Shown: piece by piece, positions 1-64,000 of the stretch
How positions within the stretch are numbered: the first letter of the stretch is position 1
Layout of the letters: every line of letters starts with the position of its first letter
Origin: Campylobacterales bacterium
GTDB taxonomy: Bacteria > Campylobacterota > Campylobacteria > Campylobacterales > Sulfurospirillaceae
NCBI GenBank assembly: GCA_016930915.1
Contig: JAFGFU010000037.1
Span: 1 to 64,000 of the forward strand
Direction: 5' to 3'
Length of the DNA stretch: 64,000 nt
Translations under genes and position numbers: made by a program
Notes under the pieces: generated by a model
What the model was told of the DNA's origin: nothing
The model's database searches: none
What the model saw: the letters and a program-made list of their open reading frames with translations, nothing else

Positions 1-87
1 AGTCTCTACGAAATAACCCCTCTCATCACCATGTATTTTTGGATCAATGATAATAACATCGGGTATGCTGGTTCTTGTAAAATTCAT
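1..87 (-). CDS. rfbC: dTDP-4-dehydrorhamnose 3,5-epimerase, N-terminal fragment (runs off window start)
   Basis: Manual translation of the reverse strand from ATG at 87: MNFTRTSIPDVIIIDPKIHGDERGYFVET, a typical RmlC N-terminus; adjacent to rfbA/rfbB. Confidence 0.85.
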   Translation of the reverse strand, partial: MNFTRTSIPDVIIIDPKIHGDERGYFVET

Positions 88-120
88 CTCTTAATACTCA
101 ACTTTCATCATTTATACTTT

Positions 121-1287
121 CTAATCCTGACCAAATAGATCACGGGTATAGACTTTTTCTTCTACATCGCACAGTTCATGACTCATGCGATTGGCAATAA
201 TCACATCGCACGTTGCCTTAAAATCATCCAAATTTTTCATTACAGCAGAGTGGTAAAAGCTCTCTTCTTTGATGCTGGGTTCATACACCACCACTTCAAC
301 ACCTTTAGCTTTTATGCGTTTCATAATGCCTTGAATGGCAGAACTTCGAAAGTTATCGCTTCCCTCTTTCATCACCAAACGATAAATCCCCACACGGGTT
401 GGATTTTTTTTCAAAATAGCATCGGCAATAAAATCTTTACGGGTTGAATTGGATTTGACAATCGCTTCAATGAGATTAGAAGGCACACTGGCATAATTGG
501 CTAAAAGCTGTTTGGTATCTTTAGGAAGACAATACCCACCATAGCCAAAACTAGGATTATTGTAGTGAAGCCCGATGCGAGGGTCTAAGCCCACACCTTC
601 GATAATCTGTTTGGTATCTAAACCATGAATAGCAGCATAAGAATCCAACTCGTTAAAATACGCCACACGCATCGCTAAGTACGTATTGGCAAAGAGCTTA
701 ATCGCCTCCGCTTCCGTGCTATCGGTAAAGAGTTTGGGAATATCCTTCTTAATTGCCCCCTCTTCAAGCAGTGAAGCAAAAAGCTGGGCTCGCTCACTCT
801 TTTCACCAACAATAATACGACTCGGATGCAAATTATCAAACAAGGCTTTTCCCTCACGTAAAAATTCAGGAGAGAAGATGATGTTATCGGTGTTAAAACG
901 CTCACGCAAGCTTTTCGTATAGCCTACGGGGATGGTTGATTTAATCACCATAGTCGCATGAGGATTGCATGTAAGAATATCTGCCACAACACTTTCAATG
1001 GATTTGGTATTAAAATAATTCGTCTCAGGATCATAATCTGTGGGTGTTGCAATGATGATAAACGAAGCATCCCTATACGCCTCTTCTTTATCTAAAGTGC
1101 CTTTGAAATTTAACGATTTTGTTTTTAAATAGTCTTCGATTTCTCTATCTTCGATAGGAGAGATTTTAGCGTTAATCATCTCAATTTTTTCAGGCACAAT
1201 ATCAAGAGCTACAACCTCATGATGCTGTGCCAGTAAAATCCCATTTGAAAGTCCTACATACCCTGTTCCAACGATGGCTATTTTCAC
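121..1287 (-). CDS. ugd: UDP-glucose 6-dehydrogenase (nucleotide-sugar dehydrogenase)
   Basis: [21 protein letters not shown] Rossmann start; [12 protein letters not shown] and [14 protein letters not shown] catalytic Cys motif. Confidence 0.93.
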
Positions 1288-1303
1288 TTTTATACCCTTT
1301 TTA

Positions 1304-2116
1304 TCATTCTTCTCTTATCCGCATAAAAATAGGAAAACGAGGTTTCCCCTTTTTCGTTAATTCTTTATATTTATAAGTGATTTTTGTTCCAATGGCAGGT
1401 GGATTGTGCCTTTGCTCATCACTAAAACCAGAACCGATTTTAAACATTGCTCCTTCATCGTTTTTACATGTAAGCGCACCTAAAACATTTTTGTATTTTC
1501 CATCACCCTTATGGTGAGAAAGCACAGTACACTCCTCATCGTGAAAGGTTTTCACTTTAAGCGAATACGCATCTCTTCCCTCAGCATACAAGCCATCAGG
1601 ATGGCGAATCACCACGCCCTCACCTCCTGCTTTTTCAACTTCGCTCAAAAAGCGTTTAAGATCATTTGCATCTTTACATATAAACTGTGGAGCAATTTTT
1701 AAATAATCCACAGAATCTGATTTTAAATAATAATCTAACTTTGCTAAGCGTTTCGTTAATCCACCCGCTTCTTTGGGGACATCAAAGGCATAAAAGGCAA
1801 GTTCCCTCCACCCTTCATGCGCCTCTTTTTGCATCACAATGGACTGAATGTGCTCAAAATCACCCCGTTTGCTCCACAACTCTCCATCCACAGCAAAAGA
1901 AGGAAAATCTTTGGTAAACCATGAAGGCGTGGCAAAGAGGGTTCCACCTCTGGAGATGAGCTTTTCACCATCCCAGTAAGCTCTCACCCCATCCATCTTT
2001 TCACTCATCAACCACCCTGAAATAGTTTGGTCTTTGTAGCTCTCAAGCAGTAAAAGGGAAGGCTTATCCGCCCACACCAAACATGAAAATGTCAAGCAAA
2101 GCCAAAAAAATTTCAT
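1304..2116 (-). CDS. ATP-dependent DNA ligase with N-terminal signal peptide (LigE-like)
   Basis: [13 protein letters not shown] nucleotidyltransferase motif I (KxDGxR); signal peptide [16 protein letters not shown] if started at 2116 rather than at the ORF-track start 2143. Confidence 0.85.
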
Positions 2117-3132
2117 TATGCCTCGTATTTGCTCAGATACCACTCAATGGTTTTGACAATACCACTTTCAAAATTCTCCTCAGCAACCCATCCTAACTTT
2201 GTCTCAATTTTGCTTGCATCAATGGCGTAGCGTCTATCGTGCCCAGCTCTATCTTCTACAAAACTGATTTGCTCTTTATAAGACGTTGCTTTGGGTTTTA
2301 AGGTATCTAAGATTTCACAGATTTTATGCGCGATGTAGAGGTTATCTCTTTCATTTCGCCCACCAATATTATAGGTCTCTCCTGAAATGCCTTCATGAAA
2401 AACGAGCTCTATCCCTTTGCAGTGGTCTAATACATAAAGCCAATCACGAATATTTTTACCATCGCCGTAAATGGGGATATTTTGATTGGAAAGTGCTTTT
2501 CGAATGATGGTAGGAATCAGTTTTTCATCGTGTTGTTTAGGCCCGTAATTATTAGAACAATTCGTAATCACCGTGTTCATTCCATAGGTATGATGATACG
2601 CACGTACGAGCATATCAGAACTTGCTTTACTCGCCGAATAGGGAGAATTAGGCGCATACGGTGTAGTTTCGGTAAACAGCCCTGCTGCACCCAATGTTCC
2701 ATAAACCTCATCGGTAGAGATATGATGAAACCTACATGCTTCAAACCCCTCTTTTAAAACAAAAGGTTTTTGCATCCATGCTTTGTACGCCACATCAAGG
2801 AGTGTAAAGGTACCATTAACATTGGTCTCTACAAACACCCCTGGATTTTTAATGGAGTTATCCACGTGCGACTCAGCGGCAAAATGAATCACCCCTTGAA
2901 TGTCGTACTGTGCAAACAAAGACTCTACAAGGTCTCTATCACGAATATCCCCTTGCACAAACGTATGTCTGGGATGGTTTTCCACTTCGCTAAGATTTTC
3001 CATAGTGCCTGCATAGGTTAAAAGGTCTAAATTAATAAGATGATACTCTGGATGCTCCGCCAAAAAGTAGGGAACAAAATTGGAACCAATGAAACCCGCA
3101 CAGCCTGTCACTAAAATCGTTTTTTGACTCAT
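2116..3132 (-). CDS. rfbB: dTDP-glucose 4,6-dehydratase
   Basis: [47 protein letters not shown]. Confidence 0.95.
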
Positions 3133-3992
3133 TTGACCAAATCCTTCAAATACGCACCATACCCATTTTTACTTAGGGGCTTGGCAATCTCTAAGACACA
3201 CTCTTTATCAATCCAACCGTAGTTATAAGCAATCTCTTCCAAACACGCTATCTTATGACTTTGACGCTTTTCAATGGTCTGTACAAATAAACCAGCATCC
3301 ATCAAACTATCGTGTGTTCCCGTGTCAAGCCACGCAAAACCTCGTCCTAGTACCTCTACATGTAAATCACCACGTTTGAGATACGCTTCATTCACACTCG
3401 TAATTTCAAGCTCACCTCGCTCGCTTGGTTTCACACTTTTAGCAATTTTAATCACATCGTTATCGTAAAAATAAAGCCCAGTAACTGCAAAAGGCGATTT
3501 TGGTGTTTTAGGCTTTTCTTCAATGCTGATGGCTTTTTGATTTTCATCAAACTCCACCACACCAAAACGCTGCGGGTCTTTCACTTGATAGCCAAACACC
3601 ACCGCCCCTTTTTCAAGCTTTGCAGAACTTTGTAGCAAAGGGGTAAACCCTTGCCCATAGAAGATATTATCGCCCAAAATAAGACAGACACTATCATTAC
3701 CTATAAATGCTTCACCCAAAAGAAACGCTTGAGCAAGTCCATCGGGGCTGGGTTGAATTTTATAGACAAGCTGTATACCCCACTGACTTCCATCACCCAA
3801 CAACTCTTCAAACTTACCAATATCAGCAGGGGTGGAGATAATTAAAATCTCTCTAATGCCTGCTAACATCAAAACTGAGAGCGGATAATAAATCATCGGC
3901 TTATCATAGATAGGTAAAAGCTGTTTGCTGATAGACTTTGTGACAGGATACAACCTTGTACCACTACCACCTGCTAAAATAATCCCTTTCAT
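3129..3992 (-). CDS. rfbA: glucose-1-phosphate thymidylyltransferase
   Basis: [39 protein letters not shown] signature. Confidence 0.96.
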
Positions 3993-3994
3993 GC

Positions 3995-5365
3995 TTAATG
4001 TAACTCCTTTTTAGCCATAGCGATAATTTCATTGAGTTTGTGCTCATACAGCTTTGCATGACTCTCATCGGTCGATTCAAAACGGGTGACAAGCACAGGT
4101 GTGGTGTTACTCGCTCGCACCAAGCCCCAACCATCGCTAAAAATGACTCTCACACCATCCACATCCACAATTTCTTTGATAGCTGGAAAATCTTTTGGAG
4201 GATTTTTCAAAAGTTCTTTGACTTTATCCACCAAAGGAAATTTATCGTTTTCATTGGTTTCAACTTTTAACTCTTCAGTCGAATACACCACAGGCAGTTT
4301 TGCAATCTCTGCATCCACATCCAAACCATTTTTCACCATTTCTATCATACGAAGGGTGGCGTAAATCGCATCGTCATACCCAAAATATCTATCATTAAAG
4401 AAAAGATGACCGCTCACTTCCGCCGCAAAGTCCGCATTCGTTTTGGCAATCATCACTTTAAGGTTACTGTGCCCTGTTTTATACATAATCGCCTTACCAC
4501 GAGCATTGATGTCATCGTACATAATTTGAGAACATTTCACCTCACCAATGACGGTTGGGTTTTTCATGGCACGGGAGAACAAAATCGCCATAATGTCGCC
4601 TTTGACATTGTTTTTCTTCGTTAAAAAAGCAATTCTATCGGCATCACCATCGTAAGCAAACCCTAGCGCAAATTCACCCTCTAACTCTTTTTTGATGTCT
4701 TTAAGATTTTTCTCCACCGTTGGGTCTGGATGATGATTTGGAAAGGTTCCATCAGGCTCAACAAATAACCCTTTACATGTAAAGTTCAAAGCTTTGAAAA
4801 TATCCTGTACCACCACACCTGCAACGCCGTTTCCACAGTCATACACAAACGGTTTATCAAAACCTTTAAGGTGGTCAAACTCTTTAATCATATAAGCGAT
4901 ATAACGCTCTTTCGCATCAATAAACGAGGAGCTAAAATCATCCTCAATTTCCATGGCGTAATTTTGCATAATCTCACGACCCAATGCGTAAATATCTTCG
5001 CCAAAAAAGGGCTTTTTATCAATGGTAATTTTAAAACCGTTGTACTCGCTAGGATTGTGTGAGCCTGTTATCATAATAGAAGCATTGGGGGTTGTCCCAT
5101 TGAACGTTTGAAAATTGCTAAAGTAATTCACAGGGGTTGCCACAAGTCCCATATTGAGGACTTTACAGCCTGCTTTGTTCAGCCCACTTGTGAGGTATTC
5201 GCACAAAATAGGAGAGTGCGAACGGGCATCATAACCAATAGAAACCACCTTTCCTACCTTTACAATTTGCTTTCCTAAAAAATATCCAATGAGTTTTACC
5301 ATCTGCTCATTGAGCTCTTTTTCGTAAATGCCCCGAATATCATACTCTCTAAAAATTGTTTTCAT
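3995..5365 (-). CDS. phosphomannomutase/phosphoglucomutase
   Basis: [27 protein letters not shown] active-site phosphoserine loop; [14 protein letters not shown]. Confidence 0.93.
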
Positions 5366-6150
5366 TACCCTTCCTTATATAATTCTTCTTCAATCGCAAT
5401 GCCAAACACGTCTGTGTAGGATTTGTCATGCTTCAAATTTTCCTGCATTGTAGCCAAAGCTCGCTGATAATCCTCTATAATAAGGTTGCCTTTAAGCAGT
5501 TCGTATTTCAAAAAAAGCCAGTAGGTATTGAGCACATCGCTCTCGCAATACTCCTTGATTTTCTCAATCTCACCCGCATAAAAAAGCTCCATCACCTGAT
5601 CACCATGCACATCATATTTTCCAGGAAGTCCCACCATCGCACAGACATGGTCTAACTTTAAGCCACGCACCGCTCCAAATTCACACAGATGGTCCATCAC
5701 ATCCACATGAAAACGGTCTGAATAGCGTGAGCGGTAATTTTCCCATTTATTTTTACTGAGCTCCTTGTTTTCCACCTCAAAATAAGCGTTACATGTAAGG
5801 TTATACTGCATGGCTCGAAGCATGAGAAGAGGCATATCAAAACTGCGTCCGTTAAAGCTCACCAGCTTGGGATTGTGTTTGTTAATAAAGCCCAAAAAGT
5901 TTTTCACCATCTCAAATTCATTTTTCCCCTCAATGCTGCTCACTTTACGAAAAATACCAAAATCATCGGCAATCACAGCAGAAATAGCAACAATTTTATG
6001 AAAGGGCAAGCTTAAAAAACCACTACCACTTTTTTCTTCTTGTGCTTTAATGGCTAAGAGTGAAACCGTATAATCATCACCCTCAAACCCTAAAATCTTG
6101 CGAATCAACTCGCAATCGGGAATGGTTTCAATATCAAATACACAAATCAT
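5365..6150 (-). CDS. predicted 3'-5' exonuclease, PolB-like/DEDD family
   Basis: MICVFDIETIPD (DxE) and KLVSFNGRSFDMPLL motifs; likely start 6150 rather than 6189. Confidence 0.8.
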   Translation of the reverse strand: MICVFDIETIPDCELIRKILGFEGDDYTVSLLAIKAQEEKSGSGFLSLPFHKIVAISAVIADDFGIFRKVSSIEGKNEFEMVKNFLGFINKHNPKLVSFNGRSFDMPLLMLRAMQYNLTCNAYFEVENKELSKNKWENYRSRYSDRFHVDVMDHLCEFGAVRGLKLDHVCAMVGLPGKYDVHGDQVMELFYAGEIEKIKEYCESDVLNTYWLFLKYELLKGNLIIEDYQRALATMQENLKHDKSYTDVFGIAIEEELYKEG

Positions 6151-6220
6151 AAAGTACCTTTTTAGATTTTTTAAAGTAAAATGAAACAATTATATAGAAA
6201 TTTTACACGGAACACATTGA

Positions 6221-6979
6221 ATGCACACCCATGCGTATACCCTTTCGCCAAACTTTCAAAAACGTGATGCTTTTTTGCAAAACATCAAAACCTATTTTAA
6301 CGCTAGCACAGAGAGTATACATCGTGCTAGAAATGAATTAAAGGTTTTACATGTAAACGAAATCGAAGAAGCGTTAGTAGTCAAATCCTTTAAAATTCCC
6401 CGTGGCATTCAAAAATATTTTTACAGTTTTCTACGCCCTAGCAAAGCCAAAACCTCTTACACCAATGCCTGCATTCTTCAAGAGCGTGGCATTGAAACAC
6501 CAAAACCTGTGGGGTACATTGAGTTTTTTGAACAGGGCATTTTAAAAGAGAGCTTTTATGTAAGCGTGGAATGGAAGTATGATTTTACGATTCGAGAGCC
6601 TCTTTTAAACAAAACCTTTTCCAATCGAGAAGCCATTTTTAAAGCCTTTGCCCAGTTTGTCTATGCCTTGCATGAGGCACACATCACCCATAAAGACCTC
6701 TCTCCTGGCAATATTTTGATTCAACAAGAGGGATTGAAGTGCTGTGTGGTGGACATTAACCGTATGGGATTTAAACCTTTAAGCTTCAAACAAAGAGCAC
6801 ACAATTTTGCAAAACTTTGGGCAAGCGATGAGGATTTAACGCTCATACTTAGCCACTATGCCACGCTTGCCAACCTTGATGTAACCACCTTTGTGAAAGA
6901 AGGACTCAAAGCCTCCCATGCGCACAAAGCCAAAATCAACTTCAAAAAACGTCTGCGAGGGGTGAATGTTGTTGATTAA
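6221..6979 (+). CDS. lipopolysaccharide (Kdo/heptose) kinase-like protein
   Basis: HKDLSPGNILIQ and VVDINRM kinase catalytic-loop and DxN-like motifs; LPS context. Confidence 0.75.
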   Translation: MHTHAYTLSPNFQKRDAFLQNIKTYFNASTESIHRARNELKVLHVNEIEEALVVKSFKIPRGIQKYFYSFLRPSKAKTSYTNACILQERGIETPKPVGYIEFFEQGILKESFYVSVEWKYDFTIREPLLNKTFSNREAIFKAFAQFVYALHEAHITHKDLSPGNILIQQEGLKCCVVDINRMGFKPLSFKQRAHNFAKLWASDEDLTLILSHYATLANLDVTTFVKEGLKASHAHKAKINFKKRLRGVNVVD

Positions 6980-7691
6980 TATGATGTACCATCACGCCAA
7001 TAAGGATGTTTTTAGCAACAGCGTGGAGATGCTAGAAGCGCATTTTTCCTACATTAAAGAACATTATGCCTGCGTGCTGCCAGGGGAGAGTATCACCCAA
7101 ACCTCAGTCTGTCTTAGCTTTGATGATGGCTACTGTGATTTTTATTTTTTAGTTTATCCGCTTTTAAAAAAGTATCATCTCAAAGCGCTTTTAGCCTTTT
7201 CCAGTGCGTATCTCATTCCAAACAGTACTCTTTTGCCAGAAGAGCGCATGGGATTTTCTCACAAAGAGGCTCACACCAACTACAAAAAAGGAACCTTTTG
7301 TACCATTGAAGAGCTAAAAGAGATGGTAGACTCAGGGCACGTTATGATAGCCTCCCATGCCCACTCCCACACCAATCTTTGCTTGCCAAACACCGATTTG
7401 GAGCTTGAAATTAAAACCTCTAAAGCCCTATTGGAAGAAGCTTTGGGCATTGAAGTATTCAGTTTTGTTTTCCCTTTTGGCAAGTACAATGCCGCCATTT
7501 TAAAAGAGACCCAAAAGCACTACCGCTTTATTTTTCGCATTGGCAATGCAGTGCAGAGCGATTTTTCAGGCATTAGAGGGCTAAATTATCGCATTAACGG
7601 CGATGGGATGCCAACACCTCATGCGCTCTTTGCTCCTAAAAATCTCATGCTCTTTTGGTTCAAAGAGTTCTTAAAAAAGGTGCTAGGATGA
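6966..7691 (+). CDS. polysaccharide deacetylase family protein
   Basis: VCLSFDDGYCDFY and ASHAHSHTNL (HxxxH) motifs; overlaps the upstream gene. Confidence 0.85.
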   Translation: MLLINMMYHHANKDVFSNSVEMLEAHFSYIKEHYACVLPGESITQTSVCLSFDDGYCDFYFLVYPLLKKYHLKALLAFSSAYLIPNSTLLPEERMGFSHKEAHTNYKKGTFCTIEELKEMVDSGHVMIASHAHSHTNLCLPNTDLELEIKTSKALLEEALGIEVFSFVFPFGKYNAAILKETQKHYRFIFRIGNAVQSDFSGIRGLNYRINGDGMPTPHALFAPKNLMLFWFKEFLKKVLG

Positions 7692-8446
7692 ATGCTATCT
7701 CCATTGTGATGATTGTGAAAAACGGTGCAAAAACCATTGAACGCTCTCTTCAAAGTCTCCACGCTTTCGATGATGTGGTGGTCTACGATAATGGCTCTAG
7801 CGATGAAACAAAAGCTATTGCTAAAACCTTTAGCAATGTGACACTGATTGAAGGAGATTTTATTGGTTTTGGGCCTACGAAAAACAAAGCCGCTTCGTTT
7901 GCTAAACACGAGTGGGTGTTGATTTTGGATGCCGATGAAGTGGTTGATGCTTCTTTAGCACAAGCGCTTTTAAGCACACCTTTGGAAAACAAAACCGTTT
8001 ACTTGCTCAACTTTTTAGCCTTTTACAAAGAGTTCCCCATTTATCATTGCGGTTGGAATAACCAAAAAATCAAACGCCTTTACAATAAAACTATTACCCG
8101 TTTTAACGACAATTATGTGCATGAAAATATCATCGATGAAGGTTTACATGTAAAGAGTTTTGAAGGAGGGAACATTGAGCATTACAGCTACCTTAGTATC
8201 AGCGATTTTATCATTAAAGCCGATCGTTACTCGAGCCTTTTTGCCAATGATTTTGTGGGCAAAAAATCCTCCTCACCCGCTAAAGCTTTTTTCAATGGAC
8301 TCTACTCCTTTTTTAGAAGCTACATCTTAAAACGTGGCTTTTTAGATGGCTATCCAGGGCTCATTATCTCCTTTTCGCACATGGTCACCAACTTTTACAA
8401 ATACATGAAACTCTACGAAGCCAACCGTGAAAAAGAGGCGAAGTGA
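7688..8446 (+). CDS. glycosyltransferase family 2 (LPS core type)
   Basis: MNAISIVMIVKNGAKTIERSLQSL; ILDADEVV; ATG at 7688 overlaps the previous stop codon. Confidence 0.87.
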   Translation: MNAISIVMIVKNGAKTIERSLQSLHAFDDVVVYDNGSSDETKAIAKTFSNVTLIEGDFIGFGPTKNKAASFAKHEWVLILDADEVVDASLAQALLSTPLENKTVYLLNFLAFYKEFPIYHCGWNNQKIKRLYNKTITRFNDNYVHENIIDEGLHVKSFEGGNIEHYSYLSISDFIIKADRYSSLFANDFVGKKSSSPAKAFFNGLYSFFRSYILKRGFLDGYPGLIISFSHMVTNFYKYMKLYEANREKEAK

Positions 8447-9486
8447 AACCACCGTTTTTTTGGGATACCTACTCCGACCAGCCTCATGTATTAAAAGACA
8501 AAGCCTACAAAAAACGTATGCGCACCTTGCAGTGGCTAGAGTACCTTAAAACTTTCCTAAGCGCACTTTTCATCTTGCCTTTAGCGTTTTTAGGGATGAA
8601 GTTTTTCAAACCCAAAACACCCAAACCCTTTGAACTTGGACTCTGTGTAAACCTCGATAAAGGCGAAGAGCAAATAGCGCTGGTGGAAGAACTTGGTGTT
8701 AAACACCTGCTCTGTCGCTTTCCTTTGTGGGATATGCAAAACATTGAAGCCTATGTCGCCTTTTTAAAGCGTTTTGGCGACGATAAACATTTTATACTCT
8801 GCATCCTGCAAGATAGAGAACATATCGAAGATTTAGCGCTCACGACTTTAGATGTAAAAAAAGTGTTTGAACGTTTCTCTCCTTTTGTACAAGAGTTTCA
8901 AATTGGCAATGCCATCAATCGTGCCAAATGGGGCTTTTTTAGCGTAGGTGAGTATTTGCGTTTTTACGCCTGCATACAAAGACTTAGAGATGAATCTTTC
9001 CCTAAACTGCTTCTTTTAGGTCCTTCGATTATCGACTTTGAGTACCACTACACGGCACGTGCTCTTTTTAATGGCTTTAAAGTGCATTTTGATAAACACA
9101 CCTCGCTTTTGTATGTGGATAGAAGAGGCGCACCAGAAAACACTCAACTAGGCTTTAACACTCTAGGGAAAATCAATCTCCTCTACGCTTTGTGTGCGCT
9201 GAGTTCCAAAAGCAGCGATGATATTTACATTACTGAGGTGAACTGGCCGCTTTCTAACACGGCTCCGTATGCGCCAACCAGTGAGAAAGAGTGTGTGAGT
9301 GAAACAGAGTACGCCACCTTTTTAAAGGCGTACATTCGCACCGCCAAAGAGAGTGGCAAAGTGCGTAAACTCTTCTGGCATCAACTGATTGCACCTGGAT
9401 ACGGGCTGGTTGATAACCGCAAGGGCATTCAAAAAATGAAGGGCTTTTATGCCTTCAAAGAGGTCTTACATGAAACTATTTATTGA
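8443..9486 (+). CDS. glycoside-hydrolase-like (TIM-barrel) membrane-anchored protein
   Basis: GTG start; TM segment FLSALFILPLAFLGMKFF; late motif IYITEVNWPLSNTAPY resembles a GH nucleophile strand. Confidence 0.5.
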   Translation: MKPPFFWDTYSDQPHVLKDKAYKKRMRTLQWLEYLKTFLSALFILPLAFLGMKFFKPKTPKPFELGLCVNLDKGEEQIALVEELGVKHLLCRFPLWDMQNIEAYVAFLKRFGDDKHFILCILQDREHIEDLALTTLDVKKVFERFSPFVQEFQIGNAINRAKWGFFSVGEYLRFYACIQRLRDESFPKLLLLGPSIIDFEYHYTARALFNGFKVHFDKHTSLLYVDRRGAPENTQLGFNTLGKINLLYALCALSSKSSDDIYITEVNWPLSNTAPYAPTSEKECVSETEYATFLKAYIRTAKESGKVRKLFWHQLIAPGYGLVDNRKGIQKMKGFYAFKEVLHETIY

Positions 9487-10396
9487 AACACCTGTATGGC
9501 TTGGTGATGCCATTATGGCAAGTGTTGCGATTAAAAATATTATTGATCATTTTAAGGGAGCCCAGATTATTCTCTTTGGTTCCTTTGCAGCGATGGAAGT
9601 CTACAAAAGCTATGAGGGCGTGAGCAGAGTGATTGTGGATGAGAGTAAAAAGAGTGGTAACCGTTGGGCATGGCTCTACACCATGAGTAAAGAGGTTGGC
9701 AAATGCGATATCGCACTCTCTTTTCGCAGACAATGGAGTACAAAATTTTTACTCTTTTGCCTCAGTGCCACGCAAAAAATGCACTACAAACGACTCTCAA
9801 AAGAGTCTATCCATCAAGTCAAACGCTACAACGATTTTGCTTCGCATGCGTTACATGTAAACTTCCCACTGGGCGATTTGTATTTGCCTTTTCATGCGCA
9901 TCACTATGAAGAACCCACCCTTGGGCTCAATCCTGGAGCGACCTATGGCAGTGCGAAACGCTGGTACCCTGAAGAGTTTGCCAAAGTGGCGATTGCCTTA
10001 CATAAGCGCTATAACATTGTCATCTTTGGAGGAGCGAGCGAGGTTGAAATCGCCCATGAAATTGAAGAGCTTATACGAGCGCATGGCATTGAAAATGTTG
10101 AAAATATCGCAGGAAAAACCTCTATCCAAAGCTTGTGTGAACACATTGGTGGACTTGAGCTCTTCATCACCAACGATAGCGGACCCCTGCACATCGCAGC
10201 CGCCTACAAAGTGAAAACCATTGCCATTTTTGGGCCAACTATCAGTACCGAAACGCACGGATGGAATAACCCGTATGAAAAAATTATCAAACTCAATCTC
10301 CCCTGTCAGCCCTGCATGAAGCGCACCTGTCCTCTAGGACACCATGCGTGCATGAAGGGCATTGACGCCACCATGATACTTAAGGAAATTGAATGA
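9470..10396 (+). CDS. waaF: lipopolysaccharide heptosyltransferase II (GT9)
   Basis: TPVWLGDAIMASVAI; GLNPGATYGSAKRWYPEEFA; TNDSGPLHIAAA; KRTCPLGHHACM. Confidence 0.9.
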   Translation: MKLFIETPVWLGDAIMASVAIKNIIDHFKGAQIILFGSFAAMEVYKSYEGVSRVIVDESKKSGNRWAWLYTMSKEVGKCDIALSFRRQWSTKFLLFCLSATQKMHYKRLSKESIHQVKRYNDFASHALHVNFPLGDLYLPFHAHHYEEPTLGLNPGATYGSAKRWYPEEFAKVAIALHKRYNIVIFGGASEVEIAHEIEELIRAHGIENVENIAGKTSIQSLCEHIGGLELFITNDSGPLHIAAAYKVKTIAIFGPTISTETHGWNNPYEKIIKLNLPCQPCMKRTCPLGHHACMKGIDATMILKEIE

Positions 10397-11118
10397 ATCA
10401 AAGCGCCTTTACCTATAAAGAACACGAAATTATAAGCACCTTGCCCAAAGATGAGGCAATAAAGCTGTTTGATAGCCTTATGGAAAAACGCTACACTGTT
10501 ACAAATAATTTTAAAGATGGTTCAAAATGCCTTGTCCAAAAAATAAAAATAGATGGCTTTGATGAGATGGTTTTTAAAATTCCTCGTTCCAGAAGCAGAC
10601 GTACGTGGGAGCGAATGTTAACCCTTTTTCGAGAGAGCGAAGCATTTCGCAACCATGAAAGTATGCTCACACTTGAAACATTGGGACTAAAAGGAGCTAT
10701 ACCTATTTTAGCGGCACAAAAGCGTTTTCGAGGCGTTGTTTTGGAAAGTTTTTTTACCTACTCCTTTGTAGAAGGCAAAGCGCCAAAAGAAGAAGAGACT
10801 CCAAAAGTGCTTGAAGCGATGAACACGCTTCATGAGAAAGGCTATACTAGAAGCGACCCTAAACTTCAAAATTTTATTATGCATGAGGGAGAGGTTTATT
10901 TTATTGATTTTAGGCTCAAAAAACCTCGCTTTTTTTCAAAGATGGAGCGCACACTAAATCTATGTAAGTTTTTTCAAACCTTACCTAATGATACACACTA
11001 CATGAATAGAGAACAAAAAAACTCACTTTTTTTTAAAGCCATGTACCGTTGGAATAAAGTACTGATGTTTTGGAGAAGGACAAGACAAAAGATTAAAAAG
11101 TCTTTTGCTAAAAAATAG
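10393..11118 (+). CDS. lipopolysaccharide core kinase-like protein
   Basis: LHEKGYTRSDPKLQNFIMHEGEVYFIDFRLKKP kinase-like catalytic region. Confidence 0.7.
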   Translation: MNQSAFTYKEHEIISTLPKDEAIKLFDSLMEKRYTVTNNFKDGSKCLVQKIKIDGFDEMVFKIPRSRSRRTWERMLTLFRESEAFRNHESMLTLETLGLKGAIPILAAQKRFRGVVLESFFTYSFVEGKAPKEEETPKVLEAMNTLHEKGYTRSDPKLQNFIMHEGEVYFIDFRLKKPRFFSKMERTLNLCKFFQTLPNDTHYMNREQKNSLFFKAMYRWNKVLMFWRRTRQKIKKSFAKK

Positions 11119-11190
11119 CGAATATTACCTAAATCACTACTTGATAGAATAGTTTAAAAGTTACTGTATCTATTAAGAAAAGTAAAACTA

Positions 11191-11706
11191 CTAATTTTTT
11201 ATTTTTTCTAGCAGGTATTCTTTAACAAGCTGATACATCATTACATTTCCCTCAACATTAAAATGGGAATCTTGTTCTGAATAACAACATGAATTATCGA
11301 AATTGCTCATATCTAAAAAATCAACCCTGTTATTCACAACTCTTGTGAGCATCTTATTACATTCTTCTAAGTAATAAGCTTGCTTGGGTGTATTAATAGC
11401 TTCTTTATGAAATTGTTTTGTAATTCCAATCAATAGATAATGAGACTCTTCTGAATGGATAAAAAGATCTCTTAGTTTTTTTTCCAAAATCTGTTGGCTT
11501 TTCATTGGCTGACAGAAGATATAATTAAGCCAAAAAAATCTAAAAGGTTTAATCATTTTTCTTATTAACTTTGCCCATTTAGATTTAGAGTAGAAAAGCG
11601 TCTGAGGAAGAGGTCTTGGGAAAGAATCAACAATTCCTGCATGAATAACAATCAAATCGTATTTTACATGTATATTATGTAGAATATCTATAATTTCATC
11701 TAGCAT
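11191..11706 (-). CDS. C-terminal part of an SGNH/GDSL-like hydrolase; N-terminus in another frame up to 11861
   Basis: YDLIVIHAGIVDSFPRPLP block II/III-like. Manual translation upstream gives MNILLIGDSFGAPRKG (GDS block I) from ATG at 11861, in a frame joined at a poly-A tract. Confidence 0.6.
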   Translation of the reverse strand: MLDEIIDILHNIHVKYDLIVIHAGIVDSFPRPLPQTLFYSKSKWAKLIRKMIKPFRFFWLNYIFCQPMKSQQILEKKLRDLFIHSEESHYLLIGITKQFHKEAINTPKQAYYLEECNKMLTRVVNNRVDFLDMSNFDNSCCYSEQDSHFNVEGNVMMYQLVKEYLLEKIKN

Positions 11707-11872
11707 TCTATATGGTTTAAAATCACTTACAACAAGAAAACCTTTTTTTCTAATTCTTTTTTAATTAAGACTGGCCAAGTTTGGGATAAATCAACACAAT
11801 TTTTACCATTTTTACCTTTTCTAGGAGCTCCAAAACTATCACCAATTAGAAGAATATTCATCTACTTTATTC

Positions 11873-12853
11873 CTAATAATTTGCAATTTTATTATAAATA
11901 TTTAATTGCTCTGTCTGCTCTTTTAAAGAGCATAACGCATCACATGTTCCATTTAAAAAATGCTCTGTTTGTCGGTAAAGACCTGGTTTATACATATCAT
12001 CCAACGTATCATCTATTGTTTCCACAATCTCTTGATTAATTGTGCCTCTTTTTTGAATTTGAAGCTTTTCCATAGGTCGTAAGATGAGTCTATGGTTCAT
12101 CGTTAACATCTCAACACTCCATCTTCCTGCACTTTCCCAATTGGCTTGATAGCTAAACAATGCTCCCGTTTCACTTTCACCAGCACCACAAAAAATTGAA
12201 CCGCTAGGATGCCAAGACAACGAACCCTTAACATATGAAGTTATATTTTTGGGTTTGCCACCTAGGTAAAACGCTAAATCAACCACATGTGTTGAATTCC
12301 CTAAAAACCACTTTTCTTTTACGCCTGTCCCTTTTTCTAAGGGGGCAATAACATGAGACCACTCAGTGAATTCGAAATTAAAAGAAGTAACACCACCATC
12401 TTCTTCAATCATTTTTTTTGCTTCAAGAACAGAGGCATAAAATCTTCTATTATACGCAATATAAACCTCGGCGTTCTCTTTATCTGCTTTTTTTAATAAA
12501 GCTTCAAATTGCTCATTTAAAAGTGCACCTGGTTTTTCAATAAGAATGTTTTTGATTCCATAATCCAAAAGTTCTTGTGCCGTATCATAAAGAGCTTCCA
12601 CCCCAACAGCAATGATAGCATGAGAAAAATCTTCTCTATTTTGTACTAAAAAAGAGTTCAAGCCACCAATCCAAACAGGAACACCTGTGTTTTTTTGACA
12701 TCTCTGGGCGGAAATAGCACTGCGACCTACAATAGAAAATTGTTTCTTTAGTCCACTCAAAACTTTTGCATAATCTTCAGCCATACCTCCTGCACCAACG
12801 AGTAAAATTCTTTCTTCAGATATGTTTTTTTTAAGTAATTGGGCAGAAATCAT
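11873..12853 (-). CDS. Gfo/Idh/MocA family oxidoreductase
   Basis: ILLVGAGGMAEDYAKVL; NILIEKPGALL; VYIAYNRRFY. Confidence 0.82.
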   Translation of the reverse strand: MISAQLLKKNISEERILLVGAGGMAEDYAKVLSGLKKQFSIVGRSAISAQRCQKNTGVPVWIGGLNSFLVQNREDFSHAIIAVGVEALYDTAQELLDYGIKNILIEKPGALLNEQFEALLKKADKENAEVYIAYNRRFYASVLEAKKMIEEDGGVTSFNFEFTEWSHVIAPLEKGTGVKEKWFLGNSTHVVDLAFYLGGKPKNITSYVKGSLSWHPSGSIFCGAGESETGALFSYQANWESAGRWSVEMLTMNHRLILRPMEKLQIQKRGTINQEIVETIDDTLDDMYKPGLYRQTEHFLNGTCDALCSLKEQTEQLNIYNKIANY

Positions 12854-13805
12854 ATTTTTCCTTACTAAAACTATTCATGTGATTTATGAGTGCTGTTAAA
12901 AACTTTACATGTAAAGTCATCGCTTCTTCATATGTTGGTAACAAACATTGTGTGGTAAATATATCTTCAAGGACTCTATGGGTCATTTCACTTTGAAAAT
13001 AAATTATTTTTTCACTGATTGTTTCAACATTCCAATTATTATCTTTTTTGAGAATTCTCATCCAACCATTTGTTTCATCAATAAAAATATTTACACTATC
13101 TGAGGTAATTGAAAATTGAAGCGGAGAAATATGCTCTGGCAACGAACTCATACTAAACGTATGCTCTCCTAGTCTGCCACTGAGTAATCCATTAAATTCT
13201 TGAAATCCACTACGTTTTGTTTCATATAGTTTTGTATCCAACAACTGTGCATCAATACTCGTTACCGTTTTGCCAGTTAAATATTCCATACAATCTAACA
13301 AATGTAAACCATTGCACCCCATTCCCCAATTTCCTCCTGAAATTGAAAAATGCATCATATGTGCATTCGATAATATGTTTTTTAGCTCCTGATAAAAAGG
13401 GAACATTCTACGTGGATGATTGACCCAACATTTTGTGTTTGATTTTTTTAGCAACTCTGTTGTCTTGTTATATTCATCAACATTTTGAAATAAAACTTTC
13501 TCTAAAACAAGATTTGCAACACTTTTGTGCGTTAACAATTCTTCTATGACTTTATACCTTACATCGGAATTGGTTGCTACAATCACTAAATCCAGATGAG
13601 AAGATAGCTGAGAAAGTGTTTCGAAAAACGCTATGTGTGTTACATTTTTATTCTCAGGCATTGCTTCAAATCTTTCTTTGGCAACACCTCTTGAACCTTC
13701 AAAAGGTTCAACAACTTCAATAGAGATTTCCATACTGCTTTTAGCCAATCCCTGCAGATGCCTACTTCCTAACTGACCCGCCCCAATAAGTGCTATTTTT
13801 TTCAT
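12831..13805 (-). CDS. Gfo/Idh/MocA family oxidoreductase
   Basis: KKIALIGAGQLGSRHLQGLAKS; VLEKVLFQ; GGNWGMGCNGLHLLD. Confidence 0.82.
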   Translation of the reverse strand: MKKIALIGAGQLGSRHLQGLAKSSMEISIEVVEPFEGSRGVAKERFEAMPENKNVTHIAFFETLSQLSSHLDLVIVATNSDVRYKVIEELLTHKSVANLVLEKVLFQNVDEYNKTTELLKKSNTKCWVNHPRRMFPFYQELKNILSNAHMMHFSISGGNWGMGCNGLHLLDCMEYLTGKTVTSIDAQLLDTKLYETKRSGFQEFNGLLSGRLGEHTFSMSSLPEHISPLQFSITSDSVNIFIDETNGWMRILKKDNNWNVETISEKIIYFQSEMTHRVLEDIFTTQCLLPTYEEAMTLHVKFLTALINHMNSFSKEKYDFCPIT

Positions 13806-13813
13806 CTTTATTC

Positions 13814-14527
13814 CTATAAACTAAATCCATCATCAACAACAATATTTTGCCCATTTACGTATTGGCTCAAGTCGCTTAAAAGATAGAGTAATGTTCCATT
13901 GAGGTCTGCATTATCTAACATTCCTTTATTCAAACAGACATCTTTATACTGTTTTAAAAAGAGTTCATTCTGTCCATCCAAAATGCCACCAGGACTCATA
14001 CAATTCACACGAATATTCGTTCCTTTAAGGTATTTTGCAACATATCGTGTCATATGAATGACGCCTGCTTTAATAGCACTGTATGCCACAGGGGAGCTCA
14101 TCGGTGTTCCCTCATACGTTTCAAATTTGGGTGCTACCACACCTTGTATAGAGGAGATATTGACCATATTGCCATAGCCTTGCTCTTTAAAATAGTGAGC
14201 AAATTGTTGCATGACTAAAAAAGCTCCACCTAATTGTAAATTGGTATTTTGACAAAAATCGGCATACTCCACATCAAAAAAATGATTCCCAAACGTTTTG
14301 GTTCTAGGATAAGCACTATTCACCACTGCGTCAATTTTGCCATATACAGATGTGATTTTTTGGATAAGCGCTTGAATCGACTCCTTTGAGGTTATATCTA
14401 CAGGATATTCGGCACTTACGATGTCTGCACAGATTGCTATACCGTGTGCCTCTTCTACCGCTTGAACGAATGACTGCCCTAATAATCCAGCCCCACCGAT
14501 AATCACAACTATTTTATTATTCAGCAT
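13814..14527 (-). CDS. short-chain dehydrogenase/reductase (PtmA-like context)
   Basis: VVIIGGAGLLGQSFVQAV; NISSIQGVVAPKF; YSAIKAGVIHMTRYVA; VNCMSPGGI. Confidence 0.85.
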   Translation of the reverse strand: MLNNKIVVIIGGAGLLGQSFVQAVEEAHGIAICADIVSAEYPVDITSKESIQALIQKITSVYGKIDAVVNSAYPRTKTFGNHFFDVEYADFCQNTNLQLGGAFLVMQQFAHYFKEQGYGNMVNISSIQGVVAPKFETYEGTPMSSPVAYSAIKAGVIHMTRYVAKYLKGTNIRVNCMSPGGILDGQNELFLKQYKDVCLNKGMLDNADLNGTLLYLLSDLSQYVNGQNIVVDDGFSL

Positions 14528-15086
14528 TTTTTTCCTTATCCAAATATTTGATAACTTTCGCTGGATTACCAGCTATGAGAACTCTCTTAGGAAAACTTTT
14601 GGTTACAATACTTCCCGCCCCAACCACACTATTTTCGCCAATGACTACCCCTGGTAAAATCGTTACATTGGCACCAATCCAACACCCTTTTTTTAAGACA
14701 ACATCCTTTGCGTCATAATGACCTTGCTGAATAATATCGTGTTGATTGGAATCAAATCGATGATTCGCTACATATATGTGCACACCTGATCCTAACATAA
14801 CATTGTCTTCAATGATAATTTTGCCATGGCTTCCTTTTCTGGAATCAGCAAATAGCATCGTGCTAGGTCTTATAACAACATTATTACCCAAACTAATTTT
14901 AGAACACGTAATAGCATAAGCACCTGCTCGAAATTCAGCATTTATACCAAATTGAGAAAATTTTTTAATACATACATTGCGTGCCAAACTTTTAAAATAT
15001 AACTTCCAATGTGTAAATGGACAATCAGGACCTAGTCGATCACTCTGCACATCAAATTTATATTTTTGAATCAGTTCTACAAGCAT
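14517..15086 (-). CDS. hexapeptide-repeat acyltransferase
   Basis: GSGVHIYVANHRFDSNQ; GCWIGANVTILPGVVIGENSVVGAGSIVTKSFPKRVLIAGNPAKVIK. Confidence 0.9.
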   Translation of the reverse strand: MLVELIQKYKFDVQSDRLGPDCPFTHWKLYFKSLARNVCIKKFSQFGINAEFRAGAYAITCSKISLGNNVVIRPSTMLFADSRKGSHGKIIIEDNVMLGSGVHIYVANHRFDSNQHDIIQQGHYDAKDVVLKKGCWIGANVTILPGVVIGENSVVGAGSIVTKSFPKRVLIAGNPAKVIKYLDKEKNAE

Positions 15087-15780
15087 CTTTTTCCTTCATC
15101 AAAAATTCAACAAATTTAAAATCAAGCTCTGTATCAATATCAATTGAGCGCTCTTCGGACATCACGTAAAGCCCTGTTTTTTCAAGAAAAAGCGTCTTTT
15201 CTTTTAATATACACTCCCTTTTCCAGATATAAATGGAAGCATTCATGTCATAACTTTTAGGAGCATCTTGCCTTCGAAGAATAGCACCCTCGAGCTTTTT
15301 TGAAAGCGTCACTTTACCATCACTCCCCACTTCAACAAGATTAAAGTAAGGACTTCTTCTGCTTGGCATCGCTGTAATGAGATTAGCATTGTCATCTTTT
15401 TTAAATTGTTCAAAGGAGTTTATAATATCCTCCACACTGCGCAAAGGAGCCGTTGCATCCAAATCAACCAAATAATCATATTGTTTTTGATAGTACGCTT
15501 CACTTCTGATAAAAGCATCTTTAATAACATCCAACTTCCCAGCCGTATCACTTGCCATTTCATCACTTCGTTTAAAAAATACTTCTGCGCCATACTCAAT
15601 GGCAACGTTAGCAATAGCATCTGAATCGGTACTAATCACAATATGTTCAAAAAGCTCTGATGCTTTAGCTTGCTCAATCGTATAAGCAATTAAAGGCTTG
15701 CCAGAGAGTTCTTTAATATTTTTATTTTTAACGCCTTTTGAGCCACCACGTGCGCAAATGGTACATAACACACTACTCAT
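15058..15780 (-). CDS. acylneuraminate/legionaminate cytidylyltransferase (NeuA/LegF-like)
   Basis: LCTICARGGSKGVKNKNIKELSGKPLIAYTIEQA; VDLDATAPLRSVEDI. Confidence 0.9.
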   Translation of the reverse strand: MSSVLCTICARGGSKGVKNKNIKELSGKPLIAYTIEQAKASELFEHIVISTDSDAIANVAIEYGAEVFFKRSDEMASDTAGKLDVIKDAFIRSEAYYQKQYDYLVDLDATAPLRSVEDIINSFEQFKKDDNANLITAMPSRRSPYFNLVEVGSDGKVTLSKKLEGAILRRQDAPKSYDMNASIYIWKRECILKEKTLFLEKTGLYVMSEERSIDIDTELDFKFVEFLMKEKDACRTDSKI

Positions 15781-16685
15781 CTATTTTGCTCCTGAATCAT
15801 CATTATTGTTTTCATAACGTCTTGCGCTTCTCCATACGTACACGCCATACTCTCGTGTGCCAAAATAGAGTGATGCATCGCTTCAAACATCGCATTGCGC
15901 TCTAAGCTCTCACACGTATAGCGATGTTCTACACCTTCTTTATTTTTCTGAATTAACGTGGTCCGAACCACATCAAGTACATAGGTGTTTTCTAAGGTAT
16001 GAACCATCACCTCTCGACGAGTGAGCTTACTAATATAATCCATACTCACCGTGACAATGACATTTTGTTCTGTCTTTCCAATGAATGTGGTCATGTCATC
16101 GGAGTCTATCTCTAAATTCGAAATTTTAGCTTGATAACTGTGAACTTCTTTGATGCACCCACACAACCACTGAACATAATCAATTTCATGGCTTAAATCC
16201 AGTAAAACACCACCACCTTCTGCTTTTTTAGCACTGTAAGAGGCCCGATAATCTGTCCCTTGTCTCCATGTCGGCAAATATTGCCCACAGTAAACATTCG
16301 CACTTATCACGTGTTCATCTTTTAAAAGGTTTTTGAGCTTTTGCATCAAAGGATGAAATCTCAAAACATAGCCAACATAAACAGTATTGTTCAAGATTTC
16401 TAATGTTTTATGGGTTTCAAACAAAGGTTTCTCACAAAAAATTAATGTTTTAGATACCTTCTCTTCCAAATACCGTAATTGCTCAAAATGTTTATAGGTT
16501 TCACTTGCGATAATAATATAATCATAGCTTTCTAATTCATGGACACTTTGAAGTGTTTTAAAGGTTATTTTCTCTTGTATATCCTGCTGTGTCACAATAT
16601 GAATCTCTTTTACATGTAAAGACGTTAAAAGAACCTCTTCATGCCTCTTTCCAATAGAGCCATACCCGACAATCAGAACTTTCAC
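15777..16685 (-). CDS. Gfo/Idh/MocA family oxidoreductase
   Basis: MKVLIVGYGSIGKRHEEVL; IFCEKPLFE; GGVLLDLSHEIDYVQWL. Confidence 0.85.
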   Translation of the reverse strand: MKVLIVGYGSIGKRHEEVLLTSLHVKEIHIVTQQDIQEKITFKTLQSVHELESYDYIIIASETYKHFEQLRYLEEKVSKTLIFCEKPLFETHKTLEILNNTVYVGYVLRFHPLMQKLKNLLKDEHVISANVYCGQYLPTWRQGTDYRASYSAKKAEGGGVLLDLSHEIDYVQWLCGCIKEVHSYQAKISNLEIDSDDMTTFIGKTEQNVIVTVSMDYISKLTRREVMVHTLENTYVLDVVRTTLIQKNKEGVEHRYTCESLERNAMFEAMHHSILAHESMACTYGEAQDVMKTIMMIQEQNR

Positions 16686-17731
16686 TAAAACACATCCTTA
16701 TATTCCATATTGGCTCTTTCGTACTCTTCCATGCGCCCAATGTCTAGCCAATACTCTCGGATAGGAAACGAGAGAGCATTTTCACCTTGCTGAATCAATT
16801 TTTCAAAAAGTGTTGGCATATCAAAAAAAGTATCTTTTTCAATATACGCTATTGCTTTTGGATTTAACATGTAAATACCGGCACTCACAAAAAATTTGTG
16901 CACGGGTTTTTCTTGAATCGAGAGAATTTTACCCTCTTCAATATTGACAACACCATAAGGCACTTGAAAATCATACTCTCTGACACACATTGTTGCCATG
17001 GCATTATTTGAGAGGTGGTAATGGTAGAGGTGCTCAAAATTGACATTGGTGAGTAAATCACCATTCATCACAAAAAAAGACTCTTTAGGCGAAGAGGACA
17101 AAAGACTTAATGCACCCGCCGTTCCCATGCGTTGATTTTCTAAAATATACTCTATGCTCACACCAAAAGCGCTGCCATCTTTGAAATAGTCCTGAATCAT
17201 ATGGGATTTATAGTTCACACACATCACAATGTTCGTAAAACCATACTCCGCAAATTTTTCAACAATGGTTTGCAAAATGGGCTTATTTCCTACCATCAAC
17301 ATCGGTTTAGGTGTGTTCTCCGTCAAAGGGCGAAGTCTGGTTCCCAAGCCCCCTACCATCAGAACAACTTTATTGTTTTTCATGGTGGGCTGTATAAATT
17401 CCTCTATCTCTTTAATACCTATAACTCGATTTTCATCATCGACAATGGGTATCTGATGCAGTTTTTTTGCCAAAGCTTTTTTTAATATCTCTTCTTTGGT
17501 ATCACTAATTTTCGCAACCGTTGGATTTGTGTGAATAATAGACTCTATACAACTTTGCAAATCCAAACCATTCAATAAGCCTCTACGGATGTCACCATCG
17601 GTAATGGTCCCAATTAATGTGTTTTTTTCATCTGTCACAATGGCTATTTGCATTGCACCACTGTCAATAATTTTAAGCGCTTCTTTAATGGTTGAAGATG
17701 GCGTTAGTTTGATATGGCTAATTGAATTCAT
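16685..17731 (-). CDS. CBS-domain sugar nucleotidyltransferase (PtmE-like)
   Basis: N-terminal CBS pair (IAIVTDEKNTLIGTITDGDIRRGLL) followed by VVLMVGGLGTRLRPLTENTPKPMLMVGNKPIL. Confidence 0.88.
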   Translation of the reverse strand: MNSISHIKLTPSSTIKEALKIIDSGAMQIAIVTDEKNTLIGTITDGDIRRGLLNGLDLQSCIESIIHTNPTVAKISDTKEEILKKALAKKLHQIPIVDDENRVIGIKEIEEFIQPTMKNNKVVLMVGGLGTRLRPLTENTPKPMLMVGNKPILQTIVEKFAEYGFTNIVMCVNYKSHMIQDYFKDGSAFGVSIEYILENQRMGTAGALSLLSSSPKESFFVMNGDLLTNVNFEHLYHYHLSNNAMATMCVREYDFQVPYGVVNIEEGKILSIQEKPVHKFFVSAGIYMLNPKAIAYIEKDTFFDMPTLFEKLIQQGENALSFPIREYWLDIGRMEEYERANMEYKDVF

Positions 17732-18897
17732 TGCACACCTTCTAAATCATAAAATGTTTTTTTGAGGCTTTTCGCTAACTCTACTACTTTTAGTATCTCC
17801 ACAATTTTTTCACTCGCACATCCATCTCCATAGGGGTTTTCAACCTGTTTTAACACTTCTTGAAATGTGGGTGAATAGAGCTTTTCTAAGGCATTTTCAA
17901 TACCCTCTATCGTAGGTTCACAATCAATCACGCTAGAAGCTTTAATCCGTCCTTTTTGCCTATCGCCTATATTAATCGTACCTATGTTAAAGCTCGGCGC
18001 TTCTGCTAATCCACTGGAGCTATTTCCCACCACAGCGTCCATAAACTGCAAGGCACTAAGATAACGCACTTGCCCTAAAGAGGTAAATCCAATGGCTTTA
18101 TGTGTATTGTGGCTCACATACGCATCAATCATCTGGTTAATCACCCTGCCATTGGTATCGCTATTGGCTTTGGTGAAAATAAGATGCGTATCTTTTAATC
18201 CATCAAGTGCATGGAGCAATACTTGAAACTGCTCCTGTGCGGTTGCGTTTTCTAAGGTAACAGGATGAAACGTCACCAACAAATTTTTGGTGTTCAGTTT
18301 AAAATCAATCGCTTGCTCAAACGCATCTTTGCTTAGTAACTGCAATCGTTTAATATTTTCTATACCCATACCACCCACATTAAAGACCCTACTCGGTGCT
18401 TCTCCGAGTTGAATGACTCGTTTTCTATACGCTTCGGTAGCCGTAAAATGCAAATGACTCATTTTGGTAATGCAATGGCGAATCGACTCATCAAATGCAC
18501 CCTCAGTAGTCTCGCCCCCATGCAAATGAACAATAGGAATACGTGCTATCATCGCTGCACTTGTGGCACTGAAAATTTCATATCTATCACCCAACACAAT
18601 GAGCATATCGGGTTTCAGCTCTTCATAGGCTTCTGCAAAAGAGATTTGGGCTAATCCCATAGACTTCGAAATCCCAACAGGCGTATCACTGGAGAGCAAC
18701 ATCTCTATTTTTTTATCAATTTTAAACTCTTTTTCAATCTCTTTGTAAGTGAGCCCAAACTCAGGACTTAAATGCATTCCTGTGACAATGAGTTGCAACG
18801 CCAAATCCGCATCAGCCTCGATGGCTTTCATCAACCAATAGAGCAAGCCATACTCCGCTCTGGTTCCTGTAACCACACACAGTTTTCGTTTTTTCAT
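17728..18897 (-). CDS. hydrolysing NDP-sugar 2-epimerase (NeuC/LegG-like)
   Basis: KLCVVTGTRAEYGLLYWLMKAIEAD; LVLGDRYEIF; HLHGGETTEGAFDESIRH; VVGNSSSGLAEAPSF. Confidence 0.9.
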   Translation of the reverse strand: MKKRKLCVVTGTRAEYGLLYWLMKAIEADADLALQLIVTGMHLSPEFGLTYKEIEKEFKIDKKIEMLLSSDTPVGISKSMGLAQISFAEAYEELKPDMLIVLGDRYEIFSATSAAMIARIPIVHLHGGETTEGAFDESIRHCITKMSHLHFTATEAYRKRVIQLGEAPSRVFNVGGMGIENIKRLQLLSKDAFEQAIDFKLNTKNLLVTFHPVTLENATAQEQFQVLLHALDGLKDTHLIFTKANSDTNGRVINQMIDAYVSHNTHKAIGFTSLGQVRYLSALQFMDAVVGNSSSGLAEAPSFNIGTINIGDRQKGRIKASSVIDCEPTIEGIENALEKLYSPTFQEVLKQVENPYGDGCASEKIVEILKVVELAKSLKKTFYDLEGVQ

Positions 18898-19781
18898 TTT
18901 AACTTCCTTAAAAGTTCCAATGAATCTATGTCCATTTTAGACACAGCAAACCATTTTTTACCTAAATCTTTTAAACTTGCACCAAAGTGATATATCTCTT
19001 TTTCGTCAATAATTAAAAATCTATCATGTGACAAATCAAACTTTTCTATATCTATTTTTGGATATTGTGCATTATGTTTTTGAATATCTAATTGCAATTG
19101 TTTAGAAATCGTTTTGGTATATATCTTCATGCCTACGTTTATATCTCTCTTGGAAAACAATACTAAAGTGCTTTCATCAACATAATTATCGAGTAATTTT
19201 AGAGAATGTTTAGCTGATTTTATAATATCGCTTACAAAAATATACGCATCAAATATTTGACCATCGTAAAAAATGTGTTGTTTTTGAGGTATTTTTTTTT
19301 CTTCTATGGCATTTAAAATAGCATCTACTTTTGTATCATTTTTCATTTCATACACTATTTGTCGTTTTTCAAGAGAATCTATTCTTGAAAAAAGTGACGC
19401 ATTGTGTTGCAAAAATCTTCGCATAGTGACAAAATTTCTAATAATCTTAATACTCGTTTGAACAGCTGTTTGACTTTTTAAAACAGCACTTAGCATGGAA
19501 ACGCCCTGTTCAGTAAATACAAAAGGGAGTTTTCTAAGCCCCATTGTCTCTTTATTGGTTATCACAATTTGTGACATCCAATTTTCAAGTTCATCTTTTG
19601 TCATCTGAAACATAAACTCTTCAGGAAATCTTTCCAAATTTCTCTTAACTGCTTGGTTAAGTGTTCTTGTTTCTACACCATACAAATTCGCCAAATCTCT
19701 ATCAATCATAACCTGCACACCTCTTAAGGTGTAAATTTTGGTCTGTATCGCTTGGTTTTCTTGATTCATTAACTCATTCAT
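18894..19781 (-). CDS. ORF6N domain-containing protein with C-terminal PLD-like segment
   Basis: YTLRGVQVMIDRDLANLYGVETRTLNQAVKRNLERFPEEFMFQMTKDE (ORF6N core); HDRFLIIDEKEIYHFGASLKDLGKKWFA. Confidence 0.85.
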   Translation of the reverse strand: MNELMNQENQAIQTKIYTLRGVQVMIDRDLANLYGVETRTLNQAVKRNLERFPEEFMFQMTKDELENWMSQIVITNKETMGLRKLPFVFTEQGVSMLSAVLKSQTAVQTSIKIIRNFVTMRRFLQHNASLFSRIDSLEKRQIVYEMKNDTKVDAILNAIEEKKIPQKQHIFYDGQIFDAYIFVSDIIKSAKHSLKLLDNYVDESTLVLFSKRDINVGMKIYTKTISKQLQLDIQKHNAQYPKIDIEKFDLSHDRFLIIDEKEIYHFGASLKDLGKKWFAVSKMDIDSLELLRKLK

Positions 19782-20776
19782 AGCAACTCATCTTCCCTAT
19801 AATCTCGTGTTGCAACAGTGCCTATCACTTCATCCCAGCGCATAGGGCTCATTCCCTCCCCTGGTCGTTTGATGCAAAGATTTTCCTCGCAGAATCGTTC
19901 ACCCTTTTGAATCGCTTTACATGTAAGAATGGATTTTCGTGCTATGCCTATGTTTTTAGCTTCACTCTTGCTTGGTTTTTTTATACCATCACCCAAAGCT
20001 TTCTCGACATTGCGCAAAGCTTTGACCATCGCTTTGAGCCCATCGGGCTCTAAGGAAGCTTTGTGATCAGGCCCTGGCATTTCTCTATCCAGCGTAAAAT
20101 GTTTTTCGATGAGCGTTGCGCCCATTGCCACAGCAGCTATGGGTATTTCAATCCCTTGTGTATGATCAGAATAGCCTACATTCACACCAAAAGCATGAGA
20201 CATCGTTTGCATGGCTTTTAAATTCACTTCATCCATAGGACAGGGATACTCTGTGGTTGCATGTAAAATGGTGATGTTTTCTTTAGGTGTTCCTGCACTT
20301 ACCAATACATCCAGCGCATCTTCCACTTCGCCCAAATCTGCCATGCCCGTCGAGAGAATGACCTCTTTTCCAAAACTCCCAATCTGACGCAAATAAGGAA
20401 GGTTAGTGATTTCACCGCTAGGAATTTTAAAAATATTCATACCAAGACCATGAAGTAACGTTATGCTCTCATGATCAAAGGGGGTAGAAAGAAAAAGAAT
20501 CTTTTTGGACTGACAATGTTTGATGAGTTCATGGTGTGCCATTTCATCCAGTTCAAGCTTTTTTATCATGGCATACTGTGATTCATCCACACCTGTCGTC
20601 TCTTTTTGATAGTCCGCTTTTTGTGCTGTTTTCGAGACAAGTTTATCGGCTTTGAATGTTTGGAACTTAACCGCATCCGCACCCGCCTCACTGGCAACAT
20701 CAATCAGTTTTTTTGCGATTTCTAAACTACCGTTGTGATTGACTCCCGCTTCTGCGATAATAAAAACCCTGCTCAT
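19778..20776 (-). CDS. N-acetylneuraminate/legionaminate synthase (NeuB/LegI)
   Basis: FIIAEAGVNHNGSLEIAKKLID; GADAVKFQTFKADKLV; C-terminal SAF-like RPGEGMSPMRWDEVIG. Confidence 0.93.
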   Translation of the reverse strand: MSRVFIIAEAGVNHNGSLEIAKKLIDVASEAGADAVKFQTFKADKLVSKTAQKADYQKETTGVDESQYAMIKKLELDEMAHHELIKHCQSKKILFLSTPFDHESITLLHGLGMNIFKIPSGEITNLPYLRQIGSFGKEVILSTGMADLGEVEDALDVLVSAGTPKENITILHATTEYPCPMDEVNLKAMQTMSHAFGVNVGYSDHTQGIEIPIAAVAMGATLIEKHFTLDREMPGPDHKASLEPDGLKAMVKALRNVEKALGDGIKKPSKSEAKNIGIARKSILTCKAIQKGERFCEENLCIKRPGEGMSPMRWDEVIGTVATRDYREDELL

Positions 20777-21348
20777 TTTGCCACACTCCCTGCTTTTATG
20801 AACCCACTCACTTCACAATACTCTTTACATGTAACATTACTTCCATAGAAACTGCCCTCTTTCACACACGCTCCACCATTCACAATGGCTCCTGTTGAGA
20901 TATGACAATTATCCTCAATGATGGCATCATGCTCAATAAGGGCTTTAGAATTAATAATACAATTTTTTCCAACGTTTGCATTGGCATTCACCAGTGCATG
21001 ATGCATAACGATGGAGCCTTCTCCTACTTTAGCGTGTTTGGAAACATACGCCAAAGGAGAAACAATGCTAGGCAATTCATAGCCTAAAATTTTAAGCTGT
21101 TCAAACAATGCCATACGAATCTTAGGCGTTTTTATCTGCCCAACAGAAATAAATGCTCTATCATACTGCTTACGCAAAACTTCCAAATCTTCATCGCACC
21201 CAATAATTTTATACCCTAAGACCTCTTGACCCACCAACTCTTTTTTATCGATAATACCTGCAATCTCAAATTTATTTTCTTGCTCAATGACATCAATGAC
21301 TGAACGACAATGCCCGCCACCTCCAATAAGCAAAAGTTTTTGTTTCAT
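20773..21348 (-). CDS. NeuD/LegH family sugar acetyltransferase
   Basis: LLLIGGGGHCRSVIDVIE; left-handed beta-helix repeats (GEGSIVMHHALVNANANVGKNCIINSKALIEHDAIIEDNCHIS). Confidence 0.9.
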   Translation of the reverse strand: MKQKLLLIGGGGHCRSVIDVIEQENKFEIAGIIDKKELVGQEVLGYKIIGCDEDLEVLRKQYDRAFISVGQIKTPKIRMALFEQLKILGYELPSIVSPLAYVSKHAKVGEGSIVMHHALVNANANVGKNCIINSKALIEHDAIIEDNCHISTGAIVNGGACVKEGSFYGSNVTCKEYCEVSGFIKAGSVAK

Positions 21349-22484
21349 CCTCGCACCGAACTAGGAATGTTCACAACCCGATCTTCCAAATAAAGCGCAT
21401 TAGAAATATCCGCACATTGACACGTCTTAAACATTTCTAATTTATTCATGAGCGTCCAAATCAGGCGTGTCATAACACCATTGGCATTGGTATACTCCAA
21501 AAACGCATCCCTTTGCGCTTTATCTTCCAAAATAATCGCATTCAACCAATAGTTAGACGATGCCTCTTTAGGTTCTTTAATAAATGTAATTTTTTGTGAA
21601 GCGAAAAATGCTTCATAAATTTTGGCTAACGCCCTTTTATTCTCTAAAAAACCCTTTAATTGTTCAAGTTGCGCAACCAAAAGAGCCGCATTGAGATTAG
21701 GAAGACGATAGTTAAAGCCTATTTCATCATGCACAAATTCCCATTTATGTGGGATTTTAGCGGTTGTGGTGATATGTTTGGCCTTTTTAGCTAGAACCTC
21801 ATCATCGGTCACAATAACACCTCCCCCACCACTGGTGATGATTTTATTGCCATTGAAACTAAATGCGCCTACCTTACCAAAAGTACCTGTGTGTTTTCCT
21901 TGATAATAACTCCCTAAGCTTTCCGCCGCATCTTCGACTAAAGCGATATGCCAAGCCTCACAAATGACTTTTATCTCATCGATGCGACACGGATGTCCGA
22001 AGGTATGCATCGGCACACACGCCCTTATGACTTTACCTGTGGTTTTATTAAAGCATTGATTCTCTTTGATGTAAGCATTCTCTTCCAAAAAAGCACGCAA
22101 AGAATTAGGCGATAAGCCAAGAGTCTCTCTATCAACATCCACAAAAACAGGTTTTGCCCCGCAATAACTAATGGCATTGCACGTTGCAATAAAAGAAATC
22201 GGTTGCGTAAGCACCTCGTCATCTCTTTCTACACCCATTAATACTAAACTTACATGTAAAGCCGCCGTACCATTCACCGTGGCAATAGCGTACCTACTCC
22301 CTACGGTTTGCGCAAACTCTTTTTCAAAACGATCCACATACGCACCAACACTCGAAACAAAGGTAGAATCAATGCAATCCATCAGGTATTTTTTCTCATT
22401 GCCAACAAATAAAGGTGCATGCAAAGGGATAAACTCGTTCGTTGCAAATGTTTTTTGAATAAATCTAACGATATTTTTATACAT
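21345..22484 (-). CDS. LegC-family aminotransferase (DegT/DnrJ/EryC1)
   Basis: PLHAPLFVGNEKKYLMDCIDSTFVSSVGAYVDRFE; VNGTAALHVSLVLMG; FSFNGNKIITSGGGG. Confidence 0.9.
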   Translation of the reverse strand: MYKNIVRFIQKTFATNEFIPLHAPLFVGNEKKYLMDCIDSTFVSSVGAYVDRFEKEFAQTVGSRYAIATVNGTAALHVSLVLMGVERDDEVLTQPISFIATCNAISYCGAKPVFVDVDRETLGLSPNSLRAFLEENAYIKENQCFNKTTGKVIRACVPMHTFGHPCRIDEIKVICEAWHIALVEDAAESLGSYYQGKHTGTFGKVGAFSFNGNKIITSGGGGVIVTDDEVLAKKAKHITTTAKIPHKWEFVHDEIGFNYRLPNLNAALLVAQLEQLKGFLENKRALAKIYEAFFASQKITFIKEPKEASSNYWLNAIILEDKAQRDAFLEYTNANGVMTRLIWTLMNKLEMFKTCQCADISNALYLEDRVVNIPSSVRG

Positions 22485-23674
22485 TACATTTTCCCATCGA
22501 GGTATTTACCCGTCTCTTTGTGCCCAAAGTTTGGAATCATCTCATGAAACAAGCTTACAATCTCCTCTTTTTGCCAAAACTGAGCCTTTTTCATAGCTTC
22601 AATTCTATCTGTAAAAACGTTAAGCTTTTCTTCCTCAAAAAGTGGCTCATTTTTAATAATGCCAAGGTTTTTAAAACGATTCATATCTAGCATTTCATTT
22701 TCAGTAAAGAACTCTTCAAAATCTTTTTCCCCCGTAGTATCACTGCTCGTAAACAAGCAAGGCCATTTACCCTCTTTTGGAAGCATTTTAACCAGCGTTC
22801 TTGCTTCTTCTTCATCTTTACATGTCAAGGCTTCATAGCCTTGCTCTTTGAGGTATTTCACCGCAATTTCCGCAAAGGTTATCAAATGCAACTCTTCACT
22901 AAGTTTTGGGAAAAAGATATCACGGTTTTCACCAAAGATACAACTCATCAAACAAAGTTCCCCACTCTCTTGAGGCGTTACAAAATAGCGTTTAATGTCA
23001 TTGGGAGCGACTATAGGCTGAGATTTAGCAAGGCGCTGATTAAACCCATGAAGTAGTGAGCCATCACTAAAAGCAACATTGGCAAAACGTGCCGTTGAAA
23101 TAGGTATTTGAAGACTCTTACGCATTAAGAACATCTCCATAATGCGCTTGCTTGCTCCCATCATATTGACAGGATTTGCCGCTTTATCAGTGGAGACGCA
23201 AAAATATTTTTTAACCCCATTATTAATAGCTTGTTGCAGTGTTTTATCCGTATTAAAAATATTCACATCAATCATACGCATAAGGGTATATGGGTCTTTC
23301 TCGCTTCGAACATGTTTTAAAGCAGAGAGGTTTAACACATAGTCATACTTGCCATCGGCTTTGATAAACGCATCATACTCAATGCTTCCAATATCTAATG
23401 CAAACGTTTGGAAATCACCCTCAATATAACCCATGGAACTTCGTATATCACGCACCAATTCGACCATGTTGTTCTCGCTAATATCCACAACATGGAGTTT
23501 TTTAGGATTTCTTTTAAATATCTCTTTTGTTACTGCTTGACCAATACTTCCAGCCCCTCCAATCACCAAAAAAGAAGCATTAGAAACAATGTGCGCAAGC
23601 TCTGCTTCATGTTTTTGAATGTCATTACTAAAAAGCTCTTTTTCTCGACCAATAAGTTTTAAAATATTAGACAT
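22484..23674 (-). CDS. UDP-GlcNAc 4,6-dehydratase (LegB-like)
   Basis: FLVIGGAGSIGQAVTKEIF; NLSALKHVRSEKDPYTL; VSTDKAANPVNMMGASKRIMEMF. Confidence 0.9.
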   Translation of the reverse strand: MSNILKLIGREKELFSNDIQKHEAELAHIVSNASFLVIGGAGSIGQAVTKEIFKRNPKKLHVVDISENNMVELVRDIRSSMGYIEGDFQTFALDIGSIEYDAFIKADGKYDYVLNLSALKHVRSEKDPYTLMRMIDVNIFNTDKTLQQAINNGVKKYFCVSTDKAANPVNMMGASKRIMEMFLMRKSLQIPISTARFANVAFSDGSLLHGFNQRLAKSQPIVAPNDIKRYFVTPQESGELCLMSCIFGENRDIFFPKLSEELHLITFAEIAVKYLKEQGYEALTCKDEEEARTLVKMLPKEGKWPCLFTSSDTTGEKDFEEFFTENEMLDMNRFKNLGIIKNEPLFEEEKLNVFTDRIEAMKKAQFWQKEEIVSLFHEMIPNFGHKETGKYLDGKM

Positions 23675-24662
23675 GGCACTCTTCCTGTGATTTGTTAAAA
23701 CAAACAGTCCCTACTTCAAGTCCCGCTTTTTTGATAAAAGACTGAACAAACAAAGCACTCTCTTTTCTTTTTATTTTCATATCTTCTGGACAAATAGCAT
23801 ACGACTTTATTAGCGATTTATCAAATATTTTAGCTAAAGTAAAAACAGCCATGGAATAAAAAGAAACAACATACTTAGGTCGTATTTTTTGTTTCATAAA
23901 ATATAATTCAATGGGCATTGTATTTTCAAAAATTTGAAAATTATCATCTGCAAAAGCCTTTAATTTATCAGTGATAGTTTCAGCTCGATGTGGAATATAA
24001 ATAATCTTTTCACCTGAAAAACTATCTCTTATTACCTTTATATAATGCAAATAAGCTTCATCTGAAGTTAATCCTGCATTAACAAGGCATTGGCCTAATA
24101 CATACACTTCATTTGTATGGGTAAAATTTTTACATATTTTATTTTTTAAATGACTAAAACTATGATTAATAATCTCTTCTTCGCCAAGTTGCTCTAAATC
24201 AAAAATGGTAAAATAGCCAACAGGTTTTTTACGCTTAATATTAAGCCCTACCAACAAAAACCGCATATCTCTAAGAGAAAAACGCTGATTACCCCTTGAA
24301 AGCTCTGTGTGATAAGAAAGTGTACATGTCCCATCTTCAAATAAATAGGATTTTTCATACTCTAAATTCGCTAACAACAACTTTTGAAAACTACCTAAAT
24401 TTCCGAAAAATATAAAGTTATAACGATGTTTTTTGAGTTTTTTCGTTAAAGCAACATACCGAAAGTAATTTGACTTACTCGGTGGCATTTCTATAAGTTC
24501 TTCGTACTCGCACATAGAAAGCATTTCTCTCATCTGCACATTGTTTTTTTCTAAATGATTTTGCACAACTAAAAAAACATTATTTTTCAATTGAAAATGC
24601 GCAATAGCTTCATAGGCATTTAAAATTTGTAATGGTGAGCGAATAATAAATAAATTTTTCAT
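23667..24662 (-). CDS. glycosyltransferase family 52-like (sialyltransferase-like), candidate nonulosonate transferase
   Basis: N-terminus MKNLFIIRSPLQILNAYEAIAHF typical of GT52; EKIIYIPHRAET; directly follows the leg genes. Confidence 0.7.
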   Translation of the reverse strand: MKNLFIIRSPLQILNAYEAIAHFQLKNNVFLVVQNHLEKNNVQMREMLSMCEYEELIEMPPSKSNYFRYVALTKKLKKHRYNFIFFGNLGSFQKLLLANLEYEKSYLFEDGTCTLSYHTELSRGNQRFSLRDMRFLLVGLNIKRKKPVGYFTIFDLEQLGEEEIINHSFSHLKNKICKNFTHTNEVYVLGQCLVNAGLTSDEAYLHYIKVIRDSFSGEKIIYIPHRAETITDKLKAFADDNFQIFENTMPIELYFMKQKIRPKYVVSFYSMAVFTLAKIFDKSLIKSYAICPEDMKIKRKESALFVQSFIKKAGLEVGTVCFNKSQEECHV

Positions 24663-24665
24663 CCA

Positions 24666-25952
24666 TTAATCCTTTTCAATTTTCTCTTTTTGCTTTGGTA
24701 TTTCACTGCTTGCCAAAATAATTAAGCCTGTCATAAAAACAAAAAGTGTATTTCCAAATTGTCTAAACCAAAAATGCCTTGCTAAAAAGGCGACCATGAT
24801 AACTGTGATAAAAATAATGCTTAGCTCTTTCAACTCTTTATCGGGAATTTTCAATGCAAAAAGTCTATAAAAGAGATACACCATCAAGGCTAAGCCAATA
24901 AATCCAGATTGAACCAGTACCATCAGGTATTGATTGTCATAAAAATTAATTTCACAATGTTTAATAACATCCTGCGAAAAATTATACGGATTTTTTTCAA
25001 GGACACTTTGCGCCACAAGACGAAAATCTCCCATTCCAAAACCAATCAATGGGCTCTCTTTAATGGCTTCATAGGTAATGAGCCAATACGCACTACGAAG
25101 CCCCCATGACGAGTAAAATCTACCATCAAGAATGCCTTTTATATCACTGATTGCATGATTAGCTCTGACTTCAAAATGTGGTAAGAACTTATACGCTCCA
25201 GCAAAAATGCTCAGTGAAATAAATGAAAAAATAATCAAAGATTTCCACGAAAAACGAAAATGAACAATCACTGTAACAAGAAGTGCCGCTAAAAAAGCAA
25301 CCTGACCTGTCCTTCCATTGGATATAAAAAGATTAACCGTAACCGTTGTAAAGAAAAGCACAAAAAATAGTTTTTGAATGCGTGTGTAATGCTTACTAAA
25401 AATTCGATTGAGAAGCAGTAAAGATGTAAAGGCTAAAAACATACTGTATGTCATGTGCCCCATAAACGGATTGGGATCGTTGGGTAACTTTCCCTTTACA
25501 GCATAAATATCAAAGAAAATCAAATACGCACAGATTTCGCTGACCAACATCCCGTATAAAAATGAGCTAATAAGCGTAGTAATCCACTCTTTTTTAAAAG
25601 AGATTGCCATCACATAAATGACTAACCAATACGCATACATACGCATGAGGTTTAAGCCCTCTTCTATATCTTCTGAATACAAGAGGCTTACACATTGAGC
25701 AATTAAAAAAAGTGTTATAGCAATAAGGGCTGGAGAATTCCGTATCAGCGTCATTTTATGCTTCAAATTTCCCTGTAAAAACCATAAAATAGGAAGTGTG
25801 ACAATAAAAAAACTTACAATAGACCTTGATATTGGAAGGGCAAATGCAAAAAGGATAGCCCCAAAATAAAATAACTTTTCATATGTCACAGAACGGAACA
25901 TCTCTAAAAATTTTTCTTTGCTACCTAAAATCATTTTTGTCCTTATATTCAT
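24666..25952 (-). CDS. O-antigen ligase family protein (WaaL-like)
   Basis: Multiple TM segments; large central loop with LRSAYWLITYEAIKESPLIGFGMGDFR typical of Wzy_C. Confidence 0.85.
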   Translation of the reverse strand: MNIRTKMILGSKEKFLEMFRSVTYEKLFYFGAILFAFALPISRSIVSFFIVTLPILWFLQGNLKHKMTLIRNSPALIAITLFLIAQCVSLLYSEDIEEGLNLMRMYAYWLVIYVMAISFKKEWITTLISSFLYGMLVSEICAYLIFFDIYAVKGKLPNDPNPFMGHMTYSMFLAFTSLLLLNRIFSKHYTRIQKLFFVLFFTTVTVNLFISNGRTGQVAFLAALLVTVIVHFRFSWKSLIIFSFISLSIFAGAYKFLPHFEVRANHAISDIKGILDGRFYSSWGLRSAYWLITYEAIKESPLIGFGMGDFRLVAQSVLEKNPYNFSQDVIKHCEINFYDNQYLMVLVQSGFIGLALMVYLFYRLFALKIPDKELKELSIIFITVIMVAFLARHFWFRQFGNTLFVFMTGLIILASSEIPKQKEKIEKD

Positions 25953-25959
25953 TTTTTAC

Positions 25960-26667
25960 TTAAGCATTTGTTCCATGGTGTGATGCAAGCTCTCTTAGTG
26001 CTATTTTTAATCTCTCAAGCCCTTCTCCTTCCATACTACCACCTATTTTTTCTAACCACAAAGGATGAATATGCGACACTAAAACAGGCATCGTTTTGAT
26101 TCCAACAATACGTGCAACCACAAAACGGTGACGCCCGCTTTTAGACTTAATAATTTCTCCATTACGCCCAATGCTGACTTCTGGCATATCCTGCTCAATA
26201 TCCATACGATAGCCATTGGTATTTAAGCTATAAAAAAGTCCTAAAAGATACTTGTCAAAAAAAGCATCTAACTCTTTGAATGTTTTAATGGAACGTTTTT
26301 TATAACGCATTCCTTGTCCAAAATAACGCCCTAAAATAAGCTGAAGCGCTGCAAGTTTATACCATATACTTTTACGAAAATTATTTCTGTGCTTCCAAAG
26401 ATTTTCCATTCTTTTGTAACGACCAATTTTTTCAACGTTGATAACATGACAGTCCCAATTTCCGCTTGGAGAAAAAAGATGATCTAAATTTTTGAAAAAT
26501 TTTTCGCTTCGTTGCTTTCCAATAAAAAATCCTAACATTCTTACAAAAGAACGACTCATTAAAGAGGGATACCCATATGTATCTACTTTTTGAGGATCAA
26601 CACTGAGCACAAGTATCTCACCCAAGAGTGCTTGTACCTCTTTTGTTGTTACATGTAAAGATTTCAT
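25960..26667 (-). CDS. hypothetical protein with ParB/sulfiredoxin-like motif
   Basis: VSIGRNGEIIKSKSGRHRFVVARIVGIKTMPVLVSHIHPLW (G-x-HR-x-A type). Confidence 0.5.
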   Translation of the reverse strand: MKSLHVTTKEVQALLGEILVLSVDPQKVDTYGYPSLMSRSFVRMLGFFIGKQRSEKFFKNLDHLFSPSGNWDCHVINVEKIGRYKRMENLWKHRNNFRKSIWYKLAALQLILGRYFGQGMRYKKRSIKTFKELDAFFDKYLLGLFYSLNTNGYRMDIEQDMPEVSIGRNGEIIKSKSGRHRFVVARIVGIKTMPVLVSHIHPLWLEKIGGSMEGEGLERLKIALRELASHHGTNA

Positions 26668-27422
26668 CGGCTTTTTTTACTCCAAAAAGAAAGCACCTTA
26701 CCCCAAAAAGGAGTGTAGTGTTTTCCAAAATAGTGCTTCAAAAAAAGCGCTACTTCACGTTCATTGACTTCAATTCTTCGGATACAATGCATATCAAAAA
26801 AGGTTTTGGTAAGGTAAGAAATACGGCTAAGCCCTGCGTAATGCACTTTATCGGTATCGATAAGATACAATTTTTGTGCGCCACACTCTTCTTTCACTAA
26901 AAAATTATGCAAGACAATGTCCGTATGGCGAATATTTGCATCGTGCATTTTTTTAGTACACTCCGCCATAGACATAAACAGTTCTTCAAAAAAGCTCTCG
27001 TGGTTTACATAGAGTTCTTTCAACTCTTTGGCATCTTCAATCGCTTCAAAAATCGCAACACTTTTTTTATTCCATGGTAATGAAGCCATTGAAAAATACC
27101 CAATCGGCTTAGCCGTTGGAATGCCATTGCGATAGAGCATGGCGGAGCCTTCAAAACAGCGTTTTGCACCTGAGGAAAAAATATCTTTTAAACCAAGTTC
27201 TACTCTTCTTGCCCATTTTGCATGCTTAGATGCATGAAAGATTTTGACAAAATAGCGTTTAGAATGGTGAGAAACAATAAAAAGCTGGTGATTTTTTCTG
27301 CCAGTTGCAATAGATTTTTCAGCAATCCGTAAGAGCGTATCCTTTGAAACAGCATTAAAGACATATTCTAAAAGGGCATATTCTTCAGGGCTCACTGTTT
27401 CAAATGGAATAATTTTTGGCAA
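26664..27422 (-). CDS. lipopolysaccharide kinase-like protein
   Basis: CTKKMHDANIRHTDIVLHNFLVKEECGAQKLYLIDTDKVHY catalytic-loop pattern. Confidence 0.75.
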   Translation of the reverse strand: MPKIIPFETVSPEEYALLEYVFNAVSKDTLLRIAEKSIATGRKNHQLFIVSHHSKRYFVKIFHASKHAKWARRVELGLKDIFSSGAKRCFEGSAMLYRNGIPTAKPIGYFSMASLPWNKKSVAIFEAIEDAKELKELYVNHESFFEELFMSMAECTKKMHDANIRHTDIVLHNFLVKEECGAQKLYLIDTDKVHYAGLSRISYLTKTFFDMHCIRRIEVNEREVALFLKHYFGKHYTPFWGKVLSFWSKKSR

Positions 27423-27494
27423 ACAAACTCTTTTCTAGGGAGATTAAAAATGCCTGATTATACTGCGTTTTCGTATAAAAACCCCTGAAAAAAG

Positions 27495-28475
27495 TTACGA
27501 TAAGAGTGTTCGAGCCACCTTAATAATCTCTTCTACTTCAATCTCTCGAATGGAAAAATCCTCTTTATTGAGTTTTAAAGGATTGACCTCGCTCCTAGAT
27601 TTTACCACTTTGTTGATAGGTGTAATGTACACACGATTAATGGGAGTGGGACCAAAAATGGTGATAGAGGGAACATTAAGAGCCCATGCCATATGCGTAG
27701 GGCCTGTGTCATTCCCAATAAGCAAAGCACATTGAGAAATCACATATTTTAAAGCATCAAGTGAACCTCTTGGCAACACTTCTATGAACGCACTTTTCTC
27801 TTGCATCCACTGAGCCTTGCGATGCTCCTCTTCGCTTCCCCATACCACTAATATCTTCATTTCTAAAGCTTGGGCAATTTCCACAAACTTCTCTTTGGGA
27901 TAATTACGACTCTCCCATGTTGAACCAATGACAAACACTAAAAACCTTTCGGGTAGGTCTGCAACAACACTTTTACTCACCAAAAAAGGCTCTTTATTGA
28001 GGATGTCATACGTACTAACTTCAATACCCAAAGGTTCACACAGTACTCGTACATTTCGATCAATCGTATTTTCGTTATACGCAATCGAGACTTTTTTGGT
28101 GTAAAAAAAGGAAGCAATACCTTCTCGAATGGAGTCTTTATCAAAACCAGCAATCTCTTTTGCCCCGATAATCTTTGCAACCAATGCCGATTTTAAAAGC
28201 CCTTGCGCATCAATAATAAGGTCATAGTGATTTTTGGAATAGCTTTTTAAGAGACGATACTGAAAAAAGAGAGCACGCTTCTTTTTTTTCAGGGATTTCA
28301 GATTGACACATAAAACATTCTCTATATCAGGATTATTTTCTAAAACACCCCTAAATGCTTCTTCTACGACCCAGTCTATCTTCGCATACGGTAGGGCTTT
28401 TTTAATAAACTGTAGTGCCACCATCGCATGAATAATATCCCCCATTGCGGAGAGTTTGACAATGCAAATTCTCAT
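27495..28475 (-). CDS. waaC: lipopolysaccharide heptosyltransferase I (GT9)
   Basis: MRICIVKLSAMGDIIHAMVALQFIKKALPYAKIDWVVEE; IGNDTGPTHMAWALNVP. Confidence 0.94.
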   Translation of the reverse strand: MRICIVKLSAMGDIIHAMVALQFIKKALPYAKIDWVVEEAFRGVLENNPDIENVLCVNLKSLKKKKRALFFQYRLLKSYSKNHYDLIIDAQGLLKSALVAKIIGAKEIAGFDKDSIREGIASFFYTKKVSIAYNENTIDRNVRVLCEPLGIEVSTYDILNKEPFLVSKSVVADLPERFLVFVIGSTWESRNYPKEKFVEIAQALEMKILVVWGSEEEHRKAQWMQEKSAFIEVLPRGSLDALKYVISQCALLIGNDTGPTHMAWALNVPSITIFGPTPINRVYITPINKVVKSRSEVNPLKLNKEDFSIREIEVEEIIKVARTLLS

Positions 28476-29518
28476 CCTAAAACCTCAGCATACAATGCAT
28501 CATAGCGCTCAGCCATCTTTTCAGGTGAAAATAAATCCACATCCTGAAATGCACTCTCTATGAGTTGCTCTCGCAAGGTTTTATCCAAATAGAGTCTCTC
28601 AATAGACTCTGCCAATGCACTCACATCTTTAGGCGCAACCAAAAGACCATTTTTTTCATGGCAAATCACATCAGGAATTCCCCCCGCATTAGAAGCAACG
28701 ATGGGAACCTTTGCCTGCATGACATCCAGTAAAATAGAGCCTAAACCCTCACGAAGAGAAGGAAAAACAAACAGATCAAACGTGGCAATATAATCACCCA
28801 CATTGCTCACGAATCCCTCAAATGTGACATTTTTCAAAGATGAAGCTTGGGCTTTATAGGCCTCTTCATCCTTGCCTTTTCCTAAAAAGAGAAGGTGCAT
28901 ATTCGCATAACGAGGCAAAAGTTCTTTCATTGCCTCGATAAGATAGTATTGCCCTTTGTGGTCATTGTCCAACTCACCAATATTACCAATTACAAACTGA
29001 CCGCTAAATCGCTCTTTTATTTTTTCGACTTCACTTGGCACAACACTAAGCTTACTAAAAGCACTGGGGATAATACTCAAGTGTGCACGAGGCTCTATCT
29101 TTTTGACCTCTTCTAAAATGGCACGTGAAAGCACTACGGTTTTATGCGCATAACGGTACATTGCACGGGTAAAACCATTGTTTTTAATCGCATTATCCAC
29201 GCGTCTGGTGATGATATAAGGTGTTTTAAAAAAAAGATGTCCCAAAAAAGCAAATTGCGCTGCTTTGGTCTCATGGGCATGGACTAAAGCAGCCTTTTTA
29301 AGAAGGCTAAGCGAAAGCAGATAGGGTTTTTTCACCTCAATGATCACGACATTTTCAAGGGTAAGTGCGCTCACTTTTTTTGCCAATTCAGCATGCTTTC
29401 TGGTTAAAAGTGTTTGTGTGTAGCCTTTATGTGAGAGCTCTTGAAGCAAAAGCAAGGTCTGCCTCTCTCCACCTCTAAAGCCTTTGGCAAAGTTTACATG
29501 TAAAACGGTTTTAGACAT
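28472..29518 (-). CDS. glycosyltransferase family 1/4
   Basis: TVLHVNFAKGFRGGERQTLLLLQEL; FPSLREGLGSILLDVMQAKVPIVASNAGGIPDVI; start 29518 chosen because 29608 runs deep into the neighbour. Confidence 0.88.
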   Translation of the reverse strand: MSKTVLHVNFAKGFRGGERQTLLLLQELSHKGYTQTLLTRKHAELAKKVSALTLENVVIIEVKKPYLLSLSLLKKAALVHAHETKAAQFAFLGHLFFKTPYIITRRVDNAIKNNGFTRAMYRYAHKTVVLSRAILEEVKKIEPRAHLSIIPSAFSKLSVVPSEVEKIKERFSGQFVIGNIGELDNDHKGQYYLIEAMKELLPRYANMHLLFLGKGKDEEAYKAQASSLKNVTFEGFVSNVGDYIATFDLFVFPSLREGLGSILLDVMQAKVPIVASNAGGIPDVICHEKNGLLVAPKDVSALAESIERLYLDKTLREQLIESAFQDVDLFSPEKMAERYDALYAEVLG

Positions 29519-30434
29519 CTCTTTTTCGCCTCTTTCGAATGCCATACGCACTTTTATGTTCACCCTTCCAACGCCTGTGAAACCAAAACCACTCCTCAGG
29601 TTTTGCACGAATGACCACTTCCATCACATTTGCTTGGGCTTGTGTGGCTTCTAAAATATCCTTTTCCATATCATCCGTAATAGCAACTTCAATGGGTTCA
29701 TAAAAAGTGAGTGTATAGACTTTATGATCATCCGTGGAAATAAAAACGGGAACAATTAAGCCATTGACACGCCGTGCCATAATGCTAGCAGCTGGGGTAT
29801 GCCGTACGTCTTTACCAAAAAACTTCACAATAATCCCTGCACGTCGAGAGGTATTTTGATCCACCAAAAGACCAATATTGCGCCCCTCTTTGACGGCTTT
29901 GAGCATGGGACGCATCGCCCCTTTTTTATCAATCAGTTCAATATCAAGCTGTTCTCTGTTTTGACGCACAATGTGATTCATCATTGGTGAATCAAGCGGT
30001 CTGCCAATACCACTAAGAGCCCCATAGCGTGCGGCAAGGCTGAGGGGAACCAACTCCCAATTGCCATAATGTCCCGTTTGAAAAATAATAGGACGTTTAG
30101 ACTCAAGAGCACGCTTAATGATGTCTTCATTTTCAAAACGCACTTTCTTTAAAATCGCCTCTTTGGTGGTAGGATAATTACGCACAAAATCCGCCCCATT
30201 AAACGCAAGATTGCGATAGGTCTCTTTGATAATCGCTTTTTTTTGCGCTAAAGAGAGCGTATCTTCATAGGCAAGGTTAAGGTTTGTCATTATAATAAAG
30301 CGATGCTTGCTATCACACAGACGCACAATGTCTGCAATAAAAACTAACAAAGGGTCTAAAAGAGCTCTGGGTATAAATGTGACCAAAAATCTAAAGATAT
30401 GAAACAATACAAAATAAATTTTATCCATCAACAC
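29511..30434 (-). CDS. lipid A biosynthesis lauroyl acyltransferase (HtrB/LpxL-type)
   Basis: FQTGHYGNWELVPLSLAARYG (HxxxxE/D); NIGLLVDQNTSRRAGIIVKFFGKDVRHTPAASIMARR. Confidence 0.92.
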   Translation of the reverse strand: MLMDKIYFVLFHIFRFLVTFIPRALLDPLLVFIADIVRLCDSKHRFIIMTNLNLAYEDTLSLAQKKAIIKETYRNLAFNGADFVRNYPTTKEAILKKVRFENEDIIKRALESKRPIIFQTGHYGNWELVPLSLAARYGALSGIGRPLDSPMMNHIVRQNREQLDIELIDKKGAMRPMLKAVKEGRNIGLLVDQNTSRRAGIIVKFFGKDVRHTPAASIMARRVNGLIVPVFISTDDHKVYTLTFYEPIEVAITDDMEKDILEATQAQANVMEVVIRAKPEEWFWFHRRWKGEHKSAYGIRKRRKRDV

Positions 30435-30443
30435 TATTATTCT

Positions 30444-31010
30444 CTACTTAAAGGAATCATCAATGGCTTGGCAAATAATATGCCCTATCATGATGTGCAT
30501 CTCTTGAATGCGTGGCGTATCATCACTTGGAACGACAATATTAATGTCGCAAAATTCATCCATCACGCCACCATCACGTCCACTTAAACCTATCGTTTTA
30601 CACCCCATATTGCGTGCTAAACTTAAGGCTCGAATGACGTTTTTACTGTGTCCGCTGGTTGAAAAGCCGATTAAAAGGTCTCCCTCACGAGCGAGTGCTT
30701 CAACTTGTCTATCAAAAATGCGCTCAAATCCAAAGTCATTGCCCACAGCGGTGAGCACAGAGGTGTCTGTGGTTAAAGCAATGCCAGCAAGTCCTCTGCG
30801 TTCGGTTTTGTAGCGACCGCTAAGCTCCGCTGCAATGTGTTGCGCATCTGCGGCACTGCCACCATTGCCACAGAGTAAAATTTTATTGCCATTTTTCAGG
30901 GTTTCTGTGGCGATAATACACGCCGTATAAATATGATTTTGAAGGCTTTGTATGGTTTTTGCAATAACTTCTTGATGCGAGAGCATCTCATTTTGTATCA
31001 TGGTTATCAT
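30444..31010 (-). CDS. gmhA: sedoheptulose-7-phosphate isomerase
   Basis: ILLCGNGGSAADAQHIAAELSGRYKTERRGLAGIALTTDTSVLTAVGNDFGFERIF. Confidence 0.97.
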   Translation of the reverse strand: MITMIQNEMLSHQEVIAKTIQSLQNHIYTACIIATETLKNGNKILLCGNGGSAADAQHIAAELSGRYKTERRGLAGIALTTDTSVLTAVGNDFGFERIFDRQVEALAREGDLLIGFSTSGHSKNVIRALSLARNMGCKTIGLSGRDGGVMDEFCDINIVVPSDDTPRIQEMHIMIGHIICQAIDDSFK

Positions 31011-32425
31011 TGGGTTTGAACCTTTTTAATAATATTCGTGGTGCTCTTTCCTTCAACAAACCTGACTAAGCGCACCTCTTTGGCAATCTGGCTTCCCACA
31101 ACCTCTTTGCCTTCGTAATCCGCCCCTTTCACCAGCACATCAGGCATAATCGCTTCGATGAGCTCCAATGGAGTATCTTCCTCAAAAGGCACCACATAAC
31201 TCACAGACTCGAGTCCTGCTAAAATATAGGCTCTATCTTCTAAGGGATTAATCGGGCGACTTTGCCCTTTTAAACGCTGAATCGACGCATCCGAATTTAG
31301 CCCCACAATGAGCATATCGCCAAAGCTTTTTGCCACTTCCAAATACTTCACATGCCCTACATGTAAAATGTCAAAACAGCCATTGGTAAAGACGATTTTT
31401 TGATGTTTTTTAGCTTTTAACAAAGCTATCATCTCTTCTTTGGTTTTGATTTTACTCTCCGAGGTCGCTGAGCGCAAACTGTGTTCATACGCATCCACTT
31501 CATCAAGACTCACCGTTGCACTGCCTAGTTTTCCAACCACTACCGCAGCTGCGGCATTGGCAAATGAGGCAGCTTCTTTCATACTGAGTTTGCACGAGAG
31601 GGCATATCCAAGACTTGCTAACACCGTATCGCCTGCGCCTGTCACATCGTACACTTCACGTGCAACGGTTGGCATCTTCTCAAAATGCTCACCAAAAATC
31701 GCCATACCATCTTCAGAAAGCGTGATAATGGCATAATCCAAATCCAAACGCTCTCTCAACAACGTGCCTGCTTTTTGTAAACTTTCATCATCGTTTATGG
31801 CTATTTTTGTTGCGATACTTGCCTCTTTTTTATTAGGCGTAATCAGTGTTGCCCCAGCATATTTACTGTAATCATCCCCTTTTGGGTCAACCAAAAGAGG
31901 TTTTTGAAGTTTTTTAGCCAGTTCGATAACCTTACATGTAAAGGCTGTTGTGAGCACGCCTTTGCCATAATCAGAGAGCAAGATAGCATCCACATGAGGC
32001 ATATACACCTCGCAAGCCTCTAAAAGAGCCTGAGTTGAAAGCTCTGTGATGTCATCTTTGGATTCACTATCATAACGCACGACTTGCTGATGTGAGGCTA
32101 TTACACGGCTTTTTTTACTCGTCTTTCGCCCCACTTGCTTCACAACGCCTTTGGCATCTGCCCCCAAAGCTTCCAGCATAGATAAAAGTTCTTTGCCGTT
32201 TTCATCCTCTCCTACCACGCTTAAAACACTCACATGTGCACCAAGGCTTAGAAGGTTATTGACCACATTACCCGCACCTCCTAAAACCGTACTCTCTTTT
32301 TGCACATCCACCACCTGAACGGGTGCTTCAGGAGAGATGCGCTCACATTTTCCCCACAAATAATGATCCAACATCAAATCGCCAATCACCAAAATAGAAG
32401 GCTGATACGCTCGTAATCTATCCAC
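31007..32425 (-). CDS. hldE: bifunctional heptose 7-phosphate kinase/heptose 1-phosphate adenyltransferase
   Basis: VIGDLMLDHYLWGKCERISPEAPVQVV; VTGAGDTVLASLGYAL; FTNGCFDILHVGHVKYLEVAKSFGD. Confidence 0.97.
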   Translation of the reverse strand: MDRLRAYQPSILVIGDLMLDHYLWGKCERISPEAPVQVVDVQKESTVLGGAGNVVNNLLSLGAHVSVLSVVGEDENGKELLSMLEALGADAKGVVKQVGRKTSKKSRVIASHQQVVRYDSESKDDITELSTQALLEACEVYMPHVDAILLSDYGKGVLTTAFTCKVIELAKKLQKPLLVDPKGDDYSKYAGATLITPNKKEASIATKIAINDDESLQKAGTLLRERLDLDYAIITLSEDGMAIFGEHFEKMPTVAREVYDVTGAGDTVLASLGYALSCKLSMKEAASFANAAAAVVVGKLGSATVSLDEVDAYEHSLRSATSESKIKTKEEMIALLKAKKHQKIVFTNGCFDILHVGHVKYLEVAKSFGDMLIVGLNSDASIQRLKGQSRPINPLEDRAYILAGLESVSYVVPFEEDTPLELIEAIMPDVLVKGADYEGKEVVGSQIAKEVRLVRFVEGKSTTNIIKKVQTQ

Positions 32426-33431
32426 GGTTCACTTCACTTTCAAAAATACGTCTAATCTCTGGTACATACGCTCTAATACCCTCTTCCAAACTCACCTCTG
32501 GCACGTAGCCAAGCGCTTTACATGTAAGACTAATATCCGCTTCTGTATGCATCTGATAGGCCCCAATATAGGGATTTTCAAAATACTCTGTTTGAAAATG
32601 TGTGCCTAATTCTTTTTGCAAAATATCGGCAATCTCTTGAAAACTACGAGGCAATGCCGTACCCACATTGTAAACACCTGAAATGCCTGAAATTGCGGCT
32701 TTAATGTTCGCTTGAATCACATCGTCAATGTAAATAAAATCTCTTAAAATCTTATCGGAGTCGTAAAAAAGGCGAGGTGCTTTGCCACTTAAGAGCTGAA
32801 GTCCTAATTGCAAGACCATCGAGGCGGTTTTATTTTTGAAGTATTCACGAGGACCGTAAACATTAAAATAACGAAGTCCCACAACAGACATTTGCGGGTG
32901 TTCTGCACTAAATTTGCGTGCTAAGTAATCCATAGAGAGTTTACTAAAGCCATAGACATTTTGGGGCTGTTCAAACCCAACACGTTGTGGGCTAGGCGCA
33001 TCTCCATAGGTTGCGCCACTGGAAGCATACACCACCACGGCATTGCTTTTTAGAGCCAGCTCTAAAATGCTTTTGAACGCGTTCACATTGGTTTTAACCA
33101 TAATTCCCTGATCTAAAACTGTGGTATCCGAGATGGCGGCTTCATGAAAAATATAATCAAATCGGTACGCTTCTAAGGCTTTTAGTGCCACATCATCGTT
33201 GATGTCACCACTGATGACTTCGCCCTCAAAACCAATGAGATTTTTAAAATGCCCAAAACTTTTTAAATTGCCATTGGAAAAGGTCTCTTCGCTGCGAAAA
33301 GAATCAAAGACAACGACACGACATGTGGGGAAATTTGTTTGAAAATAAAAAGCTAAATTACTACCAATAAACCCCGCTCCACCCGTGATGAGAACGGTTT
33401 TAAGATTAAAATCAATGAAAGGAATTTGCAT
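32418..33431 (-). CDS. hldD: ADP-L-glycero-D-manno-heptose-6-epimerase
   Basis: VLITGGAGFIGSNLAFYFQ; YASSGATYGD; GLRYFNVYGPREYFKNKTASM. Confidence 0.95.
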   Translation of the reverse strand: MQIPFIDFNLKTVLITGGAGFIGSNLAFYFQTNFPTCRVVVFDSFRSEETFSNGNLKSFGHFKNLIGFEGEVISGDINDDVALKALEAYRFDYIFHEAAISDTTVLDQGIMVKTNVNAFKSILELALKSNAVVVYASSGATYGDAPSPQRVGFEQPQNVYGFSKLSMDYLARKFSAEHPQMSVVGLRYFNVYGPREYFKNKTASMVLQLGLQLLSGKAPRLFYDSDKILRDFIYIDDVIQANIKAAISGISGVYNVGTALPRSFQEIADILQKELGTHFQTEYFENPYIGAYQMHTEADISLTCKALGYVPEVSLEEGIRAYVPEIRRIFESEVNRG

Positions 33432-33439
33432 ACGAAACC

Positions 33440-33979
33440 TTAGTGTTGAATAAGGTTAATTGTATCCAAAATTAAATTAACGCAATATTTAGCCCCACCC
33501 TCACAAGCGCTACCGAGCAAAATGGTATTTTCTATGCCTGCACCTTGAGCCGCTTCCATGTCACTCTTCTTATCTCCAATCATCCACGAAGCTTTCACAT
33601 CAATATCAAAGGCACGTATCGCCTCTTCAAACATGCCACTTTTGGGCTTCCTGCACGCACAATGCTCTTCTGGAGCATGCGGACAATGGTACACTGCATC
33701 GATTTTTATCTTTACATGTAAAAGCGCTTCACACATCCACTGGGTGAGTTTTTGAAAATCCTCTTCGCTGTAATACCCTCTTCCAATACCCGATTGGTTG
33801 GTGACAATAATAAGCAAATATCCCAAAGATTGGAAATGGTGTAACGCTTCAAAGACGCCCTCGCAAAACTCAAAATCCTCAATTTTGCAAACATAGGCTT
33901 TATCGACGTTAATCACCCCATCCCTATCTAAAAACACCGCTCTTTGCACCCTATTCACCCAATTCTTTCGTAATATCAC
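33440..33979 (-). CDS. gmhB: D-glycero-beta-D-manno-heptose 1,7-bisphosphate 7-phosphatase
   Basis: AVFLDRDGVINVDKAYV; VTNQSGIGRGYYSEEDF; CPHAPEEHCACRKPKSGMFEEA. True start may be downstream of 33979. Confidence 0.93.
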   Translation of the reverse strand: MILRKNWVNRVQRAVFLDRDGVINVDKAYVCKIEDFEFCEGVFEALHHFQSLGYLLIIVTNQSGIGRGYYSEEDFQKLTQWMCEALLHVKIKIDAVYHCPHAPEEHCACRKPKSGMFEEAIRAFDIDVKASWMIGDKKSDMEAAQGAGIENTILLGSACEGGAKYCVNLILDTINLIQH

Positions 33980-34655
33980 TGAGTAAGTTGGTATATTCTA
34001 AATAATCAAAAGTATCTTTTTTTGCGATTAACGCCTCTTTCGCCTTCTGAAAAAAGGCTCTAGCTTCCACTCGATTTTTTACATCATATGCTAAAAATTT
34101 ACCCATATAATAATTCGCAAAAATATGCATAGGCTCTTGATCCAAAACGGTTTGAACCTCTTCGAGTGCAGTATAAATATGAGCATCTTTTTGAAGAGCA
34201 AGGGCTCGTTTTAGACGAATCATATGTTGCATTGGATCTGCAAAAAGACTCTTTTTATACATCAAAGAGGCTTCGTTAAAAATGCCCATATCAAAATAAC
34301 CATCGCCTAAATTATTCCAAATTACTTTATCGTTGGTTTTTTCAGCTTGAATTTTATAATTAGTCACTTTAAGCGCAAAAGGAAGAACAGTCGCAATTTT
34401 ACTGTTTTGAACATGATGTGGATCAATCAAATAGGCGTTCACTAATGTATCAAATCCTTTAGAAATTTCACCTTGTTTGAGATAAATATTGGCTAATTGG
34501 AGCATGCAAACCGTATTGGTTGGTTCATCTTTTAAAATGGATTCAATCATCTCTTTGGCTTTATACGTTTCGATGCGCTCGCTTTCACATACACTGTGTG
34601 TCGCTGCAAAACCCATAACAGATGCGCACGTTAGAACCACTATATTTCGAAACAC
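33951..34655 (-). CDS. tetratricopeptide-repeat-like periplasmic protein
   Basis: Signal peptide MFRNIVVLTCASVMGFAATHS and TPR-like helices (NNLGDGYFDMGIFNEASLMYKKSLFADP). Confidence 0.65.
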   Translation of the reverse strand: MFRNIVVLTCASVMGFAATHSVCESERIETYKAKEMIESILKDEPTNTVCMLQLANIYLKQGEISKGFDTLVNAYLIDPHHVQNSKIATVLPFALKVTNYKIQAEKTNDKVIWNNLGDGYFDMGIFNEASLMYKKSLFADPMQHMIRLKRALALQKDAHIYTALEEVQTVLDQEPMHIFANYYMGKFLAYDVKNRVEARAFFQKAKEALIAKKDTFDYLEYTNLLSDITKELGE

Positions 34656-34766
34656 ACGACCTCTCTTTAAACTTTAAAATGAGCTGAATTATAGCGTTTT
34701 TTTATAAAACAAAAATTGAACATAAATGGTGATAAAAAATATAAGCAGGGATAAAGTCTGCTTGGT

Positions 34767-34772
34767 TATAAT
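34767..34772 (+). promoter_or_regulatory. putative sigma70 -10 box of the cytochrome c gene
   Basis: GGTTATAATTTTTGGCAC, about 32 bp upstream of ATG 34804. Confidence 0.5.
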
Positions 34773-34803
34773 TTTTGGCACACAACTTAGGAAAGGGTAT
34801 CAA

Positions 34804-35100
34804 ATGAAAAAAATTTTCACAGTTCTAGCAATCGCAGCAGTCTCTAGCCTTATGGCAGCAGATGGCGCGGCAATCTACAAAGCAAAATGTTTCTCCTGTC
34901 ACAAAGAGAATGCAAAAACATCTGCTTTGAACAAATCTCAAATCATTGCAGGATGGGATGCGGCAAAAACCATTGCATCTTTGCAAGGCTATAAAGCAGG
35001 TCAAGGTGGACCAATGAAAGCGGTTATGAAACCTATCGCTTCAGGTCTAAGTGATGATGATATGAAAGCAGTTGCTGAAACTATCGCTTCATTCAAATAA
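34804..35100 (+). CDS. periplasmic c-type cytochrome (class I, monoheme)
   Basis: MKKIFTVLAIAAVSSLMAADGAAIYKAKCFSCHKENAKTS (CxxCH) with signal peptide. Confidence 0.9.
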   Translation: MKKIFTVLAIAAVSSLMAADGAAIYKAKCFSCHKENAKTSALNKSQIIAGWDAAKTIASLQGYKAGQGGPMKAVMKPIASGLSDDDMKAVAETIASFK

Positions 35101-35108
35101 TTTACACA

Positions 35109-35175
35109 CAACAGGGGCAAAGCTCCTGTTGCTACGTTGCACTAGGCACTAAAGCTTGCCTCTTCGAGGCAGAAG
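35109..35175 (+). repeat. structured intergenic element, copy A (two hairpins)
   Basis: CAACAGGGGC-AAA-GCTCCTGTTG (10 bp stem, one G-U) then CTACGTTGCACTAGGCACTAAAGCT and TGCCTC-TTC-GAGGCA; similar to 57068-57133 and 35218-35270. Confidence 0.7.
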
Positions 35176-35217
35176 GTGTTTTTGCTTTTATTAGAGTTCT
35201 TGCAGAACTCTTAACAC

Positions 35218-35270
35218 GCTTTTAAAGCAAAGCTCTAAAAGCTACGTTAACACTGCGTTTTCTTCGGCAG
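35218..35270 (+). repeat. structured intergenic element, copy C (degenerate)
   Basis: GCTTTTAAAGC-AAA-GCTCTAAAAGC then CTACGTT; same GCAAAGCTC core and CTACG flank as copies A and B. Confidence 0.6.
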
Positions 35271-35279
35271 AAAGCCCAC

Positions 35280-35296
35280 GCACCATTGGTGCTTTT
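35280..35296 (+). terminator. hairpin GCACCA-T-TGGTGC followed by TTTT
   Basis: Perfect 6-bp stem and T-run between convergent genes. Confidence 0.45.
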
Positions 35297-35297
35297 C

Positions 35298-35332
35298 CTT
35301 CTTGCAAAATGAGTTTTGTAAGAAGTCTATTC
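35298..35332. repeat. REP-like hairpin ending AAGAAGTCTATTC, copy 1
   Basis: CTTCTTGCAAAA-TGAG-TTTTGTAAGAAG (12-bp stem, one G-U) followed by TCTATTC; shares AAGAAGTCTATTC with 38064-38076. Confidence 0.6.
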
Positions 35333-35571
35333 TAATCGGGTGGGGCATATCCTTTTTCTCGCTTCTCTTTTTGCTTTAAAATTTCTTCTTTTTTACGTTC
35401 CATTCGCACAGCATCATTTAAAGCCTCTTCACTGTCAAACTGCGCCCCATCTAAAAATTTTTTATGATCATCAAACTGACCACTTTTAATGCCCCACAGC
35501 AATGCCCATAATCCAAATGCACCTAAAAGCGTTGAAGCAAAAAGCATCATTGCAATAACCCAACCGTCCAT
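35332..35571 (-). CDS. ccoS: cbb3-type cytochrome oxidase assembly protein CcoS
   Basis: MDGWVIAMMLFASTLLGAFGLWALLWGIKSGQFDD; adjacent to ccoI. Confidence 0.88.
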   Translation of the reverse strand: MDGWVIAMMLFASTLLGAFGLWALLWGIKSGQFDDHKKFLDGAQFDSEEALNDAVRMERKKEEILKQKEKREKGYAPPD

Positions 35572-35572
35572 T

Positions 35573-37993
35573 TTAAAGCCTTTTTAAAACATTTTTAATG
35601 CGCATAGAATTTCCTACAACCACCAAAGAACTTAGCGACATTGAAAGGGCTGCAAACAAAGGAATGACATGCCCGCTCATGGCTAATGGAATGGTAACAA
35701 CATTATAGAGCAAGGAAAAAGCTAAATTCTCTTTAATCACTTTTAAACTCATTCGTGCAATCACAAAAGCATCATGTAGACTCTTCATACTATCATTGGT
35801 TAAGATAATATCACTGACTTCCACCGCAATATCTGCCCCACTGCCCATAGCAATCGCAATCTCACTTTGTGAGAGAGCTAAAGTATCGTTAATACCATCG
35901 CCTGCCATCACCACTCTTTTCCCTTTTTTACGTAAAACGTCAATATAAGAGGCTTTTTCATCAGGAAGCAATCCCGCTTTAAACTGTGAAATTTCCACCT
36001 CTTTTGCAATCGCTTGCGTCACAGACTCATGATCCCCACTTAACATAATCACGTCTAAACCCAAAGCCTTAAGCGCATCAATACTCGCCTTAGCACCCTC
36101 TTTGACACCATCTTTCAATCCAAAAATAGCAACCAACACGCCATCTATTGCAAAAAAGTAGTGGCTTAAAGTCTCAAACCGCTCCTCTAAGACAATTTCA
36201 ATGCCCGCTTCTTGCATCATTTTAGCGTTACCGCCCATTAAAAGATGCCCCTCACACATGGCACTTAATCCCTTGGCTTCAAGCGATTTTACCTGTTGTA
36301 ATGTTTTTACATGTAAAGATTCTCCGCTCTCTTTAATAAAACGAACCACCCCCTGACTAATAGGATGATTGGAGGCATTTGCAAGAGCATACATCAAAGA
36401 AAAATCAACTGGTTTGAAGGCTTTCATCTCCACCACATCAGGTTTCCCTTTAGTAATGGTTCCTGTTTTATCCAAAATTAACGTATCGCACTTTGCCATA
36501 CTCTCCAAAAAACCTGCCTCTTTAAACAAAATGCCCCGCTTTGCCGCCAATCCTAAGCCCACCAGTGTTGCCACAGGCGTTGCCAAAGAGAGTGCGCATG
36601 GACACGCAATCACAATCACTGAAATTGCTACAATCAATGCCTTTTCAAATGAACCTTCTTGCACATACCAAAAAACCCATGTACACAACGCTAAAAAAAG
36701 AATCGTGCTGGAAAAATAGCCTGAAAGTTGATTGGCAAATTTTTCAATGTGTGGTTTTTTACTCAGCGCATCTTCAAGCAATGCAACTAAACGTGTGAGC
36801 ATCGAAGAAGAAAATGTCGTACGTGCTTCATAACGAATAAGACTATCCAAACACAAAGAGCCACTCAGTAATTTATCACCTTTACCAAGCAACACAGGCT
36901 CAGATTCCCCGCTTAAATGCGATAAATCAAAAGAACCCTCCCCTTGCGTTATGATGCCATCAATCACAATTTTATCGCCTGCTTTTACCTCAATGACATC
37001 GCCAATGGCAACACTTTCAACCCGCTCTAAAATCTTTTCTTCGCCCTTTATCACCACCACTTCTGTGGGAAGTGAACTTCCATAGGCATCTAAGATATCG
37101 ACCGCTTTTTTCTTACTCAAAACTTCTAAGTATTTCCCCGCAAACACAAAAGTGACAATCATCGTCACCGAATCAAAATAGACCTCTGCGTTTTTACTAA
37201 ACATCGCATACAACGAAAAAATATACGTCAGTGTCGCTCCCGTTGCCACTAAAAAATCCATGGTAATATAGCGATTTTTCAGCCCATAATACGCCCCTTT
37301 AAAATAGACCGAACCTGTATAAAAAAGCGTAGGTGTCGCCAGTACAAACTCCGCAAAATTGAGAATGTTTTTAATATTACTTTGCATTCCCGTAAAATAT
37401 CCTGCATACTGTGCAATAGCAATCCACATCACATTCATGGTCGCAAAAACACCTACTAAAAGTTTCGAATAATACTCCCTTCGCTGTGCGTTGGCTCGCT
37501 CCTCGCCTCCTTTGGGGTCATACGGATAGGCGTTATAACCAATACTTCGAATCGTCTCAATAATGCGTGAGAGCTTAATAATAGAATCATCCCAGACAAT
37601 TTTGGCTTTGTGATTGGAGTAGTTAATGCTCACTTCCACGACACCCGCTTGTTTTGAGAGTACCTTTTCATTGAGCCACACACACGCACTGCAATGAATC
37701 CCCTCAATAATCAAGGAAATTTCACTAAGCCCCTCTTTGGTTTGCTTAACATATTTAGAAACAAATCCGTCCAAATCAAAACGTGCACTCTCTTCTAAAT
37801 GTGTTTTAGGAGGTTCAAGGGTATTCTCGCCCATTTTTTCATAAAAATTGTCTAATCCCTCGTCTTGCAAAAGATGATAAATCCCTTGACACCCTTTACA
37901 ACAAAAAAATTTAGGAGGATTAAAATGGGCATCTTCAATTAATAAAGAAGCCTCATATTCTAAATGACAATGATCACAACGTTTTTTATTCAT
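35573..37993 (-). CDS. ccoI: heavy-metal (copper) translocating P-type ATPase, CcoI/FixI type
   Basis: CDHCHLEYEASL/FFCCKGCQGIYHLL N-terminus; GIHCSACVW; CPCALSLATPVA; DKTGTITKGKPDVV. Confidence 0.93.
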   Translation of the reverse strand: MNKKRCDHCHLEYEASLLIEDAHFNPPKFFCCKGCQGIYHLLQDEGLDNFYEKMGENTLEPPKTHLEESARFDLDGFVSKYVKQTKEGLSEISLIIEGIHCSACVWLNEKVLSKQAGVVEVSINYSNHKAKIVWDDSIIKLSRIIETIRSIGYNAYPYDPKGGEERANAQRREYYSKLLVGVFATMNVMWIAIAQYAGYFTGMQSNIKNILNFAEFVLATPTLFYTGSVYFKGAYYGLKNRYITMDFLVATGATLTYIFSLYAMFSKNAEVYFDSVTMIVTFVFAGKYLEVLSKKKAVDILDAYGSSLPTEVVVIKGEEKILERVESVAIGDVIEVKAGDKIVIDGIITQGEGSFDLSHLSGESEPVLLGKGDKLLSGSLCLDSLIRYEARTTFSSSMLTRLVALLEDALSKKPHIEKFANQLSGYFSSTILFLALCTWVFWYVQEGSFEKALIVAISVIVIACPCALSLATPVATLVGLGLAAKRGILFKEAGFLESMAKCDTLILDKTGTITKGKPDVVEMKAFKPVDFSLMYALANASNHPISQGVVRFIKESGESLHVKTLQQVKSLEAKGLSAMCEGHLLMGGNAKMMQEAGIEIVLEERFETLSHYFFAIDGVLVAIFGLKDGVKEGAKASIDALKALGLDVIMLSGDHESVTQAIAKEVEISQFKAGLLPDEKASYIDVLRKKGKRVVMAGDGINDTLALSQSEIAIAMGSGADIAVEVSDIILTNDSMKSLHDAFVIARMSLKVIKENLAFSLLYNVVTIPLAMSGHVIPLFAALSMSLSSLVVVGNSMRIKNVLKRL

Positions 37994-38026
37994 AAGATTC
38001 TTTCACATAAAGTTACACTTCTCATT

Positions 38027-38076
38027 AGACTTCTTGCATAACCCTTGTTCCAATGGGTTATGCAAGAAGTCTATTC
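38027..38076. repeat. REP-like hairpin ending AAGAAGTCTATTC, copy 2
   Basis: Perfect 18-bp inverted repeat AGACTTCTTGCATAACCC / GGGTTATGCAAGAAGTCT, then ATTC. Confidence 0.65.
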
Positions 38077-38200
38077 ATTATAACGTGACTTTTTTGTGAT
38101 AAAGCTGATAAGATTCTTCGCTTAATTTTTTTTTCAAAGCGTTTGTGCTAAAGTGCCAGCCCTACATGTAATGGTGGGAGTTTGAGCACAAAGGACTTGG

Positions 38201-39619
38201 GTGGAGCGAGAAAAAAAACACTACATTAAGACGGGACTTCCTTTCTTAATAGCATTGCTTCCCCTTTATGCGACCATTTGGTATCACTACTCTTTAATTT
38301 CATACCTTCTGCTTACCCTCATTGGAACAGGTGGCTTTGTCTACGTGAGCAAATTACGTTATAGCCATAAAAAATTAAAAAGCAGGCTTAAAAGTAACCT
38401 TTATACCGATTTTAACACCCATCTCCCCAACCGCCTTAAATTTATCAAAGAGTCAAAAACACTTCAGCCACATATTGACTCAACCCTAATTATCATCAAC
38501 ATAGACTCCTTTCAAAATACCAATACATTTTACGGACACTCTTTTGGGGATGCGTTTTTAAAAACCATTGCACATTGGCTTAAAGCCAATCTTCCTCCGA
38601 TAGAATCTACCCTTTATAAATTTGAAGCTGATGTTTATGCTATTTTTATACCTGTATCCTTGAGTGAATACAATCTCAAAAAATACCTTAAAAAACTTTC
38701 ACTCAAAATCACCAAAGACCACATTATTTGTCGTGGTATTGAAATTGATACAACCCTGAGTATTGGTGCCGTACAAGGCAATAAAAACCTTTTAAAACTT
38801 GCTTCTATCGCCTGTAAAGAGGCTCGAAATAAACGCATGGCTTATCTTATTTACGATAAAACCTCACACAAAGAAAAAGAGTACCAACACAACATCACCA
38901 TCAATCATATGCTTAAAGAAGCGCTTATGAAAGACCGTATTGTTCCTTTTTTTCAACCCATTATCAACGTCAATACAGGCGAAATTGAAAAGTTTGAAAC
39001 CCTTATGCGTATCCAAAAAGAAGAACAAGAGCACTATCTTCCCTCTGAATTTTTAGAGATAGCCAAACACTCTAAAATTTATTCTAAACTCTCTATGGCG
39101 CTGATTCAAAAAGCCTTTGAAACTTTTCAAATCTCTTCCAATGGCTTTTCCATTAACCTTTCGTATCTGGATATGACCAATATTGTGACAAAAACATTTA
39201 TTTTAGAAAAATTGGCAGAATTCAATGTTGGATCGTGGGTTATTTTTGAAATTTTAGAGAGTGATGGTATTGAAAACTACGAAGCCATTTCCTCTTTTAT
39301 TGATGATGTCAAAGCATACGGCGCTAAAATTGCCATTGATGATTTTGGCTCAGGCTACTCTAATTTTGAACGCCTCAATGAACTGCGTGTTGATTACATT
39401 AAGATTGATGGAAGTTTGATTAAAAATATTGACAGAAACGAAGATACAAAAATTATCGTCAAAAATATTGTCAATTTTGCAAAAGAGCTTGGAATTAGTA
39501 CGATTGCAGAGTATGTACACTCCGCAGCAGTTCTTCAATGTGTCAAAGAAATAGGCGTTGATTATGCGCAAGGCTACTACATTGGTAAACCCTCTGCACG
39601 CATTGTATCAACCCATTAA
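38201..39619 (+). CDS. GGDEF/EAL domain protein with degenerate GGDEF
   Basis: GTG start with upstream AAGGA; NIDSFQNTNTFYGHSFGDAFLK; FEADVYAIFIP in place of GGDEF; FFQPIINVNTGEIEKFETLMRI and IDDFGSGYSNFERL. Confidence 0.85.
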   Translation: MEREKKHYIKTGLPFLIALLPLYATIWYHYSLISYLLLTLIGTGGFVYVSKLRYSHKKLKSRLKSNLYTDFNTHLPNRLKFIKESKTLQPHIDSTLIIINIDSFQNTNTFYGHSFGDAFLKTIAHWLKANLPPIESTLYKFEADVYAIFIPVSLSEYNLKKYLKKLSLKITKDHIICRGIEIDTTLSIGAVQGNKNLLKLASIACKEARNKRMAYLIYDKTSHKEKEYQHNITINHMLKEALMKDRIVPFFQPIINVNTGEIEKFETLMRIQKEEQEHYLPSEFLEIAKHSKIYSKLSMALIQKAFETFQISSNGFSINLSYLDMTNIVTKTFILEKLAEFNVGSWVIFEILESDGIENYEAISSFIDDVKAYGAKIAIDDFGSGYSNFERLNELRVDYIKIDGSLIKNIDRNEDTKIIVKNIVNFAKELGISTIAEYVHSAAVLQCVKEIGVDYAQGYYIGKPSARIVSTH

Positions 39620-39765
39620 AATAACCTCCACACACATCGCATAAAGCCTAAAAAATATCTCCATTACCTCTTTACATGTAAAGATAAAATATCACCCTTC
39701 TTCTGCTTTTTACACAAGTTTGTGCTACAATTTAAATGCTTCGGATATAAAGGAGGAAAGTGGCT

Positions 39766-42231
39766 ATGCGTGCGCTCTTCTGCTCTTTTGCTTTTGCCTT
39801 AACGCTTTTTGCAAATACTGCTCAAGAAGCTATTTCCCTTCAACTTGCATGGCTACACCAATTTCAATCTGCTGGTTTTTATATTGCCTTAGAAAAAGGC
39901 TTCTATCAAGAAAAAAACCTTGAGGTGACCCTCAAAGAGTACGACACAAACACCCAACCCACACAGGATGTGTTAATGGGAAAAAGTACTTATGGGGTGG
40001 TCAATGGCTCCTCTTTATTTCTCGATAGAGAAAATCAAAAACCCATCGTAGCCCTCATGGCACTTTTTCAAAGTGACCCTTCGGTGCTCATTAGCACGAA
40101 CCCTTCCATTAAAAGTCCTAAAGATTTAAAATACAAACACATTTTTATGTCCGATGAAGATTATCGCTCGGTTGGCATTTTATCCATGCTGATGAGTTAT
40201 GGCGTTAAAAGAGAAGATCTCTTTTTAAAAGCACATTCACTTAAGCTGGAAGATTTAATCAAGAAAAAAGTCGATGCCATGGCATGTTATATCTCCAATG
40301 AGCCTTTTTTCTTAAGTGAAAACAACATCTCTTATACCATTCTAAACCCAAGAGAATATGGCTTTAACTTTTATGGAGATGTACTTTTTACCTCAGAAAA
40401 TGAACTCCTTCAACATCCAAAACGCGCCAAAGCCTTTTACGATGCAAGCAAAAAAGGATGGATTTGGGCATTTGAACATATAGAAGAGACAGCACAGCTT
40501 ATTTATGACAAATACAACACGCAACATAAAAGCCTTGAAGCGCTTATTTATGAAGGTCAAACGCTCAAAGAGCTCGCCTTTGATGCAGAGGGCTTTTTTG
40601 GAACCATCAAAGCAAAAAAATTTGAAGAGATTGCCAATATTTACAAAGTCGCTGGCATTATGAAAAACGGAAATGCCTCATTAAAAGAGTTTGTAGACCC
40701 ACTTTTTTTTGCAAAAGAACAAGTCAAAATTGGTGTCTTAACCAGCCGTGATGAGAGCAACTCACTTTCAAGGTCGTGGGATGAAAGTGCAAAGTACCTC
40801 TCCACCCTTTTCCCTTTTCAGCACTTTGAAGTTGTTCCTTTAACCTTTGAAGAGATAGAAGGAAGTGTACGCGATCACGAGGTTGAATTTGTCATTACCA
40901 ATCCTATGCACGCCATTCAATTAGAACATCGTTACGGGTTAGGACGTATTGCTACCTTAAGTTTACCCTATAAAAATCGCTATTACAGCGAATATGGAAG
41001 TGTTATTTTTACACGTTTTGATGCAACACATATCTCAAAGTATGAAGATATTAAAGAGAGCAAAATTGGAGCTGTTTCTCCAAACTCTTTTGGTGGATAC
41101 CTTTTGGGAATGAAAGAATTAGACATCCATTCACAGCAAAACGTGACTTTTTTAGGAACCCATTTTAATGTTATTAAAGCAGTTCTAAATGGCAGTGTCG
41201 ATGTAGGAATTGTACGGACAGACCTTATTGAGCAAATGGTCGAGGAGGGCTTTTTAAATAAAGACTCCATTAAAGTATTGGGTGCAAAAACATACCCTGA
41301 TTTTCCTTTTCTTATCAGCACCAAACTCTATCCAGGATGGATTTTAGCCAAAGCATCCCATACCTCTGAAACACTCTCCAATGATCTTTTAAGTACGCTT
41401 TTAAAGCTTTCAACAGCCCCACAAAAATCTCTACGTTACCGTATCACTACAACGTTTGATTATTCAAGCGTCCATAATCTTTTAAAAGAGATGCATATCT
41501 ATCCCTACGAGCAAGAAACTTTCACACTGCAAGATGTCTACGCCAAATATAAACTGCCTTTTTTAGGACTCATCGTTGCATTTGGACTTTTACTCTCTTT
41601 TAGTCTATATATTCAATTTTTACACCGGAAATTAAAACATTATACACAGGAGATAGAACGCTTTAATGAAACGCTTGAGCAAGAGGTCAATGAACGAACC
41701 CATGAACTCTCACTTTTAAATTCAAAACTCAAAGACCTTGCCAATGTGGATGAACTGACTAAAATTGCCAATCGAAGGTACTTTTTCCTGCTCGCAACCC
41801 AATATTTTTATACCGCAAAACGCAATAATATGCCCTTGCACATTCTCTCTTTAGACATTGATTTTTTTAAAAATGTCAATGACACCTACGGGCATGCTAT
41901 GGGCGATGAAGTACTGAAATCTTTTTGTCAAACGGTTCAAAGTACCCTCAGGCAGAGTGATATTTTTGGTCGCATTGGTGGAGAGGAATTTTGTATTTGT
42001 GTACAAAACACTTCATTAGAAGGTGTACTTATTTTGGCAGAAAAAATTCGTAAGAAAGTCGAATCAACACAAGGCACACTCAACAATACAAAGCTACCTG
42101 CCATTACAGTCAGTATTGGTATCAGCTCACTTCATAGCAATGATCATGAAATTTTCGATACCATAAAACGCTCTGATGAAGCACTTTATAAAGCAAAACA
42201 TAATGGTCGAAATCAGGTACAAATTGTTTAA
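39766..42231 (+). CDS. NMT1/THI5-like plus PhnD-like dual periplasmic sensor diguanylate cyclase
   Basis: LQLAWLHQFQSAGFYIALEKGFYQEKNLEVTL; KIGVLTSRDESNSLSRSWDESAKYLS; TM YKLPFLGLIVAFGLLLSFSLYIQFL; IGGEEFCICV. AAGGAGGA RBS upstream; GTG 39760 is an alternative start. Confidence 0.85.
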   Translation: MRALFCSFAFALTLFANTAQEAISLQLAWLHQFQSAGFYIALEKGFYQEKNLEVTLKEYDTNTQPTQDVLMGKSTYGVVNGSSLFLDRENQKPIVALMALFQSDPSVLISTNPSIKSPKDLKYKHIFMSDEDYRSVGILSMLMSYGVKREDLFLKAHSLKLEDLIKKKVDAMACYISNEPFFLSENNISYTILNPREYGFNFYGDVLFTSENELLQHPKRAKAFYDASKKGWIWAFEHIEETAQLIYDKYNTQHKSLEALIYEGQTLKELAFDAEGFFGTIKAKKFEEIANIYKVAGIMKNGNASLKEFVDPLFFAKEQVKIGVLTSRDESNSLSRSWDESAKYLSTLFPFQHFEVVPLTFEEIEGSVRDHEVEFVITNPMHAIQLEHRYGLGRIATLSLPYKNRYYSEYGSVIFTRFDATHISKYEDIKESKIGAVSPNSFGGYLLGMKELDIHSQQNVTFLGTHFNVIKAVLNGSVDVGIVRTDLIEQMVEEGFLNKDSIKVLGAKTYPDFPFLISTKLYPGWILAKASHTSETLSNDLLSTLLKLSTAPQKSLRYRITTTFDYSSVHNLLKEMHIYPYEQETFTLQDVYAKYKLPFLGLIVAFGLLLSFSLYIQFLHRKLKHYTQEIERFNETLEQEVNERTHELSLLNSKLKDLANVDELTKIANRRYFFLLATQYFYTAKRNNMPLHILSLDIDFFKNVNDTYGHAMGDEVLKSFCQTVQSTLRQSDIFGRIGGEEFCICVQNTSLEGVLILAEKIRKKVESTQGTLNNTKLPAITVSIGISSLHSNDHEIFDTIKRSDEALYKAKHNGRNQVQIV

Positions 42232-42266
42232 TTTGTACAGTTAAGAGTTTGTTTATTCAACTAAGT

Positions 42267-42272
42267 TATAAT
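42267..42272 (+). promoter_or_regulatory. putative sigma70 -10 box of tpx
   Basis: CTAAGTTATAATGC, 36 bp upstream of the tpx ATG. Confidence 0.5.
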
Positions 42273-42307
42273 GCTTAAAACCTATATTTTTCTTAAAAGG
42301 ACACACA

Positions 42308-42847
42308 ATGGCAACAACCAAGCTCCAAGGAACACCCGTTAAACTCACAGGCGAAGAGATTAAAGTAGGCGACAGCGCTCCAACGATAAAAGTCGTCGCA
42401 AAAGATCTCAGTGAGATCAAAGTCGGTGGTAAAAGCGACAAGGCACAACTCATTGTGGTCGTTCCTTCCCTCGATACAGCCGTATGCGCACAAGAGACAC
42501 GCACGTTCAATAAAAAAGCCGCCTCCATAGCCGATGCAAGTGTTATCGTGGTTTCTATGGATTTACCTTTTGCGATGGGACGTTTTTGCACCACCGAGGG
42601 CATCGAAAATCTAAGCGTTGGTAGCGACTTTAGAGAAAAATCTTTTGCACAAGCTTATGGCGTTTTAATTAAAGATGGCCCACTCAAAGGCTTAAGCGCT
42701 CGTGCAATTTTTATCGTCAATAAAAGCGGAAAAGTGGTTTATAAAGAGATTTGCCCTGAAATCACCGAAGAGCCAAACTACGACGCAGCCCTTTGTGCCC
42801 TTGAAGAGACAACCAGCAAAAAACGCTGCGGTTGCAAAACAAAGTAA
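42308..42847 (+). CDS. tpx: thiol peroxidase
   Basis: VKLTGEEIKVGDSAPTIKVVAKDLSE; VVPSLDTAVCAQETRTFNKKA. Confidence 0.93.
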   Translation: MATTKLQGTPVKLTGEEIKVGDSAPTIKVVAKDLSEIKVGGKSDKAQLIVVVPSLDTAVCAQETRTFNKKAASIADASVIVVSMDLPFAMGRFCTTEGIENLSVGSDFREKSFAQAYGVLIKDGPLKGLSARAIFIVNKSGKVVYKEICPEITEEPNYDAALCALEETTSKKRCGCKTK

Positions 42848-43102
42848 TTAACTTAATTCTACGCTCTCTTGTGTCCTTGCAAGCCACAAGAGAAGTTGCT
42901 CTATTTTTTTCACCTCATTTGCCTTGATGATTGTATCTGGCATGTCAATGATTTCTTTTAGTAATTCCCTATTTTGTAAAAAATCAACCTGATGACGTTT
43001 GGCATTTTCAACTATTTTTTCATACTGTGCTTCAATGGCACTTGAACTTAAACGTTTTTGCTCCGCTTGATAAAGCGCCAATCCTTTGGGTTTCATAAAC
43101 AA
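42848..43102 (-). CDS. hypothetical protein
   Basis: 84-aa ORF packed against pgeF with 10-bp overlap. Confidence 0.6.
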   Translation of the reverse strand: MFMKPKGLALYQAEQKRLSSSAIEAQYEKIVENAKRHQVDFLQNRELLKEIIDMPDTIIKANEVKKIEQLLLWLARTQESVELS

Positions 43103-43767
43103 ATCACTCCTGCAAAACGCCCTGTAATTTTCTCTCTTCGATACGAAAAATAGCTTTCATGACAGCATGTACACAAAGAAGAAACATTCAGATGTTCAGG
43201 TAAAACACCCTGCTCTAAAAAGGCTTTGTAATTATACGTTTGAAGGTTCAAAAAGAGGCGTTCATTCTTTACATGTAAAAAGCCCTCAAAGCCTTCACTC
43301 ACCTCTTGCCCTACTTCGTAACAACACGCCCCAATACTAGGTCCCATAAAAATCTGCACAGAAGAAGCACGTGTTCCAAACGCTTCTTCCATCGCGTCCA
43401 AGCACTTCACGCCAATACCCAGTCTGCTTCCTTCTCGCCCCGCATGTGCTACACCTATGGCTTCATGCACCGCATCGTAAAACAAAATGGGAACACAATC
43501 AGCGACCATGACCGCGAGCGCTATTCCTTTTTGGTTCGTGATCATCGCATCACATGTAGGCGTTTGTTCCGATTCTTCAATATGCACAATCCTATCGCCA
43601 TGCACCTGCTCCATAAACACAACCACACGCACACCCATTTGCTTGCGTAAAATTTCTCGATTGGCTTTTACATGTAAAGAATTGTCGGTGACATGGAACG
43701 CTAAATTAAGGCTCGAAAATGCCCCTTCACTCACACCCCCAAAACGATTGGTAAAAAGATAGCGCAT
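43093..43767 (-). CDS. pgeF: peptidoglycan editing factor PgeF / multicopper polyphenol oxidase family
   Basis: MRYLFTNRFGGVSEGAFSSLNLAFHVTD; EQVHGDRIVHIEES; VADCVPILFYD; GVAHAGREGS; start taken at 43767. Confidence 0.9.
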   Translation of the reverse strand: MRYLFTNRFGGVSEGAFSSLNLAFHVTDNSLHVKANREILRKQMGVRVVVFMEQVHGDRIVHIEESEQTPTCDAMITNQKGIALAVMVADCVPILFYDAVHEAIGVAHAGREGSRLGIGVKCLDAMEEAFGTRASSVQIFMGPSIGACCYEVGQEVSEGFEGFLHVKNERLFLNLQTYNYKAFLEQGVLPEHLNVSSLCTCCHESYFSYRREKITGRFAGVICL

Positions 43768-44375
43768 TAATACGTCGCCATAATGCGATCCACCCCATTC
43801 CAATCCAACGCCTCTTTTTTGTGAAACATATGGTAAAGATAGCGTGCGAACATATCCGTCTCAACATTGACTCTACGTCCTACTTTATACGAAGCAATCA
43901 ATGTTTTTTCAAGTGTATGCGGAATAATGGTCAAACGAAATCCCTCTTTCATCACATCATTCACCGTTAAACTCACCCCATCAATACTCACACTCCCTTT
44001 GGGAATCACAAACGTAAGCGAAGCTTTGGGAATAGAGACTTCAATATCTAAGCCATTTTCTCTTTGGTTGAGCTTCTCTATCACCCCCACACAATCCACA
44101 TGCCCCTGAACCATATGTCCATCAAGCCTATCGCCAAGTGCAAGAGCTGGTTCCATATGCACTTTGCCTTTGAGGTTTTCTAACGCCAAAAGTGAGCGAC
44201 TCTCCAAAGAGAGCTCCACGCTAAAGCCACCTTCAAAGAGTTCAATCACCGTTAAACACGCTCCATTAATCGCGATACTATCACCGATGGCTGGTTTGTA
44301 TGTTGCACGAAGGGTTAAAATATTATTTGCATAACTCACCACTTCTGCAAACTCTCGAATTAATCCTGTAAACAT
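43767..44375 (-). CDS. ribE: riboflavin synthase alpha subunit
   Basis: MFTGLIREFAEVVSY; IAINGACLTVIEL; GHMVQGHVDCVG; SIDGVSLTVNDV. Confidence 0.94.
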   Translation of the reverse strand: MFTGLIREFAEVVSYANNILTLRATYKPAIGDSIAINGACLTVIELFEGGFSVELSLESRSLLALENLKGKVHMEPALALGDRLDGHMVQGHVDCVGVIEKLNQRENGLDIEVSIPKASLTFVIPKGSVSIDGVSLTVNDVMKEGFRLTIIPHTLEKTLIASYKVGRRVNVETDMFARYLYHMFHKKEALDWNGVDRIMATY

Positions 44376-44521
44376 AAGCACCCTTTATAATTTAAGAAGT
44401 ATTATATCGTGTTTAAAATTGAGAACTCCTAAGAAGGCAAATACCCTAAAAAAGGCTCTTTAAAAAGTTTTACTTAACATTATTAGTGTATACTTTTTGT
44501 AGTAAAAGCAAGGAGCATACG

Positions 44522-46474
44522 ATGCAACAGTGGTCCATTTCAAAAAAAATTTACATTCCTCTTTTTGGAAGTATTTTTATTGGTTTTATCCTTATTCTTA
44601 TTTTCTCTTATAGTAGTATTAAGGGCATTGAAAAAGATGTCTATCAAAGTGAACAAGAGAGCTTAAAAGTTTATACCAAAAATCAACTCGATGCCCAGTA
44701 CGATATTGCCCTTACCAATGCCATTACCATTGCATCGAACTACTACGTTATGCAAGCACTCATCAATCAAGACCGCACCATAGCGATGAAAGGGCTTAAA
44801 GAGCTCATCACTCTTTATAAAGAGCAAACCACCTATAAAGAAGCACAAATTCACATTCACACGCACGATATTAAAAGTTTTTTGAGAGAATGGATGCCCA
44901 ATAAATTTGGTGATGACCTCTCAAGTTTTCGTCCAACCATCAAAAAAGTCAAAGAGAGTAGAAAACCACTCAAAGCCATTGAAATGGGCGTTGCAGGGAT
45001 GTCTTTACGTGGGGTTGCGCCTGTGCTTAGAGAAGGAGAATACATAGGTTCGGTTGAATTTATTAACTCCTTTGATGCCATTGTGGAAAATGCCAAGAAA
45101 GATTTAGGGGCTAGTGTCATGTTTCTCACGGACAAAAAACTCTTAAACCTCAGCGCAGGAGCCAAAAATGCCCTTCTTGCAAAAGATACGGCTCTCTCTC
45201 AGAAAAAAGAGATCAGCAATATGAAACTTTTTGACGAAATTAAAACATTAAACCTCTCTTCTATGGGTTCACATTTTTTAACACCAACGTACTTCATTGT
45301 CAGAGAAGAGCTCCTCTCTTTTGATGGAACACGTGTGGGTGAAGTTCTTATTGCTAAGGAGCTAGAAGCTGTTAAAGCGGTTGTGCATGAAGCACAATAT
45401 ATTTTGATTAAACAGCTTATCATTATGGGTCTTATTACCGCATTGATTATGGGTATGCTCATTCTCGCTTTGAAAAAAATGGTCATTAATCCTATTCAAG
45501 AACTAAAAGTAAGAGCTGAAAATCTCTCCAGTGGCGATGGGGATTTAACCAAAAAAATGGAGATTAAAAGTGGTGATGAAATAGGACAAACTGCCAAAGC
45601 TTTTAACCTTTTTATTGATAAAGTACGCACAACCGTCACCCTTGCAAAATCTTCAAGCAGTGAAAATGCGTCCGTAGCCAATGAGCTTAGCTCCACTGCC
45701 TTAGAAGTTGGAAAACGTGCAGAGGAGACTTCCTCTATCGTTAATGAAACCAATCAAATGTCACGAAGCATTAAAGAAGAGCTTACCCTCTCCCTTCAAA
45801 AAGCACGTGAATCAGAAAAAGAGATTGGTACAGCACATTCAACACTCCTTAATGCCAAAAATGAAATTCTTAACATGGCAAATCAAGTACAATCCAATGC
45901 GCAAACAGAGATTCAACTTGCCCATCAAATTTCAAGGCTCAGTCAAGATGCTGATCAAGTCAAGGGTGTGCTTACAGTGATCTCTGATATTGCTGATCAA
46001 ACCAATCTTTTAGCGCTAAACGCTGCTATTGAAGCCGCACGAGCGGGAGAGCATGGCAGAGGATTTGCCGTGGTTGCGGATGAAGTGAGAAACTTAGCAG
46101 AACGTACCCAAAAAAGTTTAACAGAAATTAATGCAACCATTAATGTCATTGTACAAGCCATTAATGATGCCAGTGAGCATATGAACAGTAACTCACAAAG
46201 CATGGAAAAACTGACACAGATTGCAGAAGATGTTGAAAAAAATATTAATGAAACAACACGCATTATGGATAACGCAACGCTTTCAAGCGAACACACCGTA
46301 CAAGATTACCTCAAAACAGGCCAAAAAATTGATGCCATTGTTCTTAAAATTGAAGAAATTAATACGATTACACTGAGCAATACCCGTAGCATGGAAGAAG
46401 TCAGCGGAGCAACGGATCATTTAAGCGGTTTAACGGAAAAACTCAACACCGTTTTAGGTAATTTTAGAACCTAA
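44522..46474 (+). CDS. methyl-accepting chemotaxis protein
   Basis: TM segments, HAMP and the conserved [44 protein letters not shown] hairpin; start taken at MQQWSISKK. Confidence 0.95.
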
Positions 46475-46480
46475 CAATCA

Positions 46481-46512
46481 ACATAGGAGTTTAACAGACT
46501 CCTATGTTTTTA
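46481..46512. terminator. terminator between convergent MCP gene and pxpC
   Basis: ACATAGGAGT-TTAACAG-ACTCCTATGT TTTT perfect 10-bp stem. Confidence 0.8.
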
Positions 46513-47423
46513 AAAAAATCATAAAATGTGTATGTCGCACGATACGCTTCGTCTAATGTAACCTCACAAAAACGAACCTTTCCACCTGTTTTGAGTTGTG
46601 CCAACTTAAAACAATCTACCCCAATAACTGAGCCAATTTTAGGATAACCACCAATGGTTTGACGCTCTTTTAAAAGTACAATGGGCTCACCATGACTAGG
46701 GATTTGAACCGCCCCATAACAAATAGGCTCAGAGAGAATTCCCGTCACACTTGGCACTATTTTTTCACCGCTTAAACGGTATCCCATTCTATCGCCCTCA
46801 CCTTTAAACGTATAGGTACTTCCAAAAAAAAGCCTTTGCGCTTCTGCATCAAAGCGTTCTTCTTGATACCCTTTGAGCAAACGAACCGTAATTTCTTCAG
46901 GATAGCTTGGGACAAATGCTTCTTGTATCTTTCGTTTTTCCCCTACGTTTTGATGTGCTAAGACCAATAAAAAATCACCCACCTTAAGTTTTCGCCCTTC
47001 AATGCCTCCTAATCCCTCTTTAAGACTGGTCGAAAAACTCCCATAGGCATAAGGCGTTTGAAATCCACCCTCTACCGCAAGATAAGCAAATTGTGCATCA
47101 CTGGCAAAAGAGAAATGCAACACATCCCCTTTTTGAAGTGTATGGGTTTGCCACAACGCTAACACTTTTTCTTTGCAGGTAATTTGCATATTTGCACCAC
47201 ATATCGCAATACGCATCACACCCTGTGCTTCCAAAACGACTCCGCCAATAGCAATTTCAAGAGCAGGCGTGTTAAACGTATTTCCTACGAGCATATTGGC
47301 ATACCCAAATGCCAACTCGTCCATTGCACCACTTTGCGTGAGTCCAATATCGCTCAAACCCTGACGACCTACGTCTTGAATAGAGCTTTGAATACCACCA
47401 TTTTGCACTAAGAAGCCATTCAT
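46491..47423 (-). CDS. pxpC: 5-oxoprolinase subunit C (biotin-dependent carboxyltransferase family)
   Basis: VQNGGIQSSIQDVGRQGLSDIGLTQSGAMDELAFGYANMLVGN. Confidence 0.92.
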   Translation of the reverse strand: MNGFLVQNGGIQSSIQDVGRQGLSDIGLTQSGAMDELAFGYANMLVGNTFNTPALEIAIGGVVLEAQGVMRIAICGANMQITCKEKVLALWQTHTLQKGDVLHFSFASDAQFAYLAVEGGFQTPYAYGSFSTSLKEGLGGIEGRKLKVGDFLLVLAHQNVGEKRKIQEAFVPSYPEEITVRLLKGYQEERFDAEAQRLFFGSTYTFKGEGDRMGYRLSGEKIVPSVTGILSEPICYGAVQIPSHGEPIVLLKERQTIGGYPKIGSVIGVDCFKLAQLKTGGKVRFCEVTLDEAYRATYTFYDFFKNIGVC

Positions 47424-48103
47424 AATTCGCCCCCTAGCTTTAAAAACATCTCTTTAGAAATCGGCTCAAAACGTACACTATCACCAACATGTAAAAGAGA
47501 AAGACCTTTATACGTAGCATCAAACATTGCCGTAGGGGTTCGACCTAATACTTTCCATCCACCAGGACTTTGAGCTGGATAAACAGCTGTTTGTCTATCT
47601 GCAATGGCAACACTCCCCTTAGGAACAGCTTTTCGAGGATTCGCTAAGCGTGCCGTAGCCAAACGAGCATCAATTTCGCCCAAATACGCAAAACCAGGCG
47701 CAAACCCAATGGCATACACGCTGTATATACTCTTTACATGTAAAGCAATAATCTCCTCCACACTCAACCCTTTTTCCTCACACAAAAGCTCCAAGTCAAG
47801 CCCTGCATCTAAGCCATAGTACACAGGAATCGTCACAATGTTTGAGGCATGTTCTAAAAGCGTATTGGCATGCGATAAAATGGATTCTATCCGCTCGCAT
47901 GCGCCATCAAACGTCAAAGAGAGAACATCATACACCACCATTAACGATGCATACGAAGGAATTAATTCATAAAAACCTTCCACCTTCGCCTCTTTTAATG
48001 CGTGATACGCTTTTTGAACCTCTTTTGAAACCACAGGGTCTATACTCTCTCCAAAATAAAGAATTACCGAAGACTCTGAGGCAATTTTATAGACACGTTT
48101 CAC
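47420..48103 (-). CDS. pxpB: 5-oxoprolinase subunit B
   Basis: IPVYYGLDAGLDLELLCEEKGLSVEEIIALH; GFAPGFAYLGEID; VPKGSVAIADRQTAVYPAQSPGGWKVLGRTP. Confidence 0.94.
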   Translation of the reverse strand: MKRVYKIASESSVILYFGESIDPVVSKEVQKAYHALKEAKVEGFYELIPSYASLMVVYDVLSLTFDGACERIESILSHANTLLEHASNIVTIPVYYGLDAGLDLELLCEEKGLSVEEIIALHVKSIYSVYAIGFAPGFAYLGEIDARLATARLANPRKAVPKGSVAIADRQTAVYPAQSPGGWKVLGRTPTAMFDATYKGLSLLHVGDSVRFEPISKEMFLKLGGEL

Positions 48104-48828
48104 ATATTTTTCCTCAGCATTTCAACCAAAGCTATCGCTTCTTCATTATCACCATGCACACACAACGTATCAGCTCTAAGCGCAATTTTTTTACCCGAAA
48201 TCGTCTCTAACACACCCTCTTTTTGCAAAAGTTTTAAACGCTCAATGACAGCATAAACATCATGAATGACTGCCCCTTGTTGATTGCGAGGCACTAAAAA
48301 TCCCTCATCATCATACGCTCTATCGGCAAAGACTTCGTATAAAAGTTCCAATCCCAATCCTTTAGCAATCGCCTCCTCTTTACGTGTATCCATTTTTGAG
48401 AGAATCATTAATTTCAAATGAGGATTCACACGCGAAACAGCTGTAGCAACTGCTTTAAAAATACGTTCATCTTTCATCATATCATTATAAAGTCCCCCAT
48501 GCGGTTTCACATAAGAGAGTGTTGCTTGATTGGCCGTAACAAAGCCTTGAAGGGCGCCTATTTGATAAATCACCATAGCCTCTATCTCTTCAAGAGAACA
48601 TGCCATACTGCGTCTTCCAAATCCAACCAAATCAGGATAGGCAGGATGCGCACCAATGTCTACACCATGTTTCAATGCCAATTTAACGGATTTTTCCATA
48701 ATCAAAGGATCACCCGCATGAAACCCACACGCAAAATTTGCCATATCAACATAGGGCATAATGGCTTCATCAAGTCCCATCTTCCACGAACCAAAACTCT
48801 CCCCTGCATCACAATTTAACAAAATCAT
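48100..48828 (-). CDS. pxpA: 5-oxoprolinase subunit A (LamB/YcsF family)
   Basis: MILLNCDAGESFGSWKMGLDEAIMPYVDMANFACGFHAGDP; start taken at 48828. Confidence 0.94.
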   Translation of the reverse strand: MILLNCDAGESFGSWKMGLDEAIMPYVDMANFACGFHAGDPLIMEKSVKLALKHGVDIGAHPAYPDLVGFGRRSMACSLEEIEAMVIYQIGALQGFVTANQATLSYVKPHGGLYNDMMKDERIFKAVATAVSRVNPHLKLMILSKMDTRKEEAIAKGLGLELLYEVFADRAYDDEGFLVPRNQQGAVIHDVYAVIERLKLLQKEGVLETISGKKIALRADTLCVHGDNEEAIALVEMLRKNM

Positions 48829-48998
48829 CGTGCTATCCTTTCTCAAATGTTTAGACATTTTAATAAAGAATCTTACCACAAAACAAAACGCTCTCTAGGC
48901 TTAATTCTTCATCATTACTCTTTACATGTAAAGATTTAAAAACGTTATTCATAGTATAATGAGTTAAATTTATGAAGACAATGAAGGTAGCAATAATT

Positions 48999-50873
48999 AT
49001 GAAATATGATGTGATTGTAATTGGTGGTGGACATGCAGGTATTGAGGCATCTTTGGCCTCTGCGAGATTGGGAAATAAAACCCTTCTCATCTCTATTTTA
49101 GCAGAGCAAATTGGAGCAGCAAGTTGTAATCCTGCCATTGGTGGACTTGCCAAAGGGCATTTGGTAAAAGAAATTGACGCACTCGGTGGTCAAATGGCGC
49201 TTGCCACAGACAATGCAGGTATTCAATTTCGTACCCTCAACCTTTCCAAAGGTCCAGCGGTACGTGGAAGCCGTGCACAAATTGATATGGACAGATACCG
49301 CATTTACATGCGTACCATCGTTTTAAACACTGAAAATCTTTACGTGGCACAAGAGATGGCAGAACAACTTGTCACACAAGAAGGTAAAGTCACCGGAGTT
49401 ATCACCCAACTTGGAAATCACTATCATGCAAAAAAAGTTATTTTGACCACAGGAACATTTTTGCAAGGGCTCATTCACATTGGTGAATTTCAACAACAAG
49501 CAGGTAGAGTGGGTGAATTTCCTTCTATCACGCTCTCTTCTTCCATCAAAGCACTGGGTATTACCATGGGGCGTTTAAAGACTGGAACGTGTGCAAGGAT
49601 TGATGCAAAAAGTATCGATTTTTCAAAAATGGAGATTCAACCAGGCGATGAAAATCCACTCCCTTTTAGTTTCAGAACGAAACGTGAAACGTTTAAACCT
49701 TTTCAACTGCCGTGCTACATTACTTATACTAATGAAGAGACCCATACGGTTATCGAAAGTAACTTTCATCGTGCGCCTCTTTTTACAGGTCAAATTGAGG
49801 GTATTGGCCCTCGCTATTGTCCGAGCATTGAAGATAAGATTAACCGCTTTCGTGATAAAGAGCGTCACCATCTTTTTATTGAACCACAAACACGAGAAGC
49901 CACAGAATATTACATCAATGGATTTGCGACCTCTCTACCAACAGACACCCAACTAGGGATGATTCACTCTGTTGAGGGTATGGAAAATGCCAAAATTGTT
50001 CGCTATGGCTATGCCATTGAATACGACTATGTTGACCCAACCGAACTTAAACATTCGCTTGAAACCAAAAAGGTTGAGGGACTTTACTGCGCTGGACAAA
50101 TCAATGGCACCACAGGCTATGAAGAAGCGGCGGCACAAGGTTTAATGGCAGGAATTAATGCTTCTTTGAGTTTAAGAGATGAAGAACCGCTTATTTTTAG
50201 ACGTGATGAAGCGTACATTGGTGTCTTAATTGATGACTTGGTTACCAAAGGAACTAAAGAGCCTTACCGTATGTTTACCTCTCGTGCAGAATACCGTTTA
50301 TTGCTTCGAGAAGACAATGCTGATTTGCGATTAATGCCTTATGGGTATAAATTAGGTTTAATTGACGAACAAACCCATGAACGTATGGTTAAAAAACAGT
50401 TACAACTTAATGAAGGATTGAGCTTTCTTGAAGAGACTTCTTTAACACCATCCAATGAAAATAATGCCTTTTTAGCGAGTATTGGCGAAGAGAAAATTAC
50501 CGATAAAGTCTCCTTACAAAAAATTGTTGCACGTTCAGAATTTAGCATTGAAAAATTAGAAAAACTTGCTCCTTTAGTCAAAGAGTTTAGTGAAGAAGCA
50601 AAAGAGCAAATTTTAGTTGAAGCAAAATATAAAAATTACATTTTAAAACAAAAAGATCAAATTGATACAATGAAAGAAATGATAGACGTTAAAATTCCAC
50701 CAATGATGGATTTTAGCTCTATTTCAGGACTCAGCAACGAAGTAGTAGAAAAACTACAACGCTTTAATCCACCAACACTTTTTGCTGCCAGTGAGATTAG
50801 TGGCATCACCCCTGCGGCATTAGATATTTTGCATGTTTATATCAAAATTTTTAATAAAAAAAATAAATTTTGA
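48999..50873 (+). CDS. mnmG: tRNA uridine-5-carboxymethylaminomethyl(34) synthesis enzyme MnmG
   Basis: [67 protein letters not shown]. Confidence 0.96.
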
Positions 50874-50976
50874 CAAAAAATTGACGCAAATTTAATACAA
50901 TTGACATACGTCATAGATTCTTAATAATTTATGAGATAAAATTGTCACAAATTAATCTACACGAAAGGAATAAGGG

Positions 50977-51483
50977 ATGGCTGTTGAACAAAACAGACGC
51001 GATTTTATTGGCATGGCATTGGGCGGTGTCACGGCTGTCGGCGGGGTCATAGCACTAGGAGCTATGAAAAAAACATGGGATCCACTTCCCAGCGTACAAT
51101 CTGCTGGATTTATTACAGTGGACCTCTCACCGATGCAAGAGGGAGAGCTAAAAACACTTCAATGGAGAGGAAAACCCATCTTCGTTTTGAAGAAGACCGC
51201 AGAGATGAAAAAAAATGAAAATCGTGATGTAGTGGCTGGAGACAAAAACTATACAGTAATCATTGGTCTTTGTACCCACTTAGGATGTATCCCAACATGG
51301 GTTCCTTCCAAAAAAGAGTTTCTATGTGCCTGTCACGGTGGCGTCTTTGATGCCAGCGGTATTAACACATTTGGACCACCACCCCGTCCTATGGATATTC
51401 CTCCTTTTAAAATCGATGGCGAGAAGCTCGTTCTCGGTGAAGAAGGACCAGAATATAAAAAATTAACCGCTAAAAAAGCATAA
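50977..51483 (+). CDS. petA: ubiquinol-cytochrome c reductase Rieske iron-sulfur subunit
   Basis: GLCTHLGCIPTW and CACHGGVFDASG Rieske motifs. Confidence 0.95.
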   Translation: MAVEQNRRDFIGMALGGVTAVGGVIALGAMKKTWDPLPSVQSAGFITVDLSPMQEGELKTLQWRGKPIFVLKKTAEMKKNENRDVVAGDKNYTVIIGLCTHLGCIPTWVPSKKEFLCACHGGVFDASGINTFGPPPRPMDIPPFKIDGEKLVLGEEGPEYKKLTAKKA

Positions 51484-51494
51484 AGGAGGCAGTC

Positions 51495-52751
51495 ATGGCA
51501 GAGATTAGAAAAGCAGATGGGCTTGTTGATTGGCTCGACCAGCGTTTAGCGGTTAAAGCGTTTATTCGGGTAATGATGACAGAGTATTGGATTCCAAAAA
51601 ATATCAATTTTCTTTGGGCAATGGGTGTTGTATTGGTTGTACTGTTTAAAGTCTTGATTGTTTCAGGTATTTTTCTCTTAATGTACTACAAACCTGACAT
51701 TAACCTTGCGTTTGATAGCGTGAACTACACAATTATGCAAGAAGTAGAGTACGGCTGGCTTTGGAGACACATGCACGGTGTTGCAGCCTCTGCTATTTTC
51801 CTTGTCATTTATATTCATATGTTTACAGGTATCTATTATGGCTCTTATAAAAAAGGCCGTGAGATGATTTGGCTTACAGGTATGGCACTTTTTGGTCTCT
51901 TCTCAGCAGAAGCTTTTAGTGGGTACATGCTTCCATGGGGACAAATGAGCTACTGGGCAGCACAGGTTATTACCAATCTTTTTGGTGGTATTCCCTTTAT
52001 TGGTGAAGCACTGGTTATTTGGATTCGAGGTGACTTCTTAGTTGCAGATGCCACTTTAACACGTTTCTTTATGCTACACGTGCTTTTATTGCCATTAGCA
52101 ATTATTTTAGTGATTGCGATTCACTTCTACTCTTTACGTTTTCCTCACGTTAACAATCAAGAATCAGAAGAGCTTGATTTTGATGTGGAAGCGAAAAAAT
52201 ACTTAGACGGTAAAAAAGCTGAATCTAAAGTGGTTCCTTTTTGGCCAGTATTCCTCTCCAAAGATTTTTTTGTTGTAGGTGTTGCACTAACTATTTTCTT
52301 CTATTTAGTCTGTTACCACTTTGATTTTGCTATGGATCCCATTAACTTTGAACCGGCCAATACGATGAAAACACCTGCACATATTTATCCTGAGTGGTAC
52401 TTCTTGTGGAGTTATGAAGTGTTACGTGGCTTCTTCTTTGATATTGGTGGTATTGCGGCAATGGATATTGGTTTAGCAGCATTTGGGTTTGCCAATGTTA
52501 TTTTTATGCTTCTTCCATTTCTTGATAGAAATACAGACCATGTTGCACCTGCACACAGACGTCCAATGTTTTTTGTTTGGTTCTGGTTGTTACTCATTGA
52601 TATGATTGTGCTTACCGTTTATGGAAAATTACCTCCAACAGGGGCTAATGCATGGGTAGGTTTCTTTGCAGCATTAAGCTTTATTTTGCTCTTTGTTGCC
52701 CTACCAATTATTACAAAAATGGAAGCAAAATGTCAGGGAGGTTGTAAATGA
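51495..52751 (+). CDS. petB: cytochrome b
   Basis: WRHMHGVAASAIFLVIYIHMFTGIYYGSYKKGREMIW; GYMLPWGQMSYWAA; IYPEWYFLWSYEVLRG. Confidence 0.96.
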   Translation: MAEIRKADGLVDWLDQRLAVKAFIRVMMTEYWIPKNINFLWAMGVVLVVLFKVLIVSGIFLLMYYKPDINLAFDSVNYTIMQEVEYGWLWRHMHGVAASAIFLVIYIHMFTGIYYGSYKKGREMIWLTGMALFGLFSAEAFSGYMLPWGQMSYWAAQVITNLFGGIPFIGEALVIWIRGDFLVADATLTRFFMLHVLLLPLAIILVIAIHFYSLRFPHVNNQESEELDFDVEAKKYLDGKKAESKVVPFWPVFLSKDFFVVGVALTIFFYLVCYHFDFAMDPINFEPANTMKTPAHIYPEWYFLWSYEVLRGFFFDIGGIAAMDIGLAAFGFANVIFMLLPFLDRNTDHVAPAHRRPMFFVWFWLLLIDMIVLTVYGKLPPTGANAWVGFFAALSFILLFVALPIITKMEAKCQGGCK

Positions 52752-53614
52752 GAGAATTAAAAATCTTAGCAGTTGTGATTTTCTTCACTGCTGTTGTTTA
52801 TTGGGGTGTTGAGCCATTTGCTCACTCACAAATGCATCCTCATGTTGCCCCTGCAGATTATACCTTTAAAGACTTAGGCGCTTCAGGCAAAACAGGAGAT
52901 GCAACCAAAGGTGCTGAAACTTTTGTAAATGCAGGCTGTACTGGATGCCACTCTCTTAATGTAGCTGATATGCCTGCTCCAATGGATGATGCCTCAGCGT
53001 CTGCTTCTTTTGGAGTCGTTCCACCTGATTTAAGTACAGCAGGTGCTATTTATGATAAAAATTATTTAGTAGAATTGATCAAAAATCCAACCAAAGCACT
53101 CAAAGTAGAGCATAAATTTAATGAAACACGTCCTCATCCAATGATTGCATTTTATGGTACTGGTGGTGATTTGGATCAAGAAGTAGCAGACATTGTGGCG
53201 TATCTTCAAAGCATTGCGCCTAAAAACATTGACGATAAGCAAGTCTATGTTGATGCGTGTCAGAGATGTCATGATATGAAATACGACAAACTCTTAAGCC
53301 CAAGTGACAAAACAGCACTGAGCACTTACATGGGAACATTGCCTCCTGATTTGTCTATTATGATTCGTGCCAAAAGTAAAGAGTATCTTCATACTTTTAT
53401 TAACGATCCACAAAAACAGCTTCCAGGTACGTCTATGCCTCGTGTAGGACTGACACAAAAGGCTGAAGCGCAAGTGATTAATTACATGGAAAAAGTGGGT
53501 GATCGTAAAAAAGCAGAACGTGAAGATTTAGGCTATAGCTTAATCGGTTTTATGGTTCTTTTTACACTCCTTGCGTATCTATGGAAAGTTAAAATCTGGA
53601 GAGAAGTTCACTAA
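52748..53614 (+). CDS. petC: cytochrome bc1 complex diheme cytochrome c subunit
   Basis: Two heme motifs CTGCH and CQRCH; C-terminal TM SLIGFMVLFTLLAYLWKVKIW. Confidence 0.92.
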   Translation: MRELKILAVVIFFTAVVYWGVEPFAHSQMHPHVAPADYTFKDLGASGKTGDATKGAETFVNAGCTGCHSLNVADMPAPMDDASASASFGVVPPDLSTAGAIYDKNYLVELIKNPTKALKVEHKFNETRPHPMIAFYGTGGDLDQEVADIVAYLQSIAPKNIDDKQVYVDACQRCHDMKYDKLLSPSDKTALSTYMGTLPPDLSIMIRAKSKEYLHTFINDPQKQLPGTSMPRVGLTQKAEAQVINYMEKVGDRKKAEREDLGYSLIGFMVLFTLLAYLWKVKIWREVH

Positions 53615-53631
53615 GAACTTCTTTACATGTA

Positions 53632-53668
53632 AAGCCATTTTACCTCTATTATGGAAGTAAAATGGCTT
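53632..53668. terminator. bidirectional terminator between convergent petC and accA
   Basis: AAGCCATTTTAC ... GTAAAATGGCTT perfect 12-bp stem. Confidence 0.8.
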
Positions 53669-53747
53669 CTTTTGCTTATAATTTTTACATGTAAGAATCA
53701 AAAAATAGAAGAGAAAAAAAGAGGAAAGAAACGCTAAAAATCTACTT

Positions 53748-54686
53748 CTAGCGCTCTTCGTAAGCTCCTATGGAGGTAATGCGAACATAGCGTTTATCCA
53801 TACGCTCTTCATCACTTAGCATATCAAGTTCTTCTAAAGATTTTAAAAAATAATCGCCTAAAGCTTTAGCTGCACTCTCTTTGTCACGGTGCGCACCCAC
53901 TAAAGGCTCATCAATAATCGCATCAATCAATTTGAGTTGATAAAGATCCTCTGAGGTGATTTTCATCGCTTTGGTTGCATTTTCCTGCTTACTTGGGTCA
54001 TTCCATAAAATAGCCGCACAACCCTCTGGAGAAATAACAGAAAAAACAGAGTAACGCATCATAGCAACACGATCACTCACACCAATTGCTAAAGCTCCAC
54101 CGCTTCCACCCTCACCAATAACAACAGCAACACTTTTGGTATTTAAACGGCTGAGTTCAAAAAGATTTTTAGCAATCGCTTCACTCTGTCCTCTCTCTTC
54201 AGCTGCAATACCAGGATATGCACCTGGAGTGTCAATTAAGAAGAGAATAGGAAGATTGAATTTTTCTGCCATTTTAGCAATGCGAAGCGCTTTACGATAT
54301 CCCTCAGGATGAGGCATACCAAAATTACGTTTAATTTTATTTTTTGTTCCTCGACCTTTTTGCTCACCGATAACAAGTACTTTACGTGCACCTAAGTAAC
54401 CAATGTAACAAACAATAGCAGCATCATCCGCAAAATTTCTATCGCCATGAATTTCATAGCTATCACGAAGTAATGCCCGAATATAATCCAATGCATAAGG
54501 ACGATCAGGATGTCGTGCCAATTGCAATTTTTGATACTCTGTTAAATTTTTATAGGTCTTAGAAATTTCTTTTTCAAGATTTTTTTCTAAAATTTCAACA
54601 GCATGGATATCACCTTTGATTTTGGCATTAGAGATGTCCTCATCAATCTGCTTGATACCATTTTCAAACTCCAAATAAGTCGCCAC
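53748..54686 (-). CDS. accA: acetyl-CoA carboxylase carboxyltransferase subunit alpha
   Basis: [60 protein letters not shown]. Confidence 0.96.
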
Positions 54687-54696
54687 TTAACGTTCC

Positions 54697-55905
54697 TTAT
54701 ATGCGTTTAAAAATAACAGAACCATTCGTTCCGCCAAAACCAAATGAATTACTCATGATATAATCCGCTTTATATTTTCGAGCCACATTAGGGATATAAT
54801 CCAAATCACAATCAGGGTCTGGATTTTCATAATTAATTGTGGGTGGTAAAATTTCATCACGTATTGCCATAAGGGAAATAACCGCTTCTATAGCACCTGC
54901 CGCACCTAAACAGTGACCAATTTGACCTTTAGTTGAGCTAACTTGAGGAACATTTGCTCCAAATAACTCTTTAATAGCTGCTGTCTCATTTTTATCGTTT
55001 GCGGGTGTACTCGTTCCGTGTGCATTAATATAATCAATTTTTGGACATCCTGCCATTTTGTAAGCTGCTCTCATTGCACGAAGTGGGCCATCTAAACTTG
55101 GAGAAGTAATATGACTTGCATCTCCACTCTCACCAAAACCAACAATTTCACCGTAAATATGAGCACCACGGGCTAGCGCATCTTCATACAATTCTAAAAC
55201 AAGCGCCCCTGCTCCTTCACCCATAATAAATCCATCACGTTCAGCATCAAATGGACGGGAAGCACGGTTGGGTTCATCATTACGTGTAGAAAGTGCTTTC
55301 ATCGCTGCAAAACCACCTACGCCTGCTGCACAAATAGCTGCTTCTGCACCCACAACCAACATCTTATCAGCACCGCCTGTGATAATCGTTTTTGTTGCAT
55401 CACTGATGGCGTGAGTTCCTGCTGCACATGCGGTCACAGAGGAAAGATTCGGACCTTTCAATCCATGCTCAATCGAAACCATACCACCTAACATATTAAT
55501 CAAAGCGGAAGGAATAAAAAAGGGAGAAATTTTACGAGGACCAGCACTATTGACAATGACAGAGTTTTTTTCAATAACAACCAAACCACCAATACCAGAA
55601 GCTGAACTGACACCAAAACTCTCAGCTTCAAAAGCTCCAAATTTAGCATCTGCCATTGCCTCTTTTGCGGCAGCCAATCCCAATTGAATGAAACGATCTG
55701 CTTTTTTGACTTCTTTGGGATTCATTATCGTATTGGGATCAAAATCTGTAATTTCACCAGCGATTTTGACAGTATGCTCGGTTGTGTCAAACGAACTAAT
55801 GCTTTTAATGCCACATTGACCTTCAACGATAGCTTTAAAAGAACTCTCTTTATCCAAACCTAATGAATTAATCATTCCTATGCCGGTAACAACAACTCTT
55901 CTCAA
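54697..55905 (-). CDS. fabF: beta-ketoacyl-ACP synthase II
   Basis: RRVVVTGIGMINSLG; SVTACAAGTHAI; NAHGTSTPANDKNE; KGQIGHCLGAAGAIEAV. Confidence 0.96.
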   Translation of the reverse strand: MRRVVVTGIGMINSLGLDKESSFKAIVEGQCGIKSISSFDTTEHTVKIAGEITDFDPNTIMNPKEVKKADRFIQLGLAAAKEAMADAKFGAFEAESFGVSSASGIGGLVVIEKNSVIVNSAGPRKISPFFIPSALINMLGGMVSIEHGLKGPNLSSVTACAAGTHAISDATKTIITGGADKMLVVGAEAAICAAGVGGFAAMKALSTRNDEPNRASRPFDAERDGFIMGEGAGALVLELYEDALARGAHIYGEIVGFGESGDASHITSPSLDGPLRAMRAAYKMAGCPKIDYINAHGTSTPANDKNETAAIKELFGANVPQVSSTKGQIGHCLGAAGAIEAVISLMAIRDEILPPTINYENPDPDCDLDYIPNVARKYKADYIMSNSFGFGGTNGSVIFKRI

Positions 55906-55945
55906 ATTTTTATCCTCTTTTGTAATCTTGTGTGGGAATGGGGAG

Positions 55946-55962
55946 AACCCGCAAAGCGGGTT
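55946..55962. terminator. hairpin between acpP and fabF (attenuator or processing hairpin)
   Basis: AACCCGC-AAA-GCGGGTT perfect 7-bp stem; no U-run on the minus strand. Confidence 0.5.
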
Positions 55963-55979
55963 GTATATTTACTATAAAA

Positions 55980-56210
55980 TTATTTGTGTGCTTCAATGTA
56001 AGACATAGCATCATTTACAGTGACGATTTTCTCAGCATCAGTGTCTGGAATTTCAATGTCAAATTTCTCTTCAAGCGCCATAACGAGTTCAACTACGTCA
56101 AGTGAGTCAGCACCCAAATCTTCTACGAATTTTGAATCTTCTTTTACCTCGTCAGGATTAACATTCAATTGTTCAACAACAACCGCTTTTACATCATCAA
56201 ATAGTGCCAT
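55980..56210 (-). CDS. acpP: acyl carrier protein
   Basis: [29 protein letters not shown] phosphopantetheine site. Confidence 0.97.
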
Positions 56211-56287
56211 TTAATAGCTCCTTTAAAAAATTTTCACCATTTTATCAAAAAAACCTTTAATTTGAATTTTGTACGCCAAAACTCCCT

Positions 56288-57031
56288 TTACATGTACATT
56301 CCGCCATTCACTTTTAAAACCTCTCCTGTGATATACGTTGAGCTATCACTGAGTAAAAAAGCAACCGCTTCTGCAATATCTTTAGGACTTCCAAAACGCT
56401 TCAGTGGGATTTTTGAAGTGTAGCTCTCTTTAATTTCCTCACTTAATTTGTCCGTCATCTCTGTTGCTATAAATCCAGGGGTTACGGTATTGAAACGCAC
56501 ATCTCTTGCACTTCCCTCAAGCGCAAAACTTTTACTCATCGCAATCAAACCACCTTTACTTGCGCTGTAATTGACTTGACCCGCATTGCCTGTCTCTCCC
56601 ACAATGGAAGCAATATTAACAACAGCACCAAAGCGTTTCTTACTCATCACTTTGAGTGCTTCACGGCATCCAATAAATGCAGACGTTAGGTTAATGTCAA
56701 TAACAGAAGTAAAATCCTCTTTTTTCATACGAATCGCTAGTTTATCATTGGTAATGCCTGCATTATTGACCAAATAAGAGAGTTCGCCATCACTATCCAC
56801 AATCGTTTTAATGCCCTCAACAAACGCTTCTTCATCGGCAACATCAAATCCAATCACTGCTGCTACACCGCCATTAGCCTCAATCTCCGCTTTAATGGCA
56901 TCGGCTGCTTCAGGACGAGAACGGTAATTCACCCACACTTTAAGACCATAACCTGCTAATGTTAGCGCTATCTCTTTACCAATACCGCTCGCCGCACCTG
57001 TGACTAAAACATTTTTTCCACTAAATTTCAT
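56288..57031 (-). CDS. fabG: 3-oxoacyl-ACP reductase
   Basis: NVLVTGAASGIGKEIALTLA; NNAGITNDKLAIRM; YSASKGGLIAMSKSFALEGSARDVRFNTVTPGFIATEMTD. Confidence 0.95.
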   Translation of the reverse strand: MKFSGKNVLVTGAASGIGKEIALTLAGYGLKVWVNYRSRPEAADAIKAEIEANGGVAAVIGFDVADEEAFVEGIKTIVDSDGELSYLVNNAGITNDKLAIRMKKEDFTSVIDINLTSAFIGCREALKVMSKKRFGAVVNIASIVGETGNAGQVNYSASKGGLIAMSKSFALEGSARDVRFNTVTPGFIATEMTDKLSEEIKESYTSKIPLKRFGSPKDIAEAVAFLLSDSSTYITGEVLKVNGGMYM

Positions 57032-57067
57032 TGTTTTCCTTTTTACATGTAATGTATTTTTTCACGC

Positions 57068-57133
57068 CAAAAAAGCAAAGCTCTTTTGACTACGCTGCGC
57101 TATGCACTAAAGCTTGGCTCTTACGAGCCAGAG
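57068..57133 (+). repeat. structured intergenic element, copy B (overlaps gpmI 3' end)
   Basis: CAAAAAAGC-AAA-GCTCTTTTG stem (one A-C mismatch), CTACGCTGCGCTATGCACTAAAGCT, TGGCTC-TTAC-GAGCCA stem; similar to 35109-35175. Confidence 0.7.
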
Positions 57134-58620
57134 AATTCGACTAAGGGTTGATCCATCTCTTTAGGAATGGGCAGCCCCATCAATTTAAGCACCGTGGGAG
57201 CAATATGATTAAGCCCACCTTTCTCCACTTTTGTCACACGCTTATCCCAAACAAAACCATACACATCAAATGTGGTATGGTTGGTCAATGTTTTCTCTTC
57301 ACAATCAAACATCTGCTCACAATTTCCATGGTCACTCGTAAGCACAATAGAATAATTCGCCACTTTGGCTTTTTCAAACAGCCGCCCAAGCTCTGCATCC
57401 ACGGCTTCCACCGCTTTAATGCCTGCTTCCAAACTTCCCGTATGCCCAACCATATCGCCATTGGCAAAATTCACGACAATAAAATCATACGCCTCATCCA
57501 TCGCTTTTAAAACCGCATCGCCCACGGCATGGGCACTCATTTCGGGTTGTAAATCATAGGTTTTTACTTTAGGACTGGGTACTAAAAGCCTTGTTTCACC
57601 TACTTTTGGCTCTTCCACACCGCCATTGAAAAAGAAAGTCACGTGTGCGTATTTTTCTGTTTCTGCGGTATGAAACTGAGAAAACCCAGCATCGGCAATC
57701 ACATCGCTTAGCGTATGTTGAGGCGTATCGGCTTCAAACATTATAGGAAAAGGATAGCTACTATCGTACTCTGTCATCGTAATGCACGTAATGCCATTGA
57801 GGGTACGAGCAAATTCGCCAAACTCCTCAAAGCCAATCGCACGAGAGAGTTCCCGCATTCTATCGTTTCTAAAATTGGCAAAAATGACTCCATCATCGCT
57901 TTGCATTCCACTATACGCTTCAAATGCTACAGGCTCAATAAACTCATCGGTGACACCTTTATCATACATGCTTTGCATATACGCTTTTACATGTAACGCT
58001 GTTTTAGGCTCTGCATCGACCATCGCACGGTACCCTTGCTCAACCCTTTCCCAGCGATTATCCCTGTCCATACTAAAAAAACGTCCTGAAAGTGAGGCAA
58101 TCTGAATATTTTCATTGCATACTGTTTGAAGCTCTTCTAAAAATTTCATTCCAGAAATCGGAGAGACATCTCGTCCATCGGTGATAATATGGAAAAAAAC
58201 TTTTTTTCCACTCAGCTCGCTAATGCGTGCTAATGCAATCATATGATCAATATGCGAATGCACACCTCCATCACTGACAAGCCCAACAATATGAATAGAA
58301 CCTTTTACATGTAAAAGCTCTTGAAGCGCTTTATTTTTTGCTAAAGAGCCGTCTTGTGCCGCCAGTGAAATTTTGACCAAATTTTGGTACAAAATACGTC
58401 CACTGCCTATACACATATGTCCTACTTCACTGTTGCCCATCTGTCCATCGGGTAAGCCTACACTCAGCCCTGAGGTTTGAATTAAAGCGTAAGGAACACT
58501 TTGAAACAATCTCTCATACGTTGGTTTCTTTGCCTGTGCAAACGCATTTGCCACCTCACTGGCATTGTGACCAATACCATCGGTAATAATCAGTAAGGTT
58601 TTTTGAATCTCTGGTTTCAA
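57121..58620 (-). CDS. gpmI: 2,3-bisphosphoglycerate-independent phosphoglycerate mutase
   Basis: LLIITDGIGHN; LPDGQMGNSEVGHMCIGSGRI; VLTSDHGNCEQM. Confidence 0.95.
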   Translation of the reverse strand: MKPEIQKTLLIITDGIGHNASEVANAFAQAKKPTYERLFQSVPYALIQTSGLSVGLPDGQMGNSEVGHMCIGSGRILYQNLVKISLAAQDGSLAKNKALQELLHVKGSIHIVGLVSDGGVHSHIDHMIALARISELSGKKVFFHIITDGRDVSPISGMKFLEELQTVCNENIQIASLSGRFFSMDRDNRWERVEQGYRAMVDAEPKTALHVKAYMQSMYDKGVTDEFIEPVAFEAYSGMQSDDGVIFANFRNDRMRELSRAIGFEEFGEFARTLNGITCITMTEYDSSYPFPIMFEADTPQHTLSDVIADAGFSQFHTAETEKYAHVTFFFNGGVEEPKVGETRLLVPSPKVKTYDLQPEMSAHAVGDAVLKAMDEAYDFIVVNFANGDMVGHTGSLEAGIKAVEAVDAELGRLFEKAKVANYSIVLTSDHGNCEQMFDCEEKTLTNHTTFDVYGFVWDKRVTKVEKGGLNHIAPTVLKLMGLPIPKEMDQPLVEFSGS

Positions 58621-58699
58621 ATCGTACCCTTTGTTATCAGCTTATAAGCAATATATTACTAAAATGTTGCTTTTATAAAAATATATGGAAGTCCCCTTT

Positions 58700-59764
58700 A
58701 TGCTGTACGCTCTTTACAAACTCACCTCAATCAATCTCTTTCAGTACATTACGGTTCGTGCAGGAATTGCTTTTTTCTTAGCCTTTATTTTCACCGTTTA
58801 TCTTATGCCAAAGTTTATCAAATGGGCAAAAGCACGCAATGCCAACCAACCTATTTATGCCCTTGCCCCACAAACACATCAACAAAAAGGAAAAACGCCT
58901 ACCATGGGAGGTATTGTCTTTTTGTGTGCAGCGACCCTTGCTGTGCTTTTGTGCGCTCGAATGAATAACATATTTGTCATCTCTTCACTCACGTGTATCT
59001 TACTCTTTGGGCTGATTGGTATGAAAGATGACCTCTCTAAAATTTTAGGTAAAAGCAACACCGCAGGGCTAACCCCAAGGGCAAAACTGATGTTCCAAAT
59101 TCTTGCCTCATCTGTTGTCGCATGGATTTTATACCAAAATGTTGATTTAGACACCACGTTTTTTATCCCTTTTTACAAATACCCTCTTTTTGATATGCAT
59201 CTTTTAGCGCTAGGTTTTTGGGTATTGGTGATGATTTCTTCAAGTAATGCTGTCAATCTTACCGATGGGTTAGATGGGCTAGCAACCGTACCTTCCATTT
59301 TATCTATTCTCTCTTTGGCTGTGTTTGTTTATGTGGGCGGTAACGCTTTTTTAAGCAGCTATTTACTCCTTCCAAAAGTAGGAGGCAGTGGCGAAGTGGT
59401 CATTGTTGCAACCGCAGTTATGGGCTCATTGGTGGGCTTTTTATGGTTTAACTGCTACCCAGCAGAAGTGTTTATGGGCGATAGTGGAAGCCTCAGCGTG
59501 GGTGCGTTTATTGGGTATATGGCGATTATTTCGAAAAATGAAATTTTACTGATTTTGATTGGGTTTGTATTTGTTTTAGAAACCGTTTCGGTTATTTTAC
59601 AGGTGGGAAGTTACAAGACACGTAAAAAACGTATCTTCCTGATGGCGCCAATTCATCACCATTTTGAGGTGAAAGGTTGGCCAGAAAACAAGATTATCGT
59701 GAGATTTTGGATTATTGCTCTCATGTCAAATCTTTTAGCACTTACGGCATTGAAAATACGATGA
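58700..59764 (+). CDS. mraY: phospho-N-acetylmuramoyl-pentapeptide-transferase
   Basis: [63 protein letters not shown]. Confidence 0.96.
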
Positions 59765-60954
59765 TAACACTTTTTGGACACGGAAAAACAACCAAAGCAA
59801 TTGCAAAACGCTATGCAGGAAACTGCCAAATTTTTGATGATGCCTTTACATGTAAAGGTGAAGATGAACACGGAAACCTCTTGCTTCCACCCTCTTTTTT
59901 TGAGCCTGAAAAAAGCAGTGTAGAGATTCCAAGTCCAGGATTCCCCGCAGAACACCCTCTCATTCAAAAAGCCCTTCATGTCACCAGTGAATATGACTTT
60001 TTTAAAGAGGCGATGCCTTTTAGCATTTGGATTAGCGGAACCAATGGGAAAACCACCACCACACAAATGTGCCAATTTCTCTTAGAAAAACAAGGCGCAG
60101 TTGCGGGTGGAAATATTGGTACACCCTTAGCAGAATTAGATGAAAAAGCCCCGATTTGGGTTTTAGAGACCAGCTCGTTTACCTTTCACTACACCAAAGT
60201 CACCGCACCTGATATTTATCTGCTTTTACCCATTAAGCCTGACCATCTTACATGGCATGGAAGCATGGAAGCCTACACCGATGCCAAACTTTCTCCTTTG
60301 GCTCGTATGCGTGAGGGAAGTGTGGCAATTTTGCCAAAAGCATACGCCAACGTGAAAACCCTAGCGCATGTTATTACCTATGAAAATGAACATGATTTGT
60401 GTGAAACGATGGGGATTGATATTTCAAAAGTCAATTTCAAAACACCGTTCTTACTTGATGCGGTACTTGCTATGAGTGCTCAAAAAATTCTTTTAGATAC
60501 GATTGATTATGAACGGATTAATACCTTTAAAATCGACCACTATAAAATTGAAGAGTTCCACGATAAACAAGGACGTCTATGGGTCGATGACTCAAAGGGA
60601 ACCAATGTGGATGCAACCATCGAAGCGCTCAAACGCTATCAAAATGAAGAAATTTTACTGGTTTTAGGCGGGGATGATAAAGGGGTCGATTTACAAGAGC
60701 TTTTTGACTTCATGAAACCTTTACATGTAAAGATATTTGCCATTGGCACGAACACCGAGCGCCTTGCCACGTTTGCCCAGAAAGAAGGACTTTGGCTTTC
60801 AAAATGCTTTGTACTTGAAGAGGCAATGAAGCAGATTCACGCACTCCACACAAGCAAAAGTGTTGCCTTGCTCTCTCCAGCAGCAGCGAGCCTAGATCAG
60901 TTCAAATCCTACGCTCACCGAGGCGATTTATTTAAGGCTTTGGCTCTCTCTTGA
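59761..60954 (+). CDS. murD: UDP-N-acetylmuramoylalanine--D-glutamate ligase
   Basis: [63 protein letters not shown] at 59761 overlaps mraY. Confidence 0.95.
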
Positions 60955-60982
60955 GCCTAAGCTACTCTTAAAGTTTTTAAGC

Positions 60983-60988
60983 TATAAT
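60983..60988 (+). promoter_or_regulatory. putative -10 box of tRNA-Phe gene
   Basis: GCTATAATTT, about 20 bp upstream of the tRNA 5' end. Confidence 0.45.
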
Positions 60989-61007
60989 TTCAACTCTTCA
61001 AAAGTGT

Positions 61008-61083
61008 GGCTGGATAGCTCAGTCGGTAGAGCAGGAGACTGAAAATCTCCGTGTCGGCGGTTCGATTCCGTCTCCAGCCACCA
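61008..61083 (+). tRNA. tRNA-Phe (anticodon GAA), CCA encoded
   Basis: GGCTGGATAGCTCAGTCGGTAGAGCAGGAGACTGAAAATCTCCGTGTCGGCGGTTCGATTCCGTCTCCAGCCACCA folds as a cloverleaf. Confidence 0.96.
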
Positions 61084-61197
61084 CCTCTTTTAAAATTCCC
61101 TATTTTAGGTACTTTCAGCGTTTAAGTTTTCTTTAGGTGTCTTTTTTAGTCAAAAATCATCAATAAATAGTTTTTATTCATTATTAGTTTAACTACG

Positions 61198-62556
61198 CTA
61201 ATAACTCCCTTTGCGTCCAAGGACAACAAGAACCGTTTTAATCAATATCTGTACATCAAGCTCTATAGACCAATTTCTCACATACCAAACATCCAGTTGA
61301 ACACGTTCATCGTATTCGATGTCATTGCGACCACTCACTTGCCACAGTCCTGTAATACCAGGGGTAACAGCTGTAAAATACTCAAAGTATTCGCCATACT
61401 TTTCTATTTCTTTTTCCACAATGGGTCTAGGGCCAACTAATGACATTTCTCCTTTTAAAACATTGACCAACTGAGGCAACTCATCTAAAGAAGTTCTACG
61501 TAAAAAGTGACCTATTTTTGTAATGCGTGGGTCATTTTTGAGTTTAAAGTCTCTTTCCCATTCTTCTTTGCTCTCTTCACAGGTTTCCAAAAGCTCTTCA
61601 AGACGCTCATCTGCATCGATAAACATCGTTCTAAATTTATAAACTTTAAATTTTTTTCCACCAAATCCTATGCGATCATGTGAAAATATAGGATGTCCTT
61701 TTGTTGAAACATACACGATACTGTAAAGCCATATTAAAAAAGGAGAAGCCATAAACAATGCCACTAAAGAAACCACGATATCAAATCCTCGCTTGAGATA
61801 TTGGTCTACAGGACTTAAAAGATTATTTTTAATATAAAATGCCATGCCCTTATGATGAATCGAACTAATTAGTTCCCCAGTGATTACAGGAATTTTTGAC
61901 ATTTTTGGTAGCACAATCACTTTACGAACACGACGCTGAATATGATTAACTAAACTATTCAAGTTAAGAAGTGTATTACTCTCTAAATCGATGACTGCCG
62001 AATCATATTGCCTATCCTCAATCGCTCTATCGATTGCACTATTCACCTTCTCAATAGAAAGAAGAGAAACGTTAATGATTTCTTTCACATCATAACCAAA
62101 AGGATTTCCTTGAGCAAACCACGAGTGAATGTTTGCTAAGCCTTTATCATCACAAATAACAAATACTGGTTGCCTAAAAAACTTAAATTTAAAAAAGATT
62201 TTCTTGAGATAATGAGACCATAGCGCATTAAAATTATTCAGCATATAAAATATACATACAATTGCTCTTGAAGTTGTATCATTCAGTTTGGCAATTGCAA
62301 TAATAATTAATATAAGAGCAAAGGCAAAGAAATTTGCTTTTAACGATAGGGTAATTGCATTTACTGTAACCATACGATTTGTCATCAAACGCAAAGAAAA
62401 ATAACCTAACATATAAACAGAAATCATCCAGCTATAATGTAAAAAAGTATTGACCCCTTCTAGGTTAAACAAAAAATCAGCAAACCAAATTGCTAAAAAA
62501 AGATTTATTACTAAAAAAATAAAACTTATAAAGAATTTTAATAAAAAATATCGCAT
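61198..62556 (-). CDS. undecaprenyl-phosphate sugar phosphotransferase (WbaP-type polyprenyl glycosylphosphotransferase)
   Basis: RGFDIVVSLVALFMASPFLIWLYSIVY; FKVYKFRTMFIDADERLEEL; GHFLRRTSLDELPQLVNVLKGEMSLVGPRPIV. Confidence 0.93.
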   Translation of the reverse strand: MRYFLLKFFISFIFLVINLFLAIWFADFLFNLEGVNTFLHYSWMISVYMLGYFSLRLMTNRMVTVNAITLSLKANFFAFALILIIIAIAKLNDTTSRAIVCIFYMLNNFNALWSHYLKKIFFKFKFFRQPVFVICDDKGLANIHSWFAQGNPFGYDVKEIINVSLLSIEKVNSAIDRAIEDRQYDSAVIDLESNTLLNLNSLVNHIQRRVRKVIVLPKMSKIPVITGELISSIHHKGMAFYIKNNLLSPVDQYLKRGFDIVVSLVALFMASPFLIWLYSIVYVSTKGHPIFSHDRIGFGGKKFKVYKFRTMFIDADERLEELLETCEESKEEWERDFKLKNDPRITKIGHFLRRTSLDELPQLVNVLKGEMSLVGPRPIVEKEIEKYGEYFEYFTAVTPGITGLWQVSGRNDIEYDERVQLDVWYVRNWSIELDVQILIKTVLVVLGRKGSY

Positions 62557-62597
62557 ATTTTCTCCAAATATTAGACCAACATATGGGAACCTAAAAG

Positions 62598-63477
62598 CTA
62601 AAAAGCCAACTTAAACGCAATGAATTTTATAAAAGAATACAGACAAGAACGAGGTATGCTCCACGGTGATTCTTTTAAAAGATATTTTAGTTCGCCCAAG
62701 GCTTGATTGATGCCTGTTGATTCGGCTTTATGGTCTTTTTCCACTTCTTTAAGTATCCACTTATTTTCAGTAAAGAACTTTCCAATGGCGCTGTAACGCT
62801 TCCAAATATCTTTACATGTAAAGGTGTGTGAGTGATATACTTTGGCATCTGCTGCATAGGCTACTTTCTTACCATGCATGATAGCCCGTGCTACAAACTC
62901 CATATCTTCATTCGTATGAAGATCTTTCTTAAATCCACTGACCTCTTTAAAATAACTCGCTCTATACATCGCACAGCTGTCAGAACAAAAAAAACGTTTT
63001 AATACCCATTGTAGGCAAATCATCTTTCGATTTAACTTTAGCGATTAGTGGATAGTTTGTCGTACGTGCAAACACTTCTATAGCATCCGCGTCTTTATAG
63101 GGAATCTGCCTCGCATAGGCGACAACGACATCATCATCTGCAAAAGCTTTCAGTAAGTTTTCTACTAAAAATTCATCGTAAGGCATTGCATCTTGCGTCA
63201 TAAAAAGATAAAAATCCGCTTCATAATTGAGCGCAAGATTGCGTGTATTAGCATGATTGAATTCGCTTTTTTGGATTTTAAGTGTTGCGCGCTTTGCAAT
63301 TGTTAGATCTTTATCGCCTGAGTTGATGACCAAAAGAGCAGACGACACCGTCTGTTTTTGGAGCAACGGCACAATCCGCTCACTAAAGGATACTTGTGGG
63401 TTAAAGATGGGAATAATGGTTTGAATTTTCATGCGAACAGTATCAGCCCGAGATTTCTCATCAAGCCATTTTTCCAA
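62598..63477 (-). pseudogene. glycosyltransferase family 2 (rhamnosyltransferase-like), split by frameshift
   Basis: ORFs 62980..63477 and 62598..63023 are one GT2 protein: ...MGIKTF|FCSDSCAMYRASYFKEVSGF..., broken in an A8/T8 run at 62987-62994. Confidence 0.75.
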
Positions 63478-64000
63478 ATTTTGTATTTAAACAAAACTCT
63501 TAACTTTTGACACTTGTTCAATTGACAAAAAGCTGAAAATTCTTCTAGCATTTTTCTATCAGGTTCATTCAACTCTTTTTTATAATATGCTAAAAAAGCT
63601 TTACTTTGGAAAATATATTTTTCCAACGAAGGTTTTGAAAAAAACTTTTTGAAAAAATATTTAAGCCCATACTGTTTTGCTCCCGTATCATTCTTTCCAT
63701 GTTGTCTGTAAAGCATCAAAGGCTCGTCTATGAAAGCTATTTTTCCAAAGGCTGATGCCACCATCGCCATCCACCAATCGTGCATAATAGCTTCTTGTGG
63801 GATATATTTCACTTTCTCTGCCAATGCTCGGTTAATCATCATCGTACAACCCGTGACAACATTTTGCAATAAAAGACGATTTAAACTACCTTGAGATGGG
63901 TCTATATGCTGATAATCCCAAAAAGACGGTGCGATGATCTCTAAATCTTGATCTACGACTGTTAAATTGCTATGTATGAGTAAAGGAGTATTTTTGCCAT
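63429..64000 (-). CDS. glycosyltransferase family 2, partial (runs off window end)
   Basis: In-frame extension upstream of the ORF-track start reads KNTPLLIHSNLTVVDQDLEIIAPSFWDYQHIDPSQGSLNRLLLQNVVTGCTMMINRALAEK. Confidence 0.8.
   Translation of the reverse strand, partial: GKNTPLLIHSNLTVVDQDLEIIAPSFWDYQHIDPSQGSLNRLLLQNVVTGCTMMINRALAEKVKYIPQEAIMHDWWMAMVASAFGKIAFIDEPLMLYRQHGKNDTGAKQYGLKYFFKKFFSKPSLEKYIFQSKAFLAYYKKELNEPDRKMLEEFSAFCQLNKCQKLRVLFKYKIWKNGLMRNLGLILFA

What the first reader, a model, noticed from the sequence alone, without database searches (positions are those of the whole stretch)
1464..62821. Highly iterated palindrome TTTACATGTAAA spread across the whole window
I read 30 exact TTACATGTAA copies in 64 kb; 18 extend to TTTACATGTAAA and many to CTTTACATGTAAAG. 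At an assumed ~62% AT, chance predicts about 0.2 copies of the 10-mer, so enrichment is roughly 100-fold or more. Copies are dispersed (gaps from ~60 bp to ~4.7 kb), mostly inside unrelated genes (LPS, gpmI, murD, ccoI, pxpB), and not in tandem. Density and dispersion resemble the HIP1 palindrome of cyanobacteria or DNA uptake sequences of Pasteurellaceae/Neisseria, but the sequence matches neither. Possible roles: uptake signal, site for a nucleoid or chromosome-organising protein, methylation/repair target, or a self-propagating correction bias. I do not know of a described function for this motif in this lineage and cannot check.
Basis: partly seen in the sequence, partly recalled or inferred. 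Interest (0 to 1): 0.9.

Follow-up and report, generated by a model that had tools for sequence, protein, structure and literature searches.

The report
Genome-wide palindromic DNA signature, Sulfurospirillum
Sulfurospirillum bacteria and their relatives carry about one copy of the same short mirror-image DNA word every 2,000 letters all over their chromosomes, kept nearly letter-perfect by selection or a copying bias and spelled in slightly different family 'dialects', most likely as a self-recognition mark for taking up DNA from kin, and no earlier description of it was found.

Summary
TTACATGTAA occurs 30 times in the window (shuffle expectation 0.14) and 1127 times in the 2.23 Mb genome (reversed control 6). 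The genome is a Sulfurospirillum. In 399 Campylobacterales genomes the core TACATGTA is enriched in nearly all of the window's family, patchily in one other family, and nowhere else. Outer bases form lineage 'dialects' (CTT|core|AAG, CTC|core|GAG). Sites are evenly spread, 6.6-fold denser between genes, need both half-sites, and are conserved 70-78% between clades where other 10-mers are conserved 12%. Where Leu-His-Val is conserved the DNA is identical in 95% of comparisons (codon usage predicts 3%). In G078, nested among high-count genomes, the sites have decayed. So a sequence-specific, probably dimeric reader maintains them. Inside the genus, loss of an orphan M.HpyI/NlaIII-type (CATG) adenine methyltransferase tracks site loss in three lineages, but other genomes keep the sites without it. 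MutL is absent, which excludes the published HIP mismatch-repair model. Best explanation: a DNA-uptake signature, perhaps methyl-marked, analogous to Neisseria DUS and C. jejuni CtsM (confidence 0.4). Rivals: chromosome-organising protein site; HIP-type methylation drive. No description of the motif was found in the literature searched.

The parts
1464..1473 (.). TTACATGTAA copy, in CDS 1304-2143 (-), frame 1
4773..4782 (.). TTACATGTAA copy (CTTTACATGTAAAG), in CDS
5789..5798 (.). TTACATGTAA copy, in CDS
6347..6356 (.). TTACATGTAA copy, in CDS, frame 0 (LHV)
8144..8153 (.). TTACATGTAA copy, in CDS, frame 0
9851..9860 (.). TTACATGTAA copy, in CDS, frame 0
12905..12914 (.). TTACATGTAA copy, in CDS of the polysaccharide cluster, frame 0
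16610..16619 (.). TTACATGTAA copy, in CDS, frame 0
19917..19926 (.). TTACATGTAA copy, in NeuB-family CDS, frame 1
20825..20834 (.). TTACATGTAA copy, in CDS, frame 1
22250..22259 (.). TTACATGTAA copy, in DegT/DnrJ aminotransferase CDS, frame 0
26649..26658 (.). TTACATGTAA copy, in CDS, frame 0
29494..29503 (.). TTACATGTAA copy, in glycosyltransferase CDS, frame 0
31932..31941 (.). TTACATGTAA copy, in PfkB/cytidylyltransferase CDS, frame 1
32518..32527 (.). TTACATGTAA copy, in CDS, frame 1
33712..33721 (.). TTACATGTAA copy, in HAD-family CDS, frame 0
36307..36316 (.). TTACATGTAA copy, in P-type ATPase CDS, frame 0
39672..39681 (.). TTACATGTAA copy (CTTTACATGTAAAG), intergenic
43269..43278 (.). 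TTACATGTAA copy, in CDS, frame 0
43668..43677 (.). TTACATGTAA copy, in CDS, frame 0; perfect in L003 and L005, changed in L006
47734..47743 (.). TTACATGTAA copy, in CDS, frame 0
48922..48931 (.). TTACATGTAA copy, intergenic, divergent
53623..53632 (.). TTACATGTAA copy, intergenic, convergent
53685..53694 (.). TTACATGTAA copy, intergenic, convergent (62 bp from its neighbour)
57043..57052 (.). TTACATGTAA copy, intergenic
57987..57996 (.). TTACATGTAA copy, in gpmI, frame 0
58305..58314 (.). TTACATGTAA copy, in gpmI, frame 0; perfect in L003, L004, L007, L010, L012 and L014
59846..59855 (.). TTACATGTAA copy, in murD, frame 1
60721..60730 (.). TTACATGTAA copy, in murD, frame 0
62812..62821 (.). 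TTACATGTAA copy, in CDS, frame 1

Best explanation
The palindrome is a genome-wide DNA signature read by a sequence-specific, probably dimeric protein that needs both halves of TACATGTA plus lineage-specific flanks. Shown: it is kept by strong purifying selection or fixation bias, is spread evenly, is rarest between divergent genes, has dialects that differ by lineage, and erodes when a lineage loses the (unidentified) driver. Inferred: it works as a DNA-uptake signature. DNA carrying it is preferentially taken up during natural transformation and recombined into the chromosome, so the word multiplies and dialects separate lineages, as Neisseria DUS does. In Sulfurospirillum itself the palindrome is probably also methylated at its central CATG on both strands by the orphan M.HpyI-type methyltransferase (locus L111:9431-10402, contig C23), which may serve as the self mark, as CtsM methylation of RAATTY does for uptake in the related C. 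jejuni. That methyl-mark step is the weakest and cannot be universal.
For: Abundance and family-wide occurrence: about 1000-1700 copies of the 8-mer per genome in most Sulfurospirillum. Dialects with a fixed core and varying flanks match the DUS-dialect pattern (Frye 2013). Both half-sites needed: with one TTA half the other is TTA in 81% against 3%; 214 perfect against 74 one-off copies, 43 of these at the outermost bases. Evenly spread (variance/mean 0.43 over 20 stretches, lower-tail p 0.016), no ori-ter trend. 6.6-fold intergenic enrichment; convergent 60, tandem 26, divergent 15.5 per 10 kb, i.e. not a promoter element. DNA-level conservation 70-78% against 12%; Leu-His-Val kept implies TTACATGTA in 266/279 against 2.6% expected. 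Differences between close species are mostly small, often single substitutions. Erosion: G078 keeps 0 of 97 aligned copies and its one-offs are spread evenly over positions. Plasmids of S. diekertiae carry 14 and 13 cores (0.5 expected), so the bias is not chromosome-specific. ComEC present in 77 of 80 genomes. Precedent in the same order: C. jejuni imports only DNA methylated at the palindrome RAATTY by CtsM (PMC10046745). The orphan methyltransferase belongs to the family that sits beside NlaIII/ICEA nucleases.
Against: No uptake or competence experiment on these species was found. Known uptake sequences (DUS, USS) are asymmetric, as far as I know. ComEC is also present in the genomes that lost the word (G078, G116), so loss of ComEC does not explain the erosion. 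The M.HpyI-type methyltransferase is missing from several rich genomes: G183, G319, G091, G126, G300, G301; the complete genome G126 has no D12, N6_N4 or C5 methyltransferase at all. It is present in poor ones (G037, G289, G343). On the tree only 2-3 independent pairs support the link. A polysaccharide cluster in the window has the normal site density, whereas newly acquired regions would be expected to lack an uptake word. The reader protein is unidentified.
Confidence: 0.4

Rival explanations
1. Binding site of a chromosome- or nucleoid-organising protein (a dimeric ParB/Noc-, SlmA- or MatP-like protein or a novel nucleoid protein) that needs about one site per 2 kb everywhere.
For: Even spacing without ori-ter gradient, two-fold symmetry and cooperative half-sites, preference for non-coding DNA away from divergent promoters, strong conservation at orthologous places, and erosion after lineage-specific loss all fit a chromosomal architectural site.
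Against: The core is also heavily over-represented on two plasmids. Near-complete loss in G078 and G116 suggests a dispensable driver. Patchy presence in a second family suggests a transferable trait. No known organiser uses about 1000 such 10-bp sites (own knowledge). ParB-type families were not searched.
Confidence: 0.25
2. HIP-type epiphenomenon of DNA methylation: the orphan CATG methyltransferase (or another) marks the word, and a methylation-dependent repair or editing bias multiplies it, with no other function.
For: The central CATG equals the inferred site of a solitary M.HpyI/NlaIII-family methyltransferase in a conserved chromosomal slot of high-count Sulfurospirillum. The slot is cleanly empty in G078, G116, G241, G331, G150 and G277, which have 42-323 cores per Mb against at least 484 in the 14 genomes that keep it (Mann-Whitney p 0.001 over all scored genomes, ignoring phylogeny). 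One-off copies deviate at the outermost bases, as for HIP1.
Against: MutL is absent from all 20 genomes tested, so Elhai's repair model lacks a component. Rich genomes without the enzyme (G183, G319, G091, G126) and poor genomes with it (G037, G289, G343) exist. CATG itself and other CATG palindromes (GCATGC, CCATGG) are not enriched, so a CATG-only mark cannot specify the 10-bp word.
Confidence: 0.2
3. Operator of a transcription factor or a transcription terminator element.
For: Palindromic, enriched between genes and most in convergent regions; 14 close pairs 15-29 bp apart that could form hairpins.
Against: Density is lowest in divergent (promoter-bearing) regions. More than 1000 copies, evenly spread, on plasmids as well.
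Confidence: 0.04
4. Pure mutational or compositional artefact (strand composition, codon preference for Leu-His-Val).
For: None beyond AT-richness.
Against: Markov and reversed controls; the codons TTA, CAT and GTA together would occur in only 2.6% of Leu-His-Val tripeptides yet are used in 95% of conserved ones; intergenic enrichment.
Confidence: 0.01

Closest known systems
DNA uptake sequences (DUS) of Neisseriaceae and uptake signal sequences of Pasteurellaceae
   Same: Thousand-fold repeated word of roughly 10 bp per genome; lineage dialects around a fixed core (Frye 2013); enriched between genes; few degenerate copies; in coding regions confined to tolerated frames.
   Different: Palindromic rather than asymmetric; unrelated sequence; no ComP-like receptor identified; uptake function untested; different phylum.
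HIP1 (GCGATCGC) and alternate HIPs of cyanobacteria (Elhai 2015, PMC4390886)
   Same: Highly iterated palindrome spread over the genome at about one per 1-2 kb; contains the inferred site of an orphan methyltransferase; one-off copies deviate at the outermost bases; near-loss in some lineages.
   Different: AT-rich word; MutL absent so the proposed repair mechanism cannot apply; methyltransferase presence does not predict the word outside the genus; dialect variation lies in the flanks of a fixed core.
Methylation-dependent uptake of Campylobacter jejuni (CtsM, RA(m6A)TTY; Beauchamp 2017 as cited in PMC10046745)
   Same: Same order; palindromic adenine-methylation site of an orphan methyltransferase as candidate self mark.
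   Different: Different and shorter sequence; I found no report that RAATTY is over-represented; homology of CtsM to this enzyme not tested.
M.HpyI / M.NlaIII family (CATG, D12-class adenine methyltransferases; ICEA/NlaIII partner)
   Same: About 50% identical over full length to family members that sit beside ICEA/NlaIII nuclease genes.
   Different: Solitary in Sulfurospirillum; C-terminal stretch (KADKTENRNHKA in the others) altered, so specificity is inferred only.

Membership tests
HIP (highly iterated palindrome) | Short palindrome grossly over-represented genome-wide | tested here: met
   1127 copies against 6 in reversed control
HIP (highly iterated palindrome) | Genome encodes an orphan methyltransferase for the word or its core | tested here: inconclusive
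   Present in high-count Sulfurospirillum, absent in other rich genomes (G183, G091, G126)
HIP (highly iterated palindrome) | Created by methylation-directed mismatch repair (Elhai model) | tested here: not met
   No MutL over cut-off in 20 genomes
DNA uptake sequence | Abundant, dispersed word with lineage dialects around a fixed core | tested here: met
DNA uptake sequence | Enriched between genes, not a promoter element | tested here: met
   26.6 against 4.05 per 10 kb; lowest in divergent regions
DNA uptake sequence | Asymmetric word | tested here: not met
   Palindrome; both halves required
DNA uptake sequence | Promotes DNA binding, uptake or transformation in its host | not testable with these tools
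   needs an uptake assay
DNA uptake sequence | Host encodes competence machinery | tested here: inconclusive
   ComEC in 77 of 80 genomes; pseudopilus, DprA and receptor genes not tested
M.HpyI/M.NlaIII methyltransferase (for the orphan gene) | D12-class adenine methyltransferase domain and catalytic motif (DPPY) | tested here: met
   PF02086 E 7e-42; DPPYN invariant
M.HpyI/M.NlaIII methyltransferase (for the orphan gene) | Family members paired with ICEA/NlaIII nuclease | tested here: met
   L152 and L104 neighbours hit PF05315; the Sulfurospirillum gene itself is solitary
M.HpyI/M.NlaIII methyltransferase (for the orphan gene) | Methylates CATG | not testable with these tools
   no methylome held; altered C-terminus leaves doubt
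Chromosome-organising site (parS/Noc/matS type) | Restricted or graded distribution along the chromosome | tested here: not met
   uniform, no ori-ter trend; a different organiser type is not excluded

The most novel reading that the evidence does not exclude
A palindromic, methyl-marked DNA-uptake language of a whole bacterial family: Sulfurospirillaceae (and some Sulfurimonas-like relatives) recognise kin DNA through ACATGT-centred palindromes with dialects, read by a dimeric receptor and, in Sulfurospirillum, sealed by an orphan CATG adenine methyltransferase. It would join HIPs, DUS and methylation-dependent uptake into one mechanism.
Probability: 0.2. Interest if true: 0.92.

Novelty: new variant of a known kind. 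Interest (0 to 1): 0.8.

Why it matters
It adds an independent, family-wide case to the few known genome signature words, in a phylum where I found no over-represented one described. It comes with natural losses, dialects and sequenced isolates, so it can test the long-open question of what makes such words multiply (uptake bias, chromosome architecture or methylation bias). The function of HIP1 is still unsettled; here the mismatch-repair model is excluded and a discriminating set of strains exists. If it is an uptake word it would also be a practical handle for genetics in organohalide-respiring Sulfurospirillum.

Tried and rejected
Methyltransferase as sole cause: strong inside the genus but contradicted by G183/G319, G091, G126, G300, G301 (no enzyme, word kept) and G037, G289, G343 (enzyme, no or little word). 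Other methyltransferase classes PF01555 and PF00145: no pattern. ComEC: everywhere, uninformative. MutL: absent, which removes the repair model. Self-targeting of the methyltransferase gene: 4 cores in the plasmid copy looked striking, but the chromosomal slot copies have none, so it was dropped. Viral contigs: two weak hits, one a local repeat in an unrelated 28.5% GC contig. Literature: no paper with TTTACATGTAAA, TTACATGTAA or TACATGTA plus palindrome concerns a bacterial genome-wide repeat. A 2018 NAR paper on HIP1 selection is not held.
Full report
CHECK. The window holds exactly 30 TTACATGTAA, 18 TTTACATGTAAA and 9 CTTTACATGTAAAG. Shuffles give 0.14 copies of the 10-mer, an order-3 Markov model 0.09. 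The genome (2,230,579 bp, 37 contigs) holds 1127 10-mers and 681 12-mers; the reversed words occur 6 and 0 times. Relatives found with the window's mnmG are named Sulfurospirillum, the best at 99-100% protein identity.

ANATOMY. In 443 kb of high-count Sulfurospirillum DNA there are 214 perfect 10-mers and only 74 one-off copies, 43 of them at the first or last base. Given a TTA half-site on one side of CATG, the other side is TTA in 81% of cases, against 3% otherwise. A protein, or an enzyme pair, that reads the whole two-fold word is therefore implied; a CATG reader alone is not enough. The core TACATGTA is seen 396 times where 8.3 are expected, while its one-base neighbours are at 0.5-1.4 times expectation. 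CATG as such and palindromes such as GCATGC or CCATGG are not enriched. Treating perfect and one-off copies as an equilibrium gives a scaled fixation advantage (2Nes or its drive equivalent) of about 4.5-5.5 (inference).

DISTRIBUTION. Twenty evenly spaced 20-kb stretches of the complete genome G204 hold 7-15 copies each (mean 10.9, variance/mean 0.43, lower-tail p 0.016), with no ori-ter trend. In 680 kb, copies are 6.6-fold denser between genes (26.6 against 4.05 per 10 kb): convergent 60, tandem 26, divergent 15.5 per 10 kb (genes called by a simple script of mine). In genes, the two frames without an internal stop are used (157 as Leu-His-Val, 98 as x-Thr-Cys-Lys/Asn, 4 in the stop-bearing frame). 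The ordinary reading is that the word is tolerated where it costs least and avoided at promoters. The window's polysaccharide cluster has about the same density as the rest (10 copies in 22.8 kb). Two S. diekertiae plasmids carry 14 and 13 cores (0.5 expected) but only 4 full 10-mers each.

CONSERVATION AND DECAY. Between the clade of the window and the S. multivorans/diekertiae clade 70-78% of aligned copies are perfect in the other genome, against 12% of other 10-mers. Where Leu-His-Val is conserved, the nine bases are TTACATGTA in 266 of 279 comparisons; codon usage predicts 2.6% (comparisons share ancestry, so this is not 279 independent events). In close species pairs most differences are small, often single substitutions. 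On the mnmG tree the low-count genomes G078 and G116 are nested among high-count ones. G078 keeps none of 97 aligned copies (not independent; the same sites seen from several genomes), and its one-off copies are spread evenly over the ten positions, as expected of neutral decay.

TAXONOMIC RANGE AND DIALECTS. Across 399 Campylobacterales genomes the core TACATGTA is at least four times its reversed control in 42 of 44 genomes of the window's family (exceptions G037 and the eroding G078). It is also high in a patchy set of one other family (f17; e.g. G181 848, G378 675, G126 611, G102 608). No genome of the other families has more than 51 copies. Outer bases differ by lineage: CTT|TACATGTA|AAG in Sulfurospirillum; CTC|TACATGTA|GAG in G301, G223 and G307; C two bases out in G102 and G295; ATT|..|AAT in G378; almost free outer bases in G181, where even the first and last core bases are relaxed. 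This is the geometry of Neisseria DUS dialects, a fixed core with variable flanks (PMC3630211).

THE METHYLTRANSFERASE. High-count Sulfurospirillum genomes carry a D12 adenine methyltransferase of about 325 aa (G000:C23:169433-170401, locus L111:9431-10402, minus strand) in a conserved place beside a transglutaminase-like gene, with no nuclease next to it. Its roughly 50% identical relatives in G112 and G049 sit beside ICEA/NlaIII nucleases (PF05315, E 2e-121 and 3e-79), and phage relatives are annotated 'ulcer associated adenine specific DNA methyltransferase'. CATG specificity is therefore inferred; the altered C-terminus leaves room for another. The slot is cleanly empty, with neighbours conserved, in G078, G116, G241, G331, G150 and G277. 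These have 42-323 cores per Mb, while the 14 genomes scored as having the slot gene have at least 484 (Mann-Whitney p 0.001 over all scored genomes, ignoring phylogeny; only 2-3 independent pairs on the tree, too few for significance). G150 and G277 carry another homologue elsewhere. Against a simple cause: G183 and G319 lack it but have 500 and 542 per Mb. G091, G126, G300 and G301 are rich without it. The complete genome G126 has no D12, N6_N4 or C5 methyltransferase. G037, G289 and G343 have a homologue but few cores. G361 cannot be scored, because its contig ends at the slot. So the enzyme is at most an accessory within one genus.

MECHANISM. The HIP model of Elhai (PMC4390886) needs methylation-directed mismatch repair. 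MutL is missing in all 20 genomes tested, so that model does not apply here. What remains is a sequence-specific reader that gives the word a fixation advantage. I favour uptake because of the DUS-like dialects, intergenic preference, occurrence on plasmids, dispensability (loss in single lineages), patchy presence in a second family, and the precedent that C. jejuni, in the same order, takes up only DNA methylated at a palindrome by an orphan enzyme (PMC10046745). Shown: enrichment, anatomy, distribution, conservation, dialects, decay. A chromosome-organising protein remains a serious rival.

NOVELTY. Text searches of 5.4 million open papers for the 12-mer, 10-mer and 8-mer, and for Sulfurospirillum with uptake sequences, palindromes or methylomes, gave no description. 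Subscription papers and REBASE were not searchable. I call it a new variant of a known kind: a genome signature word between HIP and DUS.

Noticed in passing
window and G000/G204 sample stretches (L111, L230-L234, L243-L262): GATC is strongly avoided (0.32-0.35 of Markov expectation) in G000 and G204, and likewise (0.25-0.41) in G126, G183, G241, G331 and G037, but not in G172, G139, G078 or G150; probably a past or present GATC-cutting restriction system.
   Followed up: no
L305:1692-2732 and L306:6933-7829 (S. diekertiae plasmids pSDCE1, pSDIE1): Both plasmids carry a second M.HpyI-type methyltransferase (about 50% identical to the chromosomal one) with four TACATGTA cores inside the gene; in pSDIE1 the gene looks broken into pieces.
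   Followed up: partly
L194, L226, L235-L237 (genome G078): In the genome that lost the word, CATG itself is lower than in most relatives (0.64 of expectation against about 0.8).
   Followed up: no
L111:9431-10402 and alignment A1: The slot-type Sulfurospirillum methyltransferases lack the C-terminal KADKTENRNHKA stretch conserved in ICEA-linked relatives, which may mean a changed specificity.
   Followed up: partly
e.g. L253:17854, L252:6671, L251:12273: Fourteen pairs of copies only 15-29 bp apart, often with T/A runs; could act as terminators.
   Followed up: no
L303:357-537 (IMG/VR contig IMGVR_UViG_3300012979_000276): A 28.5% GC phage-like contig has five TTACATGTAA copies within about 190 bp, possibly an iteron-like array unrelated to this finding.
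   Followed up: no
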